The notes beneath the pieces were generated by a model that was not told where the DNA came from, searched no databases, and saw nothing but the letters and a program-made list of their open reading frames with translations. From Bdellovibrionales bacterium CG10_big_fil_rev_8_21_14_0_10_45_34 (GTDB lineage Bacteria; Bdellovibrionota; Bdellovibrionia; Bdellovibrionales; 1-14-0-10-45-34), in NCBI GenBank assembly GCA_002778785.1, contig PEZS01000011.1, positions 352,868 through 416,867 of the forward strand: 64,000 nt of DNA, given 5' to 3'. Shown here one piece after another: positions 1 through 64,000 of the stretch (positions within the stretch are counted from its first letter, which is position 1; each line of letters opens with the position of its first letter). Position numbers and translations under genes: made by a program.

Positions 1-73
1 CCACGAGTGCTACCATCAAAGCCAAAATTAAGTTCAAAACACGCTCGCCGTTTAGTTTTTTATTACAAGTCAC
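1..73 (-). CDS. N-terminal fragment of an unidentified protein (partial, runs off window)
   Basis: A reading frame runs leftward off the window edge from a GTG at 73. A GGAG sequence lies about seven bases upstream of that GTG. The visible residues are a short polar stretch followed by a hydrophobic run (NLILALMVALV), as expected of a signal peptide or membrane anchor. Only 24 codons are visible, so no family can be named and the frame could be chance. Confidence 0.35.
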   Translation of the reverse strand, partial: MTCNKKLNGERVLNLILALMVALV

Positions 74-218
74 AATCACGCTCCGAAAATGAATAATTTT
101 CACTATTCCATCTATCGACATAGGTTGGTACTAAATTGAGACCCAAAGCAATTGCGGGATTTTTTAGTGGTATTTTTGTATCAGTTTGAGACAATACTCG
201 GAAGATAGGTACCGTCAA

Positions 219-1178
219 ATGAGCACACCACTAAGAGACAAGAACATTTTATTTAGCAGTCAGGGAATCTTACAGAAGGTGCGTGCTACTTGCACCATTG
301 GCCTTATACTTACCTTTTGCGTTTGTACGCGAGCAGAGGTAAGGGCGACTAGAGCTCTCTATATTGCCAATGCCTTGACTAAGGCAGGCGTTAACAGCTC
401 ATTTTGCAATAAAAACGACTTGCCAAACTATTATCCGCAACTCATAAGCGTTGTGCACATCAGCTCAACTGAAATCGCACACAATCCGAAACTTTATGGC
501 GTTTCAGATAATTTTCCTCAGTTACTGCGCAACGCTGATCTAGTTCTGAAGATTGGAGCCACTCTCCAGCAGACTGTATTAACTGAAAACCTACCCTTCC
601 TAGAAAAACTTGATCGTGAATTCGCTGCAACTGCGGAAGTTTTAGCAGGATGTGGAATCAGAACAAATTTTGAAATTCGAAAGTACTCTGGCTTAGAGCC
701 GAGTAAAGTATTCGACAATGGCTACCGCGGAGAGAAGTTTTCAAGTCTTAATTGGCGAGCTAACTTAAGTCCTTTGGCTTTTGAAAGGCCTCACATTTTT
801 GTGGTAAGCGAACTTACGGACCCTGATCCATCTACAGCCATACGAGGCTTCCAAAGCGAGCAAATTAATGGCAATGCCGTAAATGATGGGTCCCCAGATA
901 CTGGTATTATTCTGCTTTCACAATACAGACTGAGTGAAGGCCACAAAAGAAAACGATGCTTCGACATGGCTCACGAGCTTGGACATGTGTTAGGTAGAAT
1001 GAGCCACGTAGATTCCGTAACTGCCCCACAAAAAAACAAAGATCTAATGACCGCATTATGCACAGACGGCAAAAACAAGTATTTTCGATTAGACAGGTTT
1101 TCCGATGCTCAGTGCAAATTAATAAGATCTCACCCTGTATTTGCTGAACAACTTTCTTCGAGGAACGACAGCCAATAA
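219..1178 (+). CDS. Secreted or membrane-anchored zinc metalloprotease-like protein
   Basis: The protein has a hydrophobic N-terminal segment (IGLILTFCVC, about residues 26-35) suggesting export. Around residue 252 there is an HELGH zinc-protease motif followed by GRMSH, giving HExxHxxGxxxH. This resembles the metzincin signature HExxHxxGxxH but has one extra residue before the last histidine. A DLMTALC segment downstream could be the Met-turn. The frame opens at a TTG (186), but the ATG at 219 sits ten bases after an AGATAGG element and gives the better signal sequence. The rest of the protein is not recognised and the substrate is unknown. It stands alone, with no operon partner. Confidence 0.6.
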   Translation: MSTPLRDKNILFSSQGILQKVRATCTIGLILTFCVCTRAEVRATRALYIANALTKAGVNSSFCNKNDLPNYYPQLISVVHISSTEIAHNPKLYGVSDNFPQLLRNADLVLKIGATLQQTVLTENLPFLEKLDREFAATAEVLAGCGIRTNFEIRKYSGLEPSKVFDNGYRGEKFSSLNWRANLSPLAFERPHIFVVSELTDPDPSTAIRGFQSEQINGNAVNDGSPDTGIILLSQYRLSEGHKRKRCFDMAHELGHVLGRMSHVDSVTAPQKNKDLMTALCTDGKNKYFRLDRFSDAQCKLIRSHPVFAEQLSSRNDSQ

Positions 1179-1644
1179 ATGTTCGTATGTTGGTTCAGTT
1201 TTTTAAAATTCGAAAGTCCTTACCCCACCAATTCCTTCAGATGCTCCAGATGGGCGAACGATTTAATTTTTAAATGTAAAGAGCTCCGAAAACGAAGTTC
1301 GAGCCAACTTAGCCTATAAATAGGCGGAGCGGCGGGATTTGTTCCCCAGATCCTCGGCAAATCGGAATTTAATTCACTATTCGGCAAAAATCTCTGGAAA
1401 TACCACAGCAAATGTTAATATCAATAGTTTATGCGAAACCAACTGATAAAAACCCAATATTTGCAAAACGAACTGGGAGCTGAAAACGGGAGAATTCTTT
1501 CGGAAATATACATACAATGTTTACGGTAGAAGCAAGGTATGCAACTAAGAAACAAACCGGCCTATATTCAGCCTTAGAAGTATAGACGGCACACCGTGAA
1601 TCTAACTGCGAAAATGTTCTAGTTAACTTTTATGAGGGAAATGG
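1179..1644. other. Non-coding gap, no supported gene
   Basis: About 470 bases lie between the protease-like gene and the thioesterase. A 63-codon frame on the minus strand (1220-1411) has no recognisable composition or ribosome-binding site. No RNA gene or repeat was recognised. The region presumably contains the promoter of the thioesterase/sensor cluster. Confidence 0.5.
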
Positions 1645-2061
1645 ATGAAGAAGCGTTTTATTTCAGAGTTTTGTCCGCGGTTTTCAGACTTTGACATGCA
1701 GGGTATTTTAAACTCTAGGATTTATCTAGATTTGTTAGCGGAGGCGAGACTAGACCAAATGGTTCGCTGCTATGGAAGACCGTTAGACTACTACGCGAAG
1801 AAAAATGCGAGTTGGGTATTATCATCGTTAACGATAGATTTTCGCAGGCCCGTATACTATGGCAACAAAATTAGAGTAGAAACCGAAGTAGTAGCCATGG
1901 AAGGTGCCGTCGCGACAGTTGATTTCGCAATTGGAAACGATAATATTAGCGACCGATATGCTTCTGGGAAAGCCAATTATCACCTCGTAGATCTTGCAAC
2001 CAAACGCCCCATTACGATCGGGAACGAGGATATTGAAATATTCCTATCTAAACCAAGTTGA
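1645..2061 (+). CDS. Hotdog-fold acyl-CoA thioesterase (4HBT family)
   Basis: At 138 aa it has the usual single-hotdog length. The N-terminal pattern FSDFDMQGILNSRIYLDLLAEA matches the YbgC/4HBT signature D-x-x-G-x-x-N-x-x-Y, with the candidate catalytic Asp near residue 16. It is followed by the expected strand content (DFRRPVYYGNKIRVETEV). It would hydrolyse fatty-acyl or aromatic acyl-CoA; the substrate cannot be read from sequence. The ATG at 1645 follows a GAGGGAAATGG context. Its stop TGA abuts the GTG of the next gene, so it probably heads the operon with the downstream sensor kinase. Confidence 0.75.
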   Translation: MKKRFISEFCPRFSDFDMQGILNSRIYLDLLAEARLDQMVRCYGRPLDYYAKKNASWVLSSLTIDFRRPVYYGNKIRVETEVVAMEGAVATVDFAIGNDNISDRYASGKANYHLVDLATKRPITIGNEDIEIFLSKPS

Positions 2062-4077
2062 GTGTCGCAGATGAATCTATCGCAAATACTGCTTCTAACT
2101 TTGAGTAGCAAAAACGCCGGGTCAAAATCCTTGCGATACTACAAGGCTAACTGCCAAGTTTTCCTTCGTTTGGTAGCGATTTTATTTTTTCTGTTTAGCG
2201 ATTCGGTAAGTGCGGTGACTTTAAAAACCGATAGTCAGTTTTTGCCTGACCTAGCTGACGTAGCATCAATATATTCCGGCCGTCTAGACCCTAGCTTCAA
2301 TTTGAATTTAACAACATTTGATGAGTTAAACTCAGAACTACAACGGTCAACCATAGTTCTTGATAAAGGCCGCATGGGTTACGGTGGCGGCTCAATTTGG
2401 GCGCTGTTTGACCTGCACAATCAGAGCAACTCTGATCATTTGGTTGTAAGGTACCCCTACGTTTCGATGCAGAAAATTGATTTCTTGGTCTTCAATAGCT
2501 CCGGCCATCTAATATCTCATCTTGTATCCGGCAAACTTGTCGCACCAAATCTCAGAGCAACAAAAACTGCCGACTATCAGTTCCCGTTGACAGTCCCTGC
2601 GGGGAACAAAGTGACACTGGCAATACATTTTGAATCTACTGGATCAATGCAAATGCCTCTCGAGATTGCGACATCAAACTACGTCAGCTTTTCTACTAAT
2701 CTTAAGAATCTGCTATTCGGAGTCTACTATGGAGCGATTCTTGTATTGGCAATTTACTCTTTCTTCTTGTTTTTGAAGCTAGGCAATCTGGTATATTTGG
2801 CATATCTCACTTATTTGATTTCTGTCGCTCTCGCGCAAATGAGCTTGCATGGAATTGGCTACCTTTACCTTTGGCCCGCTCACAGCAACTGGAATCTCGT
2901 AAGCACATTGGTTTTGGTGGGCCTTATGTTTGCCTCACTTTCTTACTTCTCAAACTTAGTTCTGAATGGCCACAGAAACTATCTGCTGAGAGCTGCGTTT
3001 TATTTATCTGGCATTTCTTCGATTTCGTTAAGCCTGCTTGCTTTAGTCACCTATAGTTCTTTGGTGATAAAAATTGCCGGCTTTATGACGATCTTTCTGC
3101 CGTTCTTTTTTATTGCTATAGGGGCATTTGCTTTGCGCAGAAAAGCCGAGTTTGCACCCTATTACTTAGCCGGACTGAGCTTTTACATGATTGGTGCCAT
3201 TACGTATGGACTAAAAGATATGAACATCTTCCCCAACAATTCGTTTACAGAGAATGGAATTGTTATAGGCTCACTTCTTGAGATCATAATTTTCGCATAT
3301 GGTATCTCCAATCAAGTCGAAAGAATAAAGGAAGAAAGAGATAAGACCAAGCTTGCCTTCGAAAAAGCACAAGCCCTATCGAATGTTGCTGTCCAAGTTA
3401 GTCACGACATTAGATCGCCTGTAGCTGCCTTAAGAGCGATCAGCGGCTTACAAAGCGGCCTATCTGGCAACGTAAGCAAATTGCTCGACAATGCTATTTC
3501 GCGAATTCAGGCAATTGCAGACGACCTCTTATATCAATATCGGCCAAGCCGCGAGGCTCCTGACATGGAAGTAACGACACCCCTCGCTACCATTCTGGAG
3601 TCTACAAAATCAATGACAGAAGAGTACCAACTCAGGCTTTCTTCGCGCACAGGAGTAAAAGTATCATTCGACACGTTCCTTGAAGACAACAATTATTTGC
3701 TCCCGATAAGTGAATTGAGTTTTTCGAGAATACTTGGCAATTTGTTGGAAAATGCATGCAATGCTATTGAATCTAGTGGAAATATAGACGTTACTGTATC
3801 GTCAGATCTGAAAACTTTTGTTCTAAAGGTTACGGATTCGGGCGTTGGAATGTCCGCCTCGGAGGTTTCTATGGCCACAACCAAAGGATGGAGCAAAAAA
3901 GGAAATGAGGGATTCGGTTTGGGCCTCAGCTTTGTCAATGAGACAGTCAGAAAGTGTGGTGGCGATATCAAAATCTTAAGCTCCCTAGCAATAGGCACTG
4001 AATTCATAGTCATTCTTCCTATGATTTCGTCAAACGTTAACGGAGTACAACGGTCTCATGAAACTCTCATTCGATGA
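2062..4077 (+). CDS. 7TMR-DISM hybrid-type sensor histidine kinase
   Basis: Membrane sensor kinase of 671 aa. The order is: an N-terminal hydrophobic signal segment (LVAILFFLFSDSVSA), a periplasmic 7TMR-DISMED2-like beta domain (to about residue 210), seven closely spaced hydrophobic helices (about 215-420), a short coiled linker, a dimerisation H-box (VSHDIRSPV, His about 447), then an HATPase with N-box (NLLENACNAIE, about 566), G1 (DSGVGM) and G2 (GFGLGLS). The frame opens with GTG at 2062 directly after the thioesterase stop; an ATG at 2071 is an alternative. No receiver domain is fused, so the response regulator at 6321 is the obvious partner. The signal is unknown. Confidence 0.85.
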   Translation: MSQMNLSQILLLTLSSKNAGSKSLRYYKANCQVFLRLVAILFFLFSDSVSAVTLKTDSQFLPDLADVASIYSGRLDPSFNLNLTTFDELNSELQRSTIVLDKGRMGYGGGSIWALFDLHNQSNSDHLVVRYPYVSMQKIDFLVFNSSGHLISHLVSGKLVAPNLRATKTADYQFPLTVPAGNKVTLAIHFESTGSMQMPLEIATSNYVSFSTNLKNLLFGVYYGAILVLAIYSFFLFLKLGNLVYLAYLTYLISVALAQMSLHGIGYLYLWPAHSNWNLVSTLVLVGLMFASLSYFSNLVLNGHRNYLLRAAFYLSGISSISLSLLALVTYSSLVIKIAGFMTIFLPFFFIAIGAFALRRKAEFAPYYLAGLSFYMIGAITYGLKDMNIFPNNSFTENGIVIGSLLEIIIFAYGISNQVERIKEERDKTKLAFEKAQALSNVAVQVSHDIRSPVAALRAISGLQSGLSGNVSKLLDNAISRIQAIADDLLYQYRPSREAPDMEVTTPLATILESTKSMTEEYQLRLSSRTGVKVSFDTFLEDNNYLLPISELSFSRILGNLLENACNAIESSGNIDVTVSSDLKTFVLKVTDSGVGMSASEVSMATTKGWSKKGNEGFGLGLSFVNETVRKCGGDIKILSSLAIGTEFIVILPMISSNVNGVQRSHETLIR

Positions 4078-4090
4078 AACTGTATACCCG

Positions 4091-4975
4091 ATGAAAAAGT
4101 CCGCTCGGCGGAAGAGCACTATCAGGTCGCCGAGAATAAGTGGGCCTTGGGTTATTCGCGTTGTTCAACACCAAAAGCATCTTCTAGCGCTAATAACTTT
4201 GGCGGTTTTGAATTTCGGAAGTCCGATTGCCTACTCTGCCGAGACCCTAAAAGTTTGTTACGTGCCTTGGTTCGGACCCGATAAAGAGTTTGGACCTGAT
4301 TACGAAATGGCGATAAACTTCGCCAAATCAAACGGCTACACAACTAGTTTTATTCAAATAACCTACGATCAATCATTTGAACTGGAGTCAGACACGGCGA
4401 ATGAAACAAAGCTATTTCGTAGTGGTAAATGCGACCTATATAGTATGGCTCTTACCCTTACTCCCGCTCGGAAGAAAGTGACAGAAATGATCGCACTTTA
4501 CCCTGGGCGTTCATTTGTTGTTGTGCGAAAAGGAACGAAAGACAGGAGCACACTTAACGACCTCAAAGGCACAAAAACAGTTGTTGTCAAAGGGACCAGT
4601 TACGAGCAGATATTAGAAAATGCGAACCAAACTTTTAGCTCAAAAGATAAGATAAAAATTCAAACTACTATCGAAGGGGGCAACCTACCTAAACTGCTCT
4701 CTAACGAAGTAGATTTTATCGTTATGGATTCTGCCTTGGCTTTTTCTGCTATTTTCAAACATTCCAAGGAGTTAAGGTTGGGGTTTCCTGTTGGCAAGAT
4801 TGAACAGCTGGGCTGGGCAGTAAGCAAAAAGAATTCGAGACTTGCCAATGAAATACGATCTTATTTTGATAGCCAAAAAACCCTTGGTGATTCAGAAATA
4901 AGTGGAGTCTTTAAAAAATATTTCGGCCTGACCTATGCGCAGTACGAAAGAACTCTTTACTCAATTTCCAAATGA
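4091..4975 (+). CDS. Periplasmic solute-binding protein, family 3 (amino-acid type)
   Basis: After a signal sequence (HLLALITLAVLNFGSPIAYSA) comes a two-lobed binding protein starting ETLKVCYVPWFGPDKEFGPDYEMA. It carries typical family features such as DLKGTKTVVVKGTSYEQIL and the acidic VDFIVMDSA lobe contact. An ATG at 4058 overlaps the previous gene; the one at 4091 (MKKSARRK) gives a more usual basic N-terminus. No permease or ABC ATPase is adjacent. Lying between two sensor kinases, it more likely presents a ligand to a kinase or acts as a sensor than serves transport. That role is inferred. Confidence 0.7.
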   Translation: MKKSARRKSTIRSPRISGPWVIRVVQHQKHLLALITLAVLNFGSPIAYSAETLKVCYVPWFGPDKEFGPDYEMAINFAKSNGYTTSFIQITYDQSFELESDTANETKLFRSGKCDLYSMALTLTPARKKVTEMIALYPGRSFVVVRKGTKDRSTLNDLKGTKTVVVKGTSYEQILENANQTFSSKDKIKIQTTIEGGNLPKLLSNEVDFIVMDSALAFSAIFKHSKELRLGFPVGKIEQLGWAVSKKNSRLANEIRSYFDSQKTLGDSEISGVFKKYFGLTYAQYERTLYSISK

Positions 4976-6324
4976 AACAGATTAAGCTACAAAAAGCCTT
5001 TGATATGTCTTTTCTGGTGATCGTTACGGCTTACGGACTGATGATCGTTAGCCTTTTTTACTGGGTATTCGAGCGTTTCGAATCAGAGATGTATAGTCGA
5101 GTTAAGGCAGAACTCATACTAATAGCAGATTCGCAGATTCCTTACCTTATCGAAGACTTCAACTCCGAATCTCACCAAAGTGTGCATCTTCGCAGCTTAG
5201 GCTTAACTGCCAACTATCGAGATCTGAAGCTCGCAATAAGAGTCAAAGATCAACAGGGTAAAGTTTGGAGTGAAGAGCCTTTGAATCTTGTTTCGAACTA
5301 CGCTGACTTGTCCGAATCCAAGAAAGTTTATGTAGTGAAAGACATAACGTACTTTCCGGATACGCTCGGGCATGTCGAAATTTGGGCCACCCCACCAGAC
5401 ACGTTGCTGGCTAAAAACAATGCGCTAATTTGGTCATTCTTAGTGGGTATTATTGCGCTCGTTCTTGGTCTATTCCTACATAGAAAATTCTTACATGTTT
5501 TTGCGTTGAAACCATTGCTGCAGCTTAAACATAGCGTCCGAAACTACAAGTATGGCGGAAGTTTTTCACTCCCAACGACGGGATCTGTGGACATTGCTGA
5601 ACTAGGCAATGAGTTCTCAACTCTTCTTAAGAAAGTTGAAGATGCCGACTCCAGAGAGAAAATTTCAGAAATGAAGTCTCAAATAGCTCGGCAGATCGCG
5701 CACGACATTCGATCACCCGTGTCGGTCCTAAAATCCGTGTTCACGACAGATAATTCTGAGCTACCTCAAAGTAAAGAACTCATATCAAAGGCTCTCTACA
5801 GAATTGAGAGCATTGCAAATGATCTACTTTACCGAACAGTTGATCTACAGATAGTCTCTGCCGAGGAGATTGCTGATTTAATTCAAAGTGTAGTTGAAGA
5901 AAAGAACATCGAGTTTGACCATCAAATTAGCTTATTATCTGATTTCCGACCCGGGCCAGCTAAGGTAAGAATGAGCAAGTCACACTTTAGTAGAATTGTT
6001 TCCAACCTAGTTAATAATAGTGCTCAAGCAAAAAAGAACTCCTTAGTAAAAATTGTTGTCAGCCTAAATGTCGTCAATGAAGAAGTTGTTGTTGCAATTA
6101 GCGATGACGGCGTCGGCATACCGGAAGATACCATACGAAGAGTTATTCAGGGCGATCAAGTTATCAGCGAGTCAGGGTTCGGCCTGGGCCTATCAAGTGC
6201 TCGTAACCAGATTTTGGCGTGGGATGCGAAGTTCACTATTGAAAGATTGAAAGATGCGGGAACGAAGGTAGAGATTCGCTTTCCGAGACAAGATATTAAC
6301 CCAACTGGAGCTACAGCATTTTGA
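4972..6324 (+). CDS. Transmembrane sensor histidine kinase
   Basis: Kinase of 450 aa with two membrane helices (about residues 12-35 and 150-170) bracketing a periplasmic domain of roughly 110 residues. A HAMP-like linker (ALKPLLQLKHSVRNYKYGG) follows, then the H-box IAHDIRSPVSVLK (His about 244), N-box NLVNNSAQA, G1 DDGVGIP and G2 GFGLGLS. Its ATG overlaps the stop of the binding protein by four bases (ATGA), indicating translational coupling. The H-box HDIRSPV is nearly identical to that of the upstream 7TM kinase, so the two may act on the same regulator. Confidence 0.85.
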   Translation: MKQIKLQKAFDMSFLVIVTAYGLMIVSLFYWVFERFESEMYSRVKAELILIADSQIPYLIEDFNSESHQSVHLRSLGLTANYRDLKLAIRVKDQQGKVWSEEPLNLVSNYADLSESKKVYVVKDITYFPDTLGHVEIWATPPDTLLAKNNALIWSFLVGIIALVLGLFLHRKFLHVFALKPLLQLKHSVRNYKYGGSFSLPTTGSVDIAELGNEFSTLLKKVEDADSREKISEMKSQIARQIAHDIRSPVSVLKSVFTTDNSELPQSKELISKALYRIESIANDLLYRTVDLQIVSAEEIADLIQSVVEEKNIEFDHQISLLSDFRPGPAKVRMSKSHFSRIVSNLVNNSAQAKKNSLVKIVVSLNVVNEEVVVAISDDGVGIPEDTIRRVIQGDQVISESGFGLGLSSARNQILAWDAKFTIERLKDAGTKVEIRFPRQDINPTGATAF

Positions 6325-6671
6325 AAAAACTTGTGTTGATTGATGATGATGAGTTGATACGGATGACGTGGGAGTTCTGTGCTAAGCAACATGGGCGTGA
6401 AGTAGTAGCCTTTGATTCGGTAGAGGCTTTTTTAATAGCAGACATTCCGACAAAAATCCGCGTCTATATTGATTACAATTTAAAACCAAGGCACAACTCA
6501 AATAATCGCGCTAGCGAGAATGGTGATACGCAGCTTACGGGCTACGATGTAGCTAAACTTCTCTTCAATAAAGGCTATCAAGAAATCTACATCACCACCG
6601 GAGACGTTGTGCTTCCAGAGCGGCCGACCTATGTGAAAGCCGTTGTAGGAAAAGACTTTCCAATTGAATAA
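6321..6671 (+). CDS. Single-domain response regulator (CheY-like receiver)
   Basis: A 116-aa stand-alone receiver domain begins KKLVLIDDDELIR, giving the acidic pocket, and has a phosphoacceptor Asp in VYIDYNL (about residue 52) and a terminal Lys in VVGKDFP. There is no output domain. It starts with TTG overlapping the TGA of the kinase gene, so it is translated with it. An unusual loop rich in Asn and Arg follows the phospho-Asp. It likely passes the signal on by protein-protein contact; the target is not in this window. Confidence 0.8.
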   Translation: MKKLVLIDDDELIRMTWEFCAKQHGREVVAFDSVEAFLIADIPTKIRVYIDYNLKPRHNSNNRASENGDTQLTGYDVAKLLFNKGYQEIYITTGDVVLPERPTYVKAVVGKDFPIE

Positions 6672-6827
6672 CAATTCTTTTCTAGGATTCGTTTACTTGG
6701 TCAAGCTCATTTTCGAATTTATAGAATTGCCACTAAAGAATGAGACAAGTTATCAGCAGTGAAGGTCAAATCGCAATTCAACAAAACGTCACCGCTGCGG
6801 TCTATTGCCAATGTTTCGATGAACACA

Positions 6828-7799
6828 CTACGAAAGCATCGCTAAAAAATAGATGATAGGCGCACCAAACAAAATGCCGTCGATGCGATCAAGAATGCCG
6901 CCATGACCGGGCATAAGACTACCAGAATCCTTCACACCAACATGCCGCTTGATCGTTGATTCAAAGAAGTCTCCCATTTGAGCAGACACCGAAGCTGCTA
7001 TCAAAAACAGCAGCACCACAAGTAAACTCAAATGATCGCCGCCCATAGACGCCCCAACAGCGTCCAGCTCAGTGCCCAACCCTCGTACAGTCTCTACTGC
7101 CGCACTTTGAGGCGCGGAACTGTCTGAGAGCGAACCCTGATGAGAAGATATCCCATATGAACTGCCCTTACCGAGCAAATACCAATATGTGAGCGAGCCC
7201 AAAATCACCGACCCAACTAAGCCTGCAACTGCTCCCTCCCAAGTTTTCTTGGGTGATACCGTAGGCCACAATTTGTTTTTGCCAAACTGACTGCCTCCAA
7301 AATAAGCAGAAATGTCTCCGGCGAAAACTGTAATAATTAAAAGTGCAAACCACCGATCTCCGCGCTCGAAATGAATTAGGCCGACTGCGAAAAAAGGAAG
7401 CAGCACGGTGTAAAGATGGCAAACCACAATTCGGTTCAACACCAAGTAGATGCGCTCAATCGAAACCTCAGTACGCAATATGACAAAACTCGACAGCAAG
7501 CTTAACAACAAACCAAACACAAAAATGTGAAGGGCAATGTTAGGTAGGTACACCATCATCAAATAAGTACTTACCGAAAAGAACAAAAAGAGATTTGAGT
7601 ACCGCTTATCAATCCCTAGCAGCATCCGCGCTATCTCTCTCTGAGAAAGCAGCGCCGCCACTGATCCGGCAATGATGAGCCCGTATTTTCCAAAAAGAGC
7701 GTAAGCTCCAATAATGCAAACTGCTGCAACCAGGGCAGAGACAACCCGCAGTTTCAATGTAGAGAATTTTTTTTGTGCATCCCCAGAAGATTCAACCAT
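6828..7799 (-). CDS. cdsA: Phosphatidate cytidylyltransferase
   Basis: Integral membrane enzyme making CDP-diacylglycerol from phosphatidate and CTP, the precursor of phospholipids. It has many hydrophobic helices and the C-terminal family signature VKDSGSLMPGHGGILDRIDG. It also contains GDISAYFGGSQFGKNKLWPTVSPKKTWEG in two parts. The open frame extends to 7928, but the ATG at 7799 lies one base after the uppS stop and gives a normal length (323 aa). An extra low-complexity Ser/Gly loop is present at about residues 195-240. Last gene of the rpsB-cdsA block. Confidence 0.92.
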   Translation of the reverse strand: MVESSGDAQKKFSTLKLRVVSALVAAVCIIGAYALFGKYGLIIAGSVAALLSQREIARMLLGIDKRYSNLFLFFSVSTYLMMVYLPNIALHIFVFGLLLSLLSSFVILRTEVSIERIYLVLNRIVVCHLYTVLLPFFAVGLIHFERGDRWFALLIITVFAGDISAYFGGSQFGKNKLWPTVSPKKTWEGAVAGLVGSVILGSLTYWYLLGKGSSYGISSHQGSLSDSSAPQSAAVETVRGLGTELDAVGASMGGDHLSLLVVLLFLIAASVSAQMGDFFESTIKRHVGVKDSGSLMPGHGGILDRIDGILFGAPIIYFLAMLS

Positions 7800-7800
7800 G

Positions 7801-8724
7801 TTAAATAAGTATTTCTTGTACAGATAAGCGCGAAAGAAGCTCAAAATCCGACGGCTCACGCGAGTCAAGCAGTCCCAGCGTTCTCGATGTCGCAAATTGG
7901 TCGGCAGTCTTAGCGACATCGCTTTCAAGACTTGCTGCAGCGAAATACTGCTTATCTGGCCGAACGGATTTTCGAATACTTATCCTTTCGACGGACTGTT
8001 GCTCACTTTTTATCTGCTCACCGGTCTTGCCAAACCGACGCTCACGACCCGCAAAGTTCTGCAGCAGCTCTTCAAGCTTCGCAGCTGTGAACGCGGGCCA
8101 AGCATCTGGCGTGAACGCAATCTCCGCGTAGGCGAGCTGCCATATTAAGAAATTAGAAATTCTCTGCTCCCCGCTAGTGCGTATCACCAGATCTATAGGA
8201 GGCATAGGATTACTCGGAAGCGCCTTTTCAAATGCGCTTAGATCAACATCACTCGGCTTCATCGTACCGGCTGCGACTTTTTCGCAAAGTAGTTGCGCGG
8301 CTCTGACAATTTCTTGCCGGCCGCCATAGTTCAGGGCAAATACCAGACGAAGCCCCGTATTTGCCGAAGTCACCGCTACTGTCTTATTAATTTCACGCTG
8401 AACTTCTTTAGGTAACTTTGAGATGTCGCCAACTACTGCAAACTGAATGTTTTGCTTTAATAAAATCTTTCTTTCACGACGAAGATTCTTTTCTAAAAGT
8501 CGAAACAACAAGCTCACTTCTGATTTTGGTCTAAGCCAGTTTTCCGTAGAGAATGCGTAGAGAGTCAAATGTTTGATGCCAAGCTCAGTGCATCTTTCAA
8601 TCACTCGGCGAGCCGTACGTGCTCCCTTTATGTGCCCATAAGATCTTGGGTATCCACGAGCTTCGGCCCACCGACCATTGCCGTCCATTATAATAGCAAG
8701 ATGATTTGGAAGCCCTTCTTTCAC
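7801..8724 (-). CDS. uppS: Isoprenyl (undecaprenyl) diphosphate synthase
   Basis: Cis-prenyltransferase building the C55 carrier for peptidoglycan. Signatures: HLAIIMDGNGRWA with the catalytic Asp, GHIKGA, LTLYAFSTENWLRP, and the C-terminal DLVIRTSGEQRISNFLIWQLAYAE. At 307 aa it is about 50-60 residues longer than usual. The extra tail (from about residue 245, polar, SEQQSVERISIRKSVRP onward) has no match I recognise; it is an odd lineage-specific extension. It sits five bases from frr and one from cdsA. Confidence 0.93.
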   Translation of the reverse strand: MKEGLPNHLAIIMDGNGRWAEARGYPRSYGHIKGARTARRVIERCTELGIKHLTLYAFSTENWLRPKSEVSLLFRLLEKNLRRERKILLKQNIQFAVVGDISKLPKEVQREINKTVAVTSANTGLRLVFALNYGGRQEIVRAAQLLCEKVAAGTMKPSDVDLSAFEKALPSNPMPPIDLVIRTSGEQRISNFLIWQLAYAEIAFTPDAWPAFTAAKLEELLQNFAGRERRFGKTGEQIKSEQQSVERISIRKSVRPDKQYFAAASLESDVAKTADQFATSRTLGLLDSREPSDFELLSRLSVQEILI

Positions 8725-8729
8725 GTGGG

Positions 8730-10685
<1,956 letters not shown>

Positions 10686-10715
10686 GTCCAAATTCTCCCA
10701 TTTAGAAAAGATTTT

Positions 10716-10740
10716 GAGACTCACCAAATCAGTGAGTCTC
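10716..10740 (-). promoter_or_regulatory. Intercistronic hairpin between rpsB and tsf
   Basis: GAGACTCAC and GTGAGTCTC form a perfect 9-bp stem around a 7-base loop. On the transcript the stem is followed by AAAATC rather than a U-run, so it is a weak terminator at best. It probably acts as an attenuator or mRNA-stability element setting the S2:EF-Ts ratio. The function is inferred; the structure is visible. Confidence 0.6.
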
Positions 10741-10765
10741 GATGTGATCATATAAAACTAAGAAA

Positions 10766-11719
10766 TTATTTTTCTTCAGTTGTTGCGACTGCGCTAGGCT
10801 CTTCTACTTTCGCAGTTGAAGCCTCTGCAGCAGCTGGAGTCTCAGCAGACGCAGGAGCCTCTAGCTCGCTAGCAATCTCAACGTCGTCTGCCATACCAAC
10901 GGCAACGAGTTTTCTCTTCGCCATCTTAACAACTGCGGGACCGCCCTTGTTTCTGCTGTCGCCCGCGGATGGCGCTTTAGAATCTGGACGCACTCTTTCT
11001 TCTGTCTTTTCAGCCATTGTGCGAACTTTAAGCTCCCACTCTTTGGCTCCCTCATTGAAGGAGTCAGCAATCAACGCGGCAAAAAGCTTGATCGAGCGAA
11101 TGGCGTCGTCGTTACCCGGGATTGGATAATCAACTACAGTAGGATCCGCATTCGTATCAGCAATTCCGATAACTGTAATGCCAAGTCTTTTCGCTTCTGC
11201 GACAGCGATATGTTCTTTTTTAAGATCAATAACAAACATTAAAGATGGCGGCTCTTTCATCTCACGAATACCTTCAAGGTACTCTTGTAGCCTGAGATAC
11301 TCTTTCTCTATGCCTGCGCGCTCTTTTTTATTGTAAAAATCAAGTTCACCTTTTTCGCGCATTAAATCGATTTTTTTGAGTCGATCAATGCTCTGTTTAA
11401 TTGTAACGAAGTTTGTGAGTGTTCCGCCGAGCCATCTTTTTGTGACAAAAAACTGGTCACACGCTTTGGCCGCTTCTTGAATGGGCTCCACAGCTTGTTT
11501 TTTTGTTCCGACGAAGATTAAACGCTTGCCTTGTGCAGCCTGCGCCTTAACGTAGTCGGCCGCTGTCTGTGCAGCTACCACGCTCTTTTGTAGGTCTATG
11601 ATGTGAATTCCGCCCCGCTCACCAAAAACGAAATTCTTCATTTTCGGGTTCCAGCGTTGAGTTTGGTGGCCGAAGTGCGCTCCGGCGTCGAGCATTTCTT
11701 TGATCGTTATCTGAGCCAT
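10766..11719 (-). CDS. rpsB: 30S ribosomal protein S2
   Basis: Starts with [24 protein letters not shown], then the family segments [21 protein letters not shown] and [20 protein letters not shown]. The S2 body ends near residue 230. The remaining roughly 85 residues are an acidic, Ala/Glu-rich tail ([19 protein letters not shown]), an extension absent from E. coli S2. The start is preceded by AAGGAGAAAAC. First gene of the block. Confidence 0.96.
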
Positions 11720-11743
11720 GTTTTCTCCTTCTGGTTAAACCAC

Positions 11744-11796
11744 CCTCTTCATATGCCTCTTAGATTGCTAAGAGGACCAGTCGGCCCATGAAGAGG
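11744..11796 (-). promoter_or_regulatory. Structured rpsB leader with nested hairpins
   Basis: In the rpsB 5' leader an inner stem (CCTCTTAG/CTAAGAGG, 11756-11775, loop ATTG) lies between outer arms CCTCTTCAT (11744-11752) and ATGAAGAGG (11788-11796). Because CCTCTT and AAGAGG each occur twice, inner and outer arms can also pair with each other, giving alternative folds. The structure ends about 25 bases before the ribosome-binding site. A leader bound by S2 itself would be a plausible autoregulatory element; that is inferred by analogy with other S2 leaders. Confidence 0.6.
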
Positions 11797-11820
11797 TGCG
11801 TAATATTGACCTGCACGACT

Positions 11821-11848
11821 ACCATAGTCGGAAATGTGTGGCAATCAA
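11821..11848 (-). promoter_or_regulatory. Probable sigma-70 type promoter for rpsB operon
   Basis: Read on the minus strand: TTGATT (11848-11843), a 16-base spacer, and TATGGT (11826-11821), placing the start of transcription just before the nested hairpin leader. It overlaps a small inverted repeat CGACTA/TAGTCG (11816-11830). Match to consensus is moderate. Confidence 0.4.
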
Positions 11849-12988
11849 TTACCTGATTTCTGATGAAGCTTCTAGATTCGTTTCGCCAGAAATGGCGGGC
11901 TGTATTCGGCGGGCCATATCGATCTGCCGCCAAATGAGAGCTTTTTCAGACAGCTCTGGGCTAGCCACATAGAGATTGGCCAGTTTGGTGAAGCGGCCAT
12001 CCGCTTCGATTCCTTTTTCGACCCCCACTAGGTGGTTGTGGCTTAAAGGATGAACGGAGACCTTTTCAAATAAAACTTCGTTAAAAATGTCGGGGTAGGC
12101 TCGCTTGATCTGGCGTTTTACCTCTCGCAAGGCTCCGCCGGTAGCCTCATCATCGAAGGTCAGCTCTCCGCGCACAAATGTGACCCACGAGGAGCGCTGA
12201 ATTCTTGTATTTGTATCGAACCCCTCAGGAACATGACTCAAATGAGTGTCTGACTCAAAAACCCCCACGCAGGGCCACGCCTCTTTACCCGTGCCATACA
12301 ATACATGGATAAATCGATTTTCAGTAAAATTGCCCCTGTGAATGAGATCCAGGTAAACGGATGTCCATGTTTCTGCTCTTGAAATCTTTTGAAGAGCCCG
12401 CCCCGTCAGAACGCCATTCGGCAAATGGGTCATCAATTTAGAGAATACATCGAAGTAAATGACCTTCGCCGCTTTAATGGCTTTTCGATCAGAAAGAGTC
12501 ACCGAATCTAACCGATCACCCTCGAAGTTCATCTTTACGACTTGCTGGAACACAAAGCGCTCTTTGGGGATGTCTCTTAACAAGTGAGTGATCCATTGAT
12601 GGACGTGTGGAATCAGTAAAGAATATTTGTCGCAAATGTAGTCGGCTAAAGCTTGGTAAAACTCAGGCGACTGCTGACCAAACCCAATGAAGTTTGTGAA
12701 TTCCCCTTTTTGAAAGGTTTGAGGAGCTGCATCGACCGCATGTTCATGGATTTTCAGACCCATCTCATCTTCAAGCCAGCCTAAAAGTTCCGCATCAAAG
12801 GTGTTTTCTGACTGCGCACTAATGCCGTGATCAAACGTACCGAACGGGGTCTCTGACGCGCGATACTCCCTACCAATCAAATCCGGCTGAGCAACTATAA
12901 GGTAGCGTTTGCCCTGCTTTTCAAGCTTTGAAGCAACAAGAAGGGATGAAAACGTGTCGCCGATAAGTAGGTAATCGATATCTGCCAT
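11849..12988 (-). CDS. FAD/NAD(P)-binding oxidoreductase-like protein
   Basis: The N-terminus DIDYLLIGDTFSSLLVASKLEKQGKRYLIV has the beta-alpha-beta shape of a Rossmann dinucleotide-binding fold, but with GDTFSS in place of the usual GxGxxG. The following FGTFDHGI resembles the UDP-galactopyranose-mutase/amine-oxidase group. The remaining 300 residues are not recognised. An ATG one codon upstream (12991) is also possible. It lies upstream of rpsB on the same strand with its own stop inside the rpsB promoter region. Cofactor binding is probable, function unknown. Confidence 0.5.
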   Translation of the reverse strand: MADIDYLLIGDTFSSLLVASKLEKQGKRYLIVAQPDLIGREYRASETPFGTFDHGISAQSENTFDAELLGWLEDEMGLKIHEHAVDAAPQTFQKGEFTNFIGFGQQSPEFYQALADYICDKYSLLIPHVHQWITHLLRDIPKERFVFQQVVKMNFEGDRLDSVTLSDRKAIKAAKVIYFDVFSKLMTHLPNGVLTGRALQKISRAETWTSVYLDLIHRGNFTENRFIHVLYGTGKEAWPCVGVFESDTHLSHVPEGFDTNTRIQRSSWVTFVRGELTFDDEATGGALREVKRQIKRAYPDIFNEVLFEKVSVHPLSHNHLVGVEKGIEADGRFTKLANLYVASPELSEKALIWRQIDMARRIQPAISGETNLEASSEIR

Positions 12989-13068
12989 CACCTACGAGAA
13001 TTCCTGATACCAGCCAATGAAGGCAAGTTTAAAATGCGACGCACTTAAATAACTTCAGACTGCTTTTA

Positions 13069-13959
13069 CTAGGGCTTCACCGAAAAAAATCGGCGAAGCA
13101 CAAATACTAAACCATCTAAAATGGTGCGAAACATTGGCCTAAATGACGGATTTCTAAGTAACCAGTTGGCCAGTGGCGGTGAATGAATGTAATACTGACG
13201 TGTTAATTTTCTTCCGAGTGTTGATTTTGACAAAACATTATCTCGAAAACTCAGCAGAGTGTGTACTTGCGGGTGATCGTAGCCACCGTAGGTCGCATTT
13301 GCCACAAAGCACATTTTAACCGTGTGACCCGCGTCTTTAAAAAATTCGCGAAGTATATCTTGATTGCGGGCCTGTTTAGCATACTGGTCTGCAAGGCGAA
13401 AAAATTCTTCTTTGTTGGAAGAGGCCTTTACAAATTCAGCAAGCTTTTTTGCCACCGCAATCTGTCTATCTTTGTATCTTGGGCTGAGATCGTAGATTCT
13501 GTAAAGGTCCCAGAAAACGGAACAGATAACATTCACTTCTTTTGATTTTTGCGCATCCTGAAACAAGTGGGGAGACAGCCCGCCTGGCTTAATCTCATAA
13601 ATAATCTCTAAAACCTTTAGGTACTTCTCGTAGTTGACGGCGGCTTGAGAAAACGCGTTCGAGGCAAACTGCTCCCGCCCATCTCTTACGAGTTGGGTGC
13701 GCTTCTTCCAAAGAGTCATCTTTGTTTTTTCTTTGGCTTCTTCTTCGGCTTTGATTTTAGCGCCCTGAGAAATAAACTTTCCAAGAAGGGTGTAACATCT
13801 TGGGCAAACTTGATCTGGAATGACCTCTGTGTAACCCGAGTCTTGAAGCCGTAGTCGCATACCCGACTCAATCTTAACAAGCGTATTAACATGCGCCTCA
13901 CACTTCGGGCACTTCAAGTCACCGTCTGCCTGGTTCGATTTGTCTTTTACTGCAGTCAT
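13069..13959 (-). CDS. Zinc-ribbon protein of unknown function
   Basis: 296 aa. Two CxxC pairs (C17/C20 and C52/C55) at the N-terminus form a zinc ribbon. A Lys/Glu-rich stretch (about 65-85) and a helical, TPR-like central part follow (FSQAAVNYEKYLKVLEII). A C-terminal half contains WLLRNPSFRPMFRTILDGL. No enzyme motif is visible. It probably mediates protein or nucleic-acid contacts. Neighbours on both sides are on the same strand but are separated by about 80 bases or less, so co-transcription is possible. Confidence 0.5.
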   Translation of the reverse strand: MTAVKDKSNQADGDLKCPKCEAHVNTLVKIESGMRLRLQDSGYTEVIPDQVCPRCYTLLGKFISQGAKIKAEEEAKEKTKMTLWKKRTQLVRDGREQFASNAFSQAAVNYEKYLKVLEIIYEIKPGGLSPHLFQDAQKSKEVNVICSVFWDLYRIYDLSPRYKDRQIAVAKKLAEFVKASSNKEEFFRLADQYAKQARNQDILREFFKDAGHTVKMCFVANATYGGYDHPQVHTLLSFRDNVLSKSTLGRKLTRQYYIHSPPLANWLLRNPSFRPMFRTILDGLVFVLRRFFSVKP

Positions 13960-14002
13960 CTTCGTCCTTGAAGCAATTTCAGCTCTATCAGGTTAGCAGC
14001 TC

Positions 14003-14839
14003 TTAATGGCATTGTTTACGTAAACCAAGGGCCCCATACAAGCCTGACCACTCGTCGAGGTCAGTGGCATCAACGATCAAACCTTCGTGGAACAACCTAG
14101 GCAAAGAGTTCTTAAGCTCTCTTTGGATTTGTTTTGATATTTTCGACCAGGCTGCAGCAGCGCCACCAGCCAGCACAACAACCGAAGGATTAAAAATCAT
14201 CACGACATTATAGACTGCTATTGCCACGGCTTTTGTCCAGCTGGTCGCTCTATCTGAAGGCGAATTGAATAGATTTTCAATGTCACCAACGCTACCGCTA
14301 CCGATATATTTTTCGAGGCTACCGTCAAAAAAGAATTCCTGAGCCATCGTCGGATTGACAACTGTGTGGCCAAATTCCACGGCCTGACCGCGACTACCAA
14401 CAATTAGTCGCCCGTCATTGATGACGCCACTTCCAAGGCCAGTACCAAGAGTCAGCGCCACTAAGTAGCTAGTGCCCTTGTATTTGCCGTAGTAATATTC
14501 AGCGAGAGCTGCGCAGTTGGCATCGTTTTCAAATTTCACTTCCGCGCCAAATCGCTTTTCGAGGGCTTCTTTTAATTCAAAGCCGTTGAACTCTTGCAAA
14601 TTGGGGGTATCTATCAAAACACCTCTTTGAAGATCTATAGGCCCCGGCGACGCTACCCAGATATGACTAATGCTATCTTCAATTCGCTTTGTGTATTGGT
14701 AAACAGATTCCACCCATTTTTTGGGTCCAAGCTTCGCTTCAGTCTTGATAAGAGTCTTATCGTTAATGAAATTTTCGTCTTTCGAAATCCAACCTAACTT
14801 TGTGTTGGTTCCGCCTAAATCAATGAGAATCTCTGCCAT
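14003..14839 (-). CDS. ROK-family sugar kinase lacking the zinc motif
   Basis: 278 aa from the ATG at 14839 (MAEILIDLGGTNTKLGW, the phosphate-binding loop); the open frame extends further to 14899. The catalytic region FENDANCAALAEYYYG and the second loop LTLGTGLGSGVI are intact. The cysteine-rich zinc-binding motif typical of ROK proteins (GxCxCGxxGCxE) is absent; the corresponding stretch reads GHTVVNPTMAQEFFFDGS. It is probably a cytoplasmic glucokinase-like enzyme; the substrate is uncertain. Confidence 0.75.
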   Translation of the reverse strand: MAEILIDLGGTNTKLGWISKDENFINDKTLIKTEAKLGPKKWVESVYQYTKRIEDSISHIWVASPGPIDLQRGVLIDTPNLQEFNGFELKEALEKRFGAEVKFENDANCAALAEYYYGKYKGTSYLVALTLGTGLGSGVINDGRLIVGSRGQAVEFGHTVVNPTMAQEFFFDGSLEKYIGSGSVGDIENLFNSPSDRATSWTKAVAIAVYNVVMIFNPSVVVLAGGAAAAWSKISKQIQRELKNSLPRLFHEGLIVDATDLDEWSGLYGALGLRKQCH

Positions 14840-15010
14840 ATAAACACGATAACAATGCTGCACCATTACGTCTAGGCGTGTGAGCTCACTTGGGAGCAAG
14901 CGCGGAGGATAAAGCGGGAGTCTCTAGTGTGGGAACTCAGTAGAGATGGCAGAACACCTAGGCTGAGGAGCGCCAAGGGCAACAAGAAAGTGTTCGTTTT
15001 AAAAACTCAC

Positions 15011-15343
15011 TTACGGATATCCGCTGGCAACGCTTCGCTTGTCGACCTCAGGCTTTAAAGCCGGTCTCTCTCGAAGCTCAACTGTGAATTCGTCTACGGT
15101 CGATGCGGGATTTCTGCTTACGCTCGAAATATTTTTTTGAGACGCAGGCTTAGATTTCGTCAGCGTAACTGAGCGCTCTTCCCGACTTTGGGCCTGCGGA
15201 TTTTTGGTTTTTCTCTCGTGAATTTGCGTGAGGACGCTTTTATCGCCCGGCCTCACCGTTGTGCAATTCTGAAATGAAAGCATTACAAATAAAGTCGACG
15301 TAATCAGTGATAAGTAAATCAACTGCTGCTTTATTGGAATCAT
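15011..15343 (-). CDS. Small lipoprotein
   Basis: 110 aa with a signal peptide (LIYLSLITSTLFVMLSFQNC) ending in a Cys. The FQNC lipobox is of a type I associate with Bdellovibrio lipoproteins. The mature part is short, polar and low in complexity (many Lys, Ser, Arg), with no recognised domain. It is probably an envelope lipoprotein of unknown role. Confidence 0.55.
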   Translation of the reverse strand: MIPIKQQLIYLSLITSTLFVMLSFQNCTTVRPGDKSVLTQIHERKTKNPQAQSREERSVTLTKSKPASQKNISSVSRNPASTVDEFTVELRERPALKPEVDKRSVASGYP

Positions 15344-15561
15344 TTAGTATCATTTCGGGTAGTACAAAGCTTTTGTTGAGCTAAATACATAGCACTTCAG
15401 ACACTTTTGCTGAAAGGCATCATATGACTCAAAGGGGTTCACAACTTGAGACAATACTGGCAACTGGCATCTCATATCGAAGCAGCTCCAGCAGGTCGCT
15501 GAGGTTAACGGACGAAGTACTGTCGACTCAAAAGCGTTACAACTAATGGGAGATCAAAGAG

Positions 15562-16923
15562 ATGCCCTCGGTTACAACAGTTAATCCTGCAAACGGGAAT
15601 GCAATTAGCAAGTACGAACTGCAGCCGTTCACGCAGATTTCAGAGCGTATAAGCTTGGGCCATAAGGCACACCTAGAATGGCGTGTTCTCGGCTTTTCTG
15701 AGCGCGCAATGATGCTAAAAAAAGTTTCGCTCGTACTTCAGCAAAAAAAGGAGTCTTTATCACGACTGATGTCTCTTGAGATGGGTAAACCCATTTCTCA
15801 GGCCTACCTAGAGATAGAAAAGTGCGCGTGGGTGTGCGATCACTACGCCGAAAATGCCGAGGAATATTTAACGGCAGAGATCGTGACAGAACCTAATTTG
15901 AACGCAGAGGTTGTTTGCCAGCCCCTTGGGGTTGTGTTTGCTGTTATGCCTTGGAACTTCCCGTTTTGGCAGGTTTTTCGCTTTGCTGCGCCGGCATTGA
16001 TGGCGGGCAACGTGGGCCTACTGAAACACTCTTCAAATACCACGGGCTGCGCACTAGAAATTGAGAAAGTTTTTTTAACGGCGGGCCTTCCAGAGGGTAT
16101 ATTTCAAACCGTTGTTTGCGATCATCAGGTGACCGAGCAAATCATTGCGCACCCGCTAGTTAGGGCGGTCACTTTAACTGGCAGCTCTGAGGCGGGACAA
16201 AAAATTGCCGCGATTGCGGGTAAGTATTTAAAAAAGAGCGTTTTAGAGCTTGGCGGCAGCGATCCGTACATTGTGTTAAAAGATGCAAACATTGATGATG
16301 CCGTAAAAGCTTGCGTGAAATCTCGGCTCATTAACACTGGGCAAAGCTGTATTGCCGCTAAAAGGTTTATTGTTGAAGCACCCATCTACGAAAAGTTCAC
16401 AAAAGAAGTTGTCGAAGAGATGAGCCGCAAAAAAGTAGGCGCTCCTTTAGACGATCTTGATTTAGGCCCCATGGCACGAGTCGATCTACGAGACGAACTT
16501 CACAAACAAGTCATTAGATCTGTCCAAGAAGGTGCGAAGCTGCTACTCGGCGGTACTCTGCCTGAAATGCCAGGCGCTTACTACATGCCAACGGTACTCT
16601 CTGATGTGCTACCTGAGCACACTTGTTTTCGTGAAGAGCTTTTTGGCCCCGTTGCAGCTATTGTACGCGCGCAAGACGCCAGCCACGCCGTAGAACTTGC
16701 AAACACAAGTGAGTTTGGCTTAGGCGCTGCCGTTTTTACCGAGAGCCGAACGGCAGCTCATAAAATAGCCCTAAAAATTGACTCGGGTTGCGTTTTTATA
16801 AATGACTTTGTAAAGAGCGACCCGAGACTGCCTTTTGGGGGCATCAAGTCTTCAGGTTACGGCAGAGAACTCAGCCATTACGGAATTAAAGAGTTTTGCA
16901 ATATAAAGACAATCGCTGGTTAG
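15562..16923 (+). CDS. NAD(P)-dependent aldehyde dehydrogenase, succinate-semialdehyde type
   Basis: 453 aa, the short GabD/Sad type. The cofactor-site Asn is in MPWNFPFW, the general-base Glu in LELGGSDPYIVL, the nucleophile Cys in NTGQSCIAAKRFIV, and the C-terminal motif is LPFGGIKSSGYGREL. It oxidises a short-chain semialdehyde such as succinate semialdehyde; the precise substrate is inferred from overall similarity. AUG at 15562 follows GGGAGATCAAAGAG. Monocistronic or paired with the next gene. Confidence 0.88.
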   Translation: MPSVTTVNPANGNAISKYELQPFTQISERISLGHKAHLEWRVLGFSERAMMLKKVSLVLQQKKESLSRLMSLEMGKPISQAYLEIEKCAWVCDHYAENAEEYLTAEIVTEPNLNAEVVCQPLGVVFAVMPWNFPFWQVFRFAAPALMAGNVGLLKHSSNTTGCALEIEKVFLTAGLPEGIFQTVVCDHQVTEQIIAHPLVRAVTLTGSSEAGQKIAAIAGKYLKKSVLELGGSDPYIVLKDANIDDAVKACVKSRLINTGQSCIAAKRFIVEAPIYEKFTKEVVEEMSRKKVGAPLDDLDLGPMARVDLRDELHKQVIRSVQEGAKLLLGGTLPEMPGAYYMPTVLSDVLPEHTCFREELFGPVAAIVRAQDASHAVELANTSEFGLGAAVFTESRTAAHKIALKIDSGCVFINDFVKSDPRLPFGGIKSSGYGRELSHYGIKEFCNIKTIAG

Positions 16924-16983
16924 TCGAAGTACTAACGACGAAGGGCCGACAATGAACAGCCTATGGGAGCGGGTGAACAAAAC

Positions 16984-17601
16984 ATGAATTCAGAGTTAAA
17001 GGATTGGGCAAGCGGTAACCCTTCTTGTGAACTATTAATTGAGCTAAGAGCCAACACAATGCCCTCTTCATTTAGGCAAGACATTGCAGCATGCATAGGT
17101 GCTCTTTACAAAGAAAGTCCGGTCAATGCCTTTAGCCTAGATGGCGGCGGAAGGCTTCAAGTCATCACTGAAATGCCCAATTTAAAAACACAAGCCCTGC
17201 AGTTTGGTGATCAGTTAAAAACCGGGGGGCAGACGCTGTTAAGTGAGCGCTCTAGTCCTAATAGGATTGATCTACCTTTTGATGAAACGTGTTTTTTAAT
17301 TGATGCCGAAAAGGCCAGAGCAAAAAATGTGGCCGCGCTTGCTCACGCCCTTTGCGAGGTTCGCTTTAAGCCCGACAAGTATTTACTTATAAAGCGTTCA
17401 CTTGTACCGGATGCCTCTAACTTGCCAACACTCGCACAAGTTGAGGGCTCTTTACTCAAGATGCTCAGCGATCGCTACAAGGCGTCTCTTGGACCCTGGT
17501 ATTTGTATGAGTTTTACTCTGACAGCGGCCCTAGCGGCGAGAGCCGTGTGAATCTTTACGGGGTCTCTCGCTCGGGTAAACTGAGTATGCTTTACAGTTA
17601 G
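16984..17601 (+). CDS. Hypothetical protein
   Basis: About 205 aa from the ATG at 16984, preceded by a GGGAGCGGG element; an upstream ATG at 16963 would place this purine tract inside the gene. No signal peptide, membrane helix or known motif was recognised. Composition is that of a soluble alpha/beta protein. It lies 60 bases after the aldehyde dehydrogenase on the same strand and just upstream of ssrA. Confidence 0.5.
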   Translation: MNSELKDWASGNPSCELLIELRANTMPSSFRQDIAACIGALYKESPVNAFSLDGGGRLQVITEMPNLKTQALQFGDQLKTGGQTLLSERSSPNRIDLPFDETCFLIDAEKARAKNVAALAHALCEVRFKPDKYLLIKRSLVPDASNLPTLAQVEGSLLKMLSDRYKASLGPWYLYEFYSDSGPSGESRVNLYGVSRSGKLSMLYS

Positions 17602-17755
17602 CGGATTTCGCAAGGACCGCGAAAGCCACGACCCTTACCCGCCTGGCTTAGCGAATTTACAGGGGGTAGAGCCAAATTATCGTTGTGGATAACTTGGCAA
17701 TAATTGTGTATAGTGAAGTGTTACGTCTTTAAAGCTTTTCAGGAGAACCCTCTTT

Positions 17756-18107
17756 GGGGGTGCACTGGTTTCGACGTGGGTAAAGAAGCTTAGGGAGCAG
17801 GTAGAGGCGCATGAGGACCTCTCAAAAAACGTGCACTTGTAGTTGCAAACCAAAACTTTGCACTTGCTGCCTAATTTAGTGTAGCACGCTGATTCAAGAA
17901 ATGGTGATGGTCTTGATGAGGTGTCACTTTAGTCACCTCGGTCGAAAGTGGTTTTCTTCAGCGCTTTCAGCCTAAATTTTCTGAGGGAATATTTGTAAAT
18001 GAGTTTGTTTGTGTACTTGCTTACAAATCATTAAACGCAAACTAAACCTGTAGTGCCTTAACGTGGAAGACTTGCGGACGGGGGTTCGATTCCCCCCACC
18101 TCCACCA
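17756..18107 (+). ncRNA. ssrA: Transfer-messenger RNA
   Basis: The 5' end GGGGGTGCACTGGTTTCGAC and the 3' end with a TTCGATTC T-loop plus CACCTCC-A-CCA pair into a 7-bp acceptor stem with one G-U. A tag reading frame starts at GCA 17845 and ends at TAA 17872-17874, encoding ANQNFALAA, which ends in the usual LAA degradation signal. Length 352. tmRNA rescues stalled ribosomes. Its last bases form the left half of the mobile element's attachment core, so the gene remains intact after insertion. Confidence 0.96.
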
Positions 18108-19846
18108 AATCTTACGCTGGACGAACCATCGTCCATTAAAAAGCCGCCTAGATAGACACCTATCTCAGCGGCTTTTTTAATTTCTGCCATCTTTTCACCA
18201 CATTCAGCTCCTCCGAACGAAGCCTCTAGTGGCCTACCAAGTTTACGAAAAGGGAGAACAACTCCTGATTGACCCTTATGGGCCTCTCTAACGGCCTCTG
18301 ATTGGCGCTCTGTTCCCCAAAAATCTACCATAATGACATTTTCGGGGTTCAAGTGAATGGTCTTAACAATATTCCTCAAAATCTCACGCTTTTTGGCCAA
18401 ATTGGCCTTTCTAAAACGTTCGCTTCTGAGTAAATCAATTCCACCCAACAGATAATCTATGTCAATTTCTCTTTCGTGATCAGAATCTAGTTTTTGTTTT
18501 AGTGATTCAGTTTCTTCTTTCAAAAGAACTAATTTTTTTTCAGATTCTTCCAGTTTGTTGATCAAACTGTTCAATCTAGCTGCATTTGAATTGGTGGCCA
18601 TGATCGTAACGAGTTGGTCAATTTCAGCTTGAGTTTTTTCAAGCTCTTTTTCTTTCATTTTAACTAATGATTGATTCACCTTTGGCCGAGAATTATTCAT
18701 GTCCTTTAAAATCTCAACAAAATGCTCTTTCATTGCCTGATTATTTAAAAACGAGAAAGCTTGTTTCTTAACAAGAGTTTCTAATTCAATCGCAGGGTAT
18801 CTTTTAATACGACAAGAAGAAGCTCCCTTGTGACCATAGTAGAAATGTGTGCCATTTCTACCACTGCCTGATTGACCAAAGAGAGGAGAACCACACTCGT
18901 CACAAGTAAGAAGCCCAGAGAAAATAAAATCATGCTTTGGTGCAGATTTTACTTGTTTGTTCATATTCAATCTTTCTTGAACTTGATTGAATCGTGCTTC
19001 GTCAATGATGGCTTCCCAAGAAGCATCAACATATGAATATTGTTCTTCAAACTTTAAAAGCTCAGGAGCGACTTCTTTATTGCTTTTATTTATCTCTCTC
19101 TTTCCAATATAGGCAGGATTGGTCAGTGTTCTCCAAATATGATCATGATTGAATGGGTTTCCACCTTTAGCTTGACCATCTTTGCCGACCCACATTTTAT
19201 TTACAAATCCACGCTTGTTTAACTCATGAGCTACTGCTGAAATACTCCCAAGTTCAAAATAAAGATTGAATATTTCCTTAACAAGATTGGCTTCTTTTTT
19301 ATTGAGAATTAAACGACCAGAGTTTTTAGTGTCTTTGTCATAACCTAGAAAAGGATGGCCACCGTTTAAAAGGCCTCGCAATGCACGAGAGTGAAAGTTA
19401 TTTTTAATCCTTTCTGCTGTTAGCTCTCTTTCAAATTGGGCAAGTGCCATAATAATCGTCATGAAAACGCGGCCAGCAGGGCTTGTGGTATCAAAATCAT
19501 ATTGAAGACAAATGAAATCACAGCCAAGTTTTTCCATATCATTGATGAAATTTAAAAAGTCGGCGACGGAACGACTCAAACGAGATAACTCCGTAACCAT
19601 TACAGTATCAATTCTTTTTTTCTTGATATCAGCGATGAGCCTTTGGAACTCAGGGCGATCAGTGTTTTTACCTGAGTAGGCCTCATCTTTATATAGATCA
19701 ACGACTTTTCCCCATTTGCCATTTTCATAGCGATTCTTCTCTTCAACTTTCATTCTTAATCGTTGAATTTGAGAGGTAATGGAACCCTCTTTGTTTTTTG
19801 CCTGCTCATCTGTCGATACACGACAATAAATAGCAATCTTTCTCAT
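17972..19846 (-). CDS. Large serine recombinase, integrated-state form
   Basis: Site-specific integrase of the element. N-terminal resolvase domain IAIYCRVSTDEQ with nucleophile Ser11. The recombinase domain follows (GGHPFLGY onward), then a zinc ribbon (LTCDECGSPLFGQ with C..C near 350-353) and a coiled coil at about 395-470. Residues 1-582 are encoded by the element. The last 42 residues (GGGNRTPV to the end) are read from the antisense of ssrA, because the open frame crosses attL. In the excised circle the same frame continues through attP into the ORF at 56388, giving a predicted 730-aa protein with a different C-terminus. Last gene of a TIR-like/XRE/recombinase operon. Confidence 0.9.
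   Translation of the reverse strand: MRKIAIYCRVSTDEQAKNKEGSITSQIQRLRMKVEEKNRYENGKWGKVVDLYKDEAYSGKNTDRPEFQRLIADIKKKRIDTVMVTELSRLSRSVADFLNFINDMEKLGCDFICLQYDFDTTSPAGRVFMTIIMALAQFERELTAERIKNNFHSRALRGLLNGGHPFLGYDKDTKNSGRLILNKKEANLVKEIFNLYFELGSISAVAHELNKRGFVNKMWVGKDGQAKGGNPFNHDHIWRTLTNPAYIGKREINKSNKEVAPELLKFEEQYSYVDASWEAIIDEARFNQVQERLNMNKQVKSAPKHDFIFSGLLTCDECGSPLFGQSGSGRNGTHFYYGHKGASSCRIKRYPAIELETLVKKQAFSFLNNQAMKEHFVEILKDMNNSRPKVNQSLVKMKEKELEKTQAEIDQLVTIMATNSNAARLNSLINKLEESEKKLVLLKEETESLKQKLDSDHEREIDIDYLLGGIDLLRSERFRKANLAKKREILRNIVKTIHLNPENVIMVDFWGTERQSEAVREAHKGQSGVVLPFRKLGRPLEASFGGAECGEKMAEIKKAAEIGVYLGGFLMDDGSSSVRFGGGGGNRTPVRKSSTLRHYRFSLRLMICKQVHKQTHLQIFPQKI
18102..18116 (+). repeat. attL core of the integrative element (15-bp direct repeat)
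   Basis: CCACCAAATCTTACG spans the last six bases of ssrA (CCACCA) and nine more. The same 15 bases occur at 56836-56850. On the element side it is followed by CTGGACGAACC (18117-18127), the exact inverse of GGTTCGTCCAG at 56812-56822 on the other end. Joined in a circle these form a roughly 50-bp dyad of the kind used as attP by large serine integrases. Confidence 0.85.
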
Positions 19847-19848
19847 AA

Positions 19849-20094
19849 CTAATCCTTACTACGCTTGATAATGACATCAACATCTAAACCAATACCGTTA
19901 GCAATTCTTACTAACTGGTCAATGCTGACTCCTCTTTCTGTTCCTCGAAGAATTTTATTAACATTTCTTCGATCAAGCCCAATCATTCGAGCAACTTCAC
20001 CTTGCGATAAATTCTTGCGTTCCATTTCTTTTTCAATTGATGCAAGTAACTTTATTTTTATCTCACCACTTTTGTTTTCAATCAAAATAGTCAT
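19849..20094 (-). CDS. XRE-family HTH regulator
   Basis: 81 aa with a helix-turn-helix LSQGEVARMIGLDRRNVNKILRG and a following VSIDQLVRIANGIGLDVDV helix, typical of short Cro/C1-type repressors or antitoxins. It sits one base after the TIR-like gene and two bases before the recombinase gene, so all three are co-transcribed. A perfect 26-bp palindrome upstream of the operon is a likely operator. It plausibly represses excision/integration and the TIR-like gene. Confidence 0.8.
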   Translation of the reverse strand: MTILIENKSGEIKIKLLASIEKEMERKNLSQGEVARMIGLDRRNVNKILRGTERGVSIDQLVRIANGIGLDVDVIIKRSKD

Positions 20095-20095
20095 T

Positions 20096-21037
20096 TTACA
20101 AACCTTGTATCTGTTGAATTGTAATTCCAGCAGCCAATATTTCTCTCTTTAAATCATTTTTCCAATAGCCGTATTGATCAAAACCAACGTACACAACGCC
20201 ACTAATATCATTAGGAGTTTCAATGTCTCCTTTAACTAAAGCAGTAACTCTTTGTCGTCCTAACTTTGCCATTAGATAACCATGTTCAAGAACGACATTT
20301 TGCCTAGCTCTGTACCTATAACTCATTTTAGATTGATCATAATTATATATTGAGCCAACGTCACAAGGAGTGTATAGAACTACTGCAAATCCAACATTTG
20401 TGTAAGTTTCAATTTTTTCAATAATTGTTTTTCCTAAATTTGCCTGTTCATGAAGAATAATTGGAATAAGGCCTAGTTCAGTAATGTATGAAGCAACTTG
20501 GTATTTTGTATCATCATCTCTCCCATGAACAATAAAAACATGATTGTTATTAAGGGAGTCAATGATATTTGCTGGTAGATTACTTCTACCAGTTTCACGC
20601 TCCCTTATTGTCTTAGCTGCTTCAACTTGATCTTTTGAATAAAATCCTTTTTCGGATAGAGTCTTGAGTAGGTTATCATCTTTGATTGACCAATGAGTTC
20701 TGTTTCTTTCAAATAGTGGTATATCAAAAACTTTCTCTAGTTTTTCAAGTGATCCAGCAGGAAGCGGAGGTAAGATGGTATCAAACTTATATTCAATAAG
20801 AATATGATCACTCCTAACTTTTAAATTAGTGATGTATCCAACTCTCGAATCATGTTTGTCACCTTCAATTGCAAACAAAGTCGGGAAAGATTTTAGTTTA
20901 TTCAAGGTTTCAATATTTAATTCAGCAAACTGATCTCTTATATAACTCTCAGTGTGTTCTAAATATCTTTTCTTATCGCATTGGTAAGGATCAAGATTCC
21001 ATGAATCAGGGTTATAGCTAATCATTAAGTTGAACAT
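20096..21037 (-). CDS. TIR-like nucleotide-binding protein (PF10137-type)
   Basis: 313 aa. The C-terminal half (about 165-310) begins NHVFIVHGRDDDTKYQVASYI and contains LGLIPIILHEQANLGKTIIEKIE and RARQNVVLEHGYLMAKLGR. These are hallmarks of the predicted TIR-like nucleotide-binding family found in CBASS/Pycsar and other defence effectors. The N-terminal half is not recognised and may be the sensor or regulatory part. Being first in an operon with an XRE regulator and the recombinase, it may be an abortive-infection effector or a signal-responsive control protein of the element. Role inferred. Confidence 0.7.
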   Translation of the reverse strand: MFNLMISYNPDSWNLDPYQCDKKRYLEHTESYIRDQFAELNIETLNKLKSFPTLFAIEGDKHDSRVGYITNLKVRSDHILIEYKFDTILPPLPAGSLEKLEKVFDIPLFERNRTHWSIKDDNLLKTLSEKGFYSKDQVEAAKTIRERETGRSNLPANIIDSLNNNHVFIVHGRDDDTKYQVASYITELGLIPIILHEQANLGKTIIEKIETYTNVGFAVVLYTPCDVGSIYNYDQSKMSYRYRARQNVVLEHGYLMAKLGRQRVTALVKGDIETPNDISGVVYVGFDQYGYWKNDLKREILAAGITIQQIQGL

Positions 21038-21071
21038 TGTATTTCCTTGTAACTTATCCTATATAAAACAA

Positions 21072-21097
21072 GACTAGCGTGATATATCACGCTAGTC
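21072..21097. promoter_or_regulatory. Perfect 26-bp palindrome upstream of TIR-XRE-recombinase operon
   Basis: GACTAGCGTGATA is followed directly by its exact inverse. On the minus strand it is preceded by TT, giving TTGACT, and 17 bases later TAGTCT, a possible promoter lying across the palindrome. It is followed by TTGTTTTAT, so it could also end transcripts of the conjugation operon arriving from the right. Operator for the XRE protein and terminator are both reasonable readings. Confidence 0.65.
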
Positions 21098-21128
21098 AAG
21101 AAAGAAATACATTCGTGAGATCAGTTAC

Positions 21129-21290
21129 TTAACTTGCCGTGCTGGCCAAATGGGGAAAAATTAGCTGACAGAGCACTCTAAAACGCTGCTTTTCAGCCTC
21201 AATCTCCTGTGGGGTGTAGCGGACGACTATTTTAAATTCCTTCAGGTTGGTCTTCTTCTGCGAGCTTTTCTTTTTTTGATTTTTTGACAT
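21129..21290 (-). CDS. Small basic protein (53 aa), hypothetical
   Basis: A 53-codon frame starting MSKNQKKKSSQKKTNLKEF overlaps the 3' end of the 121-aa gene by 59 bases in another frame. It has a TGAGGA element about 12 bases before its ATG. The second half (VRYTPQEIEAEKQRFRVLCQ) is amphipathic, with a heptad-like pattern and a natural protein composition. No family recognised. It would be the last gene of the conjugation operon. Confidence 0.45.
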   Translation of the reverse strand: MSKNQKKKSSQKKTNLKEFKIVVRYTPQEIEAEKQRFRVLCQLIFPHLASTAS

Positions 21291-21597
21291 TTGTTCGTTT
21301 GTTCCTCATTTGGATTTTCTGAAGAGCATTGGCCAAAATATCGGCTGCATTATCAGAACTCTGAATTTTGGTTGCTAAATCTCGTAAGTATTCTTTTGAA
21401 TTAAAATGATCCTGAATGATTTGATCTTTTTTCTTTTCAAAAGATTCTTTTCTGAAACCTTCAACAATCCATGAAACGAGTCTTGATGGGTTTATTTTTA
21501 CAAAGTCACCGCTATCTTTTAACTCTTGTAACATTTCAGTTAATGCATCTTGTGCATTAGTATCCAGAAAAACTCTGAACTGGGTTTGCTTATTCAT
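21232..21597 (-). CDS. Small DNA-binding-like accessory protein of the conjugation module
   Basis: 121 aa, charged and helical, with a first third (FRVFLDTNAQDALTEMLQEL) that could be a ribbon-helix-helix type beta-helix start and a Lys-rich C-terminus. Its ATG overlaps the stop of the upstream lipoprotein gene by four bases. Relaxosome accessory proteins look like this, but no signature proves it. Confidence 0.45.
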   Translation of the reverse strand: MNKQTQFRVFLDTNAQDALTEMLQELKDSGDFVKINPSRLVSWIVEGFRKESFEKKKDQIIQDHFNSKEYLRDLATKIQSSDNAADILANALQKIQMRNKRTNVKKSKKEKLAEEDQPEGI

Positions 21598-22349
21598 TTA
21601 ACCTCTCTTGGGTATTCAAGAACAACGCTGGCCTTAAATTCAACCCTGTCTTGATTTGGAATCTGTCTGGAACCTGTCGGCCCACCTGATGAAAATGATC
21701 TTTGACCGTGGCCATCACATCTGCCGAAGCCTAAAAATCCAGTTTGAACATTTCCATTTATTGGTTCTGGTGAAACTATAAGGAATACTTCATCGCTTTC
21801 TGAGAGCATTTCATCTGACAATTTAAATCGTGAAATAACTTTTGCACCCTGATGGTCACTTATGATGCCAATGGGGTAAGTATTATTTCCAATTCTAAAT
21901 TTAACAGAGATGTTGATTGCATCTTGGTCAAAAAGGTATGGGCTTTTGAGATCATCAGATTGCTCTCGATATTTATGAGTACAAGTCCCGCGACGCTCAT
22001 CTTCAAAACATTCCATAAGCTTTGGAGTAAGACACATTCTACAAATCGGATCACGAATACATATTCTTTTTGTCCATCGAGATTGATAATTCCGATTAAT
22101 GATGTTTGTGAACTGAGGTGTATATCTTGTGCCCACAAGATATAGCTCGATAATGTTCCCTGCCTGTTGTTGTCCTAGCGATATCTGATTAGTTAAAACT
22201 TCTGATTCAAGTAGAACTTCTCTTCGGGGTGCATTTTCAATTTGAACATCGTTTTTTACTTCAGGTGGATTCTCTTCTTCCCAAAAGTTTCCGCAACCAA
22301 CAAGAGACAGCATGAACAACAATCCAAGACTAGATGTTAAGAATCTCAT
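21594..22349 (-). CDS. Cysteine-rich lipoprotein of the conjugation operon
   Basis: From the ATG at 22349, which overlaps the stop of the preceding gene (ATGA), the product is about 251 aa with a clear lipoprotein signal (SSLGLLFMLSLVGCG). A cluster of cysteines near the middle (RICIRDPICRMCLTPKLMECF) suggests disulphides or a metal site. It probably sits in the outer membrane as part of, or next to, the transfer channel. Confidence 0.55.
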   Translation of the reverse strand: MRFLTSSLGLLFMLSLVGCGNFWEEENPPEVKNDVQIENAPRREVLLESEVLTNQISLGQQQAGNIIELYLVGTRYTPQFTNIINRNYQSRWTKRICIRDPICRMCLTPKLMECFEDERRGTCTHKYREQSDDLKSPYLFDQDAINISVKFRIGNNTYPIGIISDHQGAKVISRFKLSDEMLSESDEVFLIVSPEPINGNVQTGFLGFGRCDGHGQRSFSSGGPTGSRQIPNQDRVEFKASVVLEYPREVK

Positions 22350-22795
22350 TTTTTTGCCTTTGGTGGATTTGGAACCCATTGAGGCTCTTCTGTAATAACC
22401 CAGACACGATGGCCCTCAATAAGTTTTTTTCCTTGCACTTGGGTATCAATCCACTGTGCTTCAACTTTTGGAACTGTAAGGCCCGGCCCAGATGAGCTTT
22501 GATAGCCTGAAGGAGTAGAGACATTAAATTTCTCTAAATTGAAAAGTGTTTCTCTTCTTACTCGATCGTCTCGCTTATCCATGCCCTTATGTAAAAAGTA
22601 GCTAGCGATACCTCCGATGGCACCACCGATTAGCGCGCCTTGAAGTGCGGCTTGGCCTTTATTGCGATCTGCTAGCGAAGATGCTCCTATTGCTCCTGTC
22701 GCTGCACCTGTTCCTGCTCCAACAATTAATGATTCTCTCATTGTCGAACAACCCACCATCGAGACCATTAGCATGGTCAAAACTAAAATATTCAT
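22346..22795 (-). CDS. Glycine-zipper lipoprotein, VirB7/TraV-like position
   Basis: The ATG at 22795 follows TAAGGAGAATTTTG and gives a 149-aa lipoprotein (signal LVLTMLMVSMVGCS). The mature N-terminus is a glycine-zipper segment (VGAGTGAATGAIGASSLA and GALIGGAIGGIASYF), which commonly spans or sits in the outer membrane. Lipoproteins of this type are parts of type IV secretion outer-membrane rings; that assignment is inferred from position. Confidence 0.55.
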   Translation of the reverse strand: MNILVLTMLMVSMVGCSTMRESLIVGAGTGAATGAIGASSLADRNKGQAALQGALIGGAIGGIASYFLHKGMDKRDDRVRRETLFNLEKFNVSTPSGYQSSSGPGLTVPKVEAQWIDTQVQGKKLIEGHRVWVITEEPQWVPNPPKAKK

Positions 22796-22869
22796 CAAAA
22801 TTCTCCTTAATATCAAAATCCCTTGATTGAACTTAAAAACCTAACTTGTGATGTAGTCATAACAATTAG

Positions 22870-23679
22870 TTAGAAGGTTTTTGCTACCAATGCATTGGTA
22901 GCTTGTTGGTAGTCATAATCATGGAAATTTAGTGTAAATGTTTTGCCACTGATATTTTTAAAAGTGGCTGAACTACTGTGTTTAAAAAATTCTTTCACCA
23001 AACAAAAATATATTTTTTGTGTGTATCTTTGTGCCAATTCAGTTTCAATTCTCATTAGTCCTTTAAGAATTGTGGGGTTATCACAAACGTAAAGAACGAC
23101 ATCGACATTTTCCTCCAAATGGTAATTCAATAAATATTCAGACCATCGACCTGAGTCTTTGTGTGATCGCTCATATTCAACAGCAACTTTGAATTCTTGA
23201 TTTTCGATCAAAAGTGAAAGAAAAATATCACTATTCAATCTTTTGAATGGATCAAATTGTTCACTTAAATCACCATGATCAATTCCTTGAATTTCATTTT
23301 CAAGCTTAAGTGAGTTTAAACTTCTAGATTTAATTAGCTTGAAATAAATCTTCGCCACACATAAATCATGGACTGGATTGGAGCACTTAAGTTCTTTTCT
23401 AATAATCTTCCCTGATAAATAGTCTTCGACTTCCAGCAAGCCATTTTCTGTAATGTTATATAAAGGCTTTAATGCCATTCCATTAAAATGGGCACGTTTA
23501 TCAATGTAATGACCATTTACTAAACGCTGGATTCTTTTGACGACAGTGGATTTGTGCAAATTTTTGAAGTGATTATCCATCAGCAGATCAAGATCAAGAC
23601 CTTTAGTGTAAAATAAATCCCTAAGTAAAACACGGTCTCGCTTACTTAAAACGACTTTCCAGCTTTTCTTTTTTTTCAA
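22870..23679 (-). CDS. Replication-relaxation family protein (winged helix)
   Basis: 269 aa. The N-terminal part RDRVLLRDLFYTKGLDLDLL and the KRIQRLVNGHYIDKR segment form a winged-helix-like start. A PVHDLCVAKIYFKL motif and an ENEIQG/VAVEYERSHKD acidic region follow, as in Replic_Relax (PF13814) proteins of plasmids and conjugative elements. It lies eight bases after the FtsK-like coupling gene. It may mark the transfer origin or act in DNA processing; no HUH-type relaxase is visible in the element. Confidence 0.6.
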   Translation of the reverse strand: MKKKKSWKVVLSKRDRVLLRDLFYTKGLDLDLLMDNHFKNLHKSTVVKRIQRLVNGHYIDKRAHFNGMALKPLYNITENGLLEVEDYLSGKIIRKELKCSNPVHDLCVAKIYFKLIKSRSLNSLKLENEIQGIDHGDLSEQFDPFKRLNSDIFLSLLIENQEFKVAVEYERSHKDSGRWSEYLLNYHLEENVDVVLYVCDNPTILKGLMRIETELAQRYTQKIYFCLVKEFFKHSSSATFKNISGKTFTLNFHDYDYQQATNALVAKTF

Positions 23680-23687
23680 AAGATGGA

Positions 23688-25142
23688 TTAATTCCCGTCA
23701 GGGATTTGTGTTTTCTTTCCTAGGACTTCGCCCTCAGAAATATCCATCATTGGTCGAAAGCAGGGATAATTTGAACTGAACTTTTCTTGTAAGATTTCAA
23801 TTTCACTTTTGAGTTCTTCATCTTCAAGGAATGGAGCTTGTATTTCTAAAAACTCATTTCCTGAAGCCCATACTGCGCGGCCCTTAATATCTGGCAACTC
23901 AAATGCTCTTTTGTTGCCTAGAACTGTCACAGAGTTAGTCATCGTGTTCATTCTGAAACAAACTCGTCCACCGATATTTTCTTGAACTTTAGTGTCAATT
24001 GTTTCTTTTGATACCTTTTGAGTAGCAAAAATAAGATGAATTCCTGCGGCCCGTGCCAGTTTGGCCAGCTCATCTGTATATTCCCTTGCGGTATTAATCA
24101 GATGGGCCTTAGTCGCATTGGCCTTTACTTTTGAATAGAGAACAGAAGCCTCATCAATTCCAACAACAATTTTGTCCATTTTGTCCCTTGCTGGAATAAT
24201 TTCTTTATTTCCTGTCTTTTCCAAATACTCAAAACGTCGATCCATTTCATCTTTTACTTTCTTTAGCATTTGACAGGCCTCGGCTTCCGTCTTGGCGATT
24301 CTCACATTTGGCAATTCTCCAAACTCTTTCATCTCAACACCTCGCTTTAAATCTAAGAGATAAAGCTGTAGCCTTGGCGTAGATTTTAAAAGACTCACAA
24401 GTGTTTGCTTAAAAAAGACACTCTTTCCACCGCCAGTGGTTCCAGCTATAAGCAGATGTGGAAGTGATTCAAGAGTCCTCGTGACAACTCCTTTCATTGA
24501 TTCACCAATAATAAAAGAATGAGGCTTCACTAGTTGTGCTTCTACATCATGGTACTTAACAAGCTTTGGAAGTTTTCTCTTTGTTAGGTACAAAATGATA
24601 ATTTGCGGATTACTGCCGTTAGCTATTGAATCAATCTCTTCAGCAAATGAAGCCTCAATATCACTTTTTCTCTGCTGGTATTTATCAATCCCAATTCCAA
24701 CCGATTTTATAACTAACGTAGTCTTAAACTCATCGACATTGTTGACTGATACGACTCTAAAAAAAGCGCCTTCTGCACCATTTAATCCAATTCTGTTCAA
24801 TTTTTTCTGAAACTCTTGCATCAGCTTAAATTCACGCAGGCCAACCAAAATGGAGGTGAACAACAAAATCGCGAATAGAAAAGCAAAGAAGAAAACCTCC
24901 CACGGAATTTTGTAAAGGACATTTACTAGAAATTTAGGAAGCTCATTCTGTATTCCTAAATGTGTCGCCCATAAAAATCTGTGGTTAAAAGTTGTTGCGC
25001 CAATTATCAGAGTTGTAGAGAGCATTAAAAGATAATATTCCTTCTTGTTCCTCCACATTTTTTTTAGTCCAAGCCAAACGCATTGAGATAAAGATTCAAT
25101 AATTTTAAGAAACTTATTCTCCTCTGTTTTTGATTTACTCAT
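23688..25142 (-). CDS. FtsK/TraD-like DNA-translocating coupling ATPase
   Basis: About 484 aa. Two N-terminal membrane helices (about 36-53 and 85-105) are followed by a cytoplasmic motor with Walker A LLIAGTTGGGKSVFF (about 233), a DLKRG motif, Walker B KIVVGIDEAS (about 326) and sensor-like FATQKVSKETID. The FtsK_SpoIIIE family pumps DNA through membranes; here, in a type IV secretion operon, it is the probable coupling protein. The ATG at 25142 overlaps the VirB10 stop; an ATG at 25154 is an alternative. Confidence 0.8.
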   Translation of the reverse strand: MSKSKTEENKFLKIIESLSQCVWLGLKKMWRNKKEYYLLMLSTTLIIGATTFNHRFLWATHLGIQNELPKFLVNVLYKIPWEVFFFAFLFAILLFTSILVGLREFKLMQEFQKKLNRIGLNGAEGAFFRVVSVNNVDEFKTTLVIKSVGIGIDKYQQRKSDIEASFAEEIDSIANGSNPQIIILYLTKRKLPKLVKYHDVEAQLVKPHSFIIGESMKGVVTRTLESLPHLLIAGTTGGGKSVFFKQTLVSLLKSTPRLQLYLLDLKRGVEMKEFGELPNVRIAKTEAEACQMLKKVKDEMDRRFEYLEKTGNKEIIPARDKMDKIVVGIDEASVLYSKVKANATKAHLINTAREYTDELAKLARAAGIHLIFATQKVSKETIDTKVQENIGGRVCFRMNTMTNSVTVLGNKRAFELPDIKGRAVWASGNEFLEIQAPFLEDEELKSEIEILQEKFSSNYPCFRPMMDISEGEVLGKKTQIPDGN

Positions 25143-26063
25143 TTTCACCGCCAAATGCCGAAGTTAAACTGATAATAATGTCAGTACCAGCTTCAAGCGT
25201 AATGTAAGGAGGAGTCTGGGCCATGGCCTCTGCGTGTCTGGCGGCTTCCATCTCTGAAACTTTAGATACACCCTGAAATACAGCATTTTTCATTGTTGGC
25301 TTGGGGGTTGTTGCACCGAAATCGCCATGGGCCGTCTTATCTGTTAAAACATCTGTCATACTAGATACCATTGTTAGTCCTAATGTTCCGGCAATTCTAA
25401 TCCCAGTTTCCGAGTGAACATCTCCAATAATGCCATTTGAATAGTCAGAACTATCTAGCGCCATGGCCATTATTTGTTTTTCTTCACCCGTTGGGCTAAT
25501 TGCTTTATCAAAACTCAGATAAATCCTTTCGCCTTTACCTGAAAAATGGGCTTTTCCAATAAGCATGGAATTCTTTTCAATAAATTGTTCTCCTTTAAAG
25601 TTTGCACCATAAGGCAAAAGAACTTTAACTTGCGAGGTTAAATCTCGTGAGTCGATTGCGGACAAGAGCTTGCCAATGATATTTGATCCATTGGGAAGTG
25701 CTTTTTTCAATGACTTATCATCACTTCTAACAAGAACTTGTTTTGCTCTGTATTCCAGCTTCTTTTGCTGAAATTCACCCGACATATTATTAGATTTTTT
25801 TGTGTCAGGTGGTACTTCATTTTGAATTGGAATCATTTCAATTTCAGTGCTGGTCAATTGAGGCTGTTGTTCATCGCCGTCAATTAGACTCTTATCTGTC
25901 TTTTGTGATGTACCTGCTGGTGGTGAATCAAAGACAATGGCAAAAATTGTATAGGTTAGCCCCAGAATGAAGGCTAAAATACTTCCAATTTTTTTTATAT
26001 TAAATCTTCTTTTCCCACCATCTAGAGTAAAAGCGAACCTCTCAAACCATCCAGATTTTTCAT
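25135..26063 (-). CDS. VirB10/TrbI-like channel protein with an apparent 1-base frameshift near the start
   Basis: The C-terminal domain (LPNGSNIIGKLLSAIDSRDL, LPYGANFKGEQFIEKNSML, LEAGTDIIISLTSAF) is the VirB10 outer-membrane-channel fold. The same frame continues upstream through a membrane helix (GSILAFILGLTYTIFAIVF) to about 26055, but without an ATG, GTG or TTG. The ATG at 26063, just after the VirB9 stop, is one frame off. A single extra A in the A-run at 26056-26060 would give MKKSGWFERF and a whole gene of about 309 aa. So either a homopolymer error or a real shift is present. The first in-frame usual start would be a TTG at 25857, which loses the helix. Confidence 0.7.
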
Positions 26064-26066
26064 TGG

Positions 26067-26789
26067 CTATAAAAATTTCTCCTCAATGATGTGTTTTGCT
26101 TCCAAGCCTTGATACTTAACATTCAGAGTAAAGCTTTTTTTAGATGGAAGTTTTAATAGAAGGCGAATAGTTGCCATATAATTTCCTTCTTTTTGATCAA
26201 TTATCACTTTACTCTCACCATAAGTTTTATTCCCATGAGTCGTCATAAATTTGAAATCATTTACATTTATGATTTCTTTTTTTAAATGTTCAACTCTTAG
26301 GTCAAGGATATAAAGCTTTAGTGAATCATGAAATTGGATATTCTCTGATGTCACAATTAGCTTACCTCCAATTACCTTTTTTAAACTAAACTTTTCTTTC
26401 GGCCTTTGTTTAGGTTCTTGCCTTTGCATGATGGGAGATGGCTTCCAGCCACGCTTCACAATGACTAAGTCATCATAGTGAGCATCACTATCTACATTTA
26501 GAATCAAACCATAGGTGTTGTATTCACCGTACACAAACAAGTTCGTTTTTGCCGTTCCTAGAGGTTGAATGGTGACATCATTATCAATGAATTCAACATT
26601 GAAATAATTTTGATTTCCAATGACAACTTTCTTGGGCTTTTCCAAAAAACGCAATACAGTAGATTGGCCCATCTTAAGGTTAATATGGCCCATTTCGTTA
26701 GAACTCATGTACAGATCACGAACCTTTGCATGGGAGATACTCACAGCAAAAAAAGTAAAAATCACAATCAATATATTATTTATTCTCAT
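26067..26789 (-). CDS. VirB9/TrbG-like periplasmic protein
   Basis: 240 aa with a signal sequence (NILIVIFTFFAVSISHA). The first half carries strands such as LKMGQSTVLRFLEKPKKVVIGN and IQPLGTAKTNLFVYGE, the secretin-N/VirB9 N-terminal type. The second half is beta-rich. Its place between VirB8-like and VirB10-like genes supports the call. The open frame extends to a TTG at 26795; the ATG at 26789 is preferred. Confidence 0.65.
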   Translation of the reverse strand: MRINNILIVIFTFFAVSISHAKVRDLYMSSNEMGHINLKMGQSTVLRFLEKPKKVVIGNQNYFNVEFIDNDVTIQPLGTAKTNLFVYGEYNTYGLILNVDSDAHYDDLVIVKRGWKPSPIMQRQEPKQRPKEKFSLKKVIGGKLIVTSENIQFHDSLKLYILDLRVEHLKKEIINVNDFKFMTTHGNKTYGESKVIIDQKEGNYMATIRLLLKLPSKKSFTLNVKYQGLEAKHIIEEKFL

Positions 26790-27363
26790 GCTCAATAACT
26801 CCGTTGACTAAGATTCCATAAGGGTTCCATTTTGAAGCTTTATCTTTGATTAATTGAAAACTTGCTTCTGTTGGTACGATCAAAGGAATGCCATTGAATC
26901 TGACAATTTTATCAAACTTTGCAAGTGCTTCCTTATCATTTACGATGACTTCAATGTTTGCGACATACTGGTCAATTTTTGACAATTGTGACTCAGATTT
27001 GTCTTTCTTGATTTCACCTTCAAGGGCCTGAAGATATCCATCCGTTGAAAGAGGAGCAATATTCCGTAAAGTTCCACCGAGGTCATCTTTTCTAATTTGA
27101 TATCTAAGATTGATGAACTCTTTCAAAAAGACTTTAACATCTTCTTGGTTTGGGCCTGCGCTCAAATGCCTTCCAACGACATAGGACTTACTCTGACCAG
27201 TCTCTTGAATCACAATTGGATCAGGATTTAGGATAACAAAAATGAGAATGACCATCAGTAGAGTTACAAATCCTAAAAACATCGTTGCGATCTGATAGAG
27301 TTTCAGCTCTTTGTTAATTCCAAGCCACTGATTGATTGGTGTAAAGATTTTATTTTTTATCAT
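26776..27363 (-). CDS. VirB8-like inner-membrane assembly protein
   Basis: 195 aa from the ATG at 27363. A short cytoplasmic N-terminus is followed by one membrane helix (TMFLGFVTLLMVILIFVIL, about 27-45) and a periplasmic NTF2-like domain containing VKVFLKEFINLRYQIRKDD. This is the layout of VirB8/TraE proteins, which nucleate the type IV secretion channel. Overlaps the ends of its neighbours. Confidence 0.65.
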   Translation of the reverse strand: MIKNKIFTPINQWLGINKELKLYQIATMFLGFVTLLMVILIFVILNPDPIVIQETGQSKSYVVGRHLSAGPNQEDVKVFLKEFINLRYQIRKDDLGGTLRNIAPLSTDGYLQALEGEIKKDKSESQLSKIDQYVANIEVIVNDKEALAKFDKIVRFNGIPLIVPTEASFQLIKDKASKWNPYGILVNGVIEHENK

Positions 27364-28321
27364 TATTTCTTCCTTTGTTGAAATTTGGACGTAGTACATT
27401 TGGTGGATCAATATGGCGCTCAGGTTTTCGCCAATTTTGTATCCTATTATCTATTCTTTCCTTGGCCATCTGAAGATTTTGTCCAATAGGACGACTAATT
27501 TTCCCAAATGATGATTTCAAACCATTTGATCCCTGACTCATTAAATTCTTGCCGTTTTTAACCGCCATACTTTTAATGAAAGCACCTGTTGCCGCAGTTG
27601 GAACTGCTGCTAACGCCGAAGCCGCTCCTGACATTCCATCATTTATGAGTGACTTCGTTGCAAATGGAATAAAGAGCATAGAGACACCAATACAAAGATT
27701 AATAAGGATTGATGTCAAAAAGTTATCCCAATTCCCGACTTGTGGAGCGGTTGCCAGTTTTAAAAGCATTATCGCTAGAATTGACCATAGCACTTTCCAA
27801 ACCATGACATTGATCAATCCTTTATAAAGATTTGATGTCACAAAGGAGGTTGATCTTGAGATGTACATTAGAATCATCAGCGGCGAGCAGACATACAATA
27901 CTGACCATACATAATGAATAAGTACATTAGCGACGAAGACTCCAAGGTAGGCAACGATATAAGAAACCAGACTTAAAATAAAAATGATGGCCTCGCGAAA
28001 CTTAAGCCAACTAACGCTATTATCTTCATAGTTCTTGCCGAGTTCACCCATCAAATCCCATAGGCTTTTGACCCCATTGATTTTATCTGTAATCCCATCA
28101 CCAACCATGGCAATGAGATTCATCGTCTCATTGAAAAAGAAGAGTAGGATCATTGAAATCACTGCTCTTCTAATGATATCTCCTGCATTCGGATTTCCTT
28201 CCGGCATTTTGAAAAACTCAAAGACGATTAACAGAACACAAAATGGAACTATTAATATCCAGTAGATTTGCAAAATCTGAGCGTGAAGCTCCCTACATAC
28301 CTCTGGTAAATACTCAAACAT
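27350..28321 (-). CDS. VirB6/TrbL-like polytopic membrane protein
   Basis: 323 aa with about six hydrophobic helices between residues 15 and 225 and a Gly/Ala-rich segment (GMSGAASALAAVPTAATGAF). A long positively charged C-terminal tail ends in NFNKGRNNDKK. This is the VirB6/TrbL pattern. The start ATG overlaps the VirB5-like stop by one base. Confidence 0.7.
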   Translation of the reverse strand: MFEYLPEVCRELHAQILQIYWILIVPFCVLLIVFEFFKMPEGNPNAGDIIRRAVISMILLFFFNETMNLIAMVGDGITDKINGVKSLWDLMGELGKNYEDNSVSWLKFREAIIFILSLVSYIVAYLGVFVANVLIHYVWSVLYVCSPLMILMYISRSTSFVTSNLYKGLINVMVWKVLWSILAIMLLKLATAPQVGNWDNFLTSILINLCIGVSMLFIPFATKSLINDGMSGAASALAAVPTAATGAFIKSMAVKNGKNLMSQGSNGLKSSFGKISRPIGQNLQMAKERIDNRIQNWRKPERHIDPPNVLRPNFNKGRNNDKK

Positions 28322-29007
28322 TAGAATCGAGGTAGGTTAAAGTCGCCGCGAAAGCTCGTGAGACCATTTTTCAAATCTTGCTTAACTTTTTGATGCCCAA
28401 GAACTGAATCTTTGCCATCTTTGTTGTTAAGGGCCAGTGATTCACTTTGTAGCTTAAGCATTTGTCCATTTACTCTTAATAGCTGATTTAGAGTGTGAAG
28501 AATTTGAGCATTTACTTCAGCATTCATTCTAGCAGCTCCCTTGGGAGAAGCTTGTCTACTTTGAATAGAAATTTTCACAGCATTTTCCTCTTGAAGGCGG
28601 CTATACTCTTTTGAAGCATTAACCATCTTCAGACTTTCAGCTACACTTTGGTCATGAAGAAGTTGCAAAGCAGCTTCCTCACTCTTGGGAATAGCCCCAT
28701 AAATCTGATTGACTGAGTTCATTGCTGTCTGAAATGTTCTTAGCTCTTCTAAAATTCTTTCATCTTTAACGGGTAACGAATTCATGAGACCGATGGAATT
28801 CTCAATACCTTGATTAATTAATCGAATATACTGATCACTATTCTTTGCCTGATCAATCATTAATTTTAACTGCTGATATCGCTTGATATTTTCTGCGAGT
28901 ATCTTTGCTAAATATGCAGCATTGGCCCAGCCAGCACCGCCATCACCCCAAAATGCTTTGGACTCAAAAGGAGTAAAAGCGATTGATGAGACAATTAATC
29001 CAACCAT
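28321..29007 (-). CDS. VirB5/TrbJ-like periplasmic protein
   Basis: 228 aa with an N-terminal signal (VGLIVSSIAFTPFESKAFWG) and a long helical, Gln-rich body with heptad character (YQQLKLMIDQAKNSDQ, ILHTLNQLLRVNGQMLKLQSES). This is typical of TrbJ/VirB5 minor pilus components. It lies directly after the VirB4-like ATPase. Confidence 0.65.
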   Translation of the reverse strand: MVGLIVSSIAFTPFESKAFWGDGGAGWANAAYLAKILAENIKRYQQLKLMIDQAKNSDQYIRLINQGIENSIGLMNSLPVKDERILEELRTFQTAMNSVNQIYGAIPKSEEAALQLLHDQSVAESLKMVNASKEYSRLQEENAVKISIQSRQASPKGAARMNAEVNAQILHTLNQLLRVNGQMLKLQSESLALNNKDGKDSVLGHQKVKQDLKNGLTSFRGDFNLPRF

Positions 29008-29018
29008 AAATTTATTTC

Positions 29019-31439
29019 TTATGATGCCTCCTTAGTTTTGTTTGCAAGCTTTGATAAAATTTCGATCTTCGACAAGTTAGGAAACTGCGATTGCAAGTCT
29101 TGAATTTGAGACTTGTCATGGCCGTCACTTGTACAAATCCAGTAGCTTAATGGGTCTGGCGTTAACCTTAAAACGGCACGGTTTTCGTCTTGGAGATAGT
29201 AAAATTCAGAATATTTTCCTTTAACTATTTCTAAACTTTTTATCACTTCAATTTCGTTGTCATTTAAGTCCATTGCTTCTTGAAAATCTTTCCAATCAAT
29301 CTTTCTCTGTCTTAAAACAAAGATGCTTGTAGTGTTTGGAAAAATTGCATTCTTAATTTCTTGACTAGAAAGGAAATCTTTATAGTTTTGACTGATGCAC
29401 CAAATTCCTCCATTGAATTTTCTAAAAGTTCGGTAGGCTTCTAGTGTAAAACTAAGCCCACTTTTTGTTTCAAATAACTTCCACGCTTCATCAATGATAA
29501 GTAGATAAGGTCGTTTCAAATCATTTGCAGCCTCATTTTTTATGAAATCAGTTAGAAGGAGTAGAAACACGTTCTGTAGGTCTGGATAAGTATCCAATCC
29601 TTTTATTTCAATTGTTACCAAGTCCTTTGAGAGCTGAATATTCGTATGACCATCAAGCATTTTTCCGTAAGCTGTTTGACCCGTCCATGAATACAATATT
29701 TCAGCATAGTCCTTTAATGCTTTATTGGAGTGGGACTTTAAAGTTTCTTTGAAATCAGAAAGTGTGGGTGCTTTTTCTTTGCAGCGATTGTATGTCAAAA
29801 AGATAGCCTCTTCTAATAAAGCCTTATCACGCTTGGGCAGTCCATTCGAGTCATCTTCCTTGATAATAGATTCGAGTGCCCCTAAGATCAGCTTTACCTT
29901 TGTTGGTGATGGTAGTTTTTCTCCTTTGGGTAAATCAAACATATTAAGGCAAATATTTGAATCAAGATTCAAATTAATGAATTCTCCATCTAAAACATCA
30001 AGCAATGTTTCAGAAGAGGCACCGTTATCAATCCACACAATTTTTGGAGTAGGACTCTGCCCATAAAATTGAAGCATAAGCTGAGATATCGTGAAGCTCT
30101 TACCAGCTCCCGAACCACCAAAGATGAGTCCATTCCAATTTGGCAATTCTTTCGCAAATGGATCAATTGAAAATAAGACGCTATCCCTATTTGGTAGTAA
30201 GCAGACTGGTTTTTTATTTCCTCTCCAATAGTCAAACATGGTCGTAAGGTGGGAGGCATTGCTTGATTTAACTTTTTTCTCTCGTGAAAAGTCACATACT
30301 CCTGGGGCATTTTTAAAAAACAGGTCTAGTGTTGGTAATGTTTCAATCACACCTTCACAGCCACCCATTTGACGTAATGCTTTTAGAATTTCATCTCCCA
30401 TTTGATCAAGCTTTTCTTTATCCTTTGCAGAGTAGTATATACTTGTCTCCATTGAGATAAGTTTTTCGGAACCCTCAAGTAATTCTCGGATAAGGCCTTC
30501 AATTTGCTCTAGTTGGGATTCCGACTCAATATCAGTAACGTGCCCATTTCCAGATGCCATACTATTTGTAAGTCTTCTCTGTACTTGTAAGCGATCTGCT
30601 TCCTTTTTCTGCTCTAAGACCTTAATCGTTTGAACTATTTTGTAGTGGAATGGCAGTTTCGTTAAAATTTCCGCCATTGCTGCTTGAGTTTGTCCTTCTG
30701 GCAAAGTTTTTAAACTTACACAACGGGTAAGGAGATTACCAATCCTAAGAGTATCGTTATCGACAAAAACATCTGTTAAGGTCACCTGAGATGAAAAACT
30801 TTGCTGATTAATTTCTGAAAACTCTCGTAAATTGGGAACTCCAACTCTCTCACTTCGATCTGAGTTAAAATACTCAAAAACAAGTTTGAACCATTGTTCT
30901 GAGTTTAACCTCGACGGATTGAAATTCATTTGTCTTAAGCTTGATTCAATAGTCTTAATCTGTCTTTCAAAGTAAAAAAGAGATGCTTGAAATGATTCCT
31001 GAGTGATCTGTTCAAAATGATCCTGTTTTTGCCAAAATTTTCTTTTGGATAATTGCCTATGCTGGCTCCGTACGAAAATGTAGAGATCGGGATTATAAAA
31101 TCCTCCATCATTAGCAATTTCTTCAAATTGATCAAAGCGAGCTTTTGAAATTGGCTTATAAATTTCCAACGACTCAGTAGATGTACTTTTATGAGCATTC
31201 AAAATTGATTCAATATTAGCCTTTACATCATAGACTAATTGAATTTTCATTCCTTCATCTAAAGAAACAAGAAGCGTTTCAAATTTTTTACTTAGATTGT
31301 TAATGGCTTCATTTGAAGCTGATGAGATATCAGCTCCATTTATTTTAAAGCCTAGTCCTAATGAGCCATCCATGAAAACCATATAGTCATGATGAAAATG
31401 CCAATATGGTAGCTTGTTCGCTAGAGTGTTATTCGACAT
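29019..31439 (-). CDS. VirB4/TraC-like type IV secretion ATPase
   Basis: 806 aa from the ATG at 31439, overlapping the VirB3-like gene. The N-terminal CagE/TrbE-like domain precedes a P-loop ATPase: Walker A IFGGSGAGKSFTISQ (about residue 440), Walker B YLLIIDEAWKLF, and WCISQNYKDFL. It powers assembly of the conjugation channel and pilus. It is the strongest single indicator that this operon is a type IV secretion system. Confidence 0.9.
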   Translation of the reverse strand: MSNNTLANKLPYWHFHHDYMVFMDGSLGLGFKINGADISSASNEAINNLSKKFETLLVSLDEGMKIQLVYDVKANIESILNAHKSTSTESLEIYKPISKARFDQFEEIANDGGFYNPDLYIFVRSQHRQLSKRKFWQKQDHFEQITQESFQASLFYFERQIKTIESSLRQMNFNPSRLNSEQWFKLVFEYFNSDRSERVGVPNLREFSEINQQSFSSQVTLTDVFVDNDTLRIGNLLTRCVSLKTLPEGQTQAAMAEILTKLPFHYKIVQTIKVLEQKKEADRLQVQRRLTNSMASGNGHVTDIESESQLEQIEGLIRELLEGSEKLISMETSIYYSAKDKEKLDQMGDEILKALRQMGGCEGVIETLPTLDLFFKNAPGVCDFSREKKVKSSNASHLTTMFDYWRGNKKPVCLLPNRDSVLFSIDPFAKELPNWNGLIFGGSGAGKSFTISQLMLQFYGQSPTPKIVWIDNGASSETLLDVLDGEFINLNLDSNICLNMFDLPKGEKLPSPTKVKLILGALESIIKEDDSNGLPKRDKALLEEAIFLTYNRCKEKAPTLSDFKETLKSHSNKALKDYAEILYSWTGQTAYGKMLDGHTNIQLSKDLVTIEIKGLDTYPDLQNVFLLLLTDFIKNEAANDLKRPYLLIIDEAWKLFETKSGLSFTLEAYRTFRKFNGGIWCISQNYKDFLSSQEIKNAIFPNTTSIFVLRQRKIDWKDFQEAMDLNDNEIEVIKSLEIVKGKYSEFYYLQDENRAVLRLTPDPLSYWICTSDGHDKSQIQDLQSQFPNLSKIEILSKLANKTKEAS

Positions 31440-31746
31440 ATATTTTCCTATTTCGTTTTGTTTCAGAATGATCAGTCTCACCAGCACTTAAACGGCCCGG
31501 CTCCATGTGAAAGCGGATTAAGTGGATCAAATAGTTCTCAGGCTTATTTCTTTTTATAAAAAATAGAACGAGGGCCATGATAATTGGTATGACAAAGACC
31601 ATCACCGTTCCAAAGGGTGTTTGACCGAATATCAAATTCATAATCGCCGCAAAGAGAAGGACAAAAAGAAGATCATGGGCCTCAAGGCCCACGATCTTGA
31701 TTTTTGCATCTAATCTTCGATGAACACTAGATGAGTTTAATTCCAT
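31429..31746 (-). CDS. VirB3/TraL-like membrane protein
   Basis: 105 aa with two adjacent hydrophobic helices (HDLLFVLLFAAIMNLIFG and GTVMVFVIPIIMALVLFF) and a polar C-terminus. Its ATG overlaps the pilin stop (TAATG). Position between the VirB2-like and VirB4-like genes is the diagnostic feature. Confidence 0.7.
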   Translation of the reverse strand: MELNSSSVHRRLDAKIKIVGLEAHDLLFVLLFAAIMNLIFGQTPFGTVMVFVIPIIMALVLFFIKRNKPENYLIHLIRFHMEPGRLSAGETDHSETKRNRKIYVE

Positions 31747-32054
31747 TATTGACCTGCTGCTGACTGAAACCAGCCAATTATATGTGGTGCCATGAATCCG
31801 ATAATCGAGCAGACAATTACCATGATGATTCTACCTTTAGCGGCACCATCACCTGTTAGGGCAAGGATGACTGCATAGACAAGTCCTAGTACGCTCACCA
31901 ACGGTAATATGACAGTAATAAGCTTCGTCGTGAGTCCTTGCATCTTCGATTCAAAGCCTCCTGCAAATTGTGCGTGAGCAAGATCAGGCATGAAAGCCAC
32001 AAAAGCAACAAGTGCAATCATGAACGCCATTGAAATCATATTTTCCTTATTCAT
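31746..32054 (-). CDS. VirB2/TrbC-like conjugative pilin
   Basis: 102 aa. A signal sequence (FMIALVAFVAFMPDLAHAQF) is followed by two hydrophobic helices (LITVILPLVSVLGLVYAVILA and IIMVIVCSIIGFMAPHIIG) separated by a short polar loop (TGDGAAKG), the classical VirB2/TrbC pilin layout. Confidence 0.75.
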   Translation of the reverse strand: MNKENMISMAFMIALVAFVAFMPDLAHAQFAGGFESKMQGLTTKLITVILPLVSVLGLVYAVILALTGDGAAKGRIIMVIVCSIIGFMAPHIIGWFQSAAGQ

Positions 32055-32391
32055 TGTTCATCCCCATAACTAAAGTTTTTGAGTAAGGCCCGAAATCAAC
32101 ATAGACATCACCCTTAGTTTGTTTCGATGAGAATCCTTCACCAATAACTTTGCGTTGATGAAATTTTCCATCTTTCTTGATGACAACTTCAGCACGATAG
32201 AGAACATCTTCGCTTTGAGATCCCGTTGGCTTTAGGTAATATTGAGTATCTGGGTGAATATCGAGCTTGAGTCGATATTCTGCAAATTTCTCATCATAAA
32301 AAGCAACTCCAGCAGGAAGATTTTTATTTGTATTTTTGTCATACCACCATAGAAGTAGTGGCTTAGTTTGTTTTGCTTGTTCTGTTTTCAT
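32047..32391 (-). CDS. Hypothetical protein at the head of the transfer operon
   Basis: 114 aa, soluble, beta-rich, with no signal peptide. It overlaps the pilin gene by eight bases. Features such as AEYRLKLDIHPDTQYYLKP suggest a small beta-barrel, but no family is recognised. An element-specific transfer accessory role is inferred only from position. Confidence 0.5.
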   Translation of the reverse strand: MKTEQAKQTKPLLLWWYDKNTNKNLPAGVAFYDEKFAEYRLKLDIHPDTQYYLKPTGSQSEDVLYRAEVVIKKDGKFHQRKVIGEGFSSKQTKGDVYVDFGPYSKTLVMGMNNE

Positions 32392-32459
32392 ATTTTCTCC
32401 AAAATTTAATTAAAGCTTTCCAATGCCAACCAGTGAGTTATTTATTTAGCTGAATCCTC

Positions 32460-32804
32460 CTAAGCACACTCTGGCTCTTGCAGATGAATGAAGTCATTTC
32501 TCAAACGATCTAGGGCAGATGAGAGCATCTTTTTTACTGCTACGGATGAAATGCAAAGGGCCTTTGATATTTCATATTCACAAAGACCTTCCCAGAATTT
32601 GAGATAGATAACAGCAAGTTCACCTGTGGGTAGGTTTGCAACTTTCTCTCGTACAATCTCAGACTCAAGGTCATTAAGTTTTAATTTTGAAAATGTGTCT
32701 TCATCGCACTTACTAGACTCTTTCAAATAGTCGATTTGAACTTGCTGATCCATGCGTTTTTGAATTTTGTGAGCTGGCCAGATTACTTCCGTTTGGTTTT
32801 TCAT
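32460..32804 (-). CDS. Sigma-region-4-like HTH protein
   Basis: 114 aa from the ATG at 32804, which has AGAGGATT upstream. The C-terminal half (VANLPTGELAVIYLKFWEGLCEYEISKALCISSVAVKKMLSSALDRLR) resembles sigma-70 region 4, but no region 2 is present. It is therefore a regulator rather than a full sigma factor. It probably controls the transfer operon it heads. Confidence 0.6.
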   Translation of the reverse strand: MKNQTEVIWPAHKIQKRMDQQVQIDYLKESSKCDEDTFSKLKLNDLESEIVREKVANLPTGELAVIYLKFWEGLCEYEISKALCISSVAVKKMLSSALDRLRNDFIHLQEPECA

Positions 32805-32805
32805 A

Positions 32806-32994
32806 TTATAATCCTCTATGGTTTGGCAGTTGGCTCTTGGCAGCCAAGTAAAGATGTTGCGCTTTGATTTCATTCAAGCGTTCTTCATTGATGTCTTTTC
32901 CTAGAAACTTTCCGATGGATGAAAATATTTTTCCAACGATGCGAATTGGAAAGAGAATCCCTTCTTTGAATTTTGATTTACCTAATATGCTCAT
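32806..32994 (-). CDS. Short amphipathic hypothetical protein
   Basis: 62 aa from the ATG at 32994 with a strong GGAGGAG ribosome-binding site six bases away. It contains a basic/hydrophobic stretch (FKEGILFPIRIVGKIFSSIGKFLG) and a helical C-terminus. No family recognised. It is the first gene of the leftward transfer operon. Confidence 0.5.
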   Translation of the reverse strand: MSILGKSKFKEGILFPIRIVGKIFSSIGKFLGKDINEERLNEIKAQHLYLAAKSQLPNHRGL

Positions 32995-33050
32995 GACTCC
33001 TCCTCGAAGCATTTAATTGCCTTCCTGTGGAGTACATATTTCACGAGCTA

Positions 33051-33064
33051 TGCCAGACTTGGCA
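33051..33064. promoter_or_regulatory. Inverted repeat upstream of the transfer operon
   Basis: TGCCA-GACT-TGGCA lies about 55 bases before the first transfer gene, in a position suited to an operator. No cognate protein can be assigned. Confidence 0.35.
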
Positions 33065-33117
33065 TTTTGGATTTTGGGAGTGATTTCAGTTATTTGGTAC
33101 GAAGAGAGTTAAGATAA

Positions 33118-33166
33118 AATAGTAGCAGAAATAGAAGCGCTACTGTGGTCGCAATAGTAGCGCTAC
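33118..33166 (+). repeat. Dispersed AGTAGC-type repeat, copy B
   Basis: Reads AATAGTAGCAGAAATAGAAG then CGCTACT; a further GTAGCGCTAC palindrome is at 33157-33166. The first 27 bases match the copy at 39861-39899 (opposite strand) with two changes. It lies in the promoter region of the transfer operon. Confidence 0.6.
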
Positions 33167-33603
33167 AGTTTGCAAATTACGCGAAGGTCAGGTTTTCCAT
33201 TTCGAGGAGTTTTGTCTAATCGAAGCCTGCTTGCATAATTTCTTTGGATTTCAGCTTCAATTCGGTTCCACATTTTATCTGCATCATGTGATATGTATTC
33301 ATCACTGTGAACGCTGTCGATATCGAGGTTGAGAATTAGGCTAATATAAATATCGCTTGAATAAATGCGTTCACTCTTCATTAAATCTGTTTTTTCGATC
33401 TTTTTGATGTGAAGTTGTTTGTCAATTAGATTAAATTTTAAAAAGTTTTCAGATTTGTATGACATGTAGTACGTATCTTCAGTACGTTCAAATCTAAATT
33501 TAGACATTTGAGAGTCCATGTTAAGAATCTTGTTTTTTTCTTGCACGGACTTTAATTTATCTTCGAGTTCTCTGTATTTACTTCGCGAAACTAACCAGCA
33601 CAT
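33163..33603 (-). CDS. Hypothetical protein with coiled-coil N-terminus
   Basis: 146 aa. A short N-terminal coiled coil (YRELEDKLKSVQEKNKIL) is followed by a beta-rich central part and a charged C-terminus. No signal peptide or known motif. It lies between the sensing cassette and the transfer operon, on the same strand as both. Confidence 0.45.
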   Translation of the reverse strand: MCWLVSRSKYRELEDKLKSVQEKNKILNMDSQMSKFRFERTEDTYYMSYKSENFLKFNLIDKQLHIKKIEKTDLMKSERIYSSDIYISLILNLDIDSVHSDEYISHDADKMWNRIEAEIQRNYASRLRLDKTPRNGKPDLRVICKL

Positions 33604-33645
33604 TTTTTTTCCCTATTTATTAAATGAACTAATAAATTCTATTCG

Positions 33646-34179
33646 CTAGGAAATTTTTGTCAATAAAGCTGATTCTGAGGTTGACCGATAATAATAGAGA
33701 GCCATTGAAAGAAGTAAGATAATCGCATTCAGAGGATTCACTAAGCACATACCTAATTCGGACAATGAATAACCCACATACATTGGGTGGCTGACCCATT
33801 TGTAAATGCCACTTTTAACTAGAGATCGCTTAGCTGGTGAGATACCTAGTGAAGTGCCTAGTTCAATAGTCGCAAGGGCAACGAAGAGAAAACCAACGAT
33901 GGCTAATATATCAGAAGCAAGAAGCATTTCTTTTGTTGCATGATCTGACCCAAAGTATAAAAGCGGCATCGCTGACGATAAATAGGCCGTAATCGAAATG
34001 AGTCTTCCTGATTTTAATTGGGCAGGCTCTCGTTTGAGAAAGAAGTATCCTGCCACAAAATCTCGTAGAACTAATAGTAAGAAAAATATGAGATGAGTTT
34101 GCTGCCAGCGATATAAGGCCAGCAAGCCAAACCCAAACATCATAATTGATCCAAAATATTTTCCAGCATCTTTAATCAT
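33646..34179 (-). CDS. Membrane methyltransferase of the isoprenylcysteine-carboxyl-methyltransferase/PEMT type
   Basis: 177 aa with four to five hydrophobic helices and the C-terminal family signature GIYKWVSHPMYVGYSLSELGMCLVNP (an H-P-x-Y motif binding S-adenosylmethionine). It would methylate a membrane-embedded or small hydrophobic substrate. It is the last gene of the six-gene sensing cassette, its start overlapping the upstream stop. It could modify a signal molecule; that is inference. Confidence 0.7.
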   Translation of the reverse strand: MIKDAGKYFGSIMMFGFGLLALYRWQQTHLIFFLLLVLRDFVAGYFFLKREPAQLKSGRLISITAYLSSAMPLLYFGSDHATKEMLLASDILAIVGFLFVALATIELGTSLGISPAKRSLVKSGIYKWVSHPMYVGYSLSELGMCLVNPLNAIILLLSMALYYYRSTSESALLTKIS

Positions 34180-34532
34180 TAGATTCCCGGTTCTGATCTT
34201 TCTCTTAAACTTGTGAACTCAGGCATTTTGATCACTCTAATAAGAGCATCTTGACCACCGATAGCTTCAATGTAGCGAAGTGCATGTCGGGCAAAAGCCT
34301 CTTTGAATTGCTCTTCTGTTTTGATCTGTGGAAAAGTTGCATCTTCTTGGCTTCCTTCAAATGTAAAGCCTTGAGCATCTAACTTTTGTTTCATCTCAAT
34401 CAGTCTCATGATTGCAGCTTCTTCAGCTTCTATTGATAGAGGCTCTGAATCTTGAGCATAACTGTAGATTGTCTGTGATATAGCTCCAACGGCCAATAAA
34501 ATGGATAATAGTCTTAACATTGTTTTCATCAT
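34179..34532 (-). CDS. Small exported hypothetical protein
   Basis: 117 aa with a signal peptide (LLSILLAVGAISQTIYSYAQ) and a helical, acidic mature part. It overlaps both neighbours by one base (TAATG-type junctions), so it is part of the sensing cassette. No family recognised. Confidence 0.5.
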   Translation of the reverse strand: MMKTMLRLLSILLAVGAISQTIYSYAQDSEPLSIEAEEAAIMRLIEMKQKLDAQGFTFEGSQEDATFPQIKTEEQFKEAFARHALRYIEAIGGQDALIRVIKMPEFTSLRERSEPGI

Positions 34533-35326
34533 TATTCTCCAATCTCTTTAATAAATTGACTAATTACTTCTGCCACCTTTTTGGGTTGATCAAAGTGGAC
34601 GAAGTGACCAGCTTCTTTAATTGTTACTGTTTTATAATTTCCTGCCTCCGCATCTTTCATAAGAATGTTTGAGGGTAAAAGTTTATCTTGTTCTCCCAAA
34701 ATAAATAATCTATTGATCTGTACATTTTTAATTTCATTCAATAGTGATTCTTTTGCTGCTGATTCACTTCGCGCAGCCAAATATGATTCTGCACAAGCCG
34801 AATCATCTAGGATCATCTTTTTTCCTGAATTTACGTTAGCCTCAGAAAAATATAGCTCCCCATAAAAAGAGAACCACTCTTTATAGTTTTTATCCGTGGG
34901 TTCATTTTTAAATTTATCATTTAAAAAACTACTTTCTGAAGTTTGAATTTGATTGAAAACGTCACTAGCAGCTTCAAACACTTTTTTAGAGAATGGTGCT
35001 GCGATACAAATCAATGAGTGAACTAAGCTTGGTGACTGAAGAGCTAGGTCTGTTGCAATTATTCCACCGAATGAATGACCAATGATAATTGGATTATCAA
35101 TTTTTTCGATTTCATTCTTTAGCTCTTTTAATTGAGTAGTATAGCTAAAATCTTTGCCATCACTTGCTTGATCATCTGTGCCACTTGGATAGTAATGATA
35201 TATATCCACTCCATCTAAGAATTCAGTTACTGGGTTGAAGGATATTGGCCCAAGTCCCGGCCCGCCGGGAATAAATACAATATTTGATTTGCTTTTAGAT
35301 TGCTTTATAAGTTTTATCGTTGCCAT
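34532..35326 (-). CDS. Alpha/beta-hydrolase
   Basis: 264 aa, single domain. Oxyanion region VFIPGGPGLGP, nucleophile elbow IIGHSFGGIIA (Ser), acid in LFILGEQDKLLP and final His in KEAGHFVHFDQP, so the triad is complete. Soluble, no signal peptide. It overlaps the NtrC-like gene by one base. The GGPG element is also seen in proline-iminopeptidase-like members, so a peptide substrate is possible. Confidence 0.75.
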   Translation of the reverse strand: MATIKLIKQSKSKSNIVFIPGGPGLGPISFNPVTEFLDGVDIYHYYPSGTDDQASDGKDFSYTTQLKELKNEIEKIDNPIIIGHSFGGIIATDLALQSPSLVHSLICIAAPFSKKVFEAASDVFNQIQTSESSFLNDKFKNEPTDKNYKEWFSFYGELYFSEANVNSGKKMILDDSACAESYLAARSESAAKESLLNEIKNVQINRLFILGEQDKLLPSNILMKDAEAGNYKTVTIKEAGHFVHFDQPKKVAEVISQFIKEIGE

Positions 35327-36681
35327 TACATACCCTCAATCAAGACTGCCGCTGGTCTTCCAGCTCCACGAGATTCAATTATTTCTCTGAGTTTGTATTT
35401 ATTAATGTACCTATGCAGTGTTGTCTTATGCATCTCTAGGAGTGATGCTGCTAAGGTTCTGTTCCATTTTGCTCTTTGAAGGGCATCAATGATTTGCTCT
35501 GGCCCATAGTCCTTTGTTTCATTCGTAGGAGTTGCCTTAATATCTTTGGCATTAAGTGCCTCAATTGCTGATTTGTGATCAAGACATTTTCTTTTTGAGA
35601 AAACAACAATACGCTGAATCACATTTGATAATTCTCTGACGTTTCCATTCCACCTATGAGCCTTTAATACTTCAAGACCAGATTCTTCAATTCTAAAATA
35701 TTCTCCATCGTTAAAATCTTGGATAAACATTCTTGAATAGAACTCAATATCTTCAGGACGATCTCTCAGGGCAGGTATTCTGAAAGTGAAAGCATTAAGC
35801 CTTTGATAAAGGTCGAGTCTGAATTGCTCTTCAGAAATCATTTTATCTAAATCTCGATGAGTTGCTGCAATAAAACGCAAATTTATTTTTTTGGGACTTA
35901 GCCCACCAACTGGTAAAACTTCCTTTTCTTGAATAACTCTAAGAAGCTTTGCCTGAATTGCAGCACTACAGTCACCAACTTCGTCTAAAAAGAAGACTCC
36001 GTTATGTGCCTGTTCCATTAAGCCTGCTTTGTCTGAGATAGCACCTGTAAATGAACCTTTTCTGTGTCCAAACAATTCGCTTTCTGCGGTTTCTCTCGGG
36101 ATACTGGCCATATTGGCAGCAATGACTTTTTGACCAAGTTTAGAGCCAATATATTTTGCCAAGTATTCTTTACCTGTCCCAGATTCTCCGAGAATAAGGA
36201 TAGGAGCTGTGCTATTGGCCATTAAAACCTGATCTACTTTCAGAAGTAGATTTTTCATCAGTGGCGATTGCGTTTTAAATTCAAAACCAGAGTTTTTACT
36301 TATCGCAGACTTTCTTGTCAGGATGCTGGCAATGGCCTGCCTAATTGATGACTCGGAGTCCTCATCTTTTGTAATAAAGTCAACGAGATGTCTTCTCGTT
36401 GCCTCAACAACTCTTTTTGTATTTTGGTCACTGCTTAGAACAATGATTGATGTAAGTGGTTTTTCGTCTTGAATATAATCTATAAGAGATATTCCATCTA
36501 AGGCCTGACCTTCAAAGTTTAGATCAATAATTGCGGCAATAAATTCATTGCTCTTAACTAGAAGCCTTGCTTCTTCGACTGATGAGGCAATTTCAACATT
36601 AAACTCATCGGATAGAAGAAACTTATTTGTTTCTAAAATGTCTCTATCGTCATCTGCTAGTAGTATAGTCGGTTTACTCAT
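35326..36681 (-). CDS. NtrC-family sigma-54-dependent response regulator
   Basis: 451 aa in three parts. A receiver domain (LLADDDRDIL, phospho-Asp in AAIIDLNF). An AAA+ domain with Walker A GESGTGKEY, the sigma-54 contact loop GSFTGA (Ser in place of the usual Ala) and Walker B NGVFFLDEVGD. A C-terminal Fis-type HTH (NRTLAASLLEMHKTTLHRYI). Its ATG overlaps the kinase stop. It should activate sigma-54 promoters; I found no convincing -24/-12 site nearby. Confidence 0.85.
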   Translation of the reverse strand: MSKPTILLADDDRDILETNKFLLSDEFNVEIASSVEEARLLVKSNEFIAAIIDLNFEGQALDGISLIDYIQDEKPLTSIIVLSSDQNTKRVVEATRRHLVDFITKDEDSESSIRQAIASILTRKSAISKNSGFEFKTQSPLMKNLLLKVDQVLMANSTAPILILGESGTGKEYLAKYIGSKLGQKVIAANMASIPRETAESELFGHRKGSFTGAISDKAGLMEQAHNGVFFLDEVGDCSAAIQAKLLRVIQEKEVLPVGGLSPKKINLRFIAATHRDLDKMISEEQFRLDLYQRLNAFTFRIPALRDRPEDIEFYSRMFIQDFNDGEYFRIEESGLEVLKAHRWNGNVRELSNVIQRIVVFSKRKCLDHKSAIEALNAKDIKATPTNETKDYGPEQIIDALQRAKWNRTLAASLLEMHKTTLHRYINKYKLREIIESRGAGRPAAVLIEGM

Positions 36682-38078
36682 ACCGAAGCTCCTTGTAATT
36701 GAATTTCAAAACACGCTCCACCCATTGGTGATTGTTGATAGATGATTTTTCCTCCATGGGAGCGAATTATATGATTGGCACTAGATAGGCCAATGCCCAT
36801 TCTGTCTGCTTTCGTTGACTTTCCTCTGCCTTGAAGATGCAAAGAAGCATCTTCCTGTTTAAGACCTTTTCCATCATCACTTACTTTAATACTCACTGTT
36901 TTTTCAAAGCCAGTGACATCAATGATCACTTCATTACTTGCAGACTCAATTGCATTGGAGACAAGGTTACTAACGGCACGTCCGAGCATGACCGGATCAT
37001 GAGGGATATAAATCTTTTTTTGATTGATATTTGTTTTTACTTGTATGTTTGGACGATCAAATAAAGAAACTTGCGCATCATTTGCAGCTTTAATTACTGA
37101 ATCAATAATATCATTTTCCTTTAACGTAACATCAAGGGCCAGATTTGATCTTGCCGCTTTGACTTGCTTCAGGACTTGTTCAGCCAGTTCTACTATTCTG
37201 GTTAAAGCCTTTTCCTTGTCTTCTGATGTTGCACGCTCATGATTGAATATCTTTATATGATTCCGAAGTGCGGTTACTGGAACATGAAGATCGTGAATTA
37301 GATTTTTATAGGCAGTCGTAGCTAGCTCTTTCGCCTTGCTCTTGGCGAGTTCTTCATTTGCTAAATTTAATCCTTCAAAAGTTTCAATGTATGCAAACCT
37401 GATATTTTCAATTTCCTCAATGTTTGAGTTTTCAAATTTACCGCCTTCAACGTGAGACTTCATTTCTCTTATAGATTTCTCTAACTCGTTCAATGGAGAA
37501 AGACTTTCTTTCGCAATTGAAATTACTTTTGAAATGAGCCAATTCAAGGCCAAAAATGAGAAGATGAATACAGCGAGTGATATGCCTACGGCGACATAAA
37601 GGATAGAGTTAAGATTTAGATATGCGACAAGCTTTGTACCTGTAGATTCTGGGCCATTTGTTCGATTAACATTTACTATACTTATCAATTTTCCGTTATT
37701 TAATTTTAGATCAAGGAAATTGATATCTTTTGATTGCTTCTTAAATTCAGTCCCAATTCGAGCAGAATCAAGTGATGAGCCAATGATTTCATTGTTTTTA
37801 GATATAACTTCAATTGCTGACCCATGTTTGCTTGAAACAGCTTTTAAAAAACGCTGAATTTCAGGCCCGTCTTGTGTTTCTAGCAAAGTAGAAATGTGTG
37901 GGGCAATAGATTCGATAAAGCTTTTATCAGAGTCCGCGTATTGAACAAAAATCATTGAAGCTGTAATAATTGCACTTAATGCCGCGATTACTATTGGCAC
38001 TGCGATTTGATAGGGCACCATTTTTCGCTCAATGTGTTTCTTAAAGGAAATTATCTCTTGGCGGTTTTTGTGATCCAC
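36678..38078 (-). CDS. Sensor histidine kinase paired with the NtrC-like regulator
   Basis: About 466 aa from the GTG at 38078, which has AGGAGG six bases upstream, a better start than the ATG at 38099. Two membrane helices (about 27-50 and 155-180) flank a periplasmic domain. A HAMP-like linker, the H-box NLIHDLHVPVTALRNH, N-box NLVSNAIESA, G1 DDGKGL and G2 MGIGLSSA follow. The gene overlaps the binding-protein gene, so ligand-bound binding protein may be its input. Confidence 0.85.
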   Translation of the reverse strand: MDHKNRQEIISFKKHIERKMVPYQIAVPIVIAALSAIITASMIFVQYADSDKSFIESIAPHISTLLETQDGPEIQRFLKAVSSKHGSAIEVISKNNEIIGSSLDSARIGTEFKKQSKDINFLDLKLNNGKLISIVNVNRTNGPESTGTKLVAYLNLNSILYVAVGISLAVFIFSFLALNWLISKVISIAKESLSPLNELEKSIREMKSHVEGGKFENSNIEEIENIRFAYIETFEGLNLANEELAKSKAKELATTAYKNLIHDLHVPVTALRNHIKIFNHERATSEDKEKALTRIVELAEQVLKQVKAARSNLALDVTLKENDIIDSVIKAANDAQVSLFDRPNIQVKTNINQKKIYIPHDPVMLGRAVSNLVSNAIESASNEVIIDVTGFEKTVSIKVSDDGKGLKQEDASLHLQGRGKSTKADRMGIGLSSANHIIRSHGGKIIYQQSPMGGACFEIQLQGASV

Positions 38079-39622
38079 TCGGAGCCTCCTTTTAAACATT
38101 CAGAATTAAATGATACTTTTCTGTAATCGGTGTAAGCGACCGCTAGAAGATTTGGCTTAAATCCATCTACACAACGATGAACCCAGTAATGAGCACGAGA
38201 ATGAAATAAATTTACTGATAGTGTTTGTTCGTCAATAAGATCAGCAAGTCGTTTCTGAATTTTCTGCCTTTCAATACGATCTTTTGTTTCTCTGCTTTTC
38301 ACAATCAGTTGATCAATTATGGGATTATTTAATCCACTAAAATTATCTGGATTGGTTGACTCAAAATTATTTAATAAAAACTCAGAGTCAGGATAGTCCA
38401 CAATCATTGAAACAAGAAAAGCCTGAAGCTTCTTTTGAGAATAATCGGACATCATTTTGTCCCAATTGATTGCATTGACTTTGATGTTCCACCCCTTTGA
38501 AGAAAGCTCATCTTCAAAGAATTTCGCCATTTCATTTGATCTAGCTAATTCGGCAGGAATTGAAATGGTGATTTGATCTTTTGGTGGGATAGAACGACTC
38601 AATTCTTTTATGATGCTGCTTTTCTTATGACCCGGAAATGAAGGCGGAATGTATCCAAAAGCTGGTTTGGCGTCTGGATAAAATATTTTCCTGAATTTAT
38701 CTTTACTGATGCTCTTCTCAAATAGCTTTCTAACTTCGAGATCATTAAACGGTTTTATTCTTGTGTTAAGGCCTATGATCCAAGTGTCAGCAACGACTGA
38801 ATTTATATCTTTGCCAATTTTAAATACTTCCTCGCTTCCATTCATTGGCCAGCTTGAAAGATCATGAATTTCACCAGTCATGGCCTTACCCATTGCGTTT
38901 TCTTGATCAATAGATACAAGTTGCATTTCAGAAATTTTTGGCATCTCTCCATGATATTGTGAGTGACGAGCAAGATGGATCGAATTGTCATCAATACTAA
39001 TAATTTTAAATGGCCCAGAACCTACAGGTTTTTTGAAGAAATCTTTGTTCTCTAAATCCATTGCAGGAAGAATTTTCGCAGTTCCACCAGCCAGAACATA
39101 AAGTATTGGAGGAAAGGGCTTTTCAAGCTGAATCTCAATGGTATGTTCATCAATCGCTTTAAAGCCCTCAACTGTAGTGGAAAGTCCTTGATGATATTTT
39201 TTTGCGCCTTTAATAACATCATAAAATTTGAAAACAACACTTTCCTTGCTCACATTACGAGTCAGAGAGGCCACGACATCATTGGCCGTCACTGTTTCTC
39301 CATTATGGAATTTTGCGTTGGGATCAAGTTTAAAAGTTAGCTTGAGTCCGTCTTTACTTGTCGACCATGAATTAGCAATGCCTGCTTGTACTCCATAGTC
39401 ATCAGTAAATCTCAGGAGTCCTTCGTAAACTAATTCAGAAAAAATTAAAGATGCTCCATCATTCATTTTGATTGGGTCATACGAGACAGGCATCGAGTAG
39501 ATTGCCTTGACATAAATAGGTTGCTCTATCTGCTCGATAAAATTTTTGGACTGTGAATCTTTTACTTTCACGATTCCCAATCCCAAAATTGCTATGATAG
39601 TTAGTCCAACAACGAATTTCAT
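38051..39622 (-). CDS. OppA/DppA-type (family 5) solute-binding protein, membrane-anchored
   Basis: 523 aa. The N-terminal hydrophobic segment (VVGLTIIAILGLGIVKV) has no lipobox Cys, so it is probably a membrane anchor. Family-5 features: YEGLLRF, KFHNGETVTANDVVASLTRN, IEIQLEKPFPPILYVLAG and KKPVGSGPFKI. No permease or ATPase genes accompany it, so it is unlikely to be a transporter. Leading a kinase/regulator operon, it looks like a peptide or small-molecule receptor. Confidence 0.8.
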   Translation of the reverse strand: MKFVVGLTIIAILGLGIVKVKDSQSKNFIEQIEQPIYVKAIYSMPVSYDPIKMNDGASLIFSELVYEGLLRFTDDYGVQAGIANSWSTSKDGLKLTFKLDPNAKFHNGETVTANDVVASLTRNVSKESVVFKFYDVIKGAKKYHQGLSTTVEGFKAIDEHTIEIQLEKPFPPILYVLAGGTAKILPAMDLENKDFFKKPVGSGPFKIISIDDNSIHLARHSQYHGEMPKISEMQLVSIDQENAMGKAMTGEIHDLSSWPMNGSEEVFKIGKDINSVVADTWIIGLNTRIKPFNDLEVRKLFEKSISKDKFRKIFYPDAKPAFGYIPPSFPGHKKSSIIKELSRSIPPKDQITISIPAELARSNEMAKFFEDELSSKGWNIKVNAINWDKMMSDYSQKKLQAFLVSMIVDYPDSEFLLNNFESTNPDNFSGLNNPIIDQLIVKSRETKDRIERQKIQKRLADLIDEQTLSVNLFHSRAHYWVHRCVDGFKPNLLAVAYTDYRKVSFNSECLKGGSEWITKTAKR

Positions 39623-39849
39623 TCGTACCTCAAAAAATCAAACACCCCATGTGTTTGATTTAAGCATTGGCAATTATCGGGCCAACTGCTCCAATGACGC
39701 CAACCGTTGTATAAACTCTTTTTAAACGAGTTTGGCAAAACCACTCTGTAATAATTACTTGAATCTAGAGCTGCGATTGTCTTTGTGTTTCGATTTTGAA
39801 TCCAAAATGCACCACTTGAAATTGGAAACGGTAGCAACAAGAGTAGCAA
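39619..39849 (-). CDS. Doubtful small exported protein
   Basis: 76 codons from a TTG inside an inverted repeat. A short hydrophobic start (LLLLLPFPISSGAFW) is followed by an aromatic, polar tail. Its stop overlaps the binding-protein ATG by four bases, which favours a real gene. The non-ATG start and the lack of a clear ribosome-binding site weigh against it. Confidence 0.3.
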   Translation of the reverse strand: MLLLLLPFPISSGAFWIQNRNTKTIAALDSSNYYRVVLPNSFKKSLYNGWRHWSSWPDNCQCLNQTHGVFDFLRYE

Positions 39850-39899
39850 CCCCTTGCTACTGAAATAGTAGCGCTACTATTTCCGCTACTATTTTCAGC
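39842..39899. repeat. Inverted repeat and dispersed AGTAGC-type repeat, copy A
   Basis: AGTAGCAA-CCCC-TTGCTACT (39842-39861) is a perfect hairpin. It merges into GTAGCGCTAC (39868-39877) and a run that, on the minus strand, reads AATAGTAGCGGAAATAGTAG followed by CGCTACT. Related copies are at 33118 and 56361. It sits between the leftward sensing cassette and the rightward BREX operon, where both promoters must lie. Confidence 0.6.
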
Positions 39900-40065
39900 A
39901 TCAGCTATAATTCAAAATCACCCTTAATTTTTCATTTTTAAGAGCAAAATAAAGATTTCTTAACTGAGGTGGGCCTTGGCATCCAAAATGTATTGCATTT
40001 GCGAAATATCTGACCTGAAAGGTAAATAAATTTCGATTTTTCACGTCATATTTAATAGTAATAGC

Positions 40066-40113
40066 TTGTCAGAAGCGGTCTCAAATGGTCTAATTTTTAT
40101 GTAATTCTGACAA
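40066..40113 (+). promoter_or_regulatory. BREX operon promoter flanked by a 9-bp inverted repeat
   Basis: TTGTCA (40066-40071), a 17-base spacer and TCTAAT (40089-40094) make a good sigma-70 promoter. The -35 box is part of TTGTCAGAA, and its exact inverse TTCTGACAA lies at 40105-40113 near the start of transcription. This looks like a two-half-site operator, most simply for the HTH protein encoded next. Confidence 0.6.
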
Positions 40114-40138
40114 TTTATCCATATTGAGGAGATCGCCT

Positions 40139-40339
40139 GTGACTGAGACAGAGAGATGGTTGTCTGTTGAAGAAATCGCCGCACATTTAGGGGTTTCAAA
40201 AGAGACTATTTATCGTTGGTTGGAAAAGAAGGATGAGAAACGCCGAATTCCGGCCAATAGAATTGGAAGGCTTTGGAAGTTTAAGGCCTCCGAAGTTGAT
40301 GAGTGGATAAAAAACAACGGAGCTGTTGATCCTGAATAA
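40139..40339 (+). CDS. Excisionase/MerR-type small HTH protein at the head of BREX
   Basis: 66 aa from the GTG at 40139, with GAGGAG eight bases upstream; a TTG at 40124 opens the frame but lies over that ribosome-binding site. A single helix-turn-helix LSVEEIAAHLGVSKETIYRWLEKKDE with wing RIPANRIGRLWKFKASEVDEWI matches the HTH_17/excisionase-like family. It is probably the transcriptional regulator of the BREX operon, acting on the inverted repeat just upstream. Confidence 0.75.
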   Translation: MTETERWLSVEEIAAHLGVSKETIYRWLEKKDEKRRIPANRIGRLWKFKASEVDEWIKNNGAVDPE

Positions 40340-40387
40340 TCTCAGAGATCAAGAAAATGGATTTTGCAAGCGTTGTGAGGAGAGCTG

Positions 40388-41041
40388 ATGGAACTAATAA
40401 AAGAATTTGATCGTAGGTGTATTATGGCAGACTTAAAATACAATATGTCTTTTACGGCAGGTGGACTTTTTCTATTGGAATCTATTCCTGTCGCAGAAAC
40501 CTACCTTCAGCTTCAAAACTGGGATAAGGCAAAAGAAATTCTTCTTTCTGAGAATACGATCCAATCTAAAACGAATGCATCACTTATTAGATTTAACAGA
40601 GAGGTTGTTTCAAGGCTTCAACTTCTTACTGATGACCAGATTAAACTTTTAGTCGAAGGCTCTGTCACAGAAAGAAAGTTAATACTTTGGGTAGCCGTTT
40701 GCAGAAAACATAAATTCATAAATGATTTTGCGATAGAAGTCGTTAGAGAGAAGTTCCTTCAGTTGAATTATAAAGTAACCTATAAGGATTTTGACATTTT
40801 CTTTAATCAAAAAGCTGAGTGGCATGACGAACTTGATAAACTAACTGACTCTACGAGAAGCAAAGTGCGACAAGTATTGTTCAGAATGATGAGAGAAGCT
40901 GACATATTATTACCGAATGATGAAATTAACAGAATTCATCTAACTTCAAAATTTATAGAGACAATGAAAAGAACAAATCGCACTGAGTTTTCAATTTTTC
41001 CTATAACCGAGTTGGAAATCTCAAAGGCATTGGATGTTTAA
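40388..41041 (+). CDS. brxA: BREX protein BrxA (DUF1819)
   Basis: 217 aa, all-helical NusB-like fold. The start MADLKYNMSFTAGGLFLLES and the ILWVAVCRKHKFINDFAIEVVREKFL segment are typical of BrxA. The ATG at 40388 has GAGGAG nearby; an ATG at 40424 is also possible. BrxA binds DNA and is a core part of type 1 BREX phage defence. brxB follows two bases later. Confidence 0.85.
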   Translation: MELIKEFDRRCIMADLKYNMSFTAGGLFLLESIPVAETYLQLQNWDKAKEILLSENTIQSKTNASLIRFNREVVSRLQLLTDDQIKLLVEGSVTERKLILWVAVCRKHKFINDFAIEVVREKFLQLNYKVTYKDFDIFFNQKAEWHDELDKLTDSTRSKVRQVLFRMMREADILLPNDEINRIHLTSKFIETMKRTNRTEFSIFPITELEISKALDV

Positions 41042-41043
41042 AC

Positions 41044-41646
41044 ATGATTGAAAACAGCTCAATTCAAGTCCGGTACGATCATTTATTAAAACTTTTTAAA
41101 AGCAAAAGGTTTTTAAATAAGGAAGGCCTTGGTAACGAAGTCCCTTTCTTTATCTGCGATTTCAAACCTGAGGAATCAGTTGAAATGGGCCGAGTACAAA
41201 GGCAGTTAATCTCAAAGTTATCACAAGAGGGAGTTTCTGTTCTTCATATTGATCTTTATGACACCTCAATAGAAATCTTAAAAGAGAGAGGGATTTTTGA
41301 GGAGATTCTTTCAAAGGAACAAGAGCTAACAAAAGATGAGCTTTTGGAACTTTTGCAAAATGTTTTAGACCCTGAATATGAACTAGTTCCATACATTGGT
41401 AAAAAAATTAATGATACAGAACACGACATTCTATTCATCACGGGGGTTGGAGAAGTATATCCATTCATCCGATCTCACAATGTTTTAAATAACCTACAAA
41501 GCACGGCAAAAGATAAGCCTACGGTTATGTTTTTCCCGGGCACTTATACACATTCGTCATTAGTAGGATCGAGTCTGGATTTATTTGGTCGACTCCATGA
41601 CGACAAATATTACAGAGCATTTAACGTTTATCATTGTGAAGTTTAA
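41044..41646 (+). CDS. brxB: BREX protein BrxB (DUF1788)
   Basis: 200 aa. It has the family start IQVRYDHLLKLFKSKRFLNKEGLGNEVPFFI and the conserved ITGVGEVYPFIRSH and VMFFPGTY segments. It probably works as an adaptor between the BREX ATPase and methyltransferase. It is in the standard second position of the type 1 operon. Confidence 0.88.
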   Translation: MIENSSIQVRYDHLLKLFKSKRFLNKEGLGNEVPFFICDFKPEESVEMGRVQRQLISKLSQEGVSVLHIDLYDTSIEILKERGIFEEILSKEQELTKDELLELLQNVLDPEYELVPYIGKKINDTEHDILFITGVGEVYPFIRSHNVLNNLQSTAKDKPTVMFFPGTYTHSSLVGSSLDLFGRLHDDKYYRAFNVYHCEV

Positions 41647-41661
41647 TAAAAGAGGTTCGAG

Positions 41662-44600
41662 ATGTTACTGAAAGAAATATTTAAGAAACCAGTTGATCGA
41701 CAAATTGAAGGCGTTATTAAAGCCGATGATGAAGCTGGTCTTAAAAATGAAATCGAAGAGTATGTTTTAACGAATGAAGTCTCAAAACGTTTAGATTCAT
41801 TTCTTGAAGCCTACAATAACTACCAAGGAGCAAATGGTGCTTGGTTATCAGGATTCTTCGGTTCAGGTAAATCACATTTATTAAAAATGCTGGCCTTGCT
41901 GTTAGAAAATAGACAGGTTGAAAGTTTATCAGTCAAAGAAATGTTTATTTCAAAATGTGGAGAAGACCGACTGCTGCAAGCAAAAATTGAAAAAGCAGCT
42001 TCAATTCCATCTAAGAGCATTCTATTCAACATAGATCAAAAAGCCGATGTCATTCGTAAGGATCAGGTAGATGCCCTTTTATCTGTCTTTGTAAAAGTCT
42101 TTGATGAAATGTGTGGGTATTATGGTAAGCAACCATTTATTGCTCAATTTGAGAGAGATTTGGATTCGCGAGAAGAGCTAGTTGGTTTTAAAGCTTCGTA
42201 TGAAAGAATATCGGGGAAATCTTGGGAGAAAGGCAGGCAAGAGTTTGCTCTTGAGAAGAAAAATATTGATAAAGCTTATGCCGAAACTGTCGGGGATAAG
42301 ACGCTGTCTAACAACGGTATATTAGATTCTTATAGAACCAGCTATAAATTATCTATTGAGGACTTTGCAGAACAAATCAATTCGTACATTGGCATACAAG
42401 AGAAAAACTTTCGCTTGAATTTCTTTGTGGATGAAGTTGGTCAATATATAGCTGACAATGTAAAATTGATGACAAATCTTCAAACTATTGCTGAAAGTTT
42501 GGCTACAAAATGTAATGGCAGAGCTTGGGTTATCGTCACCGCTCAAGAAGACATGAACTCAATCATTGGAGACATGACTAAGCAGCAAGGAAACGACTTT
42601 TCAAAAATTCAGGCAAGATTTAGTAATCGACTAAAACTTACAAGTGCTGATGTCGCAGAAGTAATTCAAATTCGATTATTAAGCAAAACAGATAGTTCTA
42701 AGAAAGACATTGAAACCTTATATGACAAGCAAGTAAATAATTTCAAAACTCTTTTTGATTTCGCCGATGGATCAAAGGTATATAAGAATTTTCGAGATAA
42801 AGAGCACTTTGTATCAGCTTACCCGTTTATCCCATATCAATTCGATTTGTTTCAATCATCTATTCAGCATCTTTCAATTCACAATGCTTTTGAAGGAAAA
42901 CATAGCTCTGTTGGTGAACGATCTATGCTTGGTGTCTTCCAGCAAGTAGCCAAACAGATAGTTGATAAAGAAATTGGAAAGTTGGCGACTTTTGATCTTA
43001 TGTTTGAAGGTCTTAGGACGGCACTTAAGGCCCAAATTCAAAGCGCTATTATAGTAGCTGAGCGAAATCTTGATAATAAATTTGCAGTACAACTCCTTAA
43101 GGCACTATTCCTTGTTAAATACGTTAAAGATTTTAAAACCACGGTACGAAACTTGTGTGTTTTAATGTACGACAGTTTTGAGAGAGATATTCCAACGCTA
43201 AAAAAAGAAATTGAAACTGCTCTTCTATTGCTAGAACAACAAACATACATTCAAAGAAATGGTGATGTGTATGAGTTTTTAACAAACGATGAAAAGGATA
43301 TTGAAGAGGAAATCAAGAGTACTGAGGTAGATAATCAGCAACTACTAGAAGACCTTACGAAAACAATTTTTGATTCAATAATTGGAACAAGAAAAATTAG
43401 ATATGATGTAAATGGGTACGATTATGAGTTTGCCCGCAAGTTAGATGATAAGCTCATGGGGCGCGAGAAAGAACTTGCAATTCATGTGATTTCACCTTTT
43501 CACGAACACTCAGGAAATGATCAAGTTATTCTCACTCAGTCTTTTGCAAAGTCAGAATTGATGGTTATTTTGCCGCCTGACGAGAGATTAGTTAAAGATC
43601 TAATGTTGCACCAAAAGACGAACAGATACATTCGTCAAAATACAAATACAGCTCAGCAGGAATCCATTTCAAGAATTCTAAGAGAAAAAGGCGATCAAAA
43701 TCACAGAAGGTTTTCAGATGTTGAAGATCGAGTTAGAAAACTTTTATCAGAGGCAAAGTTATCAATTGGCTCTGACCTGCTAGATATTTCTGCCAAAGAC
43801 CCGAAGACTAGAATCAGTGAAGCATTTATTGAGCTAATTAGAAAATCATATCCCCAGTTGCAAATGCTTAAAGGAACAAATTATTCTGAACAACAAATTT
43901 CAATATTACTCTCTCCTTCGAGTCAGGTCAGCTTTTCTGATGATTTAATTGAGTCTGAGCAAGAAGTTTTATCTGCCATTCAAAGAAGCTCAATGAAGGG
44001 AACTAGAATGACAGTAAAATCCCTCATTACAGACTTTGAAATCAAACCCTATGGATGGCATCAGGCAGCTACTCAATGTACGTTGGCTAAATTGTGTACC
44101 CGTGGAAAGGTAGAGCTTCGCTTAGATGGCAATCTTCTTGAGGGCCAAGATTTAGAGAGAGCTATAGTAAACTCACAGCTTCATCAGCAGGTTATTATTG
44201 AATCTCAAGCAGAATTCACGTCTTCACAAGTACGACAGCTTAAAGATTTTTACAAAGATTTTTTTGACGAACAACCAAAGTCACAAGAAGCGAAAGCACT
44301 TGCTAAAGATACAATAGAAAAATTTAAAGAACTAGGTGATGATCTAAAAAAACTGGTGTACCAAAGAGAGCAATTTCCCTTTTTGTCGATTCTTTCTCCA
44401 ATTTCTGAAAAGATCGACTCAATCACTAAAAAACAATATAGCTTTTTTCTGACAAGTCTTTCAGAAATTGAGGATGAGTTGCTAGATGCTAAGGAAAAGA
44501 TAATTGCACCAATTAAGACCTTCATGGCTGGTTCACAAAAAGATATTTATAAAGAAGCGAAAAACTTTCTTTTAAATGAAAGTGAAAATTTTGACTTCAT

Positions 44601-45156
44601 AGAAAAAACAGAACTATCTGAACTGGACTCTATTCTAAGAGATACTGTTTGCTTTGCTGGCAATAAAATGAAGCGTGTTAAAGAGATCGTTGATCTTCTT
44701 AAGGCGCGCATTTCTGACTTAGTGGTTAGTGAGACAGAAAAAGCAAAATGTAAAATTGAATCTTTCAGAGATAGGGTGAAAATGGCCGACGGGTACAATA
44801 CTCTTTCTGCTGTAGACAAAGAAAATGTCGAGCATATCTTTTCAAAATCAACAATGGCTTTGAAAGATAAACATCTTGTGGCTTCAATTAAGCATGCCGC
44901 TTTAAATTTTGAAACAAATGAGTATAACTCGATTCTTTCGATGATCGAGGCAAAAAAGCATCAGGCTGCTGGGGAACAAACGGGTGAAACTAAGCCTCTA
45001 GCTACACAGAAAATTAATCTGATTCAAGTTCGGAATCTTACGCTTAAGTTTGATAAGCCTGTTTTGGATTCGGAGTCAGATGTTGAAGAGTATATAAGAC
45101 TACTGAGAGAAGCCCTTGTAAATGAACTCAAGCAGGGAAATAAGATTCAAATTTAG
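41662..45156 (+). CDS. brxC: BREX ATPase BrxC
   Basis: 1164 aa. Walker A GFFGSGKS is at residues 64-71 after the N-terminal FKKPVDRQIEGVIKADDE. Walker B-like LNFFVDEVGQYI is near 255. A long helical C-terminal half with coiled coils follows. The protein has full length and no interruption. BrxC is the large P-loop protein essential for BREX immunity. Confidence 0.92.
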   Translation: MLLKEIFKKPVDRQIEGVIKADDEAGLKNEIEEYVLTNEVSKRLDSFLEAYNNYQGANGAWLSGFFGSGKSHLLKMLALLLENRQVESLSVKEMFISKCGEDRLLQAKIEKAASIPSKSILFNIDQKADVIRKDQVDALLSVFVKVFDEMCGYYGKQPFIAQFERDLDSREELVGFKASYERISGKSWEKGRQEFALEKKNIDKAYAETVGDKTLSNNGILDSYRTSYKLSIEDFAEQINSYIGIQEKNFRLNFFVDEVGQYIADNVKLMTNLQTIAESLATKCNGRAWVIVTAQEDMNSIIGDMTKQQGNDFSKIQARFSNRLKLTSADVAEVIQIRLLSKTDSSKKDIETLYDKQVNNFKTLFDFADGSKVYKNFRDKEHFVSAYPFIPYQFDLFQSSIQHLSIHNAFEGKHSSVGERSMLGVFQQVAKQIVDKEIGKLATFDLMFEGLRTALKAQIQSAIIVAERNLDNKFAVQLLKALFLVKYVKDFKTTVRNLCVLMYDSFERDIPTLKKEIETALLLLEQQTYIQRNGDVYEFLTNDEKDIEEEIKSTEVDNQQLLEDLTKTIFDSIIGTRKIRYDVNGYDYEFARKLDDKLMGREKELAIHVISPFHEHSGNDQVILTQSFAKSELMVILPPDERLVKDLMLHQKTNRYIRQNTNTAQQESISRILREKGDQNHRRFSDVEDRVRKLLSEAKLSIGSDLLDISAKDPKTRISEAFIELIRKSYPQLQMLKGTNYSEQQISILLSPSSQVSFSDDLIESEQEVLSAIQRSSMKGTRMTVKSLITDFEIKPYGWHQAATQCTLAKLCTRGKVELRLDGNLLEGQDLERAIVNSQLHQQVIIESQAEFTSSQVRQLKDFYKDFFDEQPKSQEAKALAKDTIEKFKELGDDLKKLVYQREQFPFLSILSPISEKIDSITKKQYSFFLTSLSEIEDELLDAKEKIIAPIKTFMAGSQKDIYKEAKNFLLNESENFDFIEKTELSELDSILRDTVCFAGNKMKRVKEIVDLLKARISDLVVSETEKAKCKIESFRDRVKMADGYNTLSAVDKENVEHIFSKSTMALKDKHLVASIKHAALNFETNEYNSILSMIEAKKHQAAGEQTGETKPLATQKINLIQVRNLTLKFDKPVLDSESDVEEYIRLLREALVNELKQGNKIQI

Positions 45157-45166
45157 GAAGTGAGAT

Positions 45167-48100
45167 ATGGATACAAGTGTTTTGAAAAATTTTGCACAAG
45201 AGTCGAGACGTTATCTCATGGATGTTGTTGCAAAGAAAATTGAGTATTATCTTACAACAGATAATGTTGAAATTCGCGCAAAGAAACATTTGATTGAAGA
45301 CCTTAGAAAAGAAATAAGTAATACAAGTAAAGATCAAGTTATTGAGAAGATTGCATACACTTGGTTTAACCGCTTCTGTGCTCTTCGTTACATGGATGTA
45401 AAGCAATACTCTCTAGTTGGGGTATTAACTCCAATGAGTGAATCTCATACTCAGCCAGAAATATTAATGGAAGCGAAATCTGGTCATATTAAAGATGAGC
45501 TTGGCAATCCATCTAGTCGCGATCATGTTATTGGTCTACTATCTGGCAAGGTATCTACTAATGATCCGCAGAGCGAAGCCTATAAGCATTTAGTACTAAT
45601 GGCTTGTAATTACTATCATTCAATAATGCCATTTCTATTTGAGAAAATTGACGATTACACGGAACTTTTGATGCCCGATGATCTATTGTCTGAAGCATCT
45701 ATAGTTTCAAAGGTTCGTTCAGCTCTCAATGAAGAAAACTGTAAAGACGTCGAAGTAATTGGCTGGCTTTATCAGTTTTATATTTCTGAAAAGAAAGATG
45801 AAGTTTTTGAAGGCTTAAAGAAGAACAAAAAAATTACACCTGAAAACATACCAGCAGCGACTCAGCTTTTTACTCCTAATTGGATCGTTCGCTATTTAGT
45901 TGAAAATTCTCTAGGGCGTTTATGGATGTTAAATCGCCCTAGTTCGAATCTCATTTCAAAGATGGAATACTACATAAAACCAGAGGTTGAAGAAAAAGAC
46001 TTCTTGAAGATCAAAGGGCCTGAAGAAATTAAGGTTTGTGATCCTGCTTGTGGTTCGGGCCATATGTTAGTTTATGCCTTTGATCTTCTTTATTCGATGT
46101 ATGAAGAAGTAGGCATAGATTCTAATGAAATCTCTTCTTTAATTCTTAAGAATAACTTATTTGGTGTTGAAATTGATAAGCGTGCAGGTGAACTCGCTGC
46201 CTTTGCATTAACAATGAAAGCTAGAGAGAAGCAACGACGATATTTTAAAAATCCAGTTAATCCTAACATTTGTGTTCTTGAAAATATTCATTTTGAAGAG
46301 GCAGAAATTAAGGACTATATGGATCATGTAGGACATGATTTATTTTCAAGTCAGCTTAGAAACACACTATATCAGTTTGTGGAAGCCAAGAATTTTGGAT
46401 CGCTTATAAGTCCAGAAGTAAGTGAGGTTGCGACTGTTTTGAATTTGTTAGATCAGAAGAATGTCTCTGGACATTTGTTTTTGACCAAGACTCATTCTAA
46501 TGTGTTGAGGGTCTTGGCTCAAGCGAAATTTCTATCCCCTGTATATCATGTAGTAATTGCGAATCCTCCATATATGGGAGGAAATGGAATGAATGAATCA
46601 TTGAAGAAGTTTTTGGAGAATAAGTATAAAAAATCTAAGTATGATTTAATGACCGCATTTATGGATAAGTGCTCTGAAATATGTATGATTGACGGATTTT
46701 GGGGAATGATTAATTTACCGTCATGGATGTTTCTAAGCTCGTTTGAAGGCTTTAGAAAAAACTTGCTTGAGACAGTTACCTTTTCCAGTTTACTTCATTT
46801 AGGAAGAGGCATATTTGGATCAGATTTTGGTTCAACAGCATTTGTCTGCAACAATAGTAAAAATAAATCTGGAAAAACAGGTTTATATAGAAGGCTTTTC
46901 GATCAGCACGTTCAGGTGCGATCCGTTGAAAAAATTCAATCCCTTTTTTTTGATAAAGGCTATGGACACTTCTCAATTAATCAAAACGAATTTAATAAAA
47001 TTCCAGGTAATTCTTTTGCTTACTGGTTAAGTCCTGAAATTCGACAAATTTTCCAAACAAGCAAATCGTTAAAAGAAATTGGTGATACCCGACAAGGTAT
47101 GGCCACAAGTGATAACAATAGATTTTTGAGACAGTGGTATGAAGTTAGTTTCGATAAAATTTCACTCAGTTCTGTTAGTCGAGAAAGCGCGAAGTTATCA
47201 AAGAAAAAATGGTTTCCATATAATAAGGGCGGGCAGTTCAGAAAATGGTACGGGAATGCCGAATACGTTGTAAATTGGGAGAACGACGGAAAAGAGCTTT
47301 TAGATTATGCCTCCTCGCTCTACGGCAGCCCAACACGAACAATTAAGAGTATATCAGAGTATTTCAAACCGTCGGTTAGTTGGTCGAAAGTCTCTAGCGG
47401 TAACTTGGCCATGAGATATTTCCCAGCAGGGTTCATATTTGACGTCGCTGGATGCGCAATCTTCAATCCTGATCATGAGAAGTTAAATTTTTTACTTGGC
47501 TTTTGTAATACAAATTTAGCAAGAACTATTTTAACAGCTATTTCACCGACTGTTAATTTTGAAGCAGGTCAAATTGCTCAACTTCCTATTTTTAATGGCA
47601 TTGAAAACGAAAAAAACACGATACCCTCTCAGCTTATTCACATAACTAAAATGGATTGGGATTCTAAAGAGTTTTCTTGGGACTTTAAGGCAATACCTTT
47701 GCTCAAACTTATTAATTTTTCACACCCCATTAATGATTCATTTGATTTACTTATTAAAGAGTCTAAGCAAGATGTTCTTAAGGTCAAAGAGCTTGAGAAG
47801 TTAAATAATCAATTTTTCATTAATTACTATGGATTGCAAAGTGAAGTTTCTGCCGAAGTTTCATTAGAAGAGATTTCATTGTTCTATAATCCGAATTATA
47901 TGTTTAGAACTGCTGCTTCGAATGAGGAAAAGGTCGGGCTTTTGAAGTTAGAGCTAGTAAAAGAATTTATCTCATATGGAGTAGGGTGTATTTTCGGCAG
48001 ATACTCGATTGATAAAGAGGGTTTAATCTTGGCATCGCAAGGTGCTGATTATAAGGATTTTTTAAGCTCTGTCCCCAATCCTAGGTTCTTACCTGATTCA

Positions 48101-48682
48101 GATAATGTAGTTCCAATAATTGATGGAGACTGGTTTATAGATGATATTTTGGAGAAGTTTAAATGCTTCTTAAAGGTGGTCGCTGGAGAGAAGAATTACG
48201 AAAAGAACCTTACTTTTCTTGAGGACGCTCTTGGTAAAGATATAAAAAAATACTTCTTTAAAGATTTTTACAATGATCACATTAAAATGTTTAGAAAACG
48301 TCCAATTTACTGGATGTTCTCAAGTCCGCAGGGCACATTCAATGCCTTGATCTATTTGCATAGATATAATTCAGATACAGTCAGTATCGTTCTTAATAGT
48401 TATCTCAGAGAATACAGAGCGAAACTCGTCTCTAAGCGCGAAAACCTTGAAAGATTATCTAATTCAGGAGACGCATCTTCAAAAGACAAAACTGCTGCAC
48501 TCAAAGAAATTGAACAATTAAAGAAAATGATTCTTGAACTTGATGAGTACGAGAAAGACGTTCTTTACCCACTTGCGACGCAACGCCTCGAAATTGATTT
48601 AGATGATGGAGTTAAAGCGAACTATCCAAAATTTGGGAATGCTCTAAAGCCAATTAAGGGCCTTGATAAGGGTGAGGACTAA
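45167..48682 (+). CDS. pglX: BREX adenine-specific methyltransferase PglX (BrxX)
   Basis: 1171 aa. SAM-binding motif VCDPACGSGHML (about 292) and catalytic IANPPYMGG (about 466) mark an N6-adenine methylase. The N-terminal FNRFCALRYMDV and SHTQPEILMEA segments are PglX-specific. The C-terminal half should contain the target-recognition and cofactor regions. It marks host DNA at a 5-6 base non-palindromic site, the basis of BREX self-recognition; the site cannot be predicted here. Confidence 0.93.
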   Translation: MDTSVLKNFAQESRRYLMDVVAKKIEYYLTTDNVEIRAKKHLIEDLRKEISNTSKDQVIEKIAYTWFNRFCALRYMDVKQYSLVGVLTPMSESHTQPEILMEAKSGHIKDELGNPSSRDHVIGLLSGKVSTNDPQSEAYKHLVLMACNYYHSIMPFLFEKIDDYTELLMPDDLLSEASIVSKVRSALNEENCKDVEVIGWLYQFYISEKKDEVFEGLKKNKKITPENIPAATQLFTPNWIVRYLVENSLGRLWMLNRPSSNLISKMEYYIKPEVEEKDFLKIKGPEEIKVCDPACGSGHMLVYAFDLLYSMYEEVGIDSNEISSLILKNNLFGVEIDKRAGELAAFALTMKAREKQRRYFKNPVNPNICVLENIHFEEAEIKDYMDHVGHDLFSSQLRNTLYQFVEAKNFGSLISPEVSEVATVLNLLDQKNVSGHLFLTKTHSNVLRVLAQAKFLSPVYHVVIANPPYMGGNGMNESLKKFLENKYKKSKYDLMTAFMDKCSEICMIDGFWGMINLPSWMFLSSFEGFRKNLLETVTFSSLLHLGRGIFGSDFGSTAFVCNNSKNKSGKTGLYRRLFDQHVQVRSVEKIQSLFFDKGYGHFSINQNEFNKIPGNSFAYWLSPEIRQIFQTSKSLKEIGDTRQGMATSDNNRFLRQWYEVSFDKISLSSVSRESAKLSKKKWFPYNKGGQFRKWYGNAEYVVNWENDGKELLDYASSLYGSPTRTIKSISEYFKPSVSWSKVSSGNLAMRYFPAGFIFDVAGCAIFNPDHEKLNFLLGFCNTNLARTILTAISPTVNFEAGQIAQLPIFNGIENEKNTIPSQLIHITKMDWDSKEFSWDFKAIPLLKLINFSHPINDSFDLLIKESKQDVLKVKELEKLNNQFFINYYGLQSEVSAEVSLEEISLFYNPNYMFRTAASNEEKVGLLKLELVKEFISYGVGCIFGRYSIDKEGLILASQGADYKDFLSSVPNPRFLPDSDNVVPIIDGDWFIDDILEKFKCFLKVVAGEKNYEKNLTFLEDALGKDIKKYFFKDFYNDHIKMFRKRPIYWMFSSPQGTFNALIYLHRYNSDTVSIVLNSYLREYRAKLVSKRENLERLSNSGDASSKDKTAALKEIEQLKKMILELDEYEKDVLYPLATQRLEIDLDDGVKANYPKFGNALKPIKGLDKGED

Positions 48683-48684
48683 TA

Positions 48685-51174
48685 ATGAGTAAGATTAAGC
48701 AAGCACTTGATAAGCTATTTCAAACTCATCGAGTTGTGTTTTGGTATGATACCAAGAATGAATTAAAGCAGGATTTTGAATCTTTATCTTTGGTTGATGT
48801 TGAAAAGATTGAAATTCAAAATAATGAGTTTTTCATTAAGCATAAAGTCCTTAGAGAAAAAAATGATTCTAAATTCTTGCTATACCATCAAGGAGCTAGA
48901 CCAAAAGATTCTGTGAACTGGTTAATTGATATGGAGCTTGCCTTTGGTGAATTCAGAAGTGATCAGAATTCAATTTGGCTTGGCGAAATCGGACTAGGCT
49001 TTGATTATGCAGATTTCGTTCAAGAGCATATTACTTTTTTTAAGAATCAGACCTTTCGTGAAAAATTAAAAGAAAGGCTTCTGGGTTTCAACAATAAGGA
49101 AGAACTAAGACTGAAGCTTTTTGCTATTTGCCTTGAAACTGAGGATCGTATTGATGCTGTTATAGAAGAGTTTCTTGCAGAATTGGCAAATGGTTCTCAG
49201 ATGAAGTATCAGCTTCTTAAGGACTGTAACCTAGAGTCTCATCTTTGGAAGAGCCTTGAAAAAAGCTTTGGTTACATATCAGCAAGTCCATCTGTAAAAG
49301 ATTTTGCACTTGAGCTATTTAAATCGTCTTATCAGATGAATATTGAAAAACGATCAAAGCTAAATAGTGATGCCTATGTTTTTATGCGTAGATGGAAAGA
49401 TAGCCGAAATAGGTTTAAAGACTTTGAACGCTTATCTGATCAGTTTGAAGATTTATTGAGTATTAAGCAAGATTTGGAGAATAGATCATATAGAGAACTT
49501 CAGGATTGCGATTATTTTCAATTAGTTGATAAGAAAATTTTAAGTTTACTTGTAAATGACCTCGCTAATAAAACGATCAGTCCATCCGACTGTATTTCAT
49601 TCATAAGAAATAGAAAATCAACTCACTGGTATAAAGATAATATCGAAAAAATTTATGAGGCAATTAACCATGCCGCTCAATTCTTTAAGTTACTTGCAGA
49701 AGCCAATCTAACTATTGCCAATTTTACAGATGGATTTAAGAAATATACTGATAATTGGTACAAGATTGATCTGAATTATAGGAAGTTTATCTATTTTACT
49801 CGAGAAAGTGGGCAGTCTTCATTATTGAGGCCCTTAATTGATCAAATTGAAAATCAATATACAAACAACTTCCTTGGAAAATTAAACAATGAATGGCAAC
49901 CCCACATAGATAACCTCGAAAGATGGGAGTTCTCAGGTGTGCCAACACAAAGATCATTTTTTAATAGAACCGTTTCTCCAATTCTAGATAAAAACAACAA
50001 AGTTTTTGTGATCATATCCGATGCTCTTCGATTTGAAGTTGGAAAAGAGCTATATAATAAAATACTTCAAGAAGATCGTTATGAGGGGGACGTAAACTTC
50101 ATTCAATCAACTATTCCAAGCTATACTCAGTTAGGAATGGCGGCACTTCTTCCTCATTCAGAGTTATCATTATCCTCAGATAAAGTTGAAATTGTATTTG
50201 CAGATGGTAAACCAACTTCAGGCTCAGAAAATAGACGCAAAATTATTAGTGATTTTAAAAAGCATAAAGGAACTGCGGTACTTTCAAGTGATTTCCTTTC
50301 CATGCATTTAGATGAAACTAAATCTTTGGTTAAAGAGCACTCTTTTGCATTTATTTATCACGATGAGATTGATAGCGCTGGTAAAAATCCCGATCAAGTG
50401 CCCGGTGCAGTTGAGCGAACTTTTGAAACAATAATTAAAATTATAAAGAAACTAACGTCTTCAAATGCTAACCGAATCTTAATAACGGCTGACCATGGTT
50501 TTCTTTTCCAAGATAAAGACTTGGATGAAAGTGATTTTTTGGCCGATAGTTCTATTAAAGGTGAAATCCTTCAAACAGATAGAAGATTTTTTATTGGTAA
50601 AGGCCTTGAGGCCATTAACAATTCATTTAAGATTTTCGATTCAAAACAAGCAGGTATTTCAGGTGATGTATCATTTGCCATACCTAAAACTGTAAATCGT
50701 ATTAGAAAAAAAGGTTCAAGTATTAGATTCGTTCACGGAGGAGCGACGTTACAAGAAATAGTAGTTCCAGTGCTTGATATTAGAAAGAAGCGTGAAAGTG
50801 ATATTGGCTTTGTTTCGATTGAAGTACTTGGTAGTACCTCAAATTTGATTACAACTGGTCAGTTATCTGTCGCACTTTATCAAAGTGAACCTGTTACGAA
50901 TAAGGTTAGACCACTCAAGATTAAAGCCGGACTTTATTGCGATGAAACTTTAATTAGTGATTCAAAAGAACTGCTTTTTGATATGACTTCGGCAAATCCA
51001 AGGGATCGAGAGCTAAAGGTTCAATTTGTACTCACTCAAGAAGCAAATAGATTTAACAACAAAGAAGTTGAACTACGCTTGGAAGAAGAAGTTAAGGATA
51101 CCACTAAATATAGAATACATAGAATTTACAAATATACATTACGAAGATCGTTCACAAGTGATTTCGACTTCTAG
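48685..51174 (+). CDS. pglZ: BREX alkaline-phosphatase-fold protein PglZ
   Basis: 829 aa. The central PglZ domain has the metal-site motifs VFVIISDALRFEVGKE (Asp about 446) and ITADHGFLFQ (Asp about 603), plus the HGGATLQEIVVPV end. N- and C-terminal flanking domains have normal length. Two-base spacing from pglX. It is the signature protein of all BREX types; it hydrolyses phosphodiesters in vitro in some systems. Confidence 0.93.
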   Translation: MSKIKQALDKLFQTHRVVFWYDTKNELKQDFESLSLVDVEKIEIQNNEFFIKHKVLREKNDSKFLLYHQGARPKDSVNWLIDMELAFGEFRSDQNSIWLGEIGLGFDYADFVQEHITFFKNQTFREKLKERLLGFNNKEELRLKLFAICLETEDRIDAVIEEFLAELANGSQMKYQLLKDCNLESHLWKSLEKSFGYISASPSVKDFALELFKSSYQMNIEKRSKLNSDAYVFMRRWKDSRNRFKDFERLSDQFEDLLSIKQDLENRSYRELQDCDYFQLVDKKILSLLVNDLANKTISPSDCISFIRNRKSTHWYKDNIEKIYEAINHAAQFFKLLAEANLTIANFTDGFKKYTDNWYKIDLNYRKFIYFTRESGQSSLLRPLIDQIENQYTNNFLGKLNNEWQPHIDNLERWEFSGVPTQRSFFNRTVSPILDKNNKVFVIISDALRFEVGKELYNKILQEDRYEGDVNFIQSTIPSYTQLGMAALLPHSELSLSSDKVEIVFADGKPTSGSENRRKIISDFKKHKGTAVLSSDFLSMHLDETKSLVKEHSFAFIYHDEIDSAGKNPDQVPGAVERTFETIIKIIKKLTSSNANRILITADHGFLFQDKDLDESDFLADSSIKGEILQTDRRFFIGKGLEAINNSFKIFDSKQAGISGDVSFAIPKTVNRIRKKGSSIRFVHGGATLQEIVVPVLDIRKKRESDIGFVSIEVLGSTSNLITTGQLSVALYQSEPVTNKVRPLKIKAGLYCDETLISDSKELLFDMTSANPRDRELKVQFVLTQEANRFNNKEVELRLEEEVKDTTKYRIHRIYKYTLRRSFTSDFDF

Positions 51175-51185
51175 AATGGGGGCAT

Positions 51186-53231
51186 ATGAACACGCTTGAT
51201 AAAAAAATAAATGAATTATTCGCTGGCATGGTTGTCAGAAAAGACCTTGTCAAAGCCGTTAAAGGAAATGCAATTGTTCCTTCCTATGTTCTTGAATATC
51301 TTTTGGGTCAATATTGCGCGACTTCAGATGAGGCCAGTATCAATTCTGGGATTGAGACCGTAAAGGAAATTCTAGGTAAGCACTATGTACATAGAAATGA
51401 AGCCGGACTTGTTCGCTCTACTATTAAAGAAAAAGGACGGCACAAAGTCATAGATAAAATAAGTGTTTCATTAAACGACAAGAAAGACGTCTATGAAGCA
51501 TCTTTCTCCAATTTAGGTATAGATGATGTCCTTGTGGGTTCAGAAGTCATTAAGAGGCATCCAAAGCTGTTAGTTGGTGGTGTTTGGTGTATTTGTGAAC
51601 TTGAATATTCATTTTCTGAAGAAGATAAGTCTGTTCCGTGGATTATGTCTTCAATTAAGCCAATTCAACTTTCACAATTTGACTTTGATTCATACGTTGA
51701 TACGAGACGAAAATTTAGCACTGATGAATGGATTGACCTTCTTTTACAGAGTATAGGCTTTAATCCAGAAATGTTTGGTAAAAGAAGTAAGCTACTTCAG
51801 CTAGTCCGTCTGATTCCTTTTTGTGAGAGAAACTATAACCTAATTGAACTTGGCCCTAAAGGGACTGGTAAGTCTCACGTCTATTCTGAGTTCTCTCCCC
51901 ACGGAATTCTGATTTCTGGTGGTGAAATCACACTAGCTAAATTATTCGTAAACAACTCAAGCGGAAAACTAGGCCTTGTTGGTTATTGGGATACGGTTGC
52001 CTTTGATGAGTTTGCTGGAAAACAGAAGAAAGTAGATAAGGCCTTGGTTGATGTCATGAAAAACTATATGGCCAATAAAACGTTTTCCAGAGGTGTTGAA
52101 ACACTTGGCGCTGAAGCTTCAATGGCATTTGTCGGGAATACATCAAAGTCTGTACCTTATATGCTAAAGCATTCTGATCTATTTGATGATCTGCCAGATA
52201 AATTTCATGACTCTGCTTTTCTAGATCGTTTGCATTTTTATATTCCGGGCTGGGAAGTTGATATTATTCGAGGAGAAATGTTCTCAAGTGGATATGGTTT
52301 CGTTGTTGATTATTTCGCCGAAGTTCTAAGACATTTAAGAAGCTATGATTACTCTCAAAAGTATAAGAATTATTTTGAGCTAGGATCAGATATATCAACG
52401 AGAGACAGAGATGGTATTCATAAGACATTTTCTGGACTAATGAAAATCTTGTTCCCCCATAATGAAGCAACAGAAGCTGAGATTAAAGAGCTATTAGAAT
52501 TTGCAATCGAAGGTCGTAAGAGAGTTAAAGACCAATTGCTGAGAATAGATGCGACCTACGCGAAAGTTAATTTTAAATTTTCAAGTACGTCATCGAATAA
52601 AGATTACGTTGTTACAACACTCGAAGAAAAAGAGCATCAGTCTATCTACCATTCAGGTGGTGCTGAAACAGAATCATCACCAATTGATAACATTAAAATG
52701 ACTGATGAAAGCATAAAATCTAACGTTCAATCACTCCTTCCAGAACAAAACTTAGCTTTTAGTGAAAACCAGAAAGGAGTTTCTTACGAAGATATTTTAA
52801 TTCCTTATCTTAAAGGAGCTAAGAAGATTGATATTACCGACCCATATATTCGTTTGTTTAATCAAGCTAGAAATCTTATGGAATTGATGGAACAAATTGT
52901 TAAATATAAGCCAGGCGACGAGGAAGTTCAGGTCAGTTTACACACGATAATGGATGAGCATAATTCTGAGCAACAAGTAAATTTCCTCGCTCAGATGAAA
53001 GAAAGCCTTGAGCCTGCTGGACTCATCTTCACTTGGAAGTTTGATGAGAGTGAAACCATCCATGCAAGGCATATCGTCGCAGATAATGGTTGGAAAATTC
53101 TATTGGATCGCGGACTAGATATATTTCAACAATACGACATGAATGATGCTTTTGCGGTTACAAACCGCAATCAGAAATTCAGGGCATGTAAGGCGTTTGA
53201 AGTGACATATGTTCGATCGAAGAAAAACTAG
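51186..53231 (+). CDS. brxL: BREX Lon-like ATPase BrxL
   Basis: 681 aa, full length. AAA+ motor with Walker A LGPKGTGKSHVYSE (about 223), Walker B TVAFDEFAG and sensor FVGNTSK. It assembles as a DNA-binding ring in known type 1 systems. Its presence as last BREX gene, with no pglW or brxHI, fixes the system as type 1. A SIR2 gene starts 15 bases downstream. Confidence 0.92.
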   Translation: MNTLDKKINELFAGMVVRKDLVKAVKGNAIVPSYVLEYLLGQYCATSDEASINSGIETVKEILGKHYVHRNEAGLVRSTIKEKGRHKVIDKISVSLNDKKDVYEASFSNLGIDDVLVGSEVIKRHPKLLVGGVWCICELEYSFSEEDKSVPWIMSSIKPIQLSQFDFDSYVDTRRKFSTDEWIDLLLQSIGFNPEMFGKRSKLLQLVRLIPFCERNYNLIELGPKGTGKSHVYSEFSPHGILISGGEITLAKLFVNNSSGKLGLVGYWDTVAFDEFAGKQKKVDKALVDVMKNYMANKTFSRGVETLGAEASMAFVGNTSKSVPYMLKHSDLFDDLPDKFHDSAFLDRLHFYIPGWEVDIIRGEMFSSGYGFVVDYFAEVLRHLRSYDYSQKYKNYFELGSDISTRDRDGIHKTFSGLMKILFPHNEATEAEIKELLEFAIEGRKRVKDQLLRIDATYAKVNFKFSSTSSNKDYVVTTLEEKEHQSIYHSGGAETESSPIDNIKMTDESIKSNVQSLLPEQNLAFSENQKGVSYEDILIPYLKGAKKIDITDPYIRLFNQARNLMELMEQIVKYKPGDEEVQVSLHTIMDEHNSEQQVNFLAQMKESLEPAGLIFTWKFDESETIHARHIVADNGWKILLDRGLDIFQQYDMNDAFAVTNRNQKFRACKAFEVTYVRSKKN

Positions 53232-53246
53232 AGTGAGCAGGTATAT

Positions 53247-54395
53247 ATGGAATCTAAACTAAAACTTTCAGAAATTTATGATAAGAATATAAATTTCATT
53301 ATTGGCTCAGGTGCTTCATTTGGACTTTTTCCTGTTTTGCAAGTCCCCATTAAGGATGAAAAAGATACTCAGCAGACGATAGAAACGCTGGCGACCTATT
53401 TTGAGAATAAAGGTGATAGCGGTCAAAAATCGAAAACTCTTTTATTTATGCATTATTATAAGACTTGTATAGAACCTATTTTAAATTTCGATTTTGAGGC
53501 AGTTAATGGTGATGCGACCAAAAAAGCAGTCCTCGATAATTATGAAAAGTTCATTAGAACAATTCTCTATATTTTAAGAAATAAGAAAAATGACGATAGA
53601 AAAAGCTGTAACTTATTTACGACAAATTATGATGGTTGCTTAGCTCATGTTTCCGATAGTGTGATTAAAAACGGAGAAGCTGACTTTATCTTAAATGATG
53701 GAGCAAGAGGCTTTTTTCGTAGGTATCTTGCTGCAAAAAACTATAACGCTTATACAAAGCAATCAGGAACCTTTGAACGTTATTCGACTCAAATTCCTCA
53801 AATTAATTTGATACCACTTCATGGTTCTGGTGCGTGGATAAAGGAAGGAGATGTTATACGCGTAGATTATGCACAAAAGGACGAATTAACAAAAAAATGT
53901 TCTGATGCGATACCAGATATTAAGTTATTTTCAGACTGTTTAAATGATTCATCCAAGAACATTTCCGATTTAGAAAAAATTGATATTGAAATTTCAAGCA
54001 GTAAGTTCTGGGAGGAATATAACAAGCTCCCAATAGTTAATCCAACTAAGTGGAAATTTTACGAAACTGTTTTCGAAGAACACTACTATCAGATGCTTCG
54101 GTATTTAAGCTATGAGTTAGAGAAACCAAATGCAGTTCTTATCACCTTTGGATTTTCATTTGCCGATGAACACATTTTAAATCTTGTAAAGAGATCGTTG
54201 GCCAACCCTAAGCTTCAGCTTTTCGTATCTTGTTTTAATCAAACTGAAGTTGATCTTTTATCTCAAAAATTTTCAAAATTTCCTAATGTAACTTTCTTGA
54301 CCGATCCTGTTAGTTTAGACTTTACAAAATTCAATGAGGAGCATTTTACGAAAGAGAAGAAAGAATCATCTACACCAGCAGGTAGCGCTACATGA
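53247..54395 (+). CDS. SIR2-domain NADase-like defence protein
   Basis: 382 aa of the SIR2_2 type. NAD-site motifs: NFIIGSGASFG (about 16-26), FTTNYDG (about 128), LIPLHGSGAW (about 190) and ITFGFSFADEHILNL near 300. It overlaps herA by four bases. SIR2-HerA pairs (Nezha-type) form a large complex that depletes NAD+ on infection. Only 15 bases separate it from brxL, so it is probably part of the BREX transcript. Confidence 0.85.
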   Translation: MESKLKLSEIYDKNINFIIGSGASFGLFPVLQVPIKDEKDTQQTIETLATYFENKGDSGQKSKTLLFMHYYKTCIEPILNFDFEAVNGDATKKAVLDNYEKFIRTILYILRNKKNDDRKSCNLFTTNYDGCLAHVSDSVIKNGEADFILNDGARGFFRRYLAAKNYNAYTKQSGTFERYSTQIPQINLIPLHGSGAWIKEGDVIRVDYAQKDELTKKCSDAIPDIKLFSDCLNDSSKNISDLEKIDIEISSSKFWEEYNKLPIVNPTKWKFYETVFEEHYYQMLRYLSYELEKPNAVLITFGFSFADEHILNLVKRSLANPKLQLFVSCFNQTEVDLLSQKFSKFPNVTFLTDPVSLDFTKFNEEHFTKEKKESSTPAGSAT

Positions 54396-56158
54396 CCATA
54401 AAAGTTGGAGAAGTTGTAGCCGTTAAGGGAGTCTCAATAACCATAAGAATGTTTGATGAATCTAATATAGACTCATTTTTCTATTCTGGTGACAAATACA
54501 ACGGTGTATCTATTCGAGAGCATCTTCTCATTCAGCGCGGCTTTATTAATATCGTATGCATTGTTGAAGGCGAGATGCTTGATGAAAAAAATAATGAGCA
54601 AGTTGGCGACAGGAGGAGCTATACAAGACATATAGAAGCCAAGCCGATTGGGTACTTCAAAGACAGTGAGTTTTTTGAGGGGATTAAATATTTGCCAATG
54701 ATAAAGGACTCGGTATATTTGATCGCTGAAAAAATGATTGCGGATATCTATAATCGGATCGGTGATGATCAATTTGTAGTTGGAAAGATGCTGAAAGAGG
54801 AGCTTCCAGTTTATCTACCTTGGCAAAAGCTTTTTAATACTCATTTAGGAATTTTTGGTAACACTGGAAGTGGGAAATCAAATACTCTAACTAAATTATT
54901 CACGACACTTTTCAGTTCAAAAAAAGATTTTCTTAGAGGTAAAAGCTAATTTGTATTACTTGATTTTAATGGGGAGTATACAGGTGGCCAGCTAATAGAT
55001 AATGAGAATAAAACAGTCATTCATCTAAATACTCGTGATAACGATGGACAAAAATTTCCATTGATTGACGACGAGTTTTGGGACATTGAAACATTAAGTA
55101 TTCTATTTCAAGCAACGACAAATACGCAAAGACCATTTTTGAGACGCTTAATTGATGGACGTGACAAGTTTAAAGCCGATCCAGATAGTTTATTGAAATA
55201 CACAAAATCTATTTTCCAAAAGGTCTTTTCCTCTGCTTCTCCAAAAAGAGATTGCCTTGATTTGTTAAGGTCTATTTCAAAGATAATTAGTAATGATTCT
55301 CTTTCCACAAAACTTAAAAGTATTCAGTGGCGATCAGGCAATAGTGAAAAATTTTATGAAGGAACTGTTTATTACGAAGCCGATGGGATCGCTTATGCTA
55401 ATCATATTGAGGCTATTGTAAACAACTCTACTGTAAATCTAGATGCCTTTGATGAATTGATTTTAAGAGCTAATATTCAACTATGTTATGAGTTGCTGTT
55501 TGGTTACGTTCAGTATGATCATATTCAACCACTTCTTAAAAGAATGGATTCACATCTAACGAGTCTCAAAAAAGTTATATCTGTAGTAGAGACACGAAAT
55601 GCCAGTAAGACATTAACCGTTATTTCTCTTAGGAAATGCAATCAAGATACAAAAAAGGTTATACCTCTTTTAATAGCCAAGCATTTTTACAATCACCATA
55701 AAAATAGCGTTACAAATCCACCAAATAGGACATTCCATTTAATTATTGATGAAGCTCATAATATTCTCTCTGAAGAGTCTTCTCGTGAAACTGAAATATG
55801 GAAAGATTATCGCTTGGAACTATTTGAGGAAATTATTAAAGAAGGTAGAAAATATGGGATGTTTTTGACAATTTCAAGCCAGCGGCCGGCAGATATTTCT
55901 CCTACGATTGTTTCTCAAATTCATAATTTTTTCATTCACCGTCTGGTAAATGATAGAGACTTAATGTTGATTGCAAATTCAATCAGCACACTCGACAAGC
56001 TTTCAAGGGATTTAATTCCTTCCTTGCCAAGAGGGGCATGTATTGTAACAGGAACGTCTTTTGCTCTCCCAATGGTAATTCTCGTGGACCTTCTTTCCAA
56101 AGAAAAACAGCCTGATAGTGAGGATGTCGATTTAGAAAAATTATGGAAAGCTGATTAA
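54392..56158 (+). pseudogene. HerA-type DNA-translocase partner of SIR2, interrupted by one in-frame TAA
   Basis: One continuous frame of 588 sense codons is broken only by TAA at 54947-54949. The part before it (185 aa) has the HAS-barrel-like domain and Walker A GNTGSGKSNT (about 156). The part after resumes directly with FVLLDFNGEYTGGQ, continues through Walker B HLIIDEAHNILS (about 448) and SSQRPADISPTIV, and is undamaged. No base insertion or loss is needed. A recent nonsense mutation, a sequencing error or readthrough are all possible. A TTG at 55061 could restart the second part but would lose the P-loop. Confidence 0.8.
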
Positions 56159-56209
56159 GTAACAAAACGCCTAAGTTGTTTCATTGGCTTCATTCTTTTT
56201 TTATTCAGC

Positions 56210-56240
56210 AAGATATCCCGAATAGGCTAATATCTTTTTT
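56210..56240 (+). terminator. Probable rho-independent terminator of the defence operon
   Basis: AAGATAT and ATATCTT form a 7-bp stem with a 13-base loop, followed by a T-run to 56240, starting about 50 bases after the herA stop. Confidence 0.5.
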
Positions 56241-56391
56241 CTAATTTCTGAGTGAAATCTTGAAGCGGTGGAAGACCTTTATTAACCTTTATCAATGTTT
56301 CCTTTTTAAAGCTCTCAACTGCTTTGGGTGCAAGGTAGCCACCTGATGCTAATAAAATAATAGCCGCTACTATTTCTGCTACTGCTTTCAT
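56227..56391 (-). CDS. Small membrane-anchored or exported protein (54 aa)
   Basis: Starts MKAVAEIVAAIILLASGGYL, a hydrophobic anchor, then a charged helical part ending TQKLEKRY. Its ATG overlaps the TGA of the upstream recombinase-tail ORF (ATGA), so in the circular form it would be coupled to the recombinase. Its 5' codons coincide with copy C of the dispersed AGTAGC repeat. No family recognised. Confidence 0.45.
   Translation of the reverse strand: MKAVAEIVAAIILLASGGYLAPKAVESFKKETLIKVNKGLPPLQDFTQKLEKRY
56361..56384 (-). repeat. Dispersed AGTAGC-type repeat, copy C
   Basis: On the minus strand it reads AGTAGCAGAAATAGTAGCGG, two changes from copy A over 21 bases. Here it is inside the first codons of the 54-aa gene. 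Confidence 0.5.
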
Positions 56392-56792
56392 TTTTTTCTC
56401 TCCTGTTCACGTTTATATATTTCTTGGACTGTTGTTTTTGACCATTGGCCACCACGCTTTGAAGGAATGCCACTTTCCGTTAGAACTCTGGCAATTTCCC
56501 GAAACGAATGGCCCTTGGATTTTAATGACACAATTTTTTGAATTACTTTTTGTTCTGCTTGATGAGGTACTCGAACGCCGGAAACTTCACGTTCACCATA
56601 GCGTGGGATCGGTGATTTTATAGATTCCTTATTGATCTTTGCTTTGCGTAGATAATCACTTATTGATGTCCGTGACCATCCTGTTAAATCTGAAATTTGA
56701 TAGCTAGAAAGGTCAAAATCTAAGTAGAGTTTCCGCAAAATTTCATGATTTTCCGCTGGATTTCCAATGAAATGCGGAATGAAAACAGACAC
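56388..56792 (-). CDS. Detached C-terminal domain of the serine recombinase (HTH, DNA-binding)
   Basis: The frame is open to 56942, but everything beyond 56850 is IS sequence. In the integrated state the best start is a GTG at 56792, giving about 134 aa. It contains an HTH-like DLSSYQISDLTGWSRTSISDYL, the YGEREVSGVRVPH linker and a second HTH-like KGHSFREIARVLTESGIPSKRGGQWSKTTVQEIY. The latter resembles the C-terminal part of serine-recombinase 'recombinase' domains. The core codons VRFGG are in the same frame as VRFGG of the recombinase at the other end. In the circle this ORF is therefore residues 583-730 of the recombinase. A paralogue is at 63402. Confidence 0.7.
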   Translation of the reverse strand: MSVFIPHFIGNPAENHEILRKLYLDFDLSSYQISDLTGWSRTSISDYLRKAKINKESIKSPIPRYGEREVSGVRVPHQAEQKVIQKIVSLKSKGHSFREIARVLTESGIPSKRGGQWSKTTVQEIYKREQERKK

Positions 56793-56835
56793 ATAGCTAA
56801 CAGTAGAGAGCGGTTCGTCCAGCCTCAGGCTCCGA

Positions 56836-56850
56836 CCACCAAATCTTACG
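56836..56850 (+). repeat. attR core of the integrative element (15-bp direct repeat)
   Basis: Same 15 bases as 18102-18116. Its element-side arm GGTTCGTCCAG is at 56812-56822. Directly outside it, from 56855, begins an IS481-family element, so the original host flank is hidden or lost. Confidence 0.8.
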
Positions 56851-56854
56851 GGTC

Positions 56855-58140
56855 CGACCCGGAGACATGGGTGACAGTTTGTACCTAAGACATAGGTAAC
56901 ACTTTTGGTCCGAACGGGTTTGCTAAAGGTTCGAACCGACAACTATCGGTATCAAAATATCCTAAATCGTAATCCATAAAGGTCACAAGCCAAGTTCCAT
57001 CGCCGACCTCCTTAAGTCCAAGTTTTTGGCCCATAAACACCTTACTTAAATTGATTTTCATTTTCCCGATGCAAATTCGTCCGCAGCTCGTAACCTCGAT
57101 CTCTCGGTCATGCAGAGGATATTCGATCGGCTGTAGTCCCTGGTAACTTCGATCAGACCGGGTATAAATTTCGCTTGGATATTTCATGCCCAAGGCTTCA
57201 TGAGGACGATCCGTATTAAATTCTTCTAAAAAATCATCGAATTTTGCCTGCTGCTGCAAAAAATTTTGTCCTGCTGGTTTTGTAGCTTCTTTCTTTAAAG
57301 TTAAATGCATTCTTTCATGCCGGCCATTCTGCTGCGGACACCCCGGTTGGATTCTCTCGATCTGGATTCCAAGTCGTAACCACCAAACGGATAGCTTGCT
57401 TAAATTAAATAACGAGTTCGCTGACGCAAAGGGCACACCATTATCTGTCCTAATAGATTTTGGTAAGCCGTATTCTTTAAAAGTCTTTTCAAAAACTGTG
57501 AACGCGTAAATTTCTTTCGTCGTGCTGAGCCCCTCGCATCGAAGTAGATAGCGGCTTGCTTGATCCGTGATCGTTAAAGGGTAGCAATACTCCTTCGAGC
57601 CTAGCATAAACTCACCCTTGTAATCGGCACACCACAACTCATTGGGGTAACTTGCCTGGGATAACACTGTACCTTCTGCACGCCTTCTGATGCGGCCTCT
57701 TGGGATCACCAAACCATTGCGATCAAGAGCTGCATGGATCGTACTTTTTGCAGGAGTTCGGACATCAGGAAATTTTCTAATTAACTTTTCACGGATCTTT
57801 CTCGCACCCCAACTTGGATACTCTTTCTTCATATTTAAAATAAACTTTTCAACCTGAAGAGGGAGTTGATTCGCCAGACGAATGGGTCTTCGGCTACGAT
57901 CCGTAAACGCACCAGTGCCGATATCCTGATAGCGCTCTACAATCTTATAGCCAGTCTTTCTTGATATTCCGAACTCTCGGCAAAGGCTCGTCATAGATTC
58001 ACCATCTAAAAGCCTTGCGACAAACTTAACGCGCTCATCCATAACACTACGCTCCTTCCATGGCATAACCGCTTTCCCCCTTTTTGGGGAAAAGTGTAAC
58101 CTATGTGTCCGGTACGTTTTGTTACCTATGTCTCGGGTCG
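56855..58140 (-). mobile_element. IS481-family insertion sequence
   Basis: About 1.29 kb with imperfect terminal repeats: CGACCCGGAGACATGGGTGA at the left, and the inverse of CGACCCGAGACATAGGTAAC at the right. Each end carries a second inner ACATAGGT-type repeat. It holds one transposase gene. No target duplication is evident at either side, so it may have been rearranged. Confidence 0.75.
56885..58066 (-). CDS. IS481-family DDE transposase
   Basis: 393 aa. N-terminal HTH SMTSLCREFGISRKTGYKIV, then the catalytic core with Asp in ELWCADYKGEF, Asp in SIRTDNGVPF and Glu in QNGRHERMHL, all intact. The C-terminal part is MDYDLGYFDTDSCRFEPLANPF. Full length, so the element may be active. A related C-terminus reappears at 63916. 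Confidence 0.9.
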   Translation of the reverse strand: MPWKERSVMDERVKFVARLLDGESMTSLCREFGISRKTGYKIVERYQDIGTGAFTDRSRRPIRLANQLPLQVEKFILNMKKEYPSWGARKIREKLIRKFPDVRTPAKSTIHAALDRNGLVIPRGRIRRRAEGTVLSQASYPNELWCADYKGEFMLGSKEYCYPLTITDQASRYLLRCEGLSTTKEIYAFTVFEKTFKEYGLPKSIRTDNGVPFASANSLFNLSKLSVWWLRLGIQIERIQPGCPQQNGRHERMHLTLKKEATKPAGQNFLQQQAKFDDFLEEFNTDRPHEALGMKYPSEIYTRSDRSYQGLQPIEYPLHDREIEVTSCGRICIGKMKINLSKVFMGQKLGLKEVGDGTWLVTFMDYDLGYFDTDSCRFEPLANPFGPKVLPMS

Positions 58141-58262
58141 CTCAATTGAACCTACATACACGTCCTCAATTTGTAATATCAATAACTTAGGGCTCTGAAG
58201 CGAGTCACTAGGCTGGGCTCAAGCAAGTTTCTTGAACCCAACTAGATTTAGGCCAGTTCTAT

Positions 58263-58703
58263 CTAACATTTTTTCTTCAAAACCGAATCGCCAGAAACTT
58301 TGCCAGCACCATTTGTAATAAGGAACGAAAAAACAAGAATATAGACAAACTCATAGATCTTAAAAATATCAGAGAAGACATTGATGTCATCTTTGTGGGC
58401 CGTAAGAATCGCAACGGCCATCGTGCTAGCGAGCAAGAAAGAAAAGACCCTTGTTCCAAGGCCTAATATAAGTGCAAGACCACCCACAAGTTCTAAGACT
58501 GCAATGAACGGCGCTTGCACTGAAGCAAAAGGAATTCCTAAAGATTCAAAGAAGCCCGTTACTTGGGCAAGGTTTCCTAGTTTTCCATAGCCGGCCCATA
58601 AGAAGACCCATCCTATGGCGAGCCTCGACAAAAGTGGTGGTAGCCACCCAAAACCATCAAGTACACCATACAACCACTTAACCTTTATTTTCATTTGTTC
58701 CAT
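58263..58703 (-). CDS. DoxX-family membrane protein
   Basis: 146 aa with four membrane helices, the pattern LLSRLAIGWVFLWAGYGKL and LELVGGLALILGLGTRVF. The start has GGGAGGT seven bases upstream. DoxX proteins often accompany DUF692/DUF2063 gene sets. It is divergent from the precursor-peptide gene, and both show the same ECF-type promoter motif. Confidence 0.8.
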   Translation of the reverse strand: MEQMKIKVKWLYGVLDGFGWLPPLLSRLAIGWVFLWAGYGKLGNLAQVTGFFESLGIPFASVQAPFIAVLELVGGLALILGLGTRVFSFLLASTMAVAILTAHKDDINVFSDIFKIYEFVYILVFSFLITNGAGKVSGDSVLKKKC

Positions 58704-58726
58704 TTTTAGACCTCCCGTTTCTTTTA

Positions 58727-58757
58727 GTTAAGTGCTTGAGTTGAAAGAAAGATTACT
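58727..58757 (-). promoter_or_regulatory. ECF-type promoter motif for doxX
   Basis: Minus strand GTAAT, 17 bases, CACTTAAC. Boxes and spacing match the motifs at 58764 and 61650. Confidence 0.5.
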
Positions 58758-58763
58758 TTTTTG

Positions 58764-58794
58764 TGTAATAAACTTATTTCTGGCTCCACTAAAC
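58764..58794 (+). promoter_or_regulatory. ECF-type promoter motif for the bufferin operon
   Basis: TGTAATAAA, then CACTAAAC with 17 bases between GTAAT and CACT, about 45 bases before the precursor start codon. Shared with two other units in this locus. Confidence 0.6.
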
Positions 58795-58841
58795 TAGCAA
58801 AGGGATACAAATTAATCAAACCCTTAAAGGACGGTATTAAA

Positions 58842-59144
58842 ATGAAACACGCATCATCAACTAAAAAGAATCTCGTATTGGCAGCGGCCCTAGCTAGTCT
58901 AGTTGGGACTGTCGCCTTGAATCCAAAAGTATCTTTTGCAGGCGACCACGATAAAAACGCTAAGATGGAAAAAAAGGGCGATGCCAAATGTGCAGATGGT
59001 AGTTGTGGAGATAAAAAAGATAAGAAGAAGAAAAAAGCCGACGCTAAATGTGCCGATGGAAGCTGCGGTGATAAGAAGGATAAGAAAAAGAAAAAAGGTG
59101 ATGCGAAGTGCGCTGATGGAAGCTGCGGCGACAAGAGTGAATAA
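58842..59144 (+). CDS. Bufferin-like RiPP precursor with three Cys-pair repeats
   Basis: 100 aa. Signal peptide NLVLAAALASLVGTVALNP ending near A33, then an Asp/Lys-rich mature region with three copies of a 20-residue unit whose constant part is AKCADGSCGDK (Cys 50/55, 70/75, 90/95). The repeats differ mostly by synonymous codons. The ATG at 58842 is preceded by AAAGGACGG. It overlaps the MNIO gene by one base. MNIO enzymes convert Cys of such exported peptides to copper-binding thiooxazoles; this precursor is the evident substrate. Confidence 0.75.
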   Translation: MKHASSTKKNLVLAAALASLVGTVALNPKVSFAGDHDKNAKMEKKGDAKCADGSCGDKKDKKKKKADAKCADGSCGDKKDKKKKKGDAKCADGSCGDKSE

Positions 59145-60013
59145 TGCCCGAGTCTGAAAGAAAAACTAAGTATCCCCAGCTCGGTTACGGGCTGGGACTT
59201 AGACCAGACCATTTCGATGAAGTTCTTGATGGCAAATCTGAAATGGATTGGTTTGAAGTTTTAGCTGAAAACTACATGGGTATTCCGGGGCACGGACAAA
59301 GTCCTTTGCTAAAAAAGCTTCTCCGTTTGCGAGAAAAATACTCATTGGTTCTTCATTGCGTTTCTATAAACATAGGCGCAACCAGCCCACTTGATTTCCA
59401 ATTTCTTAAAGATCTTAAAGAGCTAAAAAATTTAATTGAACCCTCTTGGTTATCAGATCACCTATGCTGGACAGGGATAGACGGTAAAAACACTCACGAG
59501 CTTTTACCTCTTCCGTATACAATAGAGGCCGTTCAACATGTCTCTGAAAGAATTCTGCAAGTTCAAGATTTTTTCGGAGAACGTTTTATGATTGAAAATA
59601 CCTCAAGTTATATCACGTACAAGTCATCCGAAATGACTGAGTGGGAATTTATCTCAGAAATAGTTAAAAAAACCGACTGCGGTATACTACTAGATGTAAA
59701 CAATGTGTTTGTTTCATCTCAAAATCACAGTTTTTCGCCAAAAAAGTTCTTAGATAGTGTCCCGTTTGCAAATGTGGGACAGATCCATATTGCAGGGCAT
59801 GATCGAAGATCAAATGGGCTTATTGTAGACACTCATGACTCAGCGGTTTGCGATGAAGTATATGATCTCATTTCTTACCTAAGCCTGAATAAAGAGTTGC
59901 CCTCTATCATGGTTGAGTGGGATGACAATATTCCGGATTTAAAAACCTACGAGGCACAAGTATTAAAGGTCAAAGAATCGCTAACGAGCCCAAAGGTGAA
60001 GGCATGGACTTAA
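59144..60013 (+). CDS. bufB: MNIO (DUF692) RiPP-modifying enzyme, BufB-like
   Basis: 289 aa, TIM-barrel multinuclear iron oxygenase. Family motifs: LGYGLGLRPDHFDEVL, WFEVLAENYMG, LHCVSINIGATSPLD, PSWLSDHLCWTG, FMIENTSSY, LLDVNNVFVSSQNH, IHIAGHD and IMVEWDDNIP, with the expected His/Asp/Glu iron ligands. It oxidises cysteines of the precursor peptide. It lies between the precursor and the DUF2063 partner. Confidence 0.88.
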   Translation: MPESERKTKYPQLGYGLGLRPDHFDEVLDGKSEMDWFEVLAENYMGIPGHGQSPLLKKLLRLREKYSLVLHCVSINIGATSPLDFQFLKDLKELKNLIEPSWLSDHLCWTGIDGKNTHELLPLPYTIEAVQHVSERILQVQDFFGERFMIENTSSYITYKSSEMTEWEFISEIVKKTDCGILLDVNNVFVSSQNHSFSPKKFLDSVPFANVGQIHIAGHDRRSNGLIVDTHDSAVCDEVYDLISYLSLNKELPSIMVEWDDNIPDLKTYEAQVLKVKESLTSPKVKAWT

Positions 60014-60732
60014 AATCAATTCAAAAAGAGATCTTTCAAATAGTAAGAACAACCGGAAATAGCGATAGTGATTTGGTTGTTTCAGATGAAAAATTAAAAG
60101 CAAGTGAACGTTTGCACACCTATAAAAGAAGCTCATATTTAAAGCCTCACTCCTGCTTAAGCGATGACTTTCAAGTAACTAAGAGTCTTCTTGGAGAAGA
60201 GCGATTTGATAAATTGGTTGAGTCCTATTTAACTCTATATCCAGCTGACACTCATTTTATAAATGAGTGCGGAAAGTACTTCCCTGATTTTTTGGCAGCT
60301 TCTAATGAAGCTAGTAGCTATCCATTCATAAAAGATCTCTCCCATCTTGAATGGTTGCGGGTTGAGAGTTTTTATGATTTTTTTAATTACAAAGATGAAA
60401 ATAAAAATTTAGGTAAAGTCGTCGTTAATCCTTCGATAAAAACTCTCTTAAGTGATTGGCCTTTGCACCTCATTTGGGATGAAGAGAAGGCGCATGGAAA
60501 AAAACTGACCAAAGTCTTTGTTTGGACGACTGAGGATCGAAGCGTTCATGTTCAAGCGTGGAGCGATGATGAAACAAAAATTTTAACCGAAATGCTTAGA
60601 AGCTCCTCTTTAGACTCTGCTGTAGAAATTTTGCTGTTGGATTTTGAATCGGAAAAACTCACTGAGATTTTAACTAAAAATCTATCTGCTTGGATAAATG
60701 CGGGCCTATTTGAAATAAAAGCCGAGACCTAA
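60004..60732 (+). CDS. bufC: DUF2063 partner protein, BufC-like
   Basis: 242 aa, overlapping the MNIO gene by ten bases. The N-terminal RLHTYKRSSYLKPHSCLSDDFQVTKSLLGEERF and the ADTHFINECGKYFPDFL segment are typical of the DUF2063 family, which binds the precursor and delivers it to the DUF692 enzyme. Its end overlaps the convergent anti-sigma gene by four bases. Confidence 0.8.
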   Translation: MDLKSIQKEIFQIVRTTGNSDSDLVVSDEKLKASERLHTYKRSSYLKPHSCLSDDFQVTKSLLGEERFDKLVESYLTLYPADTHFINECGKYFPDFLAASNEASSYPFIKDLSHLEWLRVESFYDFFNYKDENKNLGKVVVNPSIKTLLSDWPLHLIWDEEKAHGKKLTKVFVWTTEDRSVHVQAWSDDETKILTEMLRSSSLDSAVEILLLDFESEKLTEILTKNLSAWINAGLFEIKAET

Positions 60733-60971
60733 TCTTTAGGGTTTTGATTTTTCTCTATGATTTTCTTTTCAAGAGAGCGAATTTTTGAGTCTTCAACCTG
60801 GCCTAGCTTTCTAAACAAGTTTTTAAACCCTGACTTCATGAGTTCGAGGTGCTTAACGTAATTAGAGCAGTGTTTACACATCATAAGGTGCATGCGAAGC
60901 TCTGCACGCTTAAAAAACGGCAGATCCTCCTCTGAATTCACATTTTTAACCAGTTCTTTACACGACATCAT
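60729..60971 (-). CDS. Zinc-finger anti-sigma factor (ZAS type)
   Basis: 80 aa with HLMMCKHCSNYVKHLE, the HxxxCxxC zinc motif of anti-sigma domains, and no membrane helix, so it is a soluble sensor. It is 14 bases after the ECF sigma gene and is its probable inhibitor, releasing it under metal or oxidative stress. Confidence 0.75.
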   Translation of the reverse strand: MMSCKELVKNVNSEEDLPFFKRAELRMHLMMCKHCSNYVKHLELMKSGFKNLFRKLGQVEDSKIRSLEKKIIEKNQNPKD

Positions 60972-60985
60972 GACAAGATCTTCCT

Positions 60986-61573
60986 TTAAGACTTAGATTC
61001 AATACACTCTCTGAGCCTGTTTCTTGCTCGATAAAGCAGGACTCCTAAGTTAGTGACGGAAACCTCAAGAATCTTACAGATATCACTGCTCCCATGATCA
61101 TCAATTTCTTTTAAGCAAAATGCCATGCGCTGACTGAGCGGAAGTCGATCTATACATTTTTGAATAAGCGCCATCATCTGAGTGCTCGCCATAAATTTTT
61201 CTGGGTCAGTAGGAGGATTAGCCCAGTGGCCGTCTTCTGCAAATCGCGACTCCATGACCTCTTCAATAGGGTCATTGGCGCTATATTTTTTTTCTTCTCG
61301 TCGAAGTTCAGAGGCCTTGTTGTACATGATGCCAAAGATAAAGGTTCTGATATGGGATCTACCCTCAAAGGAGGCCACTACATCAAAAAAAGTGGACCAA
61401 ACTCGCTGGACAAGCTCTTCTGAATTAGGTTCATCAAATCCAAGTCCAAGTGCTGCCTTGTATAGATGCTCAGTGTAGGCTGTGACAAGTTTTGAGACAG
61501 CAGCGGAATCCCTGTTTTTCAAAAGCAAAAGAAAATCTGGATGACTAAAGTGTGTGTCTTTTTTTGCTCCCAT
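60986..61573 (-). CDS. ECF RNA polymerase sigma factor
   Basis: 195 aa. Region 2 EELVQRVWSTFFDVVASFEGRSHIRTFIFGIMYN and region 4 DRLPLSQRMAFCLKEIDDHGSSDICKILEVSVTNLGVLLYRARNRL. Paired with a zinc-finger anti-sigma. It probably recognises the GTAAK-N17-CACT motif found before three nearby units; I see no good copy before its own gene. Confidence 0.88.
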   Translation of the reverse strand: MGAKKDTHFSHPDFLLLLKNRDSAAVSKLVTAYTEHLYKAALGLGFDEPNSEELVQRVWSTFFDVVASFEGRSHIRTFIFGIMYNKASELRREEKKYSANDPIEEVMESRFAEDGHWANPPTDPEKFMASTQMMALIQKCIDRLPLSQRMAFCLKEIDDHGSSDICKILEVSVTNLGVLLYRARNRLRECIESKS

Positions 61574-61649
61574 ATGGTCCCTCTAAGTGATTAAAAATAC
61601 TACCAAAGTCTTAAAGCGATGTCTCCCATAAATTTGAATTTCTTAAATC

Positions 61650-61680
61650 TGTAAGAAATCGGGCCCTGACTTCACTTAGT
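61650..61680 (+). promoter_or_regulatory. ECF-type promoter motif for the AhpD/thioredoxin/CcdA operon
   Basis: TGTAAGAAA, then CACTTAGT with 17 bases between GTAAG and CACT. It also shares a TGNCTNCACT -10 context with the bufferin promoter. Confidence 0.6.
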
Positions 61681-61713
61681 TACGTAAAACCAATCAAAAC
61701 GGAGGGTACGGAT

Positions 61714-62256
61714 ATGGGAAAAATCGGTTTGAAATCAGGGGACGATGTGTCAGGAGAAGTTAAAGAGATTCTTTCAGCAGTTGAGAAGAAATTTGGATTC
61801 GCACCCAATCTCATGAAAGTGTTTGCTTCTTCAGCACAGACATTAAAGGCATACCTTGCACTTGGTGACTTAGTGGCCGCTACAAGCTTTAGCCCTGAAG
61901 AACAGCAACTTATACTGCTCACCGTGAGCAGAGAAAATGAATGTGGGTACTGTCTGGCCGCGCACACCATGATTGCAACAAATCTCGCAAATGTGGATTC
62001 AGAGAAAGTAAGTGCCTTAAAGGCAGGAAAAAATCTTCAACCAGATAGACACGATCGGCTTGTGGAGTTTACATCTCAAGTTGTAAAAAAACGGGGCTTT
62101 GTCACTGAAGAGGACGTTTCTAAATTTAAAGCTGCGGGATTCGGTGATCAGCAAATTCTTGAAGTGATTTTGGCCGTTTCAATGAAAACTCTCAGTAACT
62201 ACGCCAATCATATTGCCGACACACCAATTGACCCGCAGTTTTCAAATCAAGAATAA
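61714..62256 (+). CDS. AhpD-like carboxymuconolactone-decarboxylase-family protein
   Basis: 180 aa. The redox motif ENECGYCLAAHT (CxxC plus His) and the family sequence FSPEEQQLILLTVSRE are intact. Such proteins reduce peroxide-linked disulphides. GGAGGG precedes the ATG. First gene of a three-gene operon with thioredoxin and CcdA. Confidence 0.82.
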   Translation: MGKIGLKSGDDVSGEVKEILSAVEKKFGFAPNLMKVFASSAQTLKAYLALGDLVAATSFSPEEQQLILLTVSRENECGYCLAAHTMIATNLANVDSEKVSALKAGKNLQPDRHDRLVEFTSQVVKKRGFVTEEDVSKFKAAGFGDQQILEVILAVSMKTLSNYANHIADTPIDPQFSNQE

Positions 62257-62285
62257 TGGTTAAATTCATATCAAGGAGATTCATA

Positions 62286-62681
62286 ATGAAGAATAAATTT
62301 TTAATGATTTTGGCAATAGGCTTATTTTCAAGTCTAGCTTCTTTTGCCTTCGATGCGCCAAGCTTTAATGAGAAAAGTTTTAAAGAAAATCAAGCTAAAG
62401 GCGAAGCCATTTTGGTTGATGTCTATGCCAAGTGGTGTCCCACTTGCAAGAAGCAGCACGCTGAGCTTGTAGAAATCTTTAACGATGAAAAATATAAAGG
62501 GATAAAATCCTACAAACTTGATTATGATGACAAGGATCTTGTTAAGAAGTTTTCAAATCTCATCGGAAAGCCTATCCCGAGACAATCTACGATCGTGGTA
62601 TTAAAAGGAAAAGAAATTGTTGCTTTCTCAATTGCCGAAACGGGTGAGAAACTAAAGTCTTCAATTGATAAGGCCCTTTAA
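62286..62681 (+). CDS. Periplasmic thioredoxin-family protein
   Basis: 131 aa from the ATG at 62286, with AAGGAG upstream. Signal peptide FLMILAIGLFSSLASFAF and thioredoxin active site AKWCPTCKKQH. The cis-Pro loop is IPRQSTIVV. It probably keeps exported cysteines (for example the precursor peptide) reduced. Overlaps ccdA by one base. Confidence 0.82.
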   Translation: MKNKFLMILAIGLFSSLASFAFDAPSFNEKSFKENQAKGEAILVDVYAKWCPTCKKQHAELVEIFNDEKYKGIKSYKLDYDDKDLVKKFSNLIGKPIPRQSTIVVLKGKEIVAFSIAETGEKLKSSIDKAL

Positions 62682-63397
62682 TGATTGGGCAGATGACCCT
62701 TGCCGTACTCGCTGGAGCGGTTACTACGCTCTCGCCTTGTGTGATTCCAGTCATACCGCTGGTTGTGGGCGGCGCTTCGCACTCGGCAAGGTTTGGCCCA
62801 CTTTATCTGCTCTTAGGACTTGTGACTTCATTTACTCTCACAGGGACATTTGCGGCGGCCCTTTTATTTAAACTAGGACTTCCGCCAGATATGTTAACCC
62901 AAGGGGCAGCAGTCCTTTTAATTCTGGTCGGTGCTTTTTTATTTTTTTCCTTTCTTGATAATCTGTTTAAGTCTTCAACTGATGGTTTGTCTCAGTGGGC
63001 AAATAACTTTATCAGTACACATAAGCTCTCTGGCCCTTTAGGGCAGTTTACCATTGGTGCACTTATTGGGCTTATTTGGGCGCCTTGTACGGGCCCAACA
63101 CTCGGCGCGGCAATTTCCTTGGCTTCGCAAGGTGAAAATCTCTTTGAATCATTTGTTGTGATGCTTTCCTTCTCGCTTGGCGCTTGCTTGCCATTAGGAG
63201 TCTATGGCTCTGTTGCAAACCTGTGGGTCAAACGAAAGGGGCAAATTATTAAATTCGGCCAGGGTTTAAGAAAGGCCGTGGCGTTATTGTTTATTTTCGT
63301 GGGCGTTTCAATTTTACTTGGGTGGCATAAAGCGCTTGAAACTTGGCTGCTCGGGCATCTTCCTGAATGGTGGGTGAACTTGATCACTCGATTCTAA
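62681..63397 (+). CDS. CcdA/DsbD-like transmembrane electron carrier
   Basis: 238 aa with six membrane helices and Cys residues in LSPCVIPVIPLVVG and LIWAPCTGPTLGA, the pair that moves electrons from cytoplasmic thioredoxin to the periplasm. It forms a reductant pathway with the preceding thioredoxin. Ends four bases from a convergent gene. Confidence 0.85.
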   Translation: MIGQMTLAVLAGAVTTLSPCVIPVIPLVVGGASHSARFGPLYLLLGLVTSFTLTGTFAAALLFKLGLPPDMLTQGAAVLLILVGAFLFFSFLDNLFKSSTDGLSQWANNFISTHKLSGPLGQFTIGALIGLIWAPCTGPTLGAAISLASQGENLFESFVVMLSFSLGACLPLGVYGSVANLWVKRKGQIIKFGQGLRKAVALLFIFVGVSILLGWHKALETWLLGHLPEWWVNLITRF

Positions 63398-63401
63398 TAG
63401 A

Positions 63402-63860
63402 TTAGCAGATATTTGAGTCTACAACTCGATCATGAATTCTCCTCACGGTTGAGTGATACCAGAGAGTCTGGCCTGCGGGGGTTTCGATCCCGCGATTTGA
63501 CAGCCAATCGGAAATTTTCTGATAAGACCAGCCTGCCTTTCTTTTGCATAAAATGCTTTCGATAACCATACGTTCCCGAACATGTGGTACACGTTTACCG
63601 TTCTCCATTTTCGTACCGTAAGTGAGCCAACCCGAGGGCTGCTTTTTCTTCTTAATGTCAAATCGATCAAGGGCCGCGTTTATACACGAATGACCGCACC
63701 CAATGAGGACAGCAATCTGCCTAGCAGTGAGCCCTTCAACAGTGTATTTTTGATTGAGGAAGGCTTTGTTTCTAAAAAGTGGCGTTGTTGAAACCGTTGA
63801 TTTTATTGTAAGATGCTTTGAGGACAGGTTCAGAAAATCAGTCTGGAAGCTGTCCACCAT
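63402..63860 (-). CDS. Paralogue of the recombinase C-terminal HTH tail
   Basis: 152 aa. From about residue 34 it matches the 56388 ORF in layout: HTH-like EGLTARQIAVLIGCGHSCINAAL, linker YGTKMENGKRVPHVRERMVI, second HTH-like WSYQKISDWLSNRGIETPAGQTLWYHSTVRRIH. It also lies next to an IS481-like end. It may be the remnant of a second element's right end or a stand-alone DNA-binding protein. Confidence 0.55.
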   Translation of the reverse strand: MVDSFQTDFLNLSSKHLTIKSTVSTTPLFRNKAFLNQKYTVEGLTARQIAVLIGCGHSCINAALDRFDIKKKKQPSGWLTYGTKMENGKRVPHVRERMVIESILCKRKAGWSYQKISDWLSNRGIETPAGQTLWYHSTVRRIHDRVVDSNIC

Positions 63861-63877
63861 TTACTTTTGGGTATATT

Positions 63878-64000
63878 CCGGACACATGGGTAACAGATTA
63901 TTCTTGATACATAGGTTACACTTTTGAGGCAAAGGGATTTGGCCCTGGCTCAAATCTTTTGCTCTTTTCATCAAAATATCCCATTTCATAATCCATAAAA
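63878..64000 (-). mobile_element. Second IS481-like element, cut by window end
   Basis: Begins GGACACATGGGTAACAG, with an inner repeat ATACATAGGTTACACTTTT, the same layout as the left end of the copy at 56855. Confidence 0.65.
63916..64000 (-). CDS. IS481-like transposase C-terminus (partial)
   Basis: The visible frame FMDYEMGYFDEKSKRFEPGP ends ASKV and a TAA. It lines up with FMDYDLGYFDTDSCRFEPLA of the complete transposase, with differences that show a related but distinct element. Confidence 0.75.
   Translation of the reverse strand, partial: FMDYEMGYFDEKSKRFEPGPNPFASKV

Follow-up and report, generated by a model that had tools for sequence, protein, structure and literature searches.

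An ICE-like element of Bdellovibrionales with its attachment site inside the serine integrase gene, and a conserved C-terminal tail that integration would split off

Introduction

In streptococcal ICEs inserted in rumA, attR lies inside the serine integrase gene and the C-terminus of the enzyme differs when the element is excised (PMC4701971). The classic case among tyrosine recombinases is Int of the Myxococcus xanthus phage Mx8, with attP inside the integrase gene (PMC6070905, PMC4383910); upon integration its 112-residue C-terminus is replaced by 13 residues and activity is lower (as cited in PMC4701971). SSV-type archaeal integrases also extend across attP (PMC4383910). In a survey of 2014, targeting of tRNA or tmRNA 3′ ends was known only for tyrosine integrases (PMC4383910).

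We analysed a 64,000-nt window of a Bdellovibrionales genome, which is the whole stretch of DNA studied here and to which all coordinates refer. Like SPbeta/YokA, Bxb1 and A118, the serine integrase encoded in it has catalytic, Recombinase and zinc-ribbon domains and a palindromic attP of about 50 bp. To our knowledge, attP lies outside the gene in those three systems, and none of the three enzymes carries an appended HTH and Recombinase-like tail.

The locus shares with the rumA ICEs a conjugative-element serine integrase with att in its gene and a state-dependent C-terminus. However, the rumA ICEs exchange the 3′ part of a protein-coding target gene, whereas tRNA and tmRNA 3′ ends are used here, and the available text of PMC4701971 describes no conserved split-off DNA-binding domain such as the one reported below. 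Mx8 Int resembles our case in the position of attP and the replaced C-terminus, and its altered enzyme differs in activity and specificity (PMC6070905), but it is the tyrosine recombinase of a phage. Integration likewise partitions the gene of the SSV-type integrases at tRNA targets (PMC4383910), although these are archaeal tyrosine recombinases. Given these three precedents, the principle is already known, also for serine integrases of ICEs, and the statement of the first-pass annotation that no such conjugative-element serine integrase was known is wrong, since the rumA ICEs precede it (PMC4701971).

Results

The attachment site and the integrase gene

The 15-bp core CCACCAAATCTTACG occurs twice in the whole 3,063,604-base (3.06-Mb) assembly, with the left one extending across the ssrA 3′ end (Table 1). 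The integrase ORF reads VRFGG across the left core and continues for 42 residues from antisense ssrA, while the tail ORF at the right end reads VRFGG across its core in the same frame and continues for a further 148 residues. When the ends were joined in silico, an open frame of 733 codons was obtained, 730 of them from the ATG (582 + 148), with zero stops. The circular form of the element was looked for in the assembly and was not found.

These results support the reading that attP sits within the integrase gene, that integration would exchange its C-terminal part, and that the full-length integrase would be encoded by a circle or a tandem junction only. With attP in this position, chromosomal insertion cuts off the conserved DNA-binding tail of the enzyme. 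The first-pass annotation had already placed both cores in one VRFGG frame, predicted an ORF of about 730 codons without a frame break at the junction, and given the chromosomal integrase a 42-residue antisense-ssrA end; every number in it proved correct to the residue. Its interpretation of an attachment site in the gene, an exchanged C-terminus and a full-length enzyme from the circle stands as well, but its claim to be without precedent falls, and it missed the phylum-wide spread.

Table 1. Features of the element and its surroundings, as positions within the 64,000-nt window
Feature	Position	Strand	Remarks
ssrA (tmRNA) gene, complete	17756..18107	+	3′ CCA at 18105-18107; integration target; ARAGORN
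Large serine integrase ORF	17972..19846	-	624 codons in the integrated state: 582 element-encoded, 42 host (antisense ssrA)
attL core CCACCAAATCTTACG	18102..18116		predicted central dinucleotide CC at 18102-18103
Left-end arm of the attP palindrome, GCTGGACGAACC	18116..18127		
Hairpin with T-run	18138..18177	+	by folding; z = -7.7 for 18105-18195
Small HTH_37/Cro-type regulator	19849..20094	-	upstream of the integrase
Conjugation genes (FtsK-type ATPase, TrbI, TrbL-like, TraC/VirB4, TraL-like)	23688..31746	-	
BREX cargo (BrxA, BrxB, BrxC, PglX, PglZ, BrxL)	40388..53231	+	
HerA of the SIR2-HerA pair	54392..56158	+	two ORFs with a gap
Tail ORF, right end	56388..56942	-	residues 32-184 (from 56849 downwards) start at the core; conserved two-part HTH domain, predicted C-terminus of the integrase in the circle
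Right-end arm of the attP palindrome, GGTTCGTCCAGC	56812..56823		
attR core CCACCAAATCTTACG	56836..56850		
IS481-like transposase gene	56885..58066	-	adjoins attR
Second, diverged tail ORF	63402..63860	-	begins at ATGGTGGACAG

The integrase carries Resolvase (PF00239, E 8e-39), Recombinase (PF07508, 2.4e-30) and Zn_ribbon_recom (PF13408, 4e-6) domains in one protein, which is the domain set of a large serine integrase. Integrase and type IV secretion genes lie together between the att sites, including a TraC/VirB4 with a TraG P-loop, and no relaxase was named in the subset of element ORFs scanned. SIR2, HerA and TIR effector genes were also found between the cores, and the whole fits an ICE-like island of about 38.7 kb with defence cargo. 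The interruption of the HerA gene suggests that it is inactivated.

The window genome holds further traces of such elements. The second tail ORF, about 7 kb to the right of attR, looks like what is left of the attR of an earlier element that had used this ssrA site, and no integrase matching it was identified. Another element of the same type, of about 15 kb, lies at a tRNA-Asp gene (G000:C1:399514-415423, L126). IS481-like sequence was found upstream of three tail ORFs in this genome (including L131 and window 63400-63900), as if the IS favours such sites.

Relatives across the phylum

With the window tail as the only query, 35 of the 140 genomes of the order proved to contain a tail homologue; a profile detected one in 71 of these 140 and in 171 of the 368 genomes of the phylum, with named matches from Bacteriovoracaceae, Halobacteriovorax, Bdellovibrionales and Oligoflexia MAGs. 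The alignment A1 served as a search profile only; one of its rows has two wrong residues at a poorly aligned start. Across the phylum nearly all tail matches are short ORFs. Integrases with full Recombinase matches, mostly of 500-700 codons, have a same-strand tail as partner, located to the side where the other end of the element should be; 32 such pairs were taken for comparison. Close tail homologues (89-94%) in named MAGs lie in bins without a close integrase, an absence that makes no statement on loss because the contigs end in or near the element. The nearest relative of the integrase (71% over its C-terminal part; G115:C86, L135) has one in-frame stop. In another genome, four tail ORFs lie within 13 kb on one strand (G247:C1:149272-161645, L213), and a PF07508 search of that genome returned no full-length integrase; the cluster can be read as a row of remnants or of integrase-less satellites.

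Pairing by the longest common substring alone (23/32) gave too much noise, as many cores measure no more than 6-9 bp, and was replaced by anchoring on the antisense CCA. The frame test was then made on the 26 pairs in which the integrase ORF runs into an opposite-strand tRNA or tmRNA gene (tRNA-Asp, Asn, Glu, Pro, Gln, Met, Ala, Arg or His, or tmRNA), with cores anchored on TGG (the terminal CCA read from the opposite strand) and the longest match between integrase end and tail scored. We found that the best core match was in frame in 25 of the 26 pairs, against an expectation of one third (probability about 2e-11, with fewer than 26 independent events because some pairs, such as G176 and G186, are related). 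In the remaining pair, G002a, a 9-bp match does lie in frame where the core is expected. An integrase frame that crosses att, with a C-terminus differing between circle and integrated form, is present here and in those 25 relatives, so that many relatives of predatory bacteria share the arrangement. Moreover, in two tandem elements without a tRNA gene at that end (G051b and G036a) the cores of the own pair are also in frame, and each reads the tail of its neighbour in another frame.

The joined attP site and the ssrA 3′ end

The joined site of the window consists of GGTTCGTCCAGC, 26 bp and GCTGGACGAACC, giving 12-bp arms and 50 bp in total, and agrees with the attP expected of a large serine integrase, a palindrome of about 40-50 bp around a central dinucleotide. 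As a test independent of frame, the integrase end was joined to the tail start in 27 pairs. The centre of the inverted repeat lay at a constant distance from TGG in 24 of the 27, or 25 when an alternative core is taken for G005, and no palindrome was found at the expected centre in two (G073 and G186). The attP palindromes of G013b, G176 and G064 are near-perfect. Complementary pairs at the fixed centre summed to 326 for the true pairs versus 183.8 (sd 11.4) for re-paired ends, with a maximum of 231 in 20000 permutations (P<5e-5), indicating that the junction rebuilds a real attP.

A 15-bp repeat combined with an accidental open frame could produce a single case with a probability that we estimate at about one third, given an att core. 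The comparative data, with 25 of 26 pairs in frame and the palindromes of 27 elements, exclude this explanation, which we consider extremely improbable.

The palindrome centre places the crossover beside the discriminator base of the tRNA, so the CCA end is supplied by the element. The hairpin with a T-run downstream of ssrA is a probable replacement terminator, likewise supplied by the element. It was revealed by folding and was not detected by a simple terminator scan, probably because that scan counted only unbroken stems with short loops. At this place, near the att arm, one strand codes for the integrase while the other carries the probable ssrA terminator.

The tail and its integrase

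In the tail, Pfam recognises part of another Recombinase domain (PF07508 positions 2-51, E 7e-12) besides weak HTH matches. When a profile built from ten tails was searched against the PDB, it matched the SPbeta integrase YokA over the Recombinase-like part. The structural model of the tail (mean pLDDT 77, with the first 26 residues below 50) shows a three-helix HTH followed by a beta-hairpin with three helices. In a Foldseek search with this model the SPbeta integrase ranked top, and Bxb1 and paired-domain proteins were among the best, with E-values that are all weak (>0.01). For the second part of the tail, the similarity to the SPbeta recombinase domain is thus one of sequence and, weakly, of fold. 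The Pfam and profile matches, the modelled fold and the Foldseek ranking together indicate that the tail is probably a bipartite DNA-binding domain, made of an HTH and a second Recombinase-like domain. Phage and plasmid searches with the single tail protein returned only small resolvases or the Recombinase domains of other integrases, and two scans of viral_contigs gave no relative.

Among five close homologues the tail has a dN/dS of 0.06-0.16 at a dS of 0.23-0.75, indicating purifying selection. In 37 of 38 integrated-state tail ORFs, no start codon ahead of the first HTH is accompanied by a Shine-Dalgarno-like motif, and 10 of the 38 lack any start codon in this stretch. Selection on an ORF that lacks a start site implies that it acts mainly on the fused protein.

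Full-length recombinases carrying the tail, which the first-pass annotation had proposed to look for, do occur, as five natural unsplit integrase-tail ORFs were found: one in G063 (784 codons), one in G016 and three in G308 (793, 767 and 738 codons). The G016 fusion spans a tandem junction, and its Recombinase domain contains a stop upstream of that junction; it is the integrase of one element joined to the tail of its neighbour, as the model predicts for tandem insertion, and the G063 fusion is probably of the same kind. No TGG-anchored palindrome was found at the junctions of the three G308 fusions, indicating that the tail belongs to the integrase as a domain also when att lies outside the gene.

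Most tails appear as ORFs of 140-250 codons, as would be expected of a separate small HTH gene beside attR that acts in trans, for instance as a regulator or directionality factor. We regard this as very improbable, as nearly all tails lack a start site, they are in frame with a distant integrase, and the fusions occur naturally. The location of attP could also be a by-product. In that case it would sit in the 3′ part of the gene only because the tRNA 3′ end and its terminator can be restored compactly from there, and the tail, as a general DNA-binding domain, could be lost with little effect. The compact overlap of att, terminator and coding sequence agrees with this explanation, as do the G308 integrases that retain the tail with no att at the junction. 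However, the split is the rule in the examined pairs and the tail is still under purifying selection, and we judge a mere by-product to be distinctly unlikely.

Discussion

The reading that we favour, with a probability of about 0.72, is that of an ICE-like element with attP in its own integrase gene, whose integration splits off a conserved tail that aids integration. In the circle, the gene would encode a 730-aa enzyme ending in the conserved two-part DNA-binding tail. Recombination of attP with the ssrA 3′ end at the central dinucleotide, adjoining the CCA end, would split the gene, so that the catalytic part (582 aa) would remain at attL with a meaningless host-encoded end and the 148-codon tail would stay behind at attR with no start that could be used. 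The division into catalytic part and tail can be read from the DNA itself. We infer that the exchange of the tail sets the direction, integration versus excision: the tail may help the full-length enzyme to bind attP or to synapse it with attB, and its loss after insertion may weaken or redirect the enzyme. The integrated state would then be stabilised, or the short form reserved for excision with the aid of a further factor. A full-length gene would be restored when the element excises or when a similar one inserts in tandem. The first-pass annotation had imagined a switch that needs no separate factor, but excision may still need one.

In archaeal suicidal integrases, partition of the gene is generally taken as inactivating. 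The same could hold here if the tail is needed for folding or activity, in which case integration would destroy the enzyme and the excision enzyme would come from elsewhere. In the integrated state the enzymes end in random peptides that are read from antisense tRNA and vary in length, as such self-inactivation would allow, and there are parallels in the archaeal integrases and Mx8 (PMC4383910, PMC4701971). Against it, the short form retains all catalytic, Recombinase, zinc and coiled-coil regions, and the short ORF is still open in most elements; we consider self-inactivation rather unlikely.

Within the literature surveyed, to which later work may add, what appears to be new is a phylum-wide family with tRNA and tmRNA targets that loses a conserved DNA-binding domain in one piece. 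The use of tRNA and tmRNA 3′ ends by serine integrases is documented here, and gene callers will routinely mis-annotate both halves of such an integrase.

More tentatively, and with the odds somewhat against it, a class of tRNA-targeting serine integrases found across the phylum may use the placement of attP as a built-in direction switch. The full-length enzyme would integrate, integration would remove the paired DNA-binding domain and leave a form specialised for excision or silence, and tandem insertion would rebuild a chimeric full-length enzyme. Serine integrases are widely used tools of genome engineering and their one-way behaviour is a central question; in this natural class, full-length and tail-less forms of many independent enzymes, together with the attP palindrome predicted for each, are available for tests of what sets direction.

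Follow-up and report, generated by a model that had tools for sequence, protein, structure and literature searches.

Repeat-type captophorins have been described mostly from Pseudomonadota, and the chemistry of MNIO enzymes is diverse. Pairs of an MNIO and a PME1 partner install 5-thiooxazole on the Cys of repeated 5-mers (PMC13097082). For one such pair, FonBC, modification of a DGKCG variant was complete; Ala, Arg and Thr were accepted at position 3, and Ala alone among the position-5 variants (PMC13097082). With MmrA the loss of hydrogen follows the number of cassettes: peptides with one, two and three cassettes show -8H, -16H and -24H, respectively (PMC12538549).

Here we study a locus in a 64,000-nucleotide stretch of Bdellovibrionales DNA (the window, to whose positions all coordinates refer) and establish its anatomy, the conservation of its repeats, the families of its enzyme and partner, its synteny and the spacing of its promoters. 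Taken as a whole, the locus is likely a captophorin-type (MNIO-PME1) RiPP operon, making a thiooxazole metal-binding peptide under the control of a sigma factor.

The precursor gene (hvfA/mmrA-like; 58842..59144, + strand) begins at an ATG with a Shine-Dalgarno-like AAAGGA upstream, and its translation, MKHASSTKKNLVLAAALASLVGTVALNPKVSFA-GDHDKNAKMEKKGDAKCADGSCGDKKDKKKKKADAKCADGSCGDKKDKKKKKGDAKCADGSCGDKSE, is 100 residues long and holds six Cys. A Sec-type signal peptide, read by inspection as residues 1-33 with the cut between VSFA and GDHDK, is followed by three Cys-pair cassettes. A longer TTG-started ORF at 58761 was rejected as an over-extension of the same frame. A repeat search of the precursor DNA returns three in-register 60-nt copies, the second 77% and the third 72% identical to the first, which recovers the three 20-residue units, each with one Cys pair and a Lys-rich linker, that the sequence-only reading had described: unit 1 (DKNAKMEKKGDAKCADGSCG; 58950..59009, +), unit 2 (DKKDKKKKKADAKCADGSCG; 59010..59069, +) and unit 3 (DKKDKKKKKGDAKCADGSCG; 59070..59129, +). 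That reading also took the units to be nearly identical in protein, and this is true of the cassette in all three copies and of units 2 and 3 over their full 20 residues. It does not extend to the linker of unit 1, which is KNAKMEKK where units 2 and 3 have KKDKKKKK. Exact identity is limited to the 12-residue cassette DAKCADGSCGDK, which parses as two 5-mers, DAKCA-DGSCG, repeated three times, with Cys at position 4 of each 5-mer and thus two Cys per cassette. The three-repeat design had been called unusual, which is not supported as regards its kind: for the EGKCG group, tandem two-Cys cassettes set between Lys-rich spacers have already been published (MmrA in PMC12538549; fontiphorin, oxazolin and gonophorin in PMC13097082), and in the Microbulbifer elongatus precursor four cassettes are arranged in this way.

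At the DNA level the cassette copies are far from identical, differing pairwise at 8, 10 and 7 of their 36 nucleotides. All of these differences are silent: third codon positions vary in 11 of 12 codons and first and second positions in 0 of 24. In a crude uniform model in which about 18.5% of random single changes are synonymous, the probability that all of the at least 14 changes would be silent is about 6e-11. The copies are therefore not recent, and the precursor peptide is under purifying selection, as had been argued from the synonymous differences between the units. A Lys-rich peptide encoded by A-rich DNA might be suspected of being a chance low-complexity ORF, and we regard this reading as refuted to the point of being practically negligible: besides the purely synonymous divergence of the cassettes, the ORF has a signal peptide, it overlaps the next gene of an operon, and its C-terminal cassette is kept in two other genomes.

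Known precursor families capture this peptide poorly. Against the NCBIfam HvfA profile (NF050188) it gives a weak match of 25.3 bits (E 1.8e-5), below the cut-off of 95, and against KCGExKCG_twice (NF050137) it gives no match, where the Microbulbifer control scores 79 bits. The precursor has no Pfam DUF2282 match, which bears out its description as unlike the DUF2282 bufferins, and both the DUF2282 signature and the Buf2 six-Cys pattern are absent from it.

Directly downstream, as had been noted, lie the genes for an MNIO enzyme (59144..60013, +; PF05114 312 bits, cut-off 25) and a DUF2063/HvfC-like partner of PME-type 1 (60004..60732, +; PF09836 52 bits, E 6.6e-14, above cut-off). The ATG of the MNIO gene overlaps the stop codon of the precursor (TAATG), and the MNIO and DUF2063 genes overlap by 10 bases. 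We can ask whether the peptide is simply left unmodified, a secreted Lys- and Cys-rich binder of metal or of DNA or another polyanion, with the MNIO acting elsewhere. The mature chain is indeed very Lys-rich (22/67 residues, predicted pI 9.1), and still we hold this to be very improbable, since the three genes, for precursor, MNIO and partner, follow one another in a single operon with overlapping or touching ends, and their pairing is kept in three genomes.

The MNIO clears the cut-off of the NCBIfam MNIO_BufB profile narrowly (314 versus 310 bits). Its conserved motifs are intact and include the equivalents (LDVNN, DTH) of N175, D242 and H244, which are essential in HvfB (PMC13419390). In FonB the second Arg (Arg16) and Phe250 are typical of Lys-Cys enzymes (PMC13097082). 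The Arg15-Arg16/Phe250 signature is absent from the window enzyme, where the aligned residues are R20-P21 and D260-D261. The MNIOs of the window and of loci L093 and L094 also carry the motif LHCVS, where nearly all other MNIOs of the class have LHGV or LHGL; its Cys adjoins an invariant His and is seen only together with KCADGSCG precursors. In an unconstrained tree the window enzyme falls in a three-member clade (support 100/99) among Bdellovibrionales enzymes, apart from the EGKCG enzymes. A joint clade of the window and EGKCG MNIOs is not rejected by the AU test (p 0.17), so an independent origin of the cassettes is a possibility rather than a result.

It is natural to wonder whether such an enzyme performs some other reaction, for example oxazolone/thioamide formation or beta-carbon excision, in which case the locus would encode a RiPP that is no thiooxazole metallophore. 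The diversity of MNIO chemistry, the separate three-row branch (100/99) of the window enzyme and the Cys of LHCVS, beside a conserved His at a position that is mostly Gly elsewhere, all lean this way. Against it, every MNIO with a PME1 partner that PMC13097082 characterised makes 5-thiooxazole, the window enzyme and its partner match that group, and the oxazolone assignment of HvfA was itself revised in the same work (PMC13097082). On balance we consider another reaction improbable and keep to thiooxazole formation.

The partner matches the NCBIfam HvfC profile over residues 34-234 (60.6 bits, E 1.9e-16, cut-off 142). Its low-confidence AlphaFold model (pLDDT 64), with TglI (8hi7_A) as the best fold match (E 0.03), weakly suggests an RRE fold. 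A PDB profile search with the partner alignment gave a weak match to 3DEE (E 0.093), which ranked below interferon-gamma matches judged spurious and was set aside.

From these parts we infer as follows which chemistry takes place, how many sites it uses, that export comes after modification and which metal is bound. The DUF2063/HvfC-like protein would bind the precursor, and the MNIO would oxidise its Cys before the peptide leaves the cytoplasm. Each X-Cys step would yield a 5-thiooxazole and a free thiol with the loss of 4H per Cys, giving up to six sites and -24H for the peptide. Export through the Sec signal peptide would then bring this basic, Lys-rich chain into the periplasm, and there its thiol/thiooxazole cassettes could capture copper or another soft metal of similar kind. 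As first proposed, a chain with several thiooxazole sites remains our best estimate. The accompanying mass prediction of 4 Da for each Cys pair has to be doubled: 4 Da would be lost per Cys, hence 8 per cassette and 24 per peptide. The predicted masses of the mature 67-residue chain are 7019.35 Da unmodified and 6995.16 Da with all six Cys converted. By our comparison with FonBC, every substitution in DAKCA-DGSCG except Ser at position 3 has a published tolerance in a related enzyme.

How many of the six sites are used is a question within the captophorin explanation. Either the second Cys (Gly-Ser-Cys) or the first (Lys-Cys-Ala) may stay a thiol or disulfide, leaving three modified sites instead of six. 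The two Cys contexts do differ (KCA and SCG), and FonBC put just one modification on several altered substrates (PMC13097082); nevertheless, both Cys are invariant in every cassette and both positions have tolerated counterparts in the FonBC assays. We accordingly think partial modification rather unlikely, while giving it more weight than any other alternative to six modified sites.

We now consider how widely the cassette is distributed. The coding pattern of the cassette occurs in only three of 368 genomes of the phylum, the window's own and two relatives, in 3+1+1 copies. In a collection of 84,980 species the pattern KCADGSCG has 58 matches, two of which adjoin an MNIO gene and belong to the same two relatives; the remaining matches, at loci without an MNIO gene and most of them in out-of-context frames, were taken as chance. 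The search for the repeat in other genomes that had been suggested thus places KCADGSCG beside an MNIO only in the window and in two related Bdellovibrionales MAGs. These are G127 and G097 (contigs JAUVAX010000057, Pseudobdellovibrionaceae, and JABJQG010000047, Bdellovibrionaceae), which also hold the closest class relatives of the window MNIO (58-59% identity). Both came to light by way of their MNIO genes and of the DNA pattern of the cassette; a search with the precursor protein in 143 genomes of the class at E 1e-3 matched only the window itself. Loss of the cysteines in relatives that keep the MNIO was looked for, and both close relatives retain them: each precursor ends in a single C-terminal KCADGSCG, with diverged Cys units such as SKCGGGSCGENMGKKKGHK before it. 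Because the single C-terminal cassette is common to both relatives, multiplication within the lineage of the window is the simplest account of the three copies, the alternative being that cassettes were lost in both relatives.

Across the class, MNIO genes are preceded by Cys-rich signal-peptide precursors. Those before Bdellovibrionales MNIO genes (L008-L031) are highly varied, with six-Cys CKGKG types, KNSCKGK repeats and two-Cys types, and form an unsorted reservoir of candidate peptides. The window genome (G000) itself has three MNIO genes. One of the other two (L004, G000:C8:133064-136855) lies with two tandem short precursors (ORFs 2384-2599 and 2732-2956, -), each with one CxxxxC Cys pair, one ending in KCGSEGCG and the other in KCKGEDC followed by a DHG repeat. 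The third (L002/L095, G000:C1, ~105103-108888) comprises a YceI-like gene, two Buf2-like six-Cys precursors, the MNIO and a partner, with TGTAAG-N17-CAC close to where the operon begins; an AhpD-like peroxidase homolog and a glutaredoxin lie convergent to it.

The surroundings of the window operon had been overlooked in the sequence-only reading, which passed over a divergent DoxX/HvfX gene, a sigma/anti-sigma pair and promoters. Divergent from the precursor is a gene for a DoxX-family, HvfX-like membrane protein (58263..58703, -; PF07681 E 1.9e-20; HvfX 67.3 bits, cut-off 80), which is kept in both close relatives (55-57% identity). On the other side follow an anti-sigma factor of the zinc-finger type with a CXXC motif (60729..60971, -; NCBIfam antisigmaE 44.3 bits, cut-off 50), whose ortholog adjoins the sigma gene in L094, and an ECF sigma factor (60986..61573, -; PF08281 E 1.4e-10, TIGR02937 above cut-off). 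Beyond them, genes for an AhpD-like peroxidase-related protein (61714-62256, +), a thioredoxin-fold protein (62256-62681, +) and a DsbD/CcdA-like membrane protein (62681-63397, +) are probably a co-regulated redox operon (61714..63397) outside the biosynthetic core; peroxidase homologs also adjoin other MNIO loci (L095, L116, L118). Further away, an IS481-like transposase gene (56885-58066, -; 214 bits, cut-off 224) separates the DoxX gene from a SIR2 gene followed by HerA (53247-56158, +). SIR2 and HerA are a known anti-phage pair; here HerA is divided between two ORFs (54392-54949 and 55061-56158) and may be broken or mis-assembled.

When the cell meets metal or oxidative stress, the adjacent sigma/anti-sigma pair probably activates both the precursor operon and the DoxX gene divergent from it, and would do so through promoters of the form TGTAAK-N17-CAC. 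One such promoter-like element, TGTAAT-N17-CAC (58764..58789, +), ends 52 bases before the precursor start, and a second, TGTAAG-N17-CAC (61650..61675, +), stands before the peroxidase-related operon; the hvfX region of the window holds a near match read by eye, AGTAAT-N17-CAC. No sigma-70 promoter turned up at the precursor operon in a scan for consensus promoters. In each of the two relatives TGTAA[GT]-N17-CAC is present in the promoter regions of both hvfA and hvfX, four regions in all. In the regions upstream of MNIO genes, TGTAA and CAC are separated by N18 at seven sites and by any other spacing from 8 to 29 at no more than two, a count that is not fully independent in that part of these sequences had led us to the motif in the first place. 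Loci retrieved later give more independent support: in them TGTAAK-N17-CAC occurs before the MNIO operon in L095, L116, L117 and L119 and before the peroxidase-related genes in L116 and L118. Genome-wide the motif is not enriched (35 matches versus 31 for a reversed control), and the promoter claim therefore rests on position and fixed spacing.

The company kept by the sigma factor points the same way. Six genomes other than the window's hold an ortholog (>48% identity), and in five of the six (G097, G113, G046, G001 and G070) it lies within ~3 kb of an MNIO gene. TGTAAK-N17-CAC sites precede MNIO operons in six class genomes, five of which have an ortholog of the locus sigma factor. G127 has both promoters, yet no sigma ortholog at E 1e-30. 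We infer that the locus sigma factor reads these promoters. Elsewhere in the window genome (L115, G000:C1:130000-139000) a second sigma/anti-sigma pair at 5238-6112, its sigma 66% identical to that of the window, has a convergent pair of TGTAAK-N17-CAC sites ~1.5 kb upstream. A broader scenario, which we offer only tentatively, is that a BufB-like branch of Bdellovibrionales MNIOs gained its tandem KCADGSCG thiooxazole cassettes independently of the EGKCG group of Pseudomonadota, under a TGTAAK-N17-CAC sigma regulon that ties captophorins to DoxX and to a peroxidase/thioredoxin operon.

The discovery is a modest one, with published precedents for both chemistry and layout. It extends repeat-type captophorins into Bdellovibrionota with a distinct cassette and, because single-cassette relatives exist, supplies a natural series for testing cassette number against metal binding. 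The promoter element defines a testable regulon joining MNIO peptides to DoxX and thiol-redox genes, which bears on the question of which stress these very common peptides answer.

How does the locus compare with the systems already described? To the 'CxxxxC' precursor group it is likened by signal peptide and CxxxxC spacing, and the Lactamase_B_2 gene found in 54% of the loci of that group (PMC12452194) is missing here. With the bufferins (BufA1/DUF2282, BufA2; PMC12452194) it shares an MNIO above the BufB cut-off and DUF2063, DoxX and sigma neighbours, the difference lying in a precursor that lacks both the DUF2282 signature and the six-Cys pattern of Buf2. The Caulobacter SigF regulon likewise places an ECF sigma over DUF2282-MNIO-DUF2063 and DoxX genes, and its promoter, GTAACC-N16-CGAA, shares the GTAA-N18-C geometry of the GTAAK-N17-CAC in the window (PMC3511200), whereas the anti-sigma is NrsF/DUF1109 there and of the zinc-finger type here, and the -10 element is CGAA there and CAC here. 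Fontiphorin, oxazolin and gonophorin (PMC13097082) share the MNIO-PME1 pair and the repeated 5-mers with Cys at position 4 and a small residue after it, so that EAKCG-EGKCG of fontiphorin aligns with DAKCA-DGSCG; the locus described here differs in an MNIO without Arg16 and Phe250, in Ser at position 3 of the second 5-mer and in a precursor below the HvfA-family cut-offs. With MmrABC of Microbulbifer (PMC12538549) the locus has in common a signal-peptide precursor with three tandem two-Cys cassettes and six Cys in all, the two Cys of a cassette five residues apart and Lys runs between cassettes, and an MNIO and DUF2063 directly downstream. The cassette is EGKCGEGKCG there and DAKCADGSCG here, the window locus has DoxX and sigma genes, and the kinship of the enzymes is distant, the match of the window MNIO to the Microbulbifer elongatus enzyme being the weakest among eleven references (phmmer, 159 bits). 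The layout, then, is already published, and the cassette sequence, the lineage and the promoter element are new: the locus is a real, selected and rare sequence variant of repeat-type captophorin loci.
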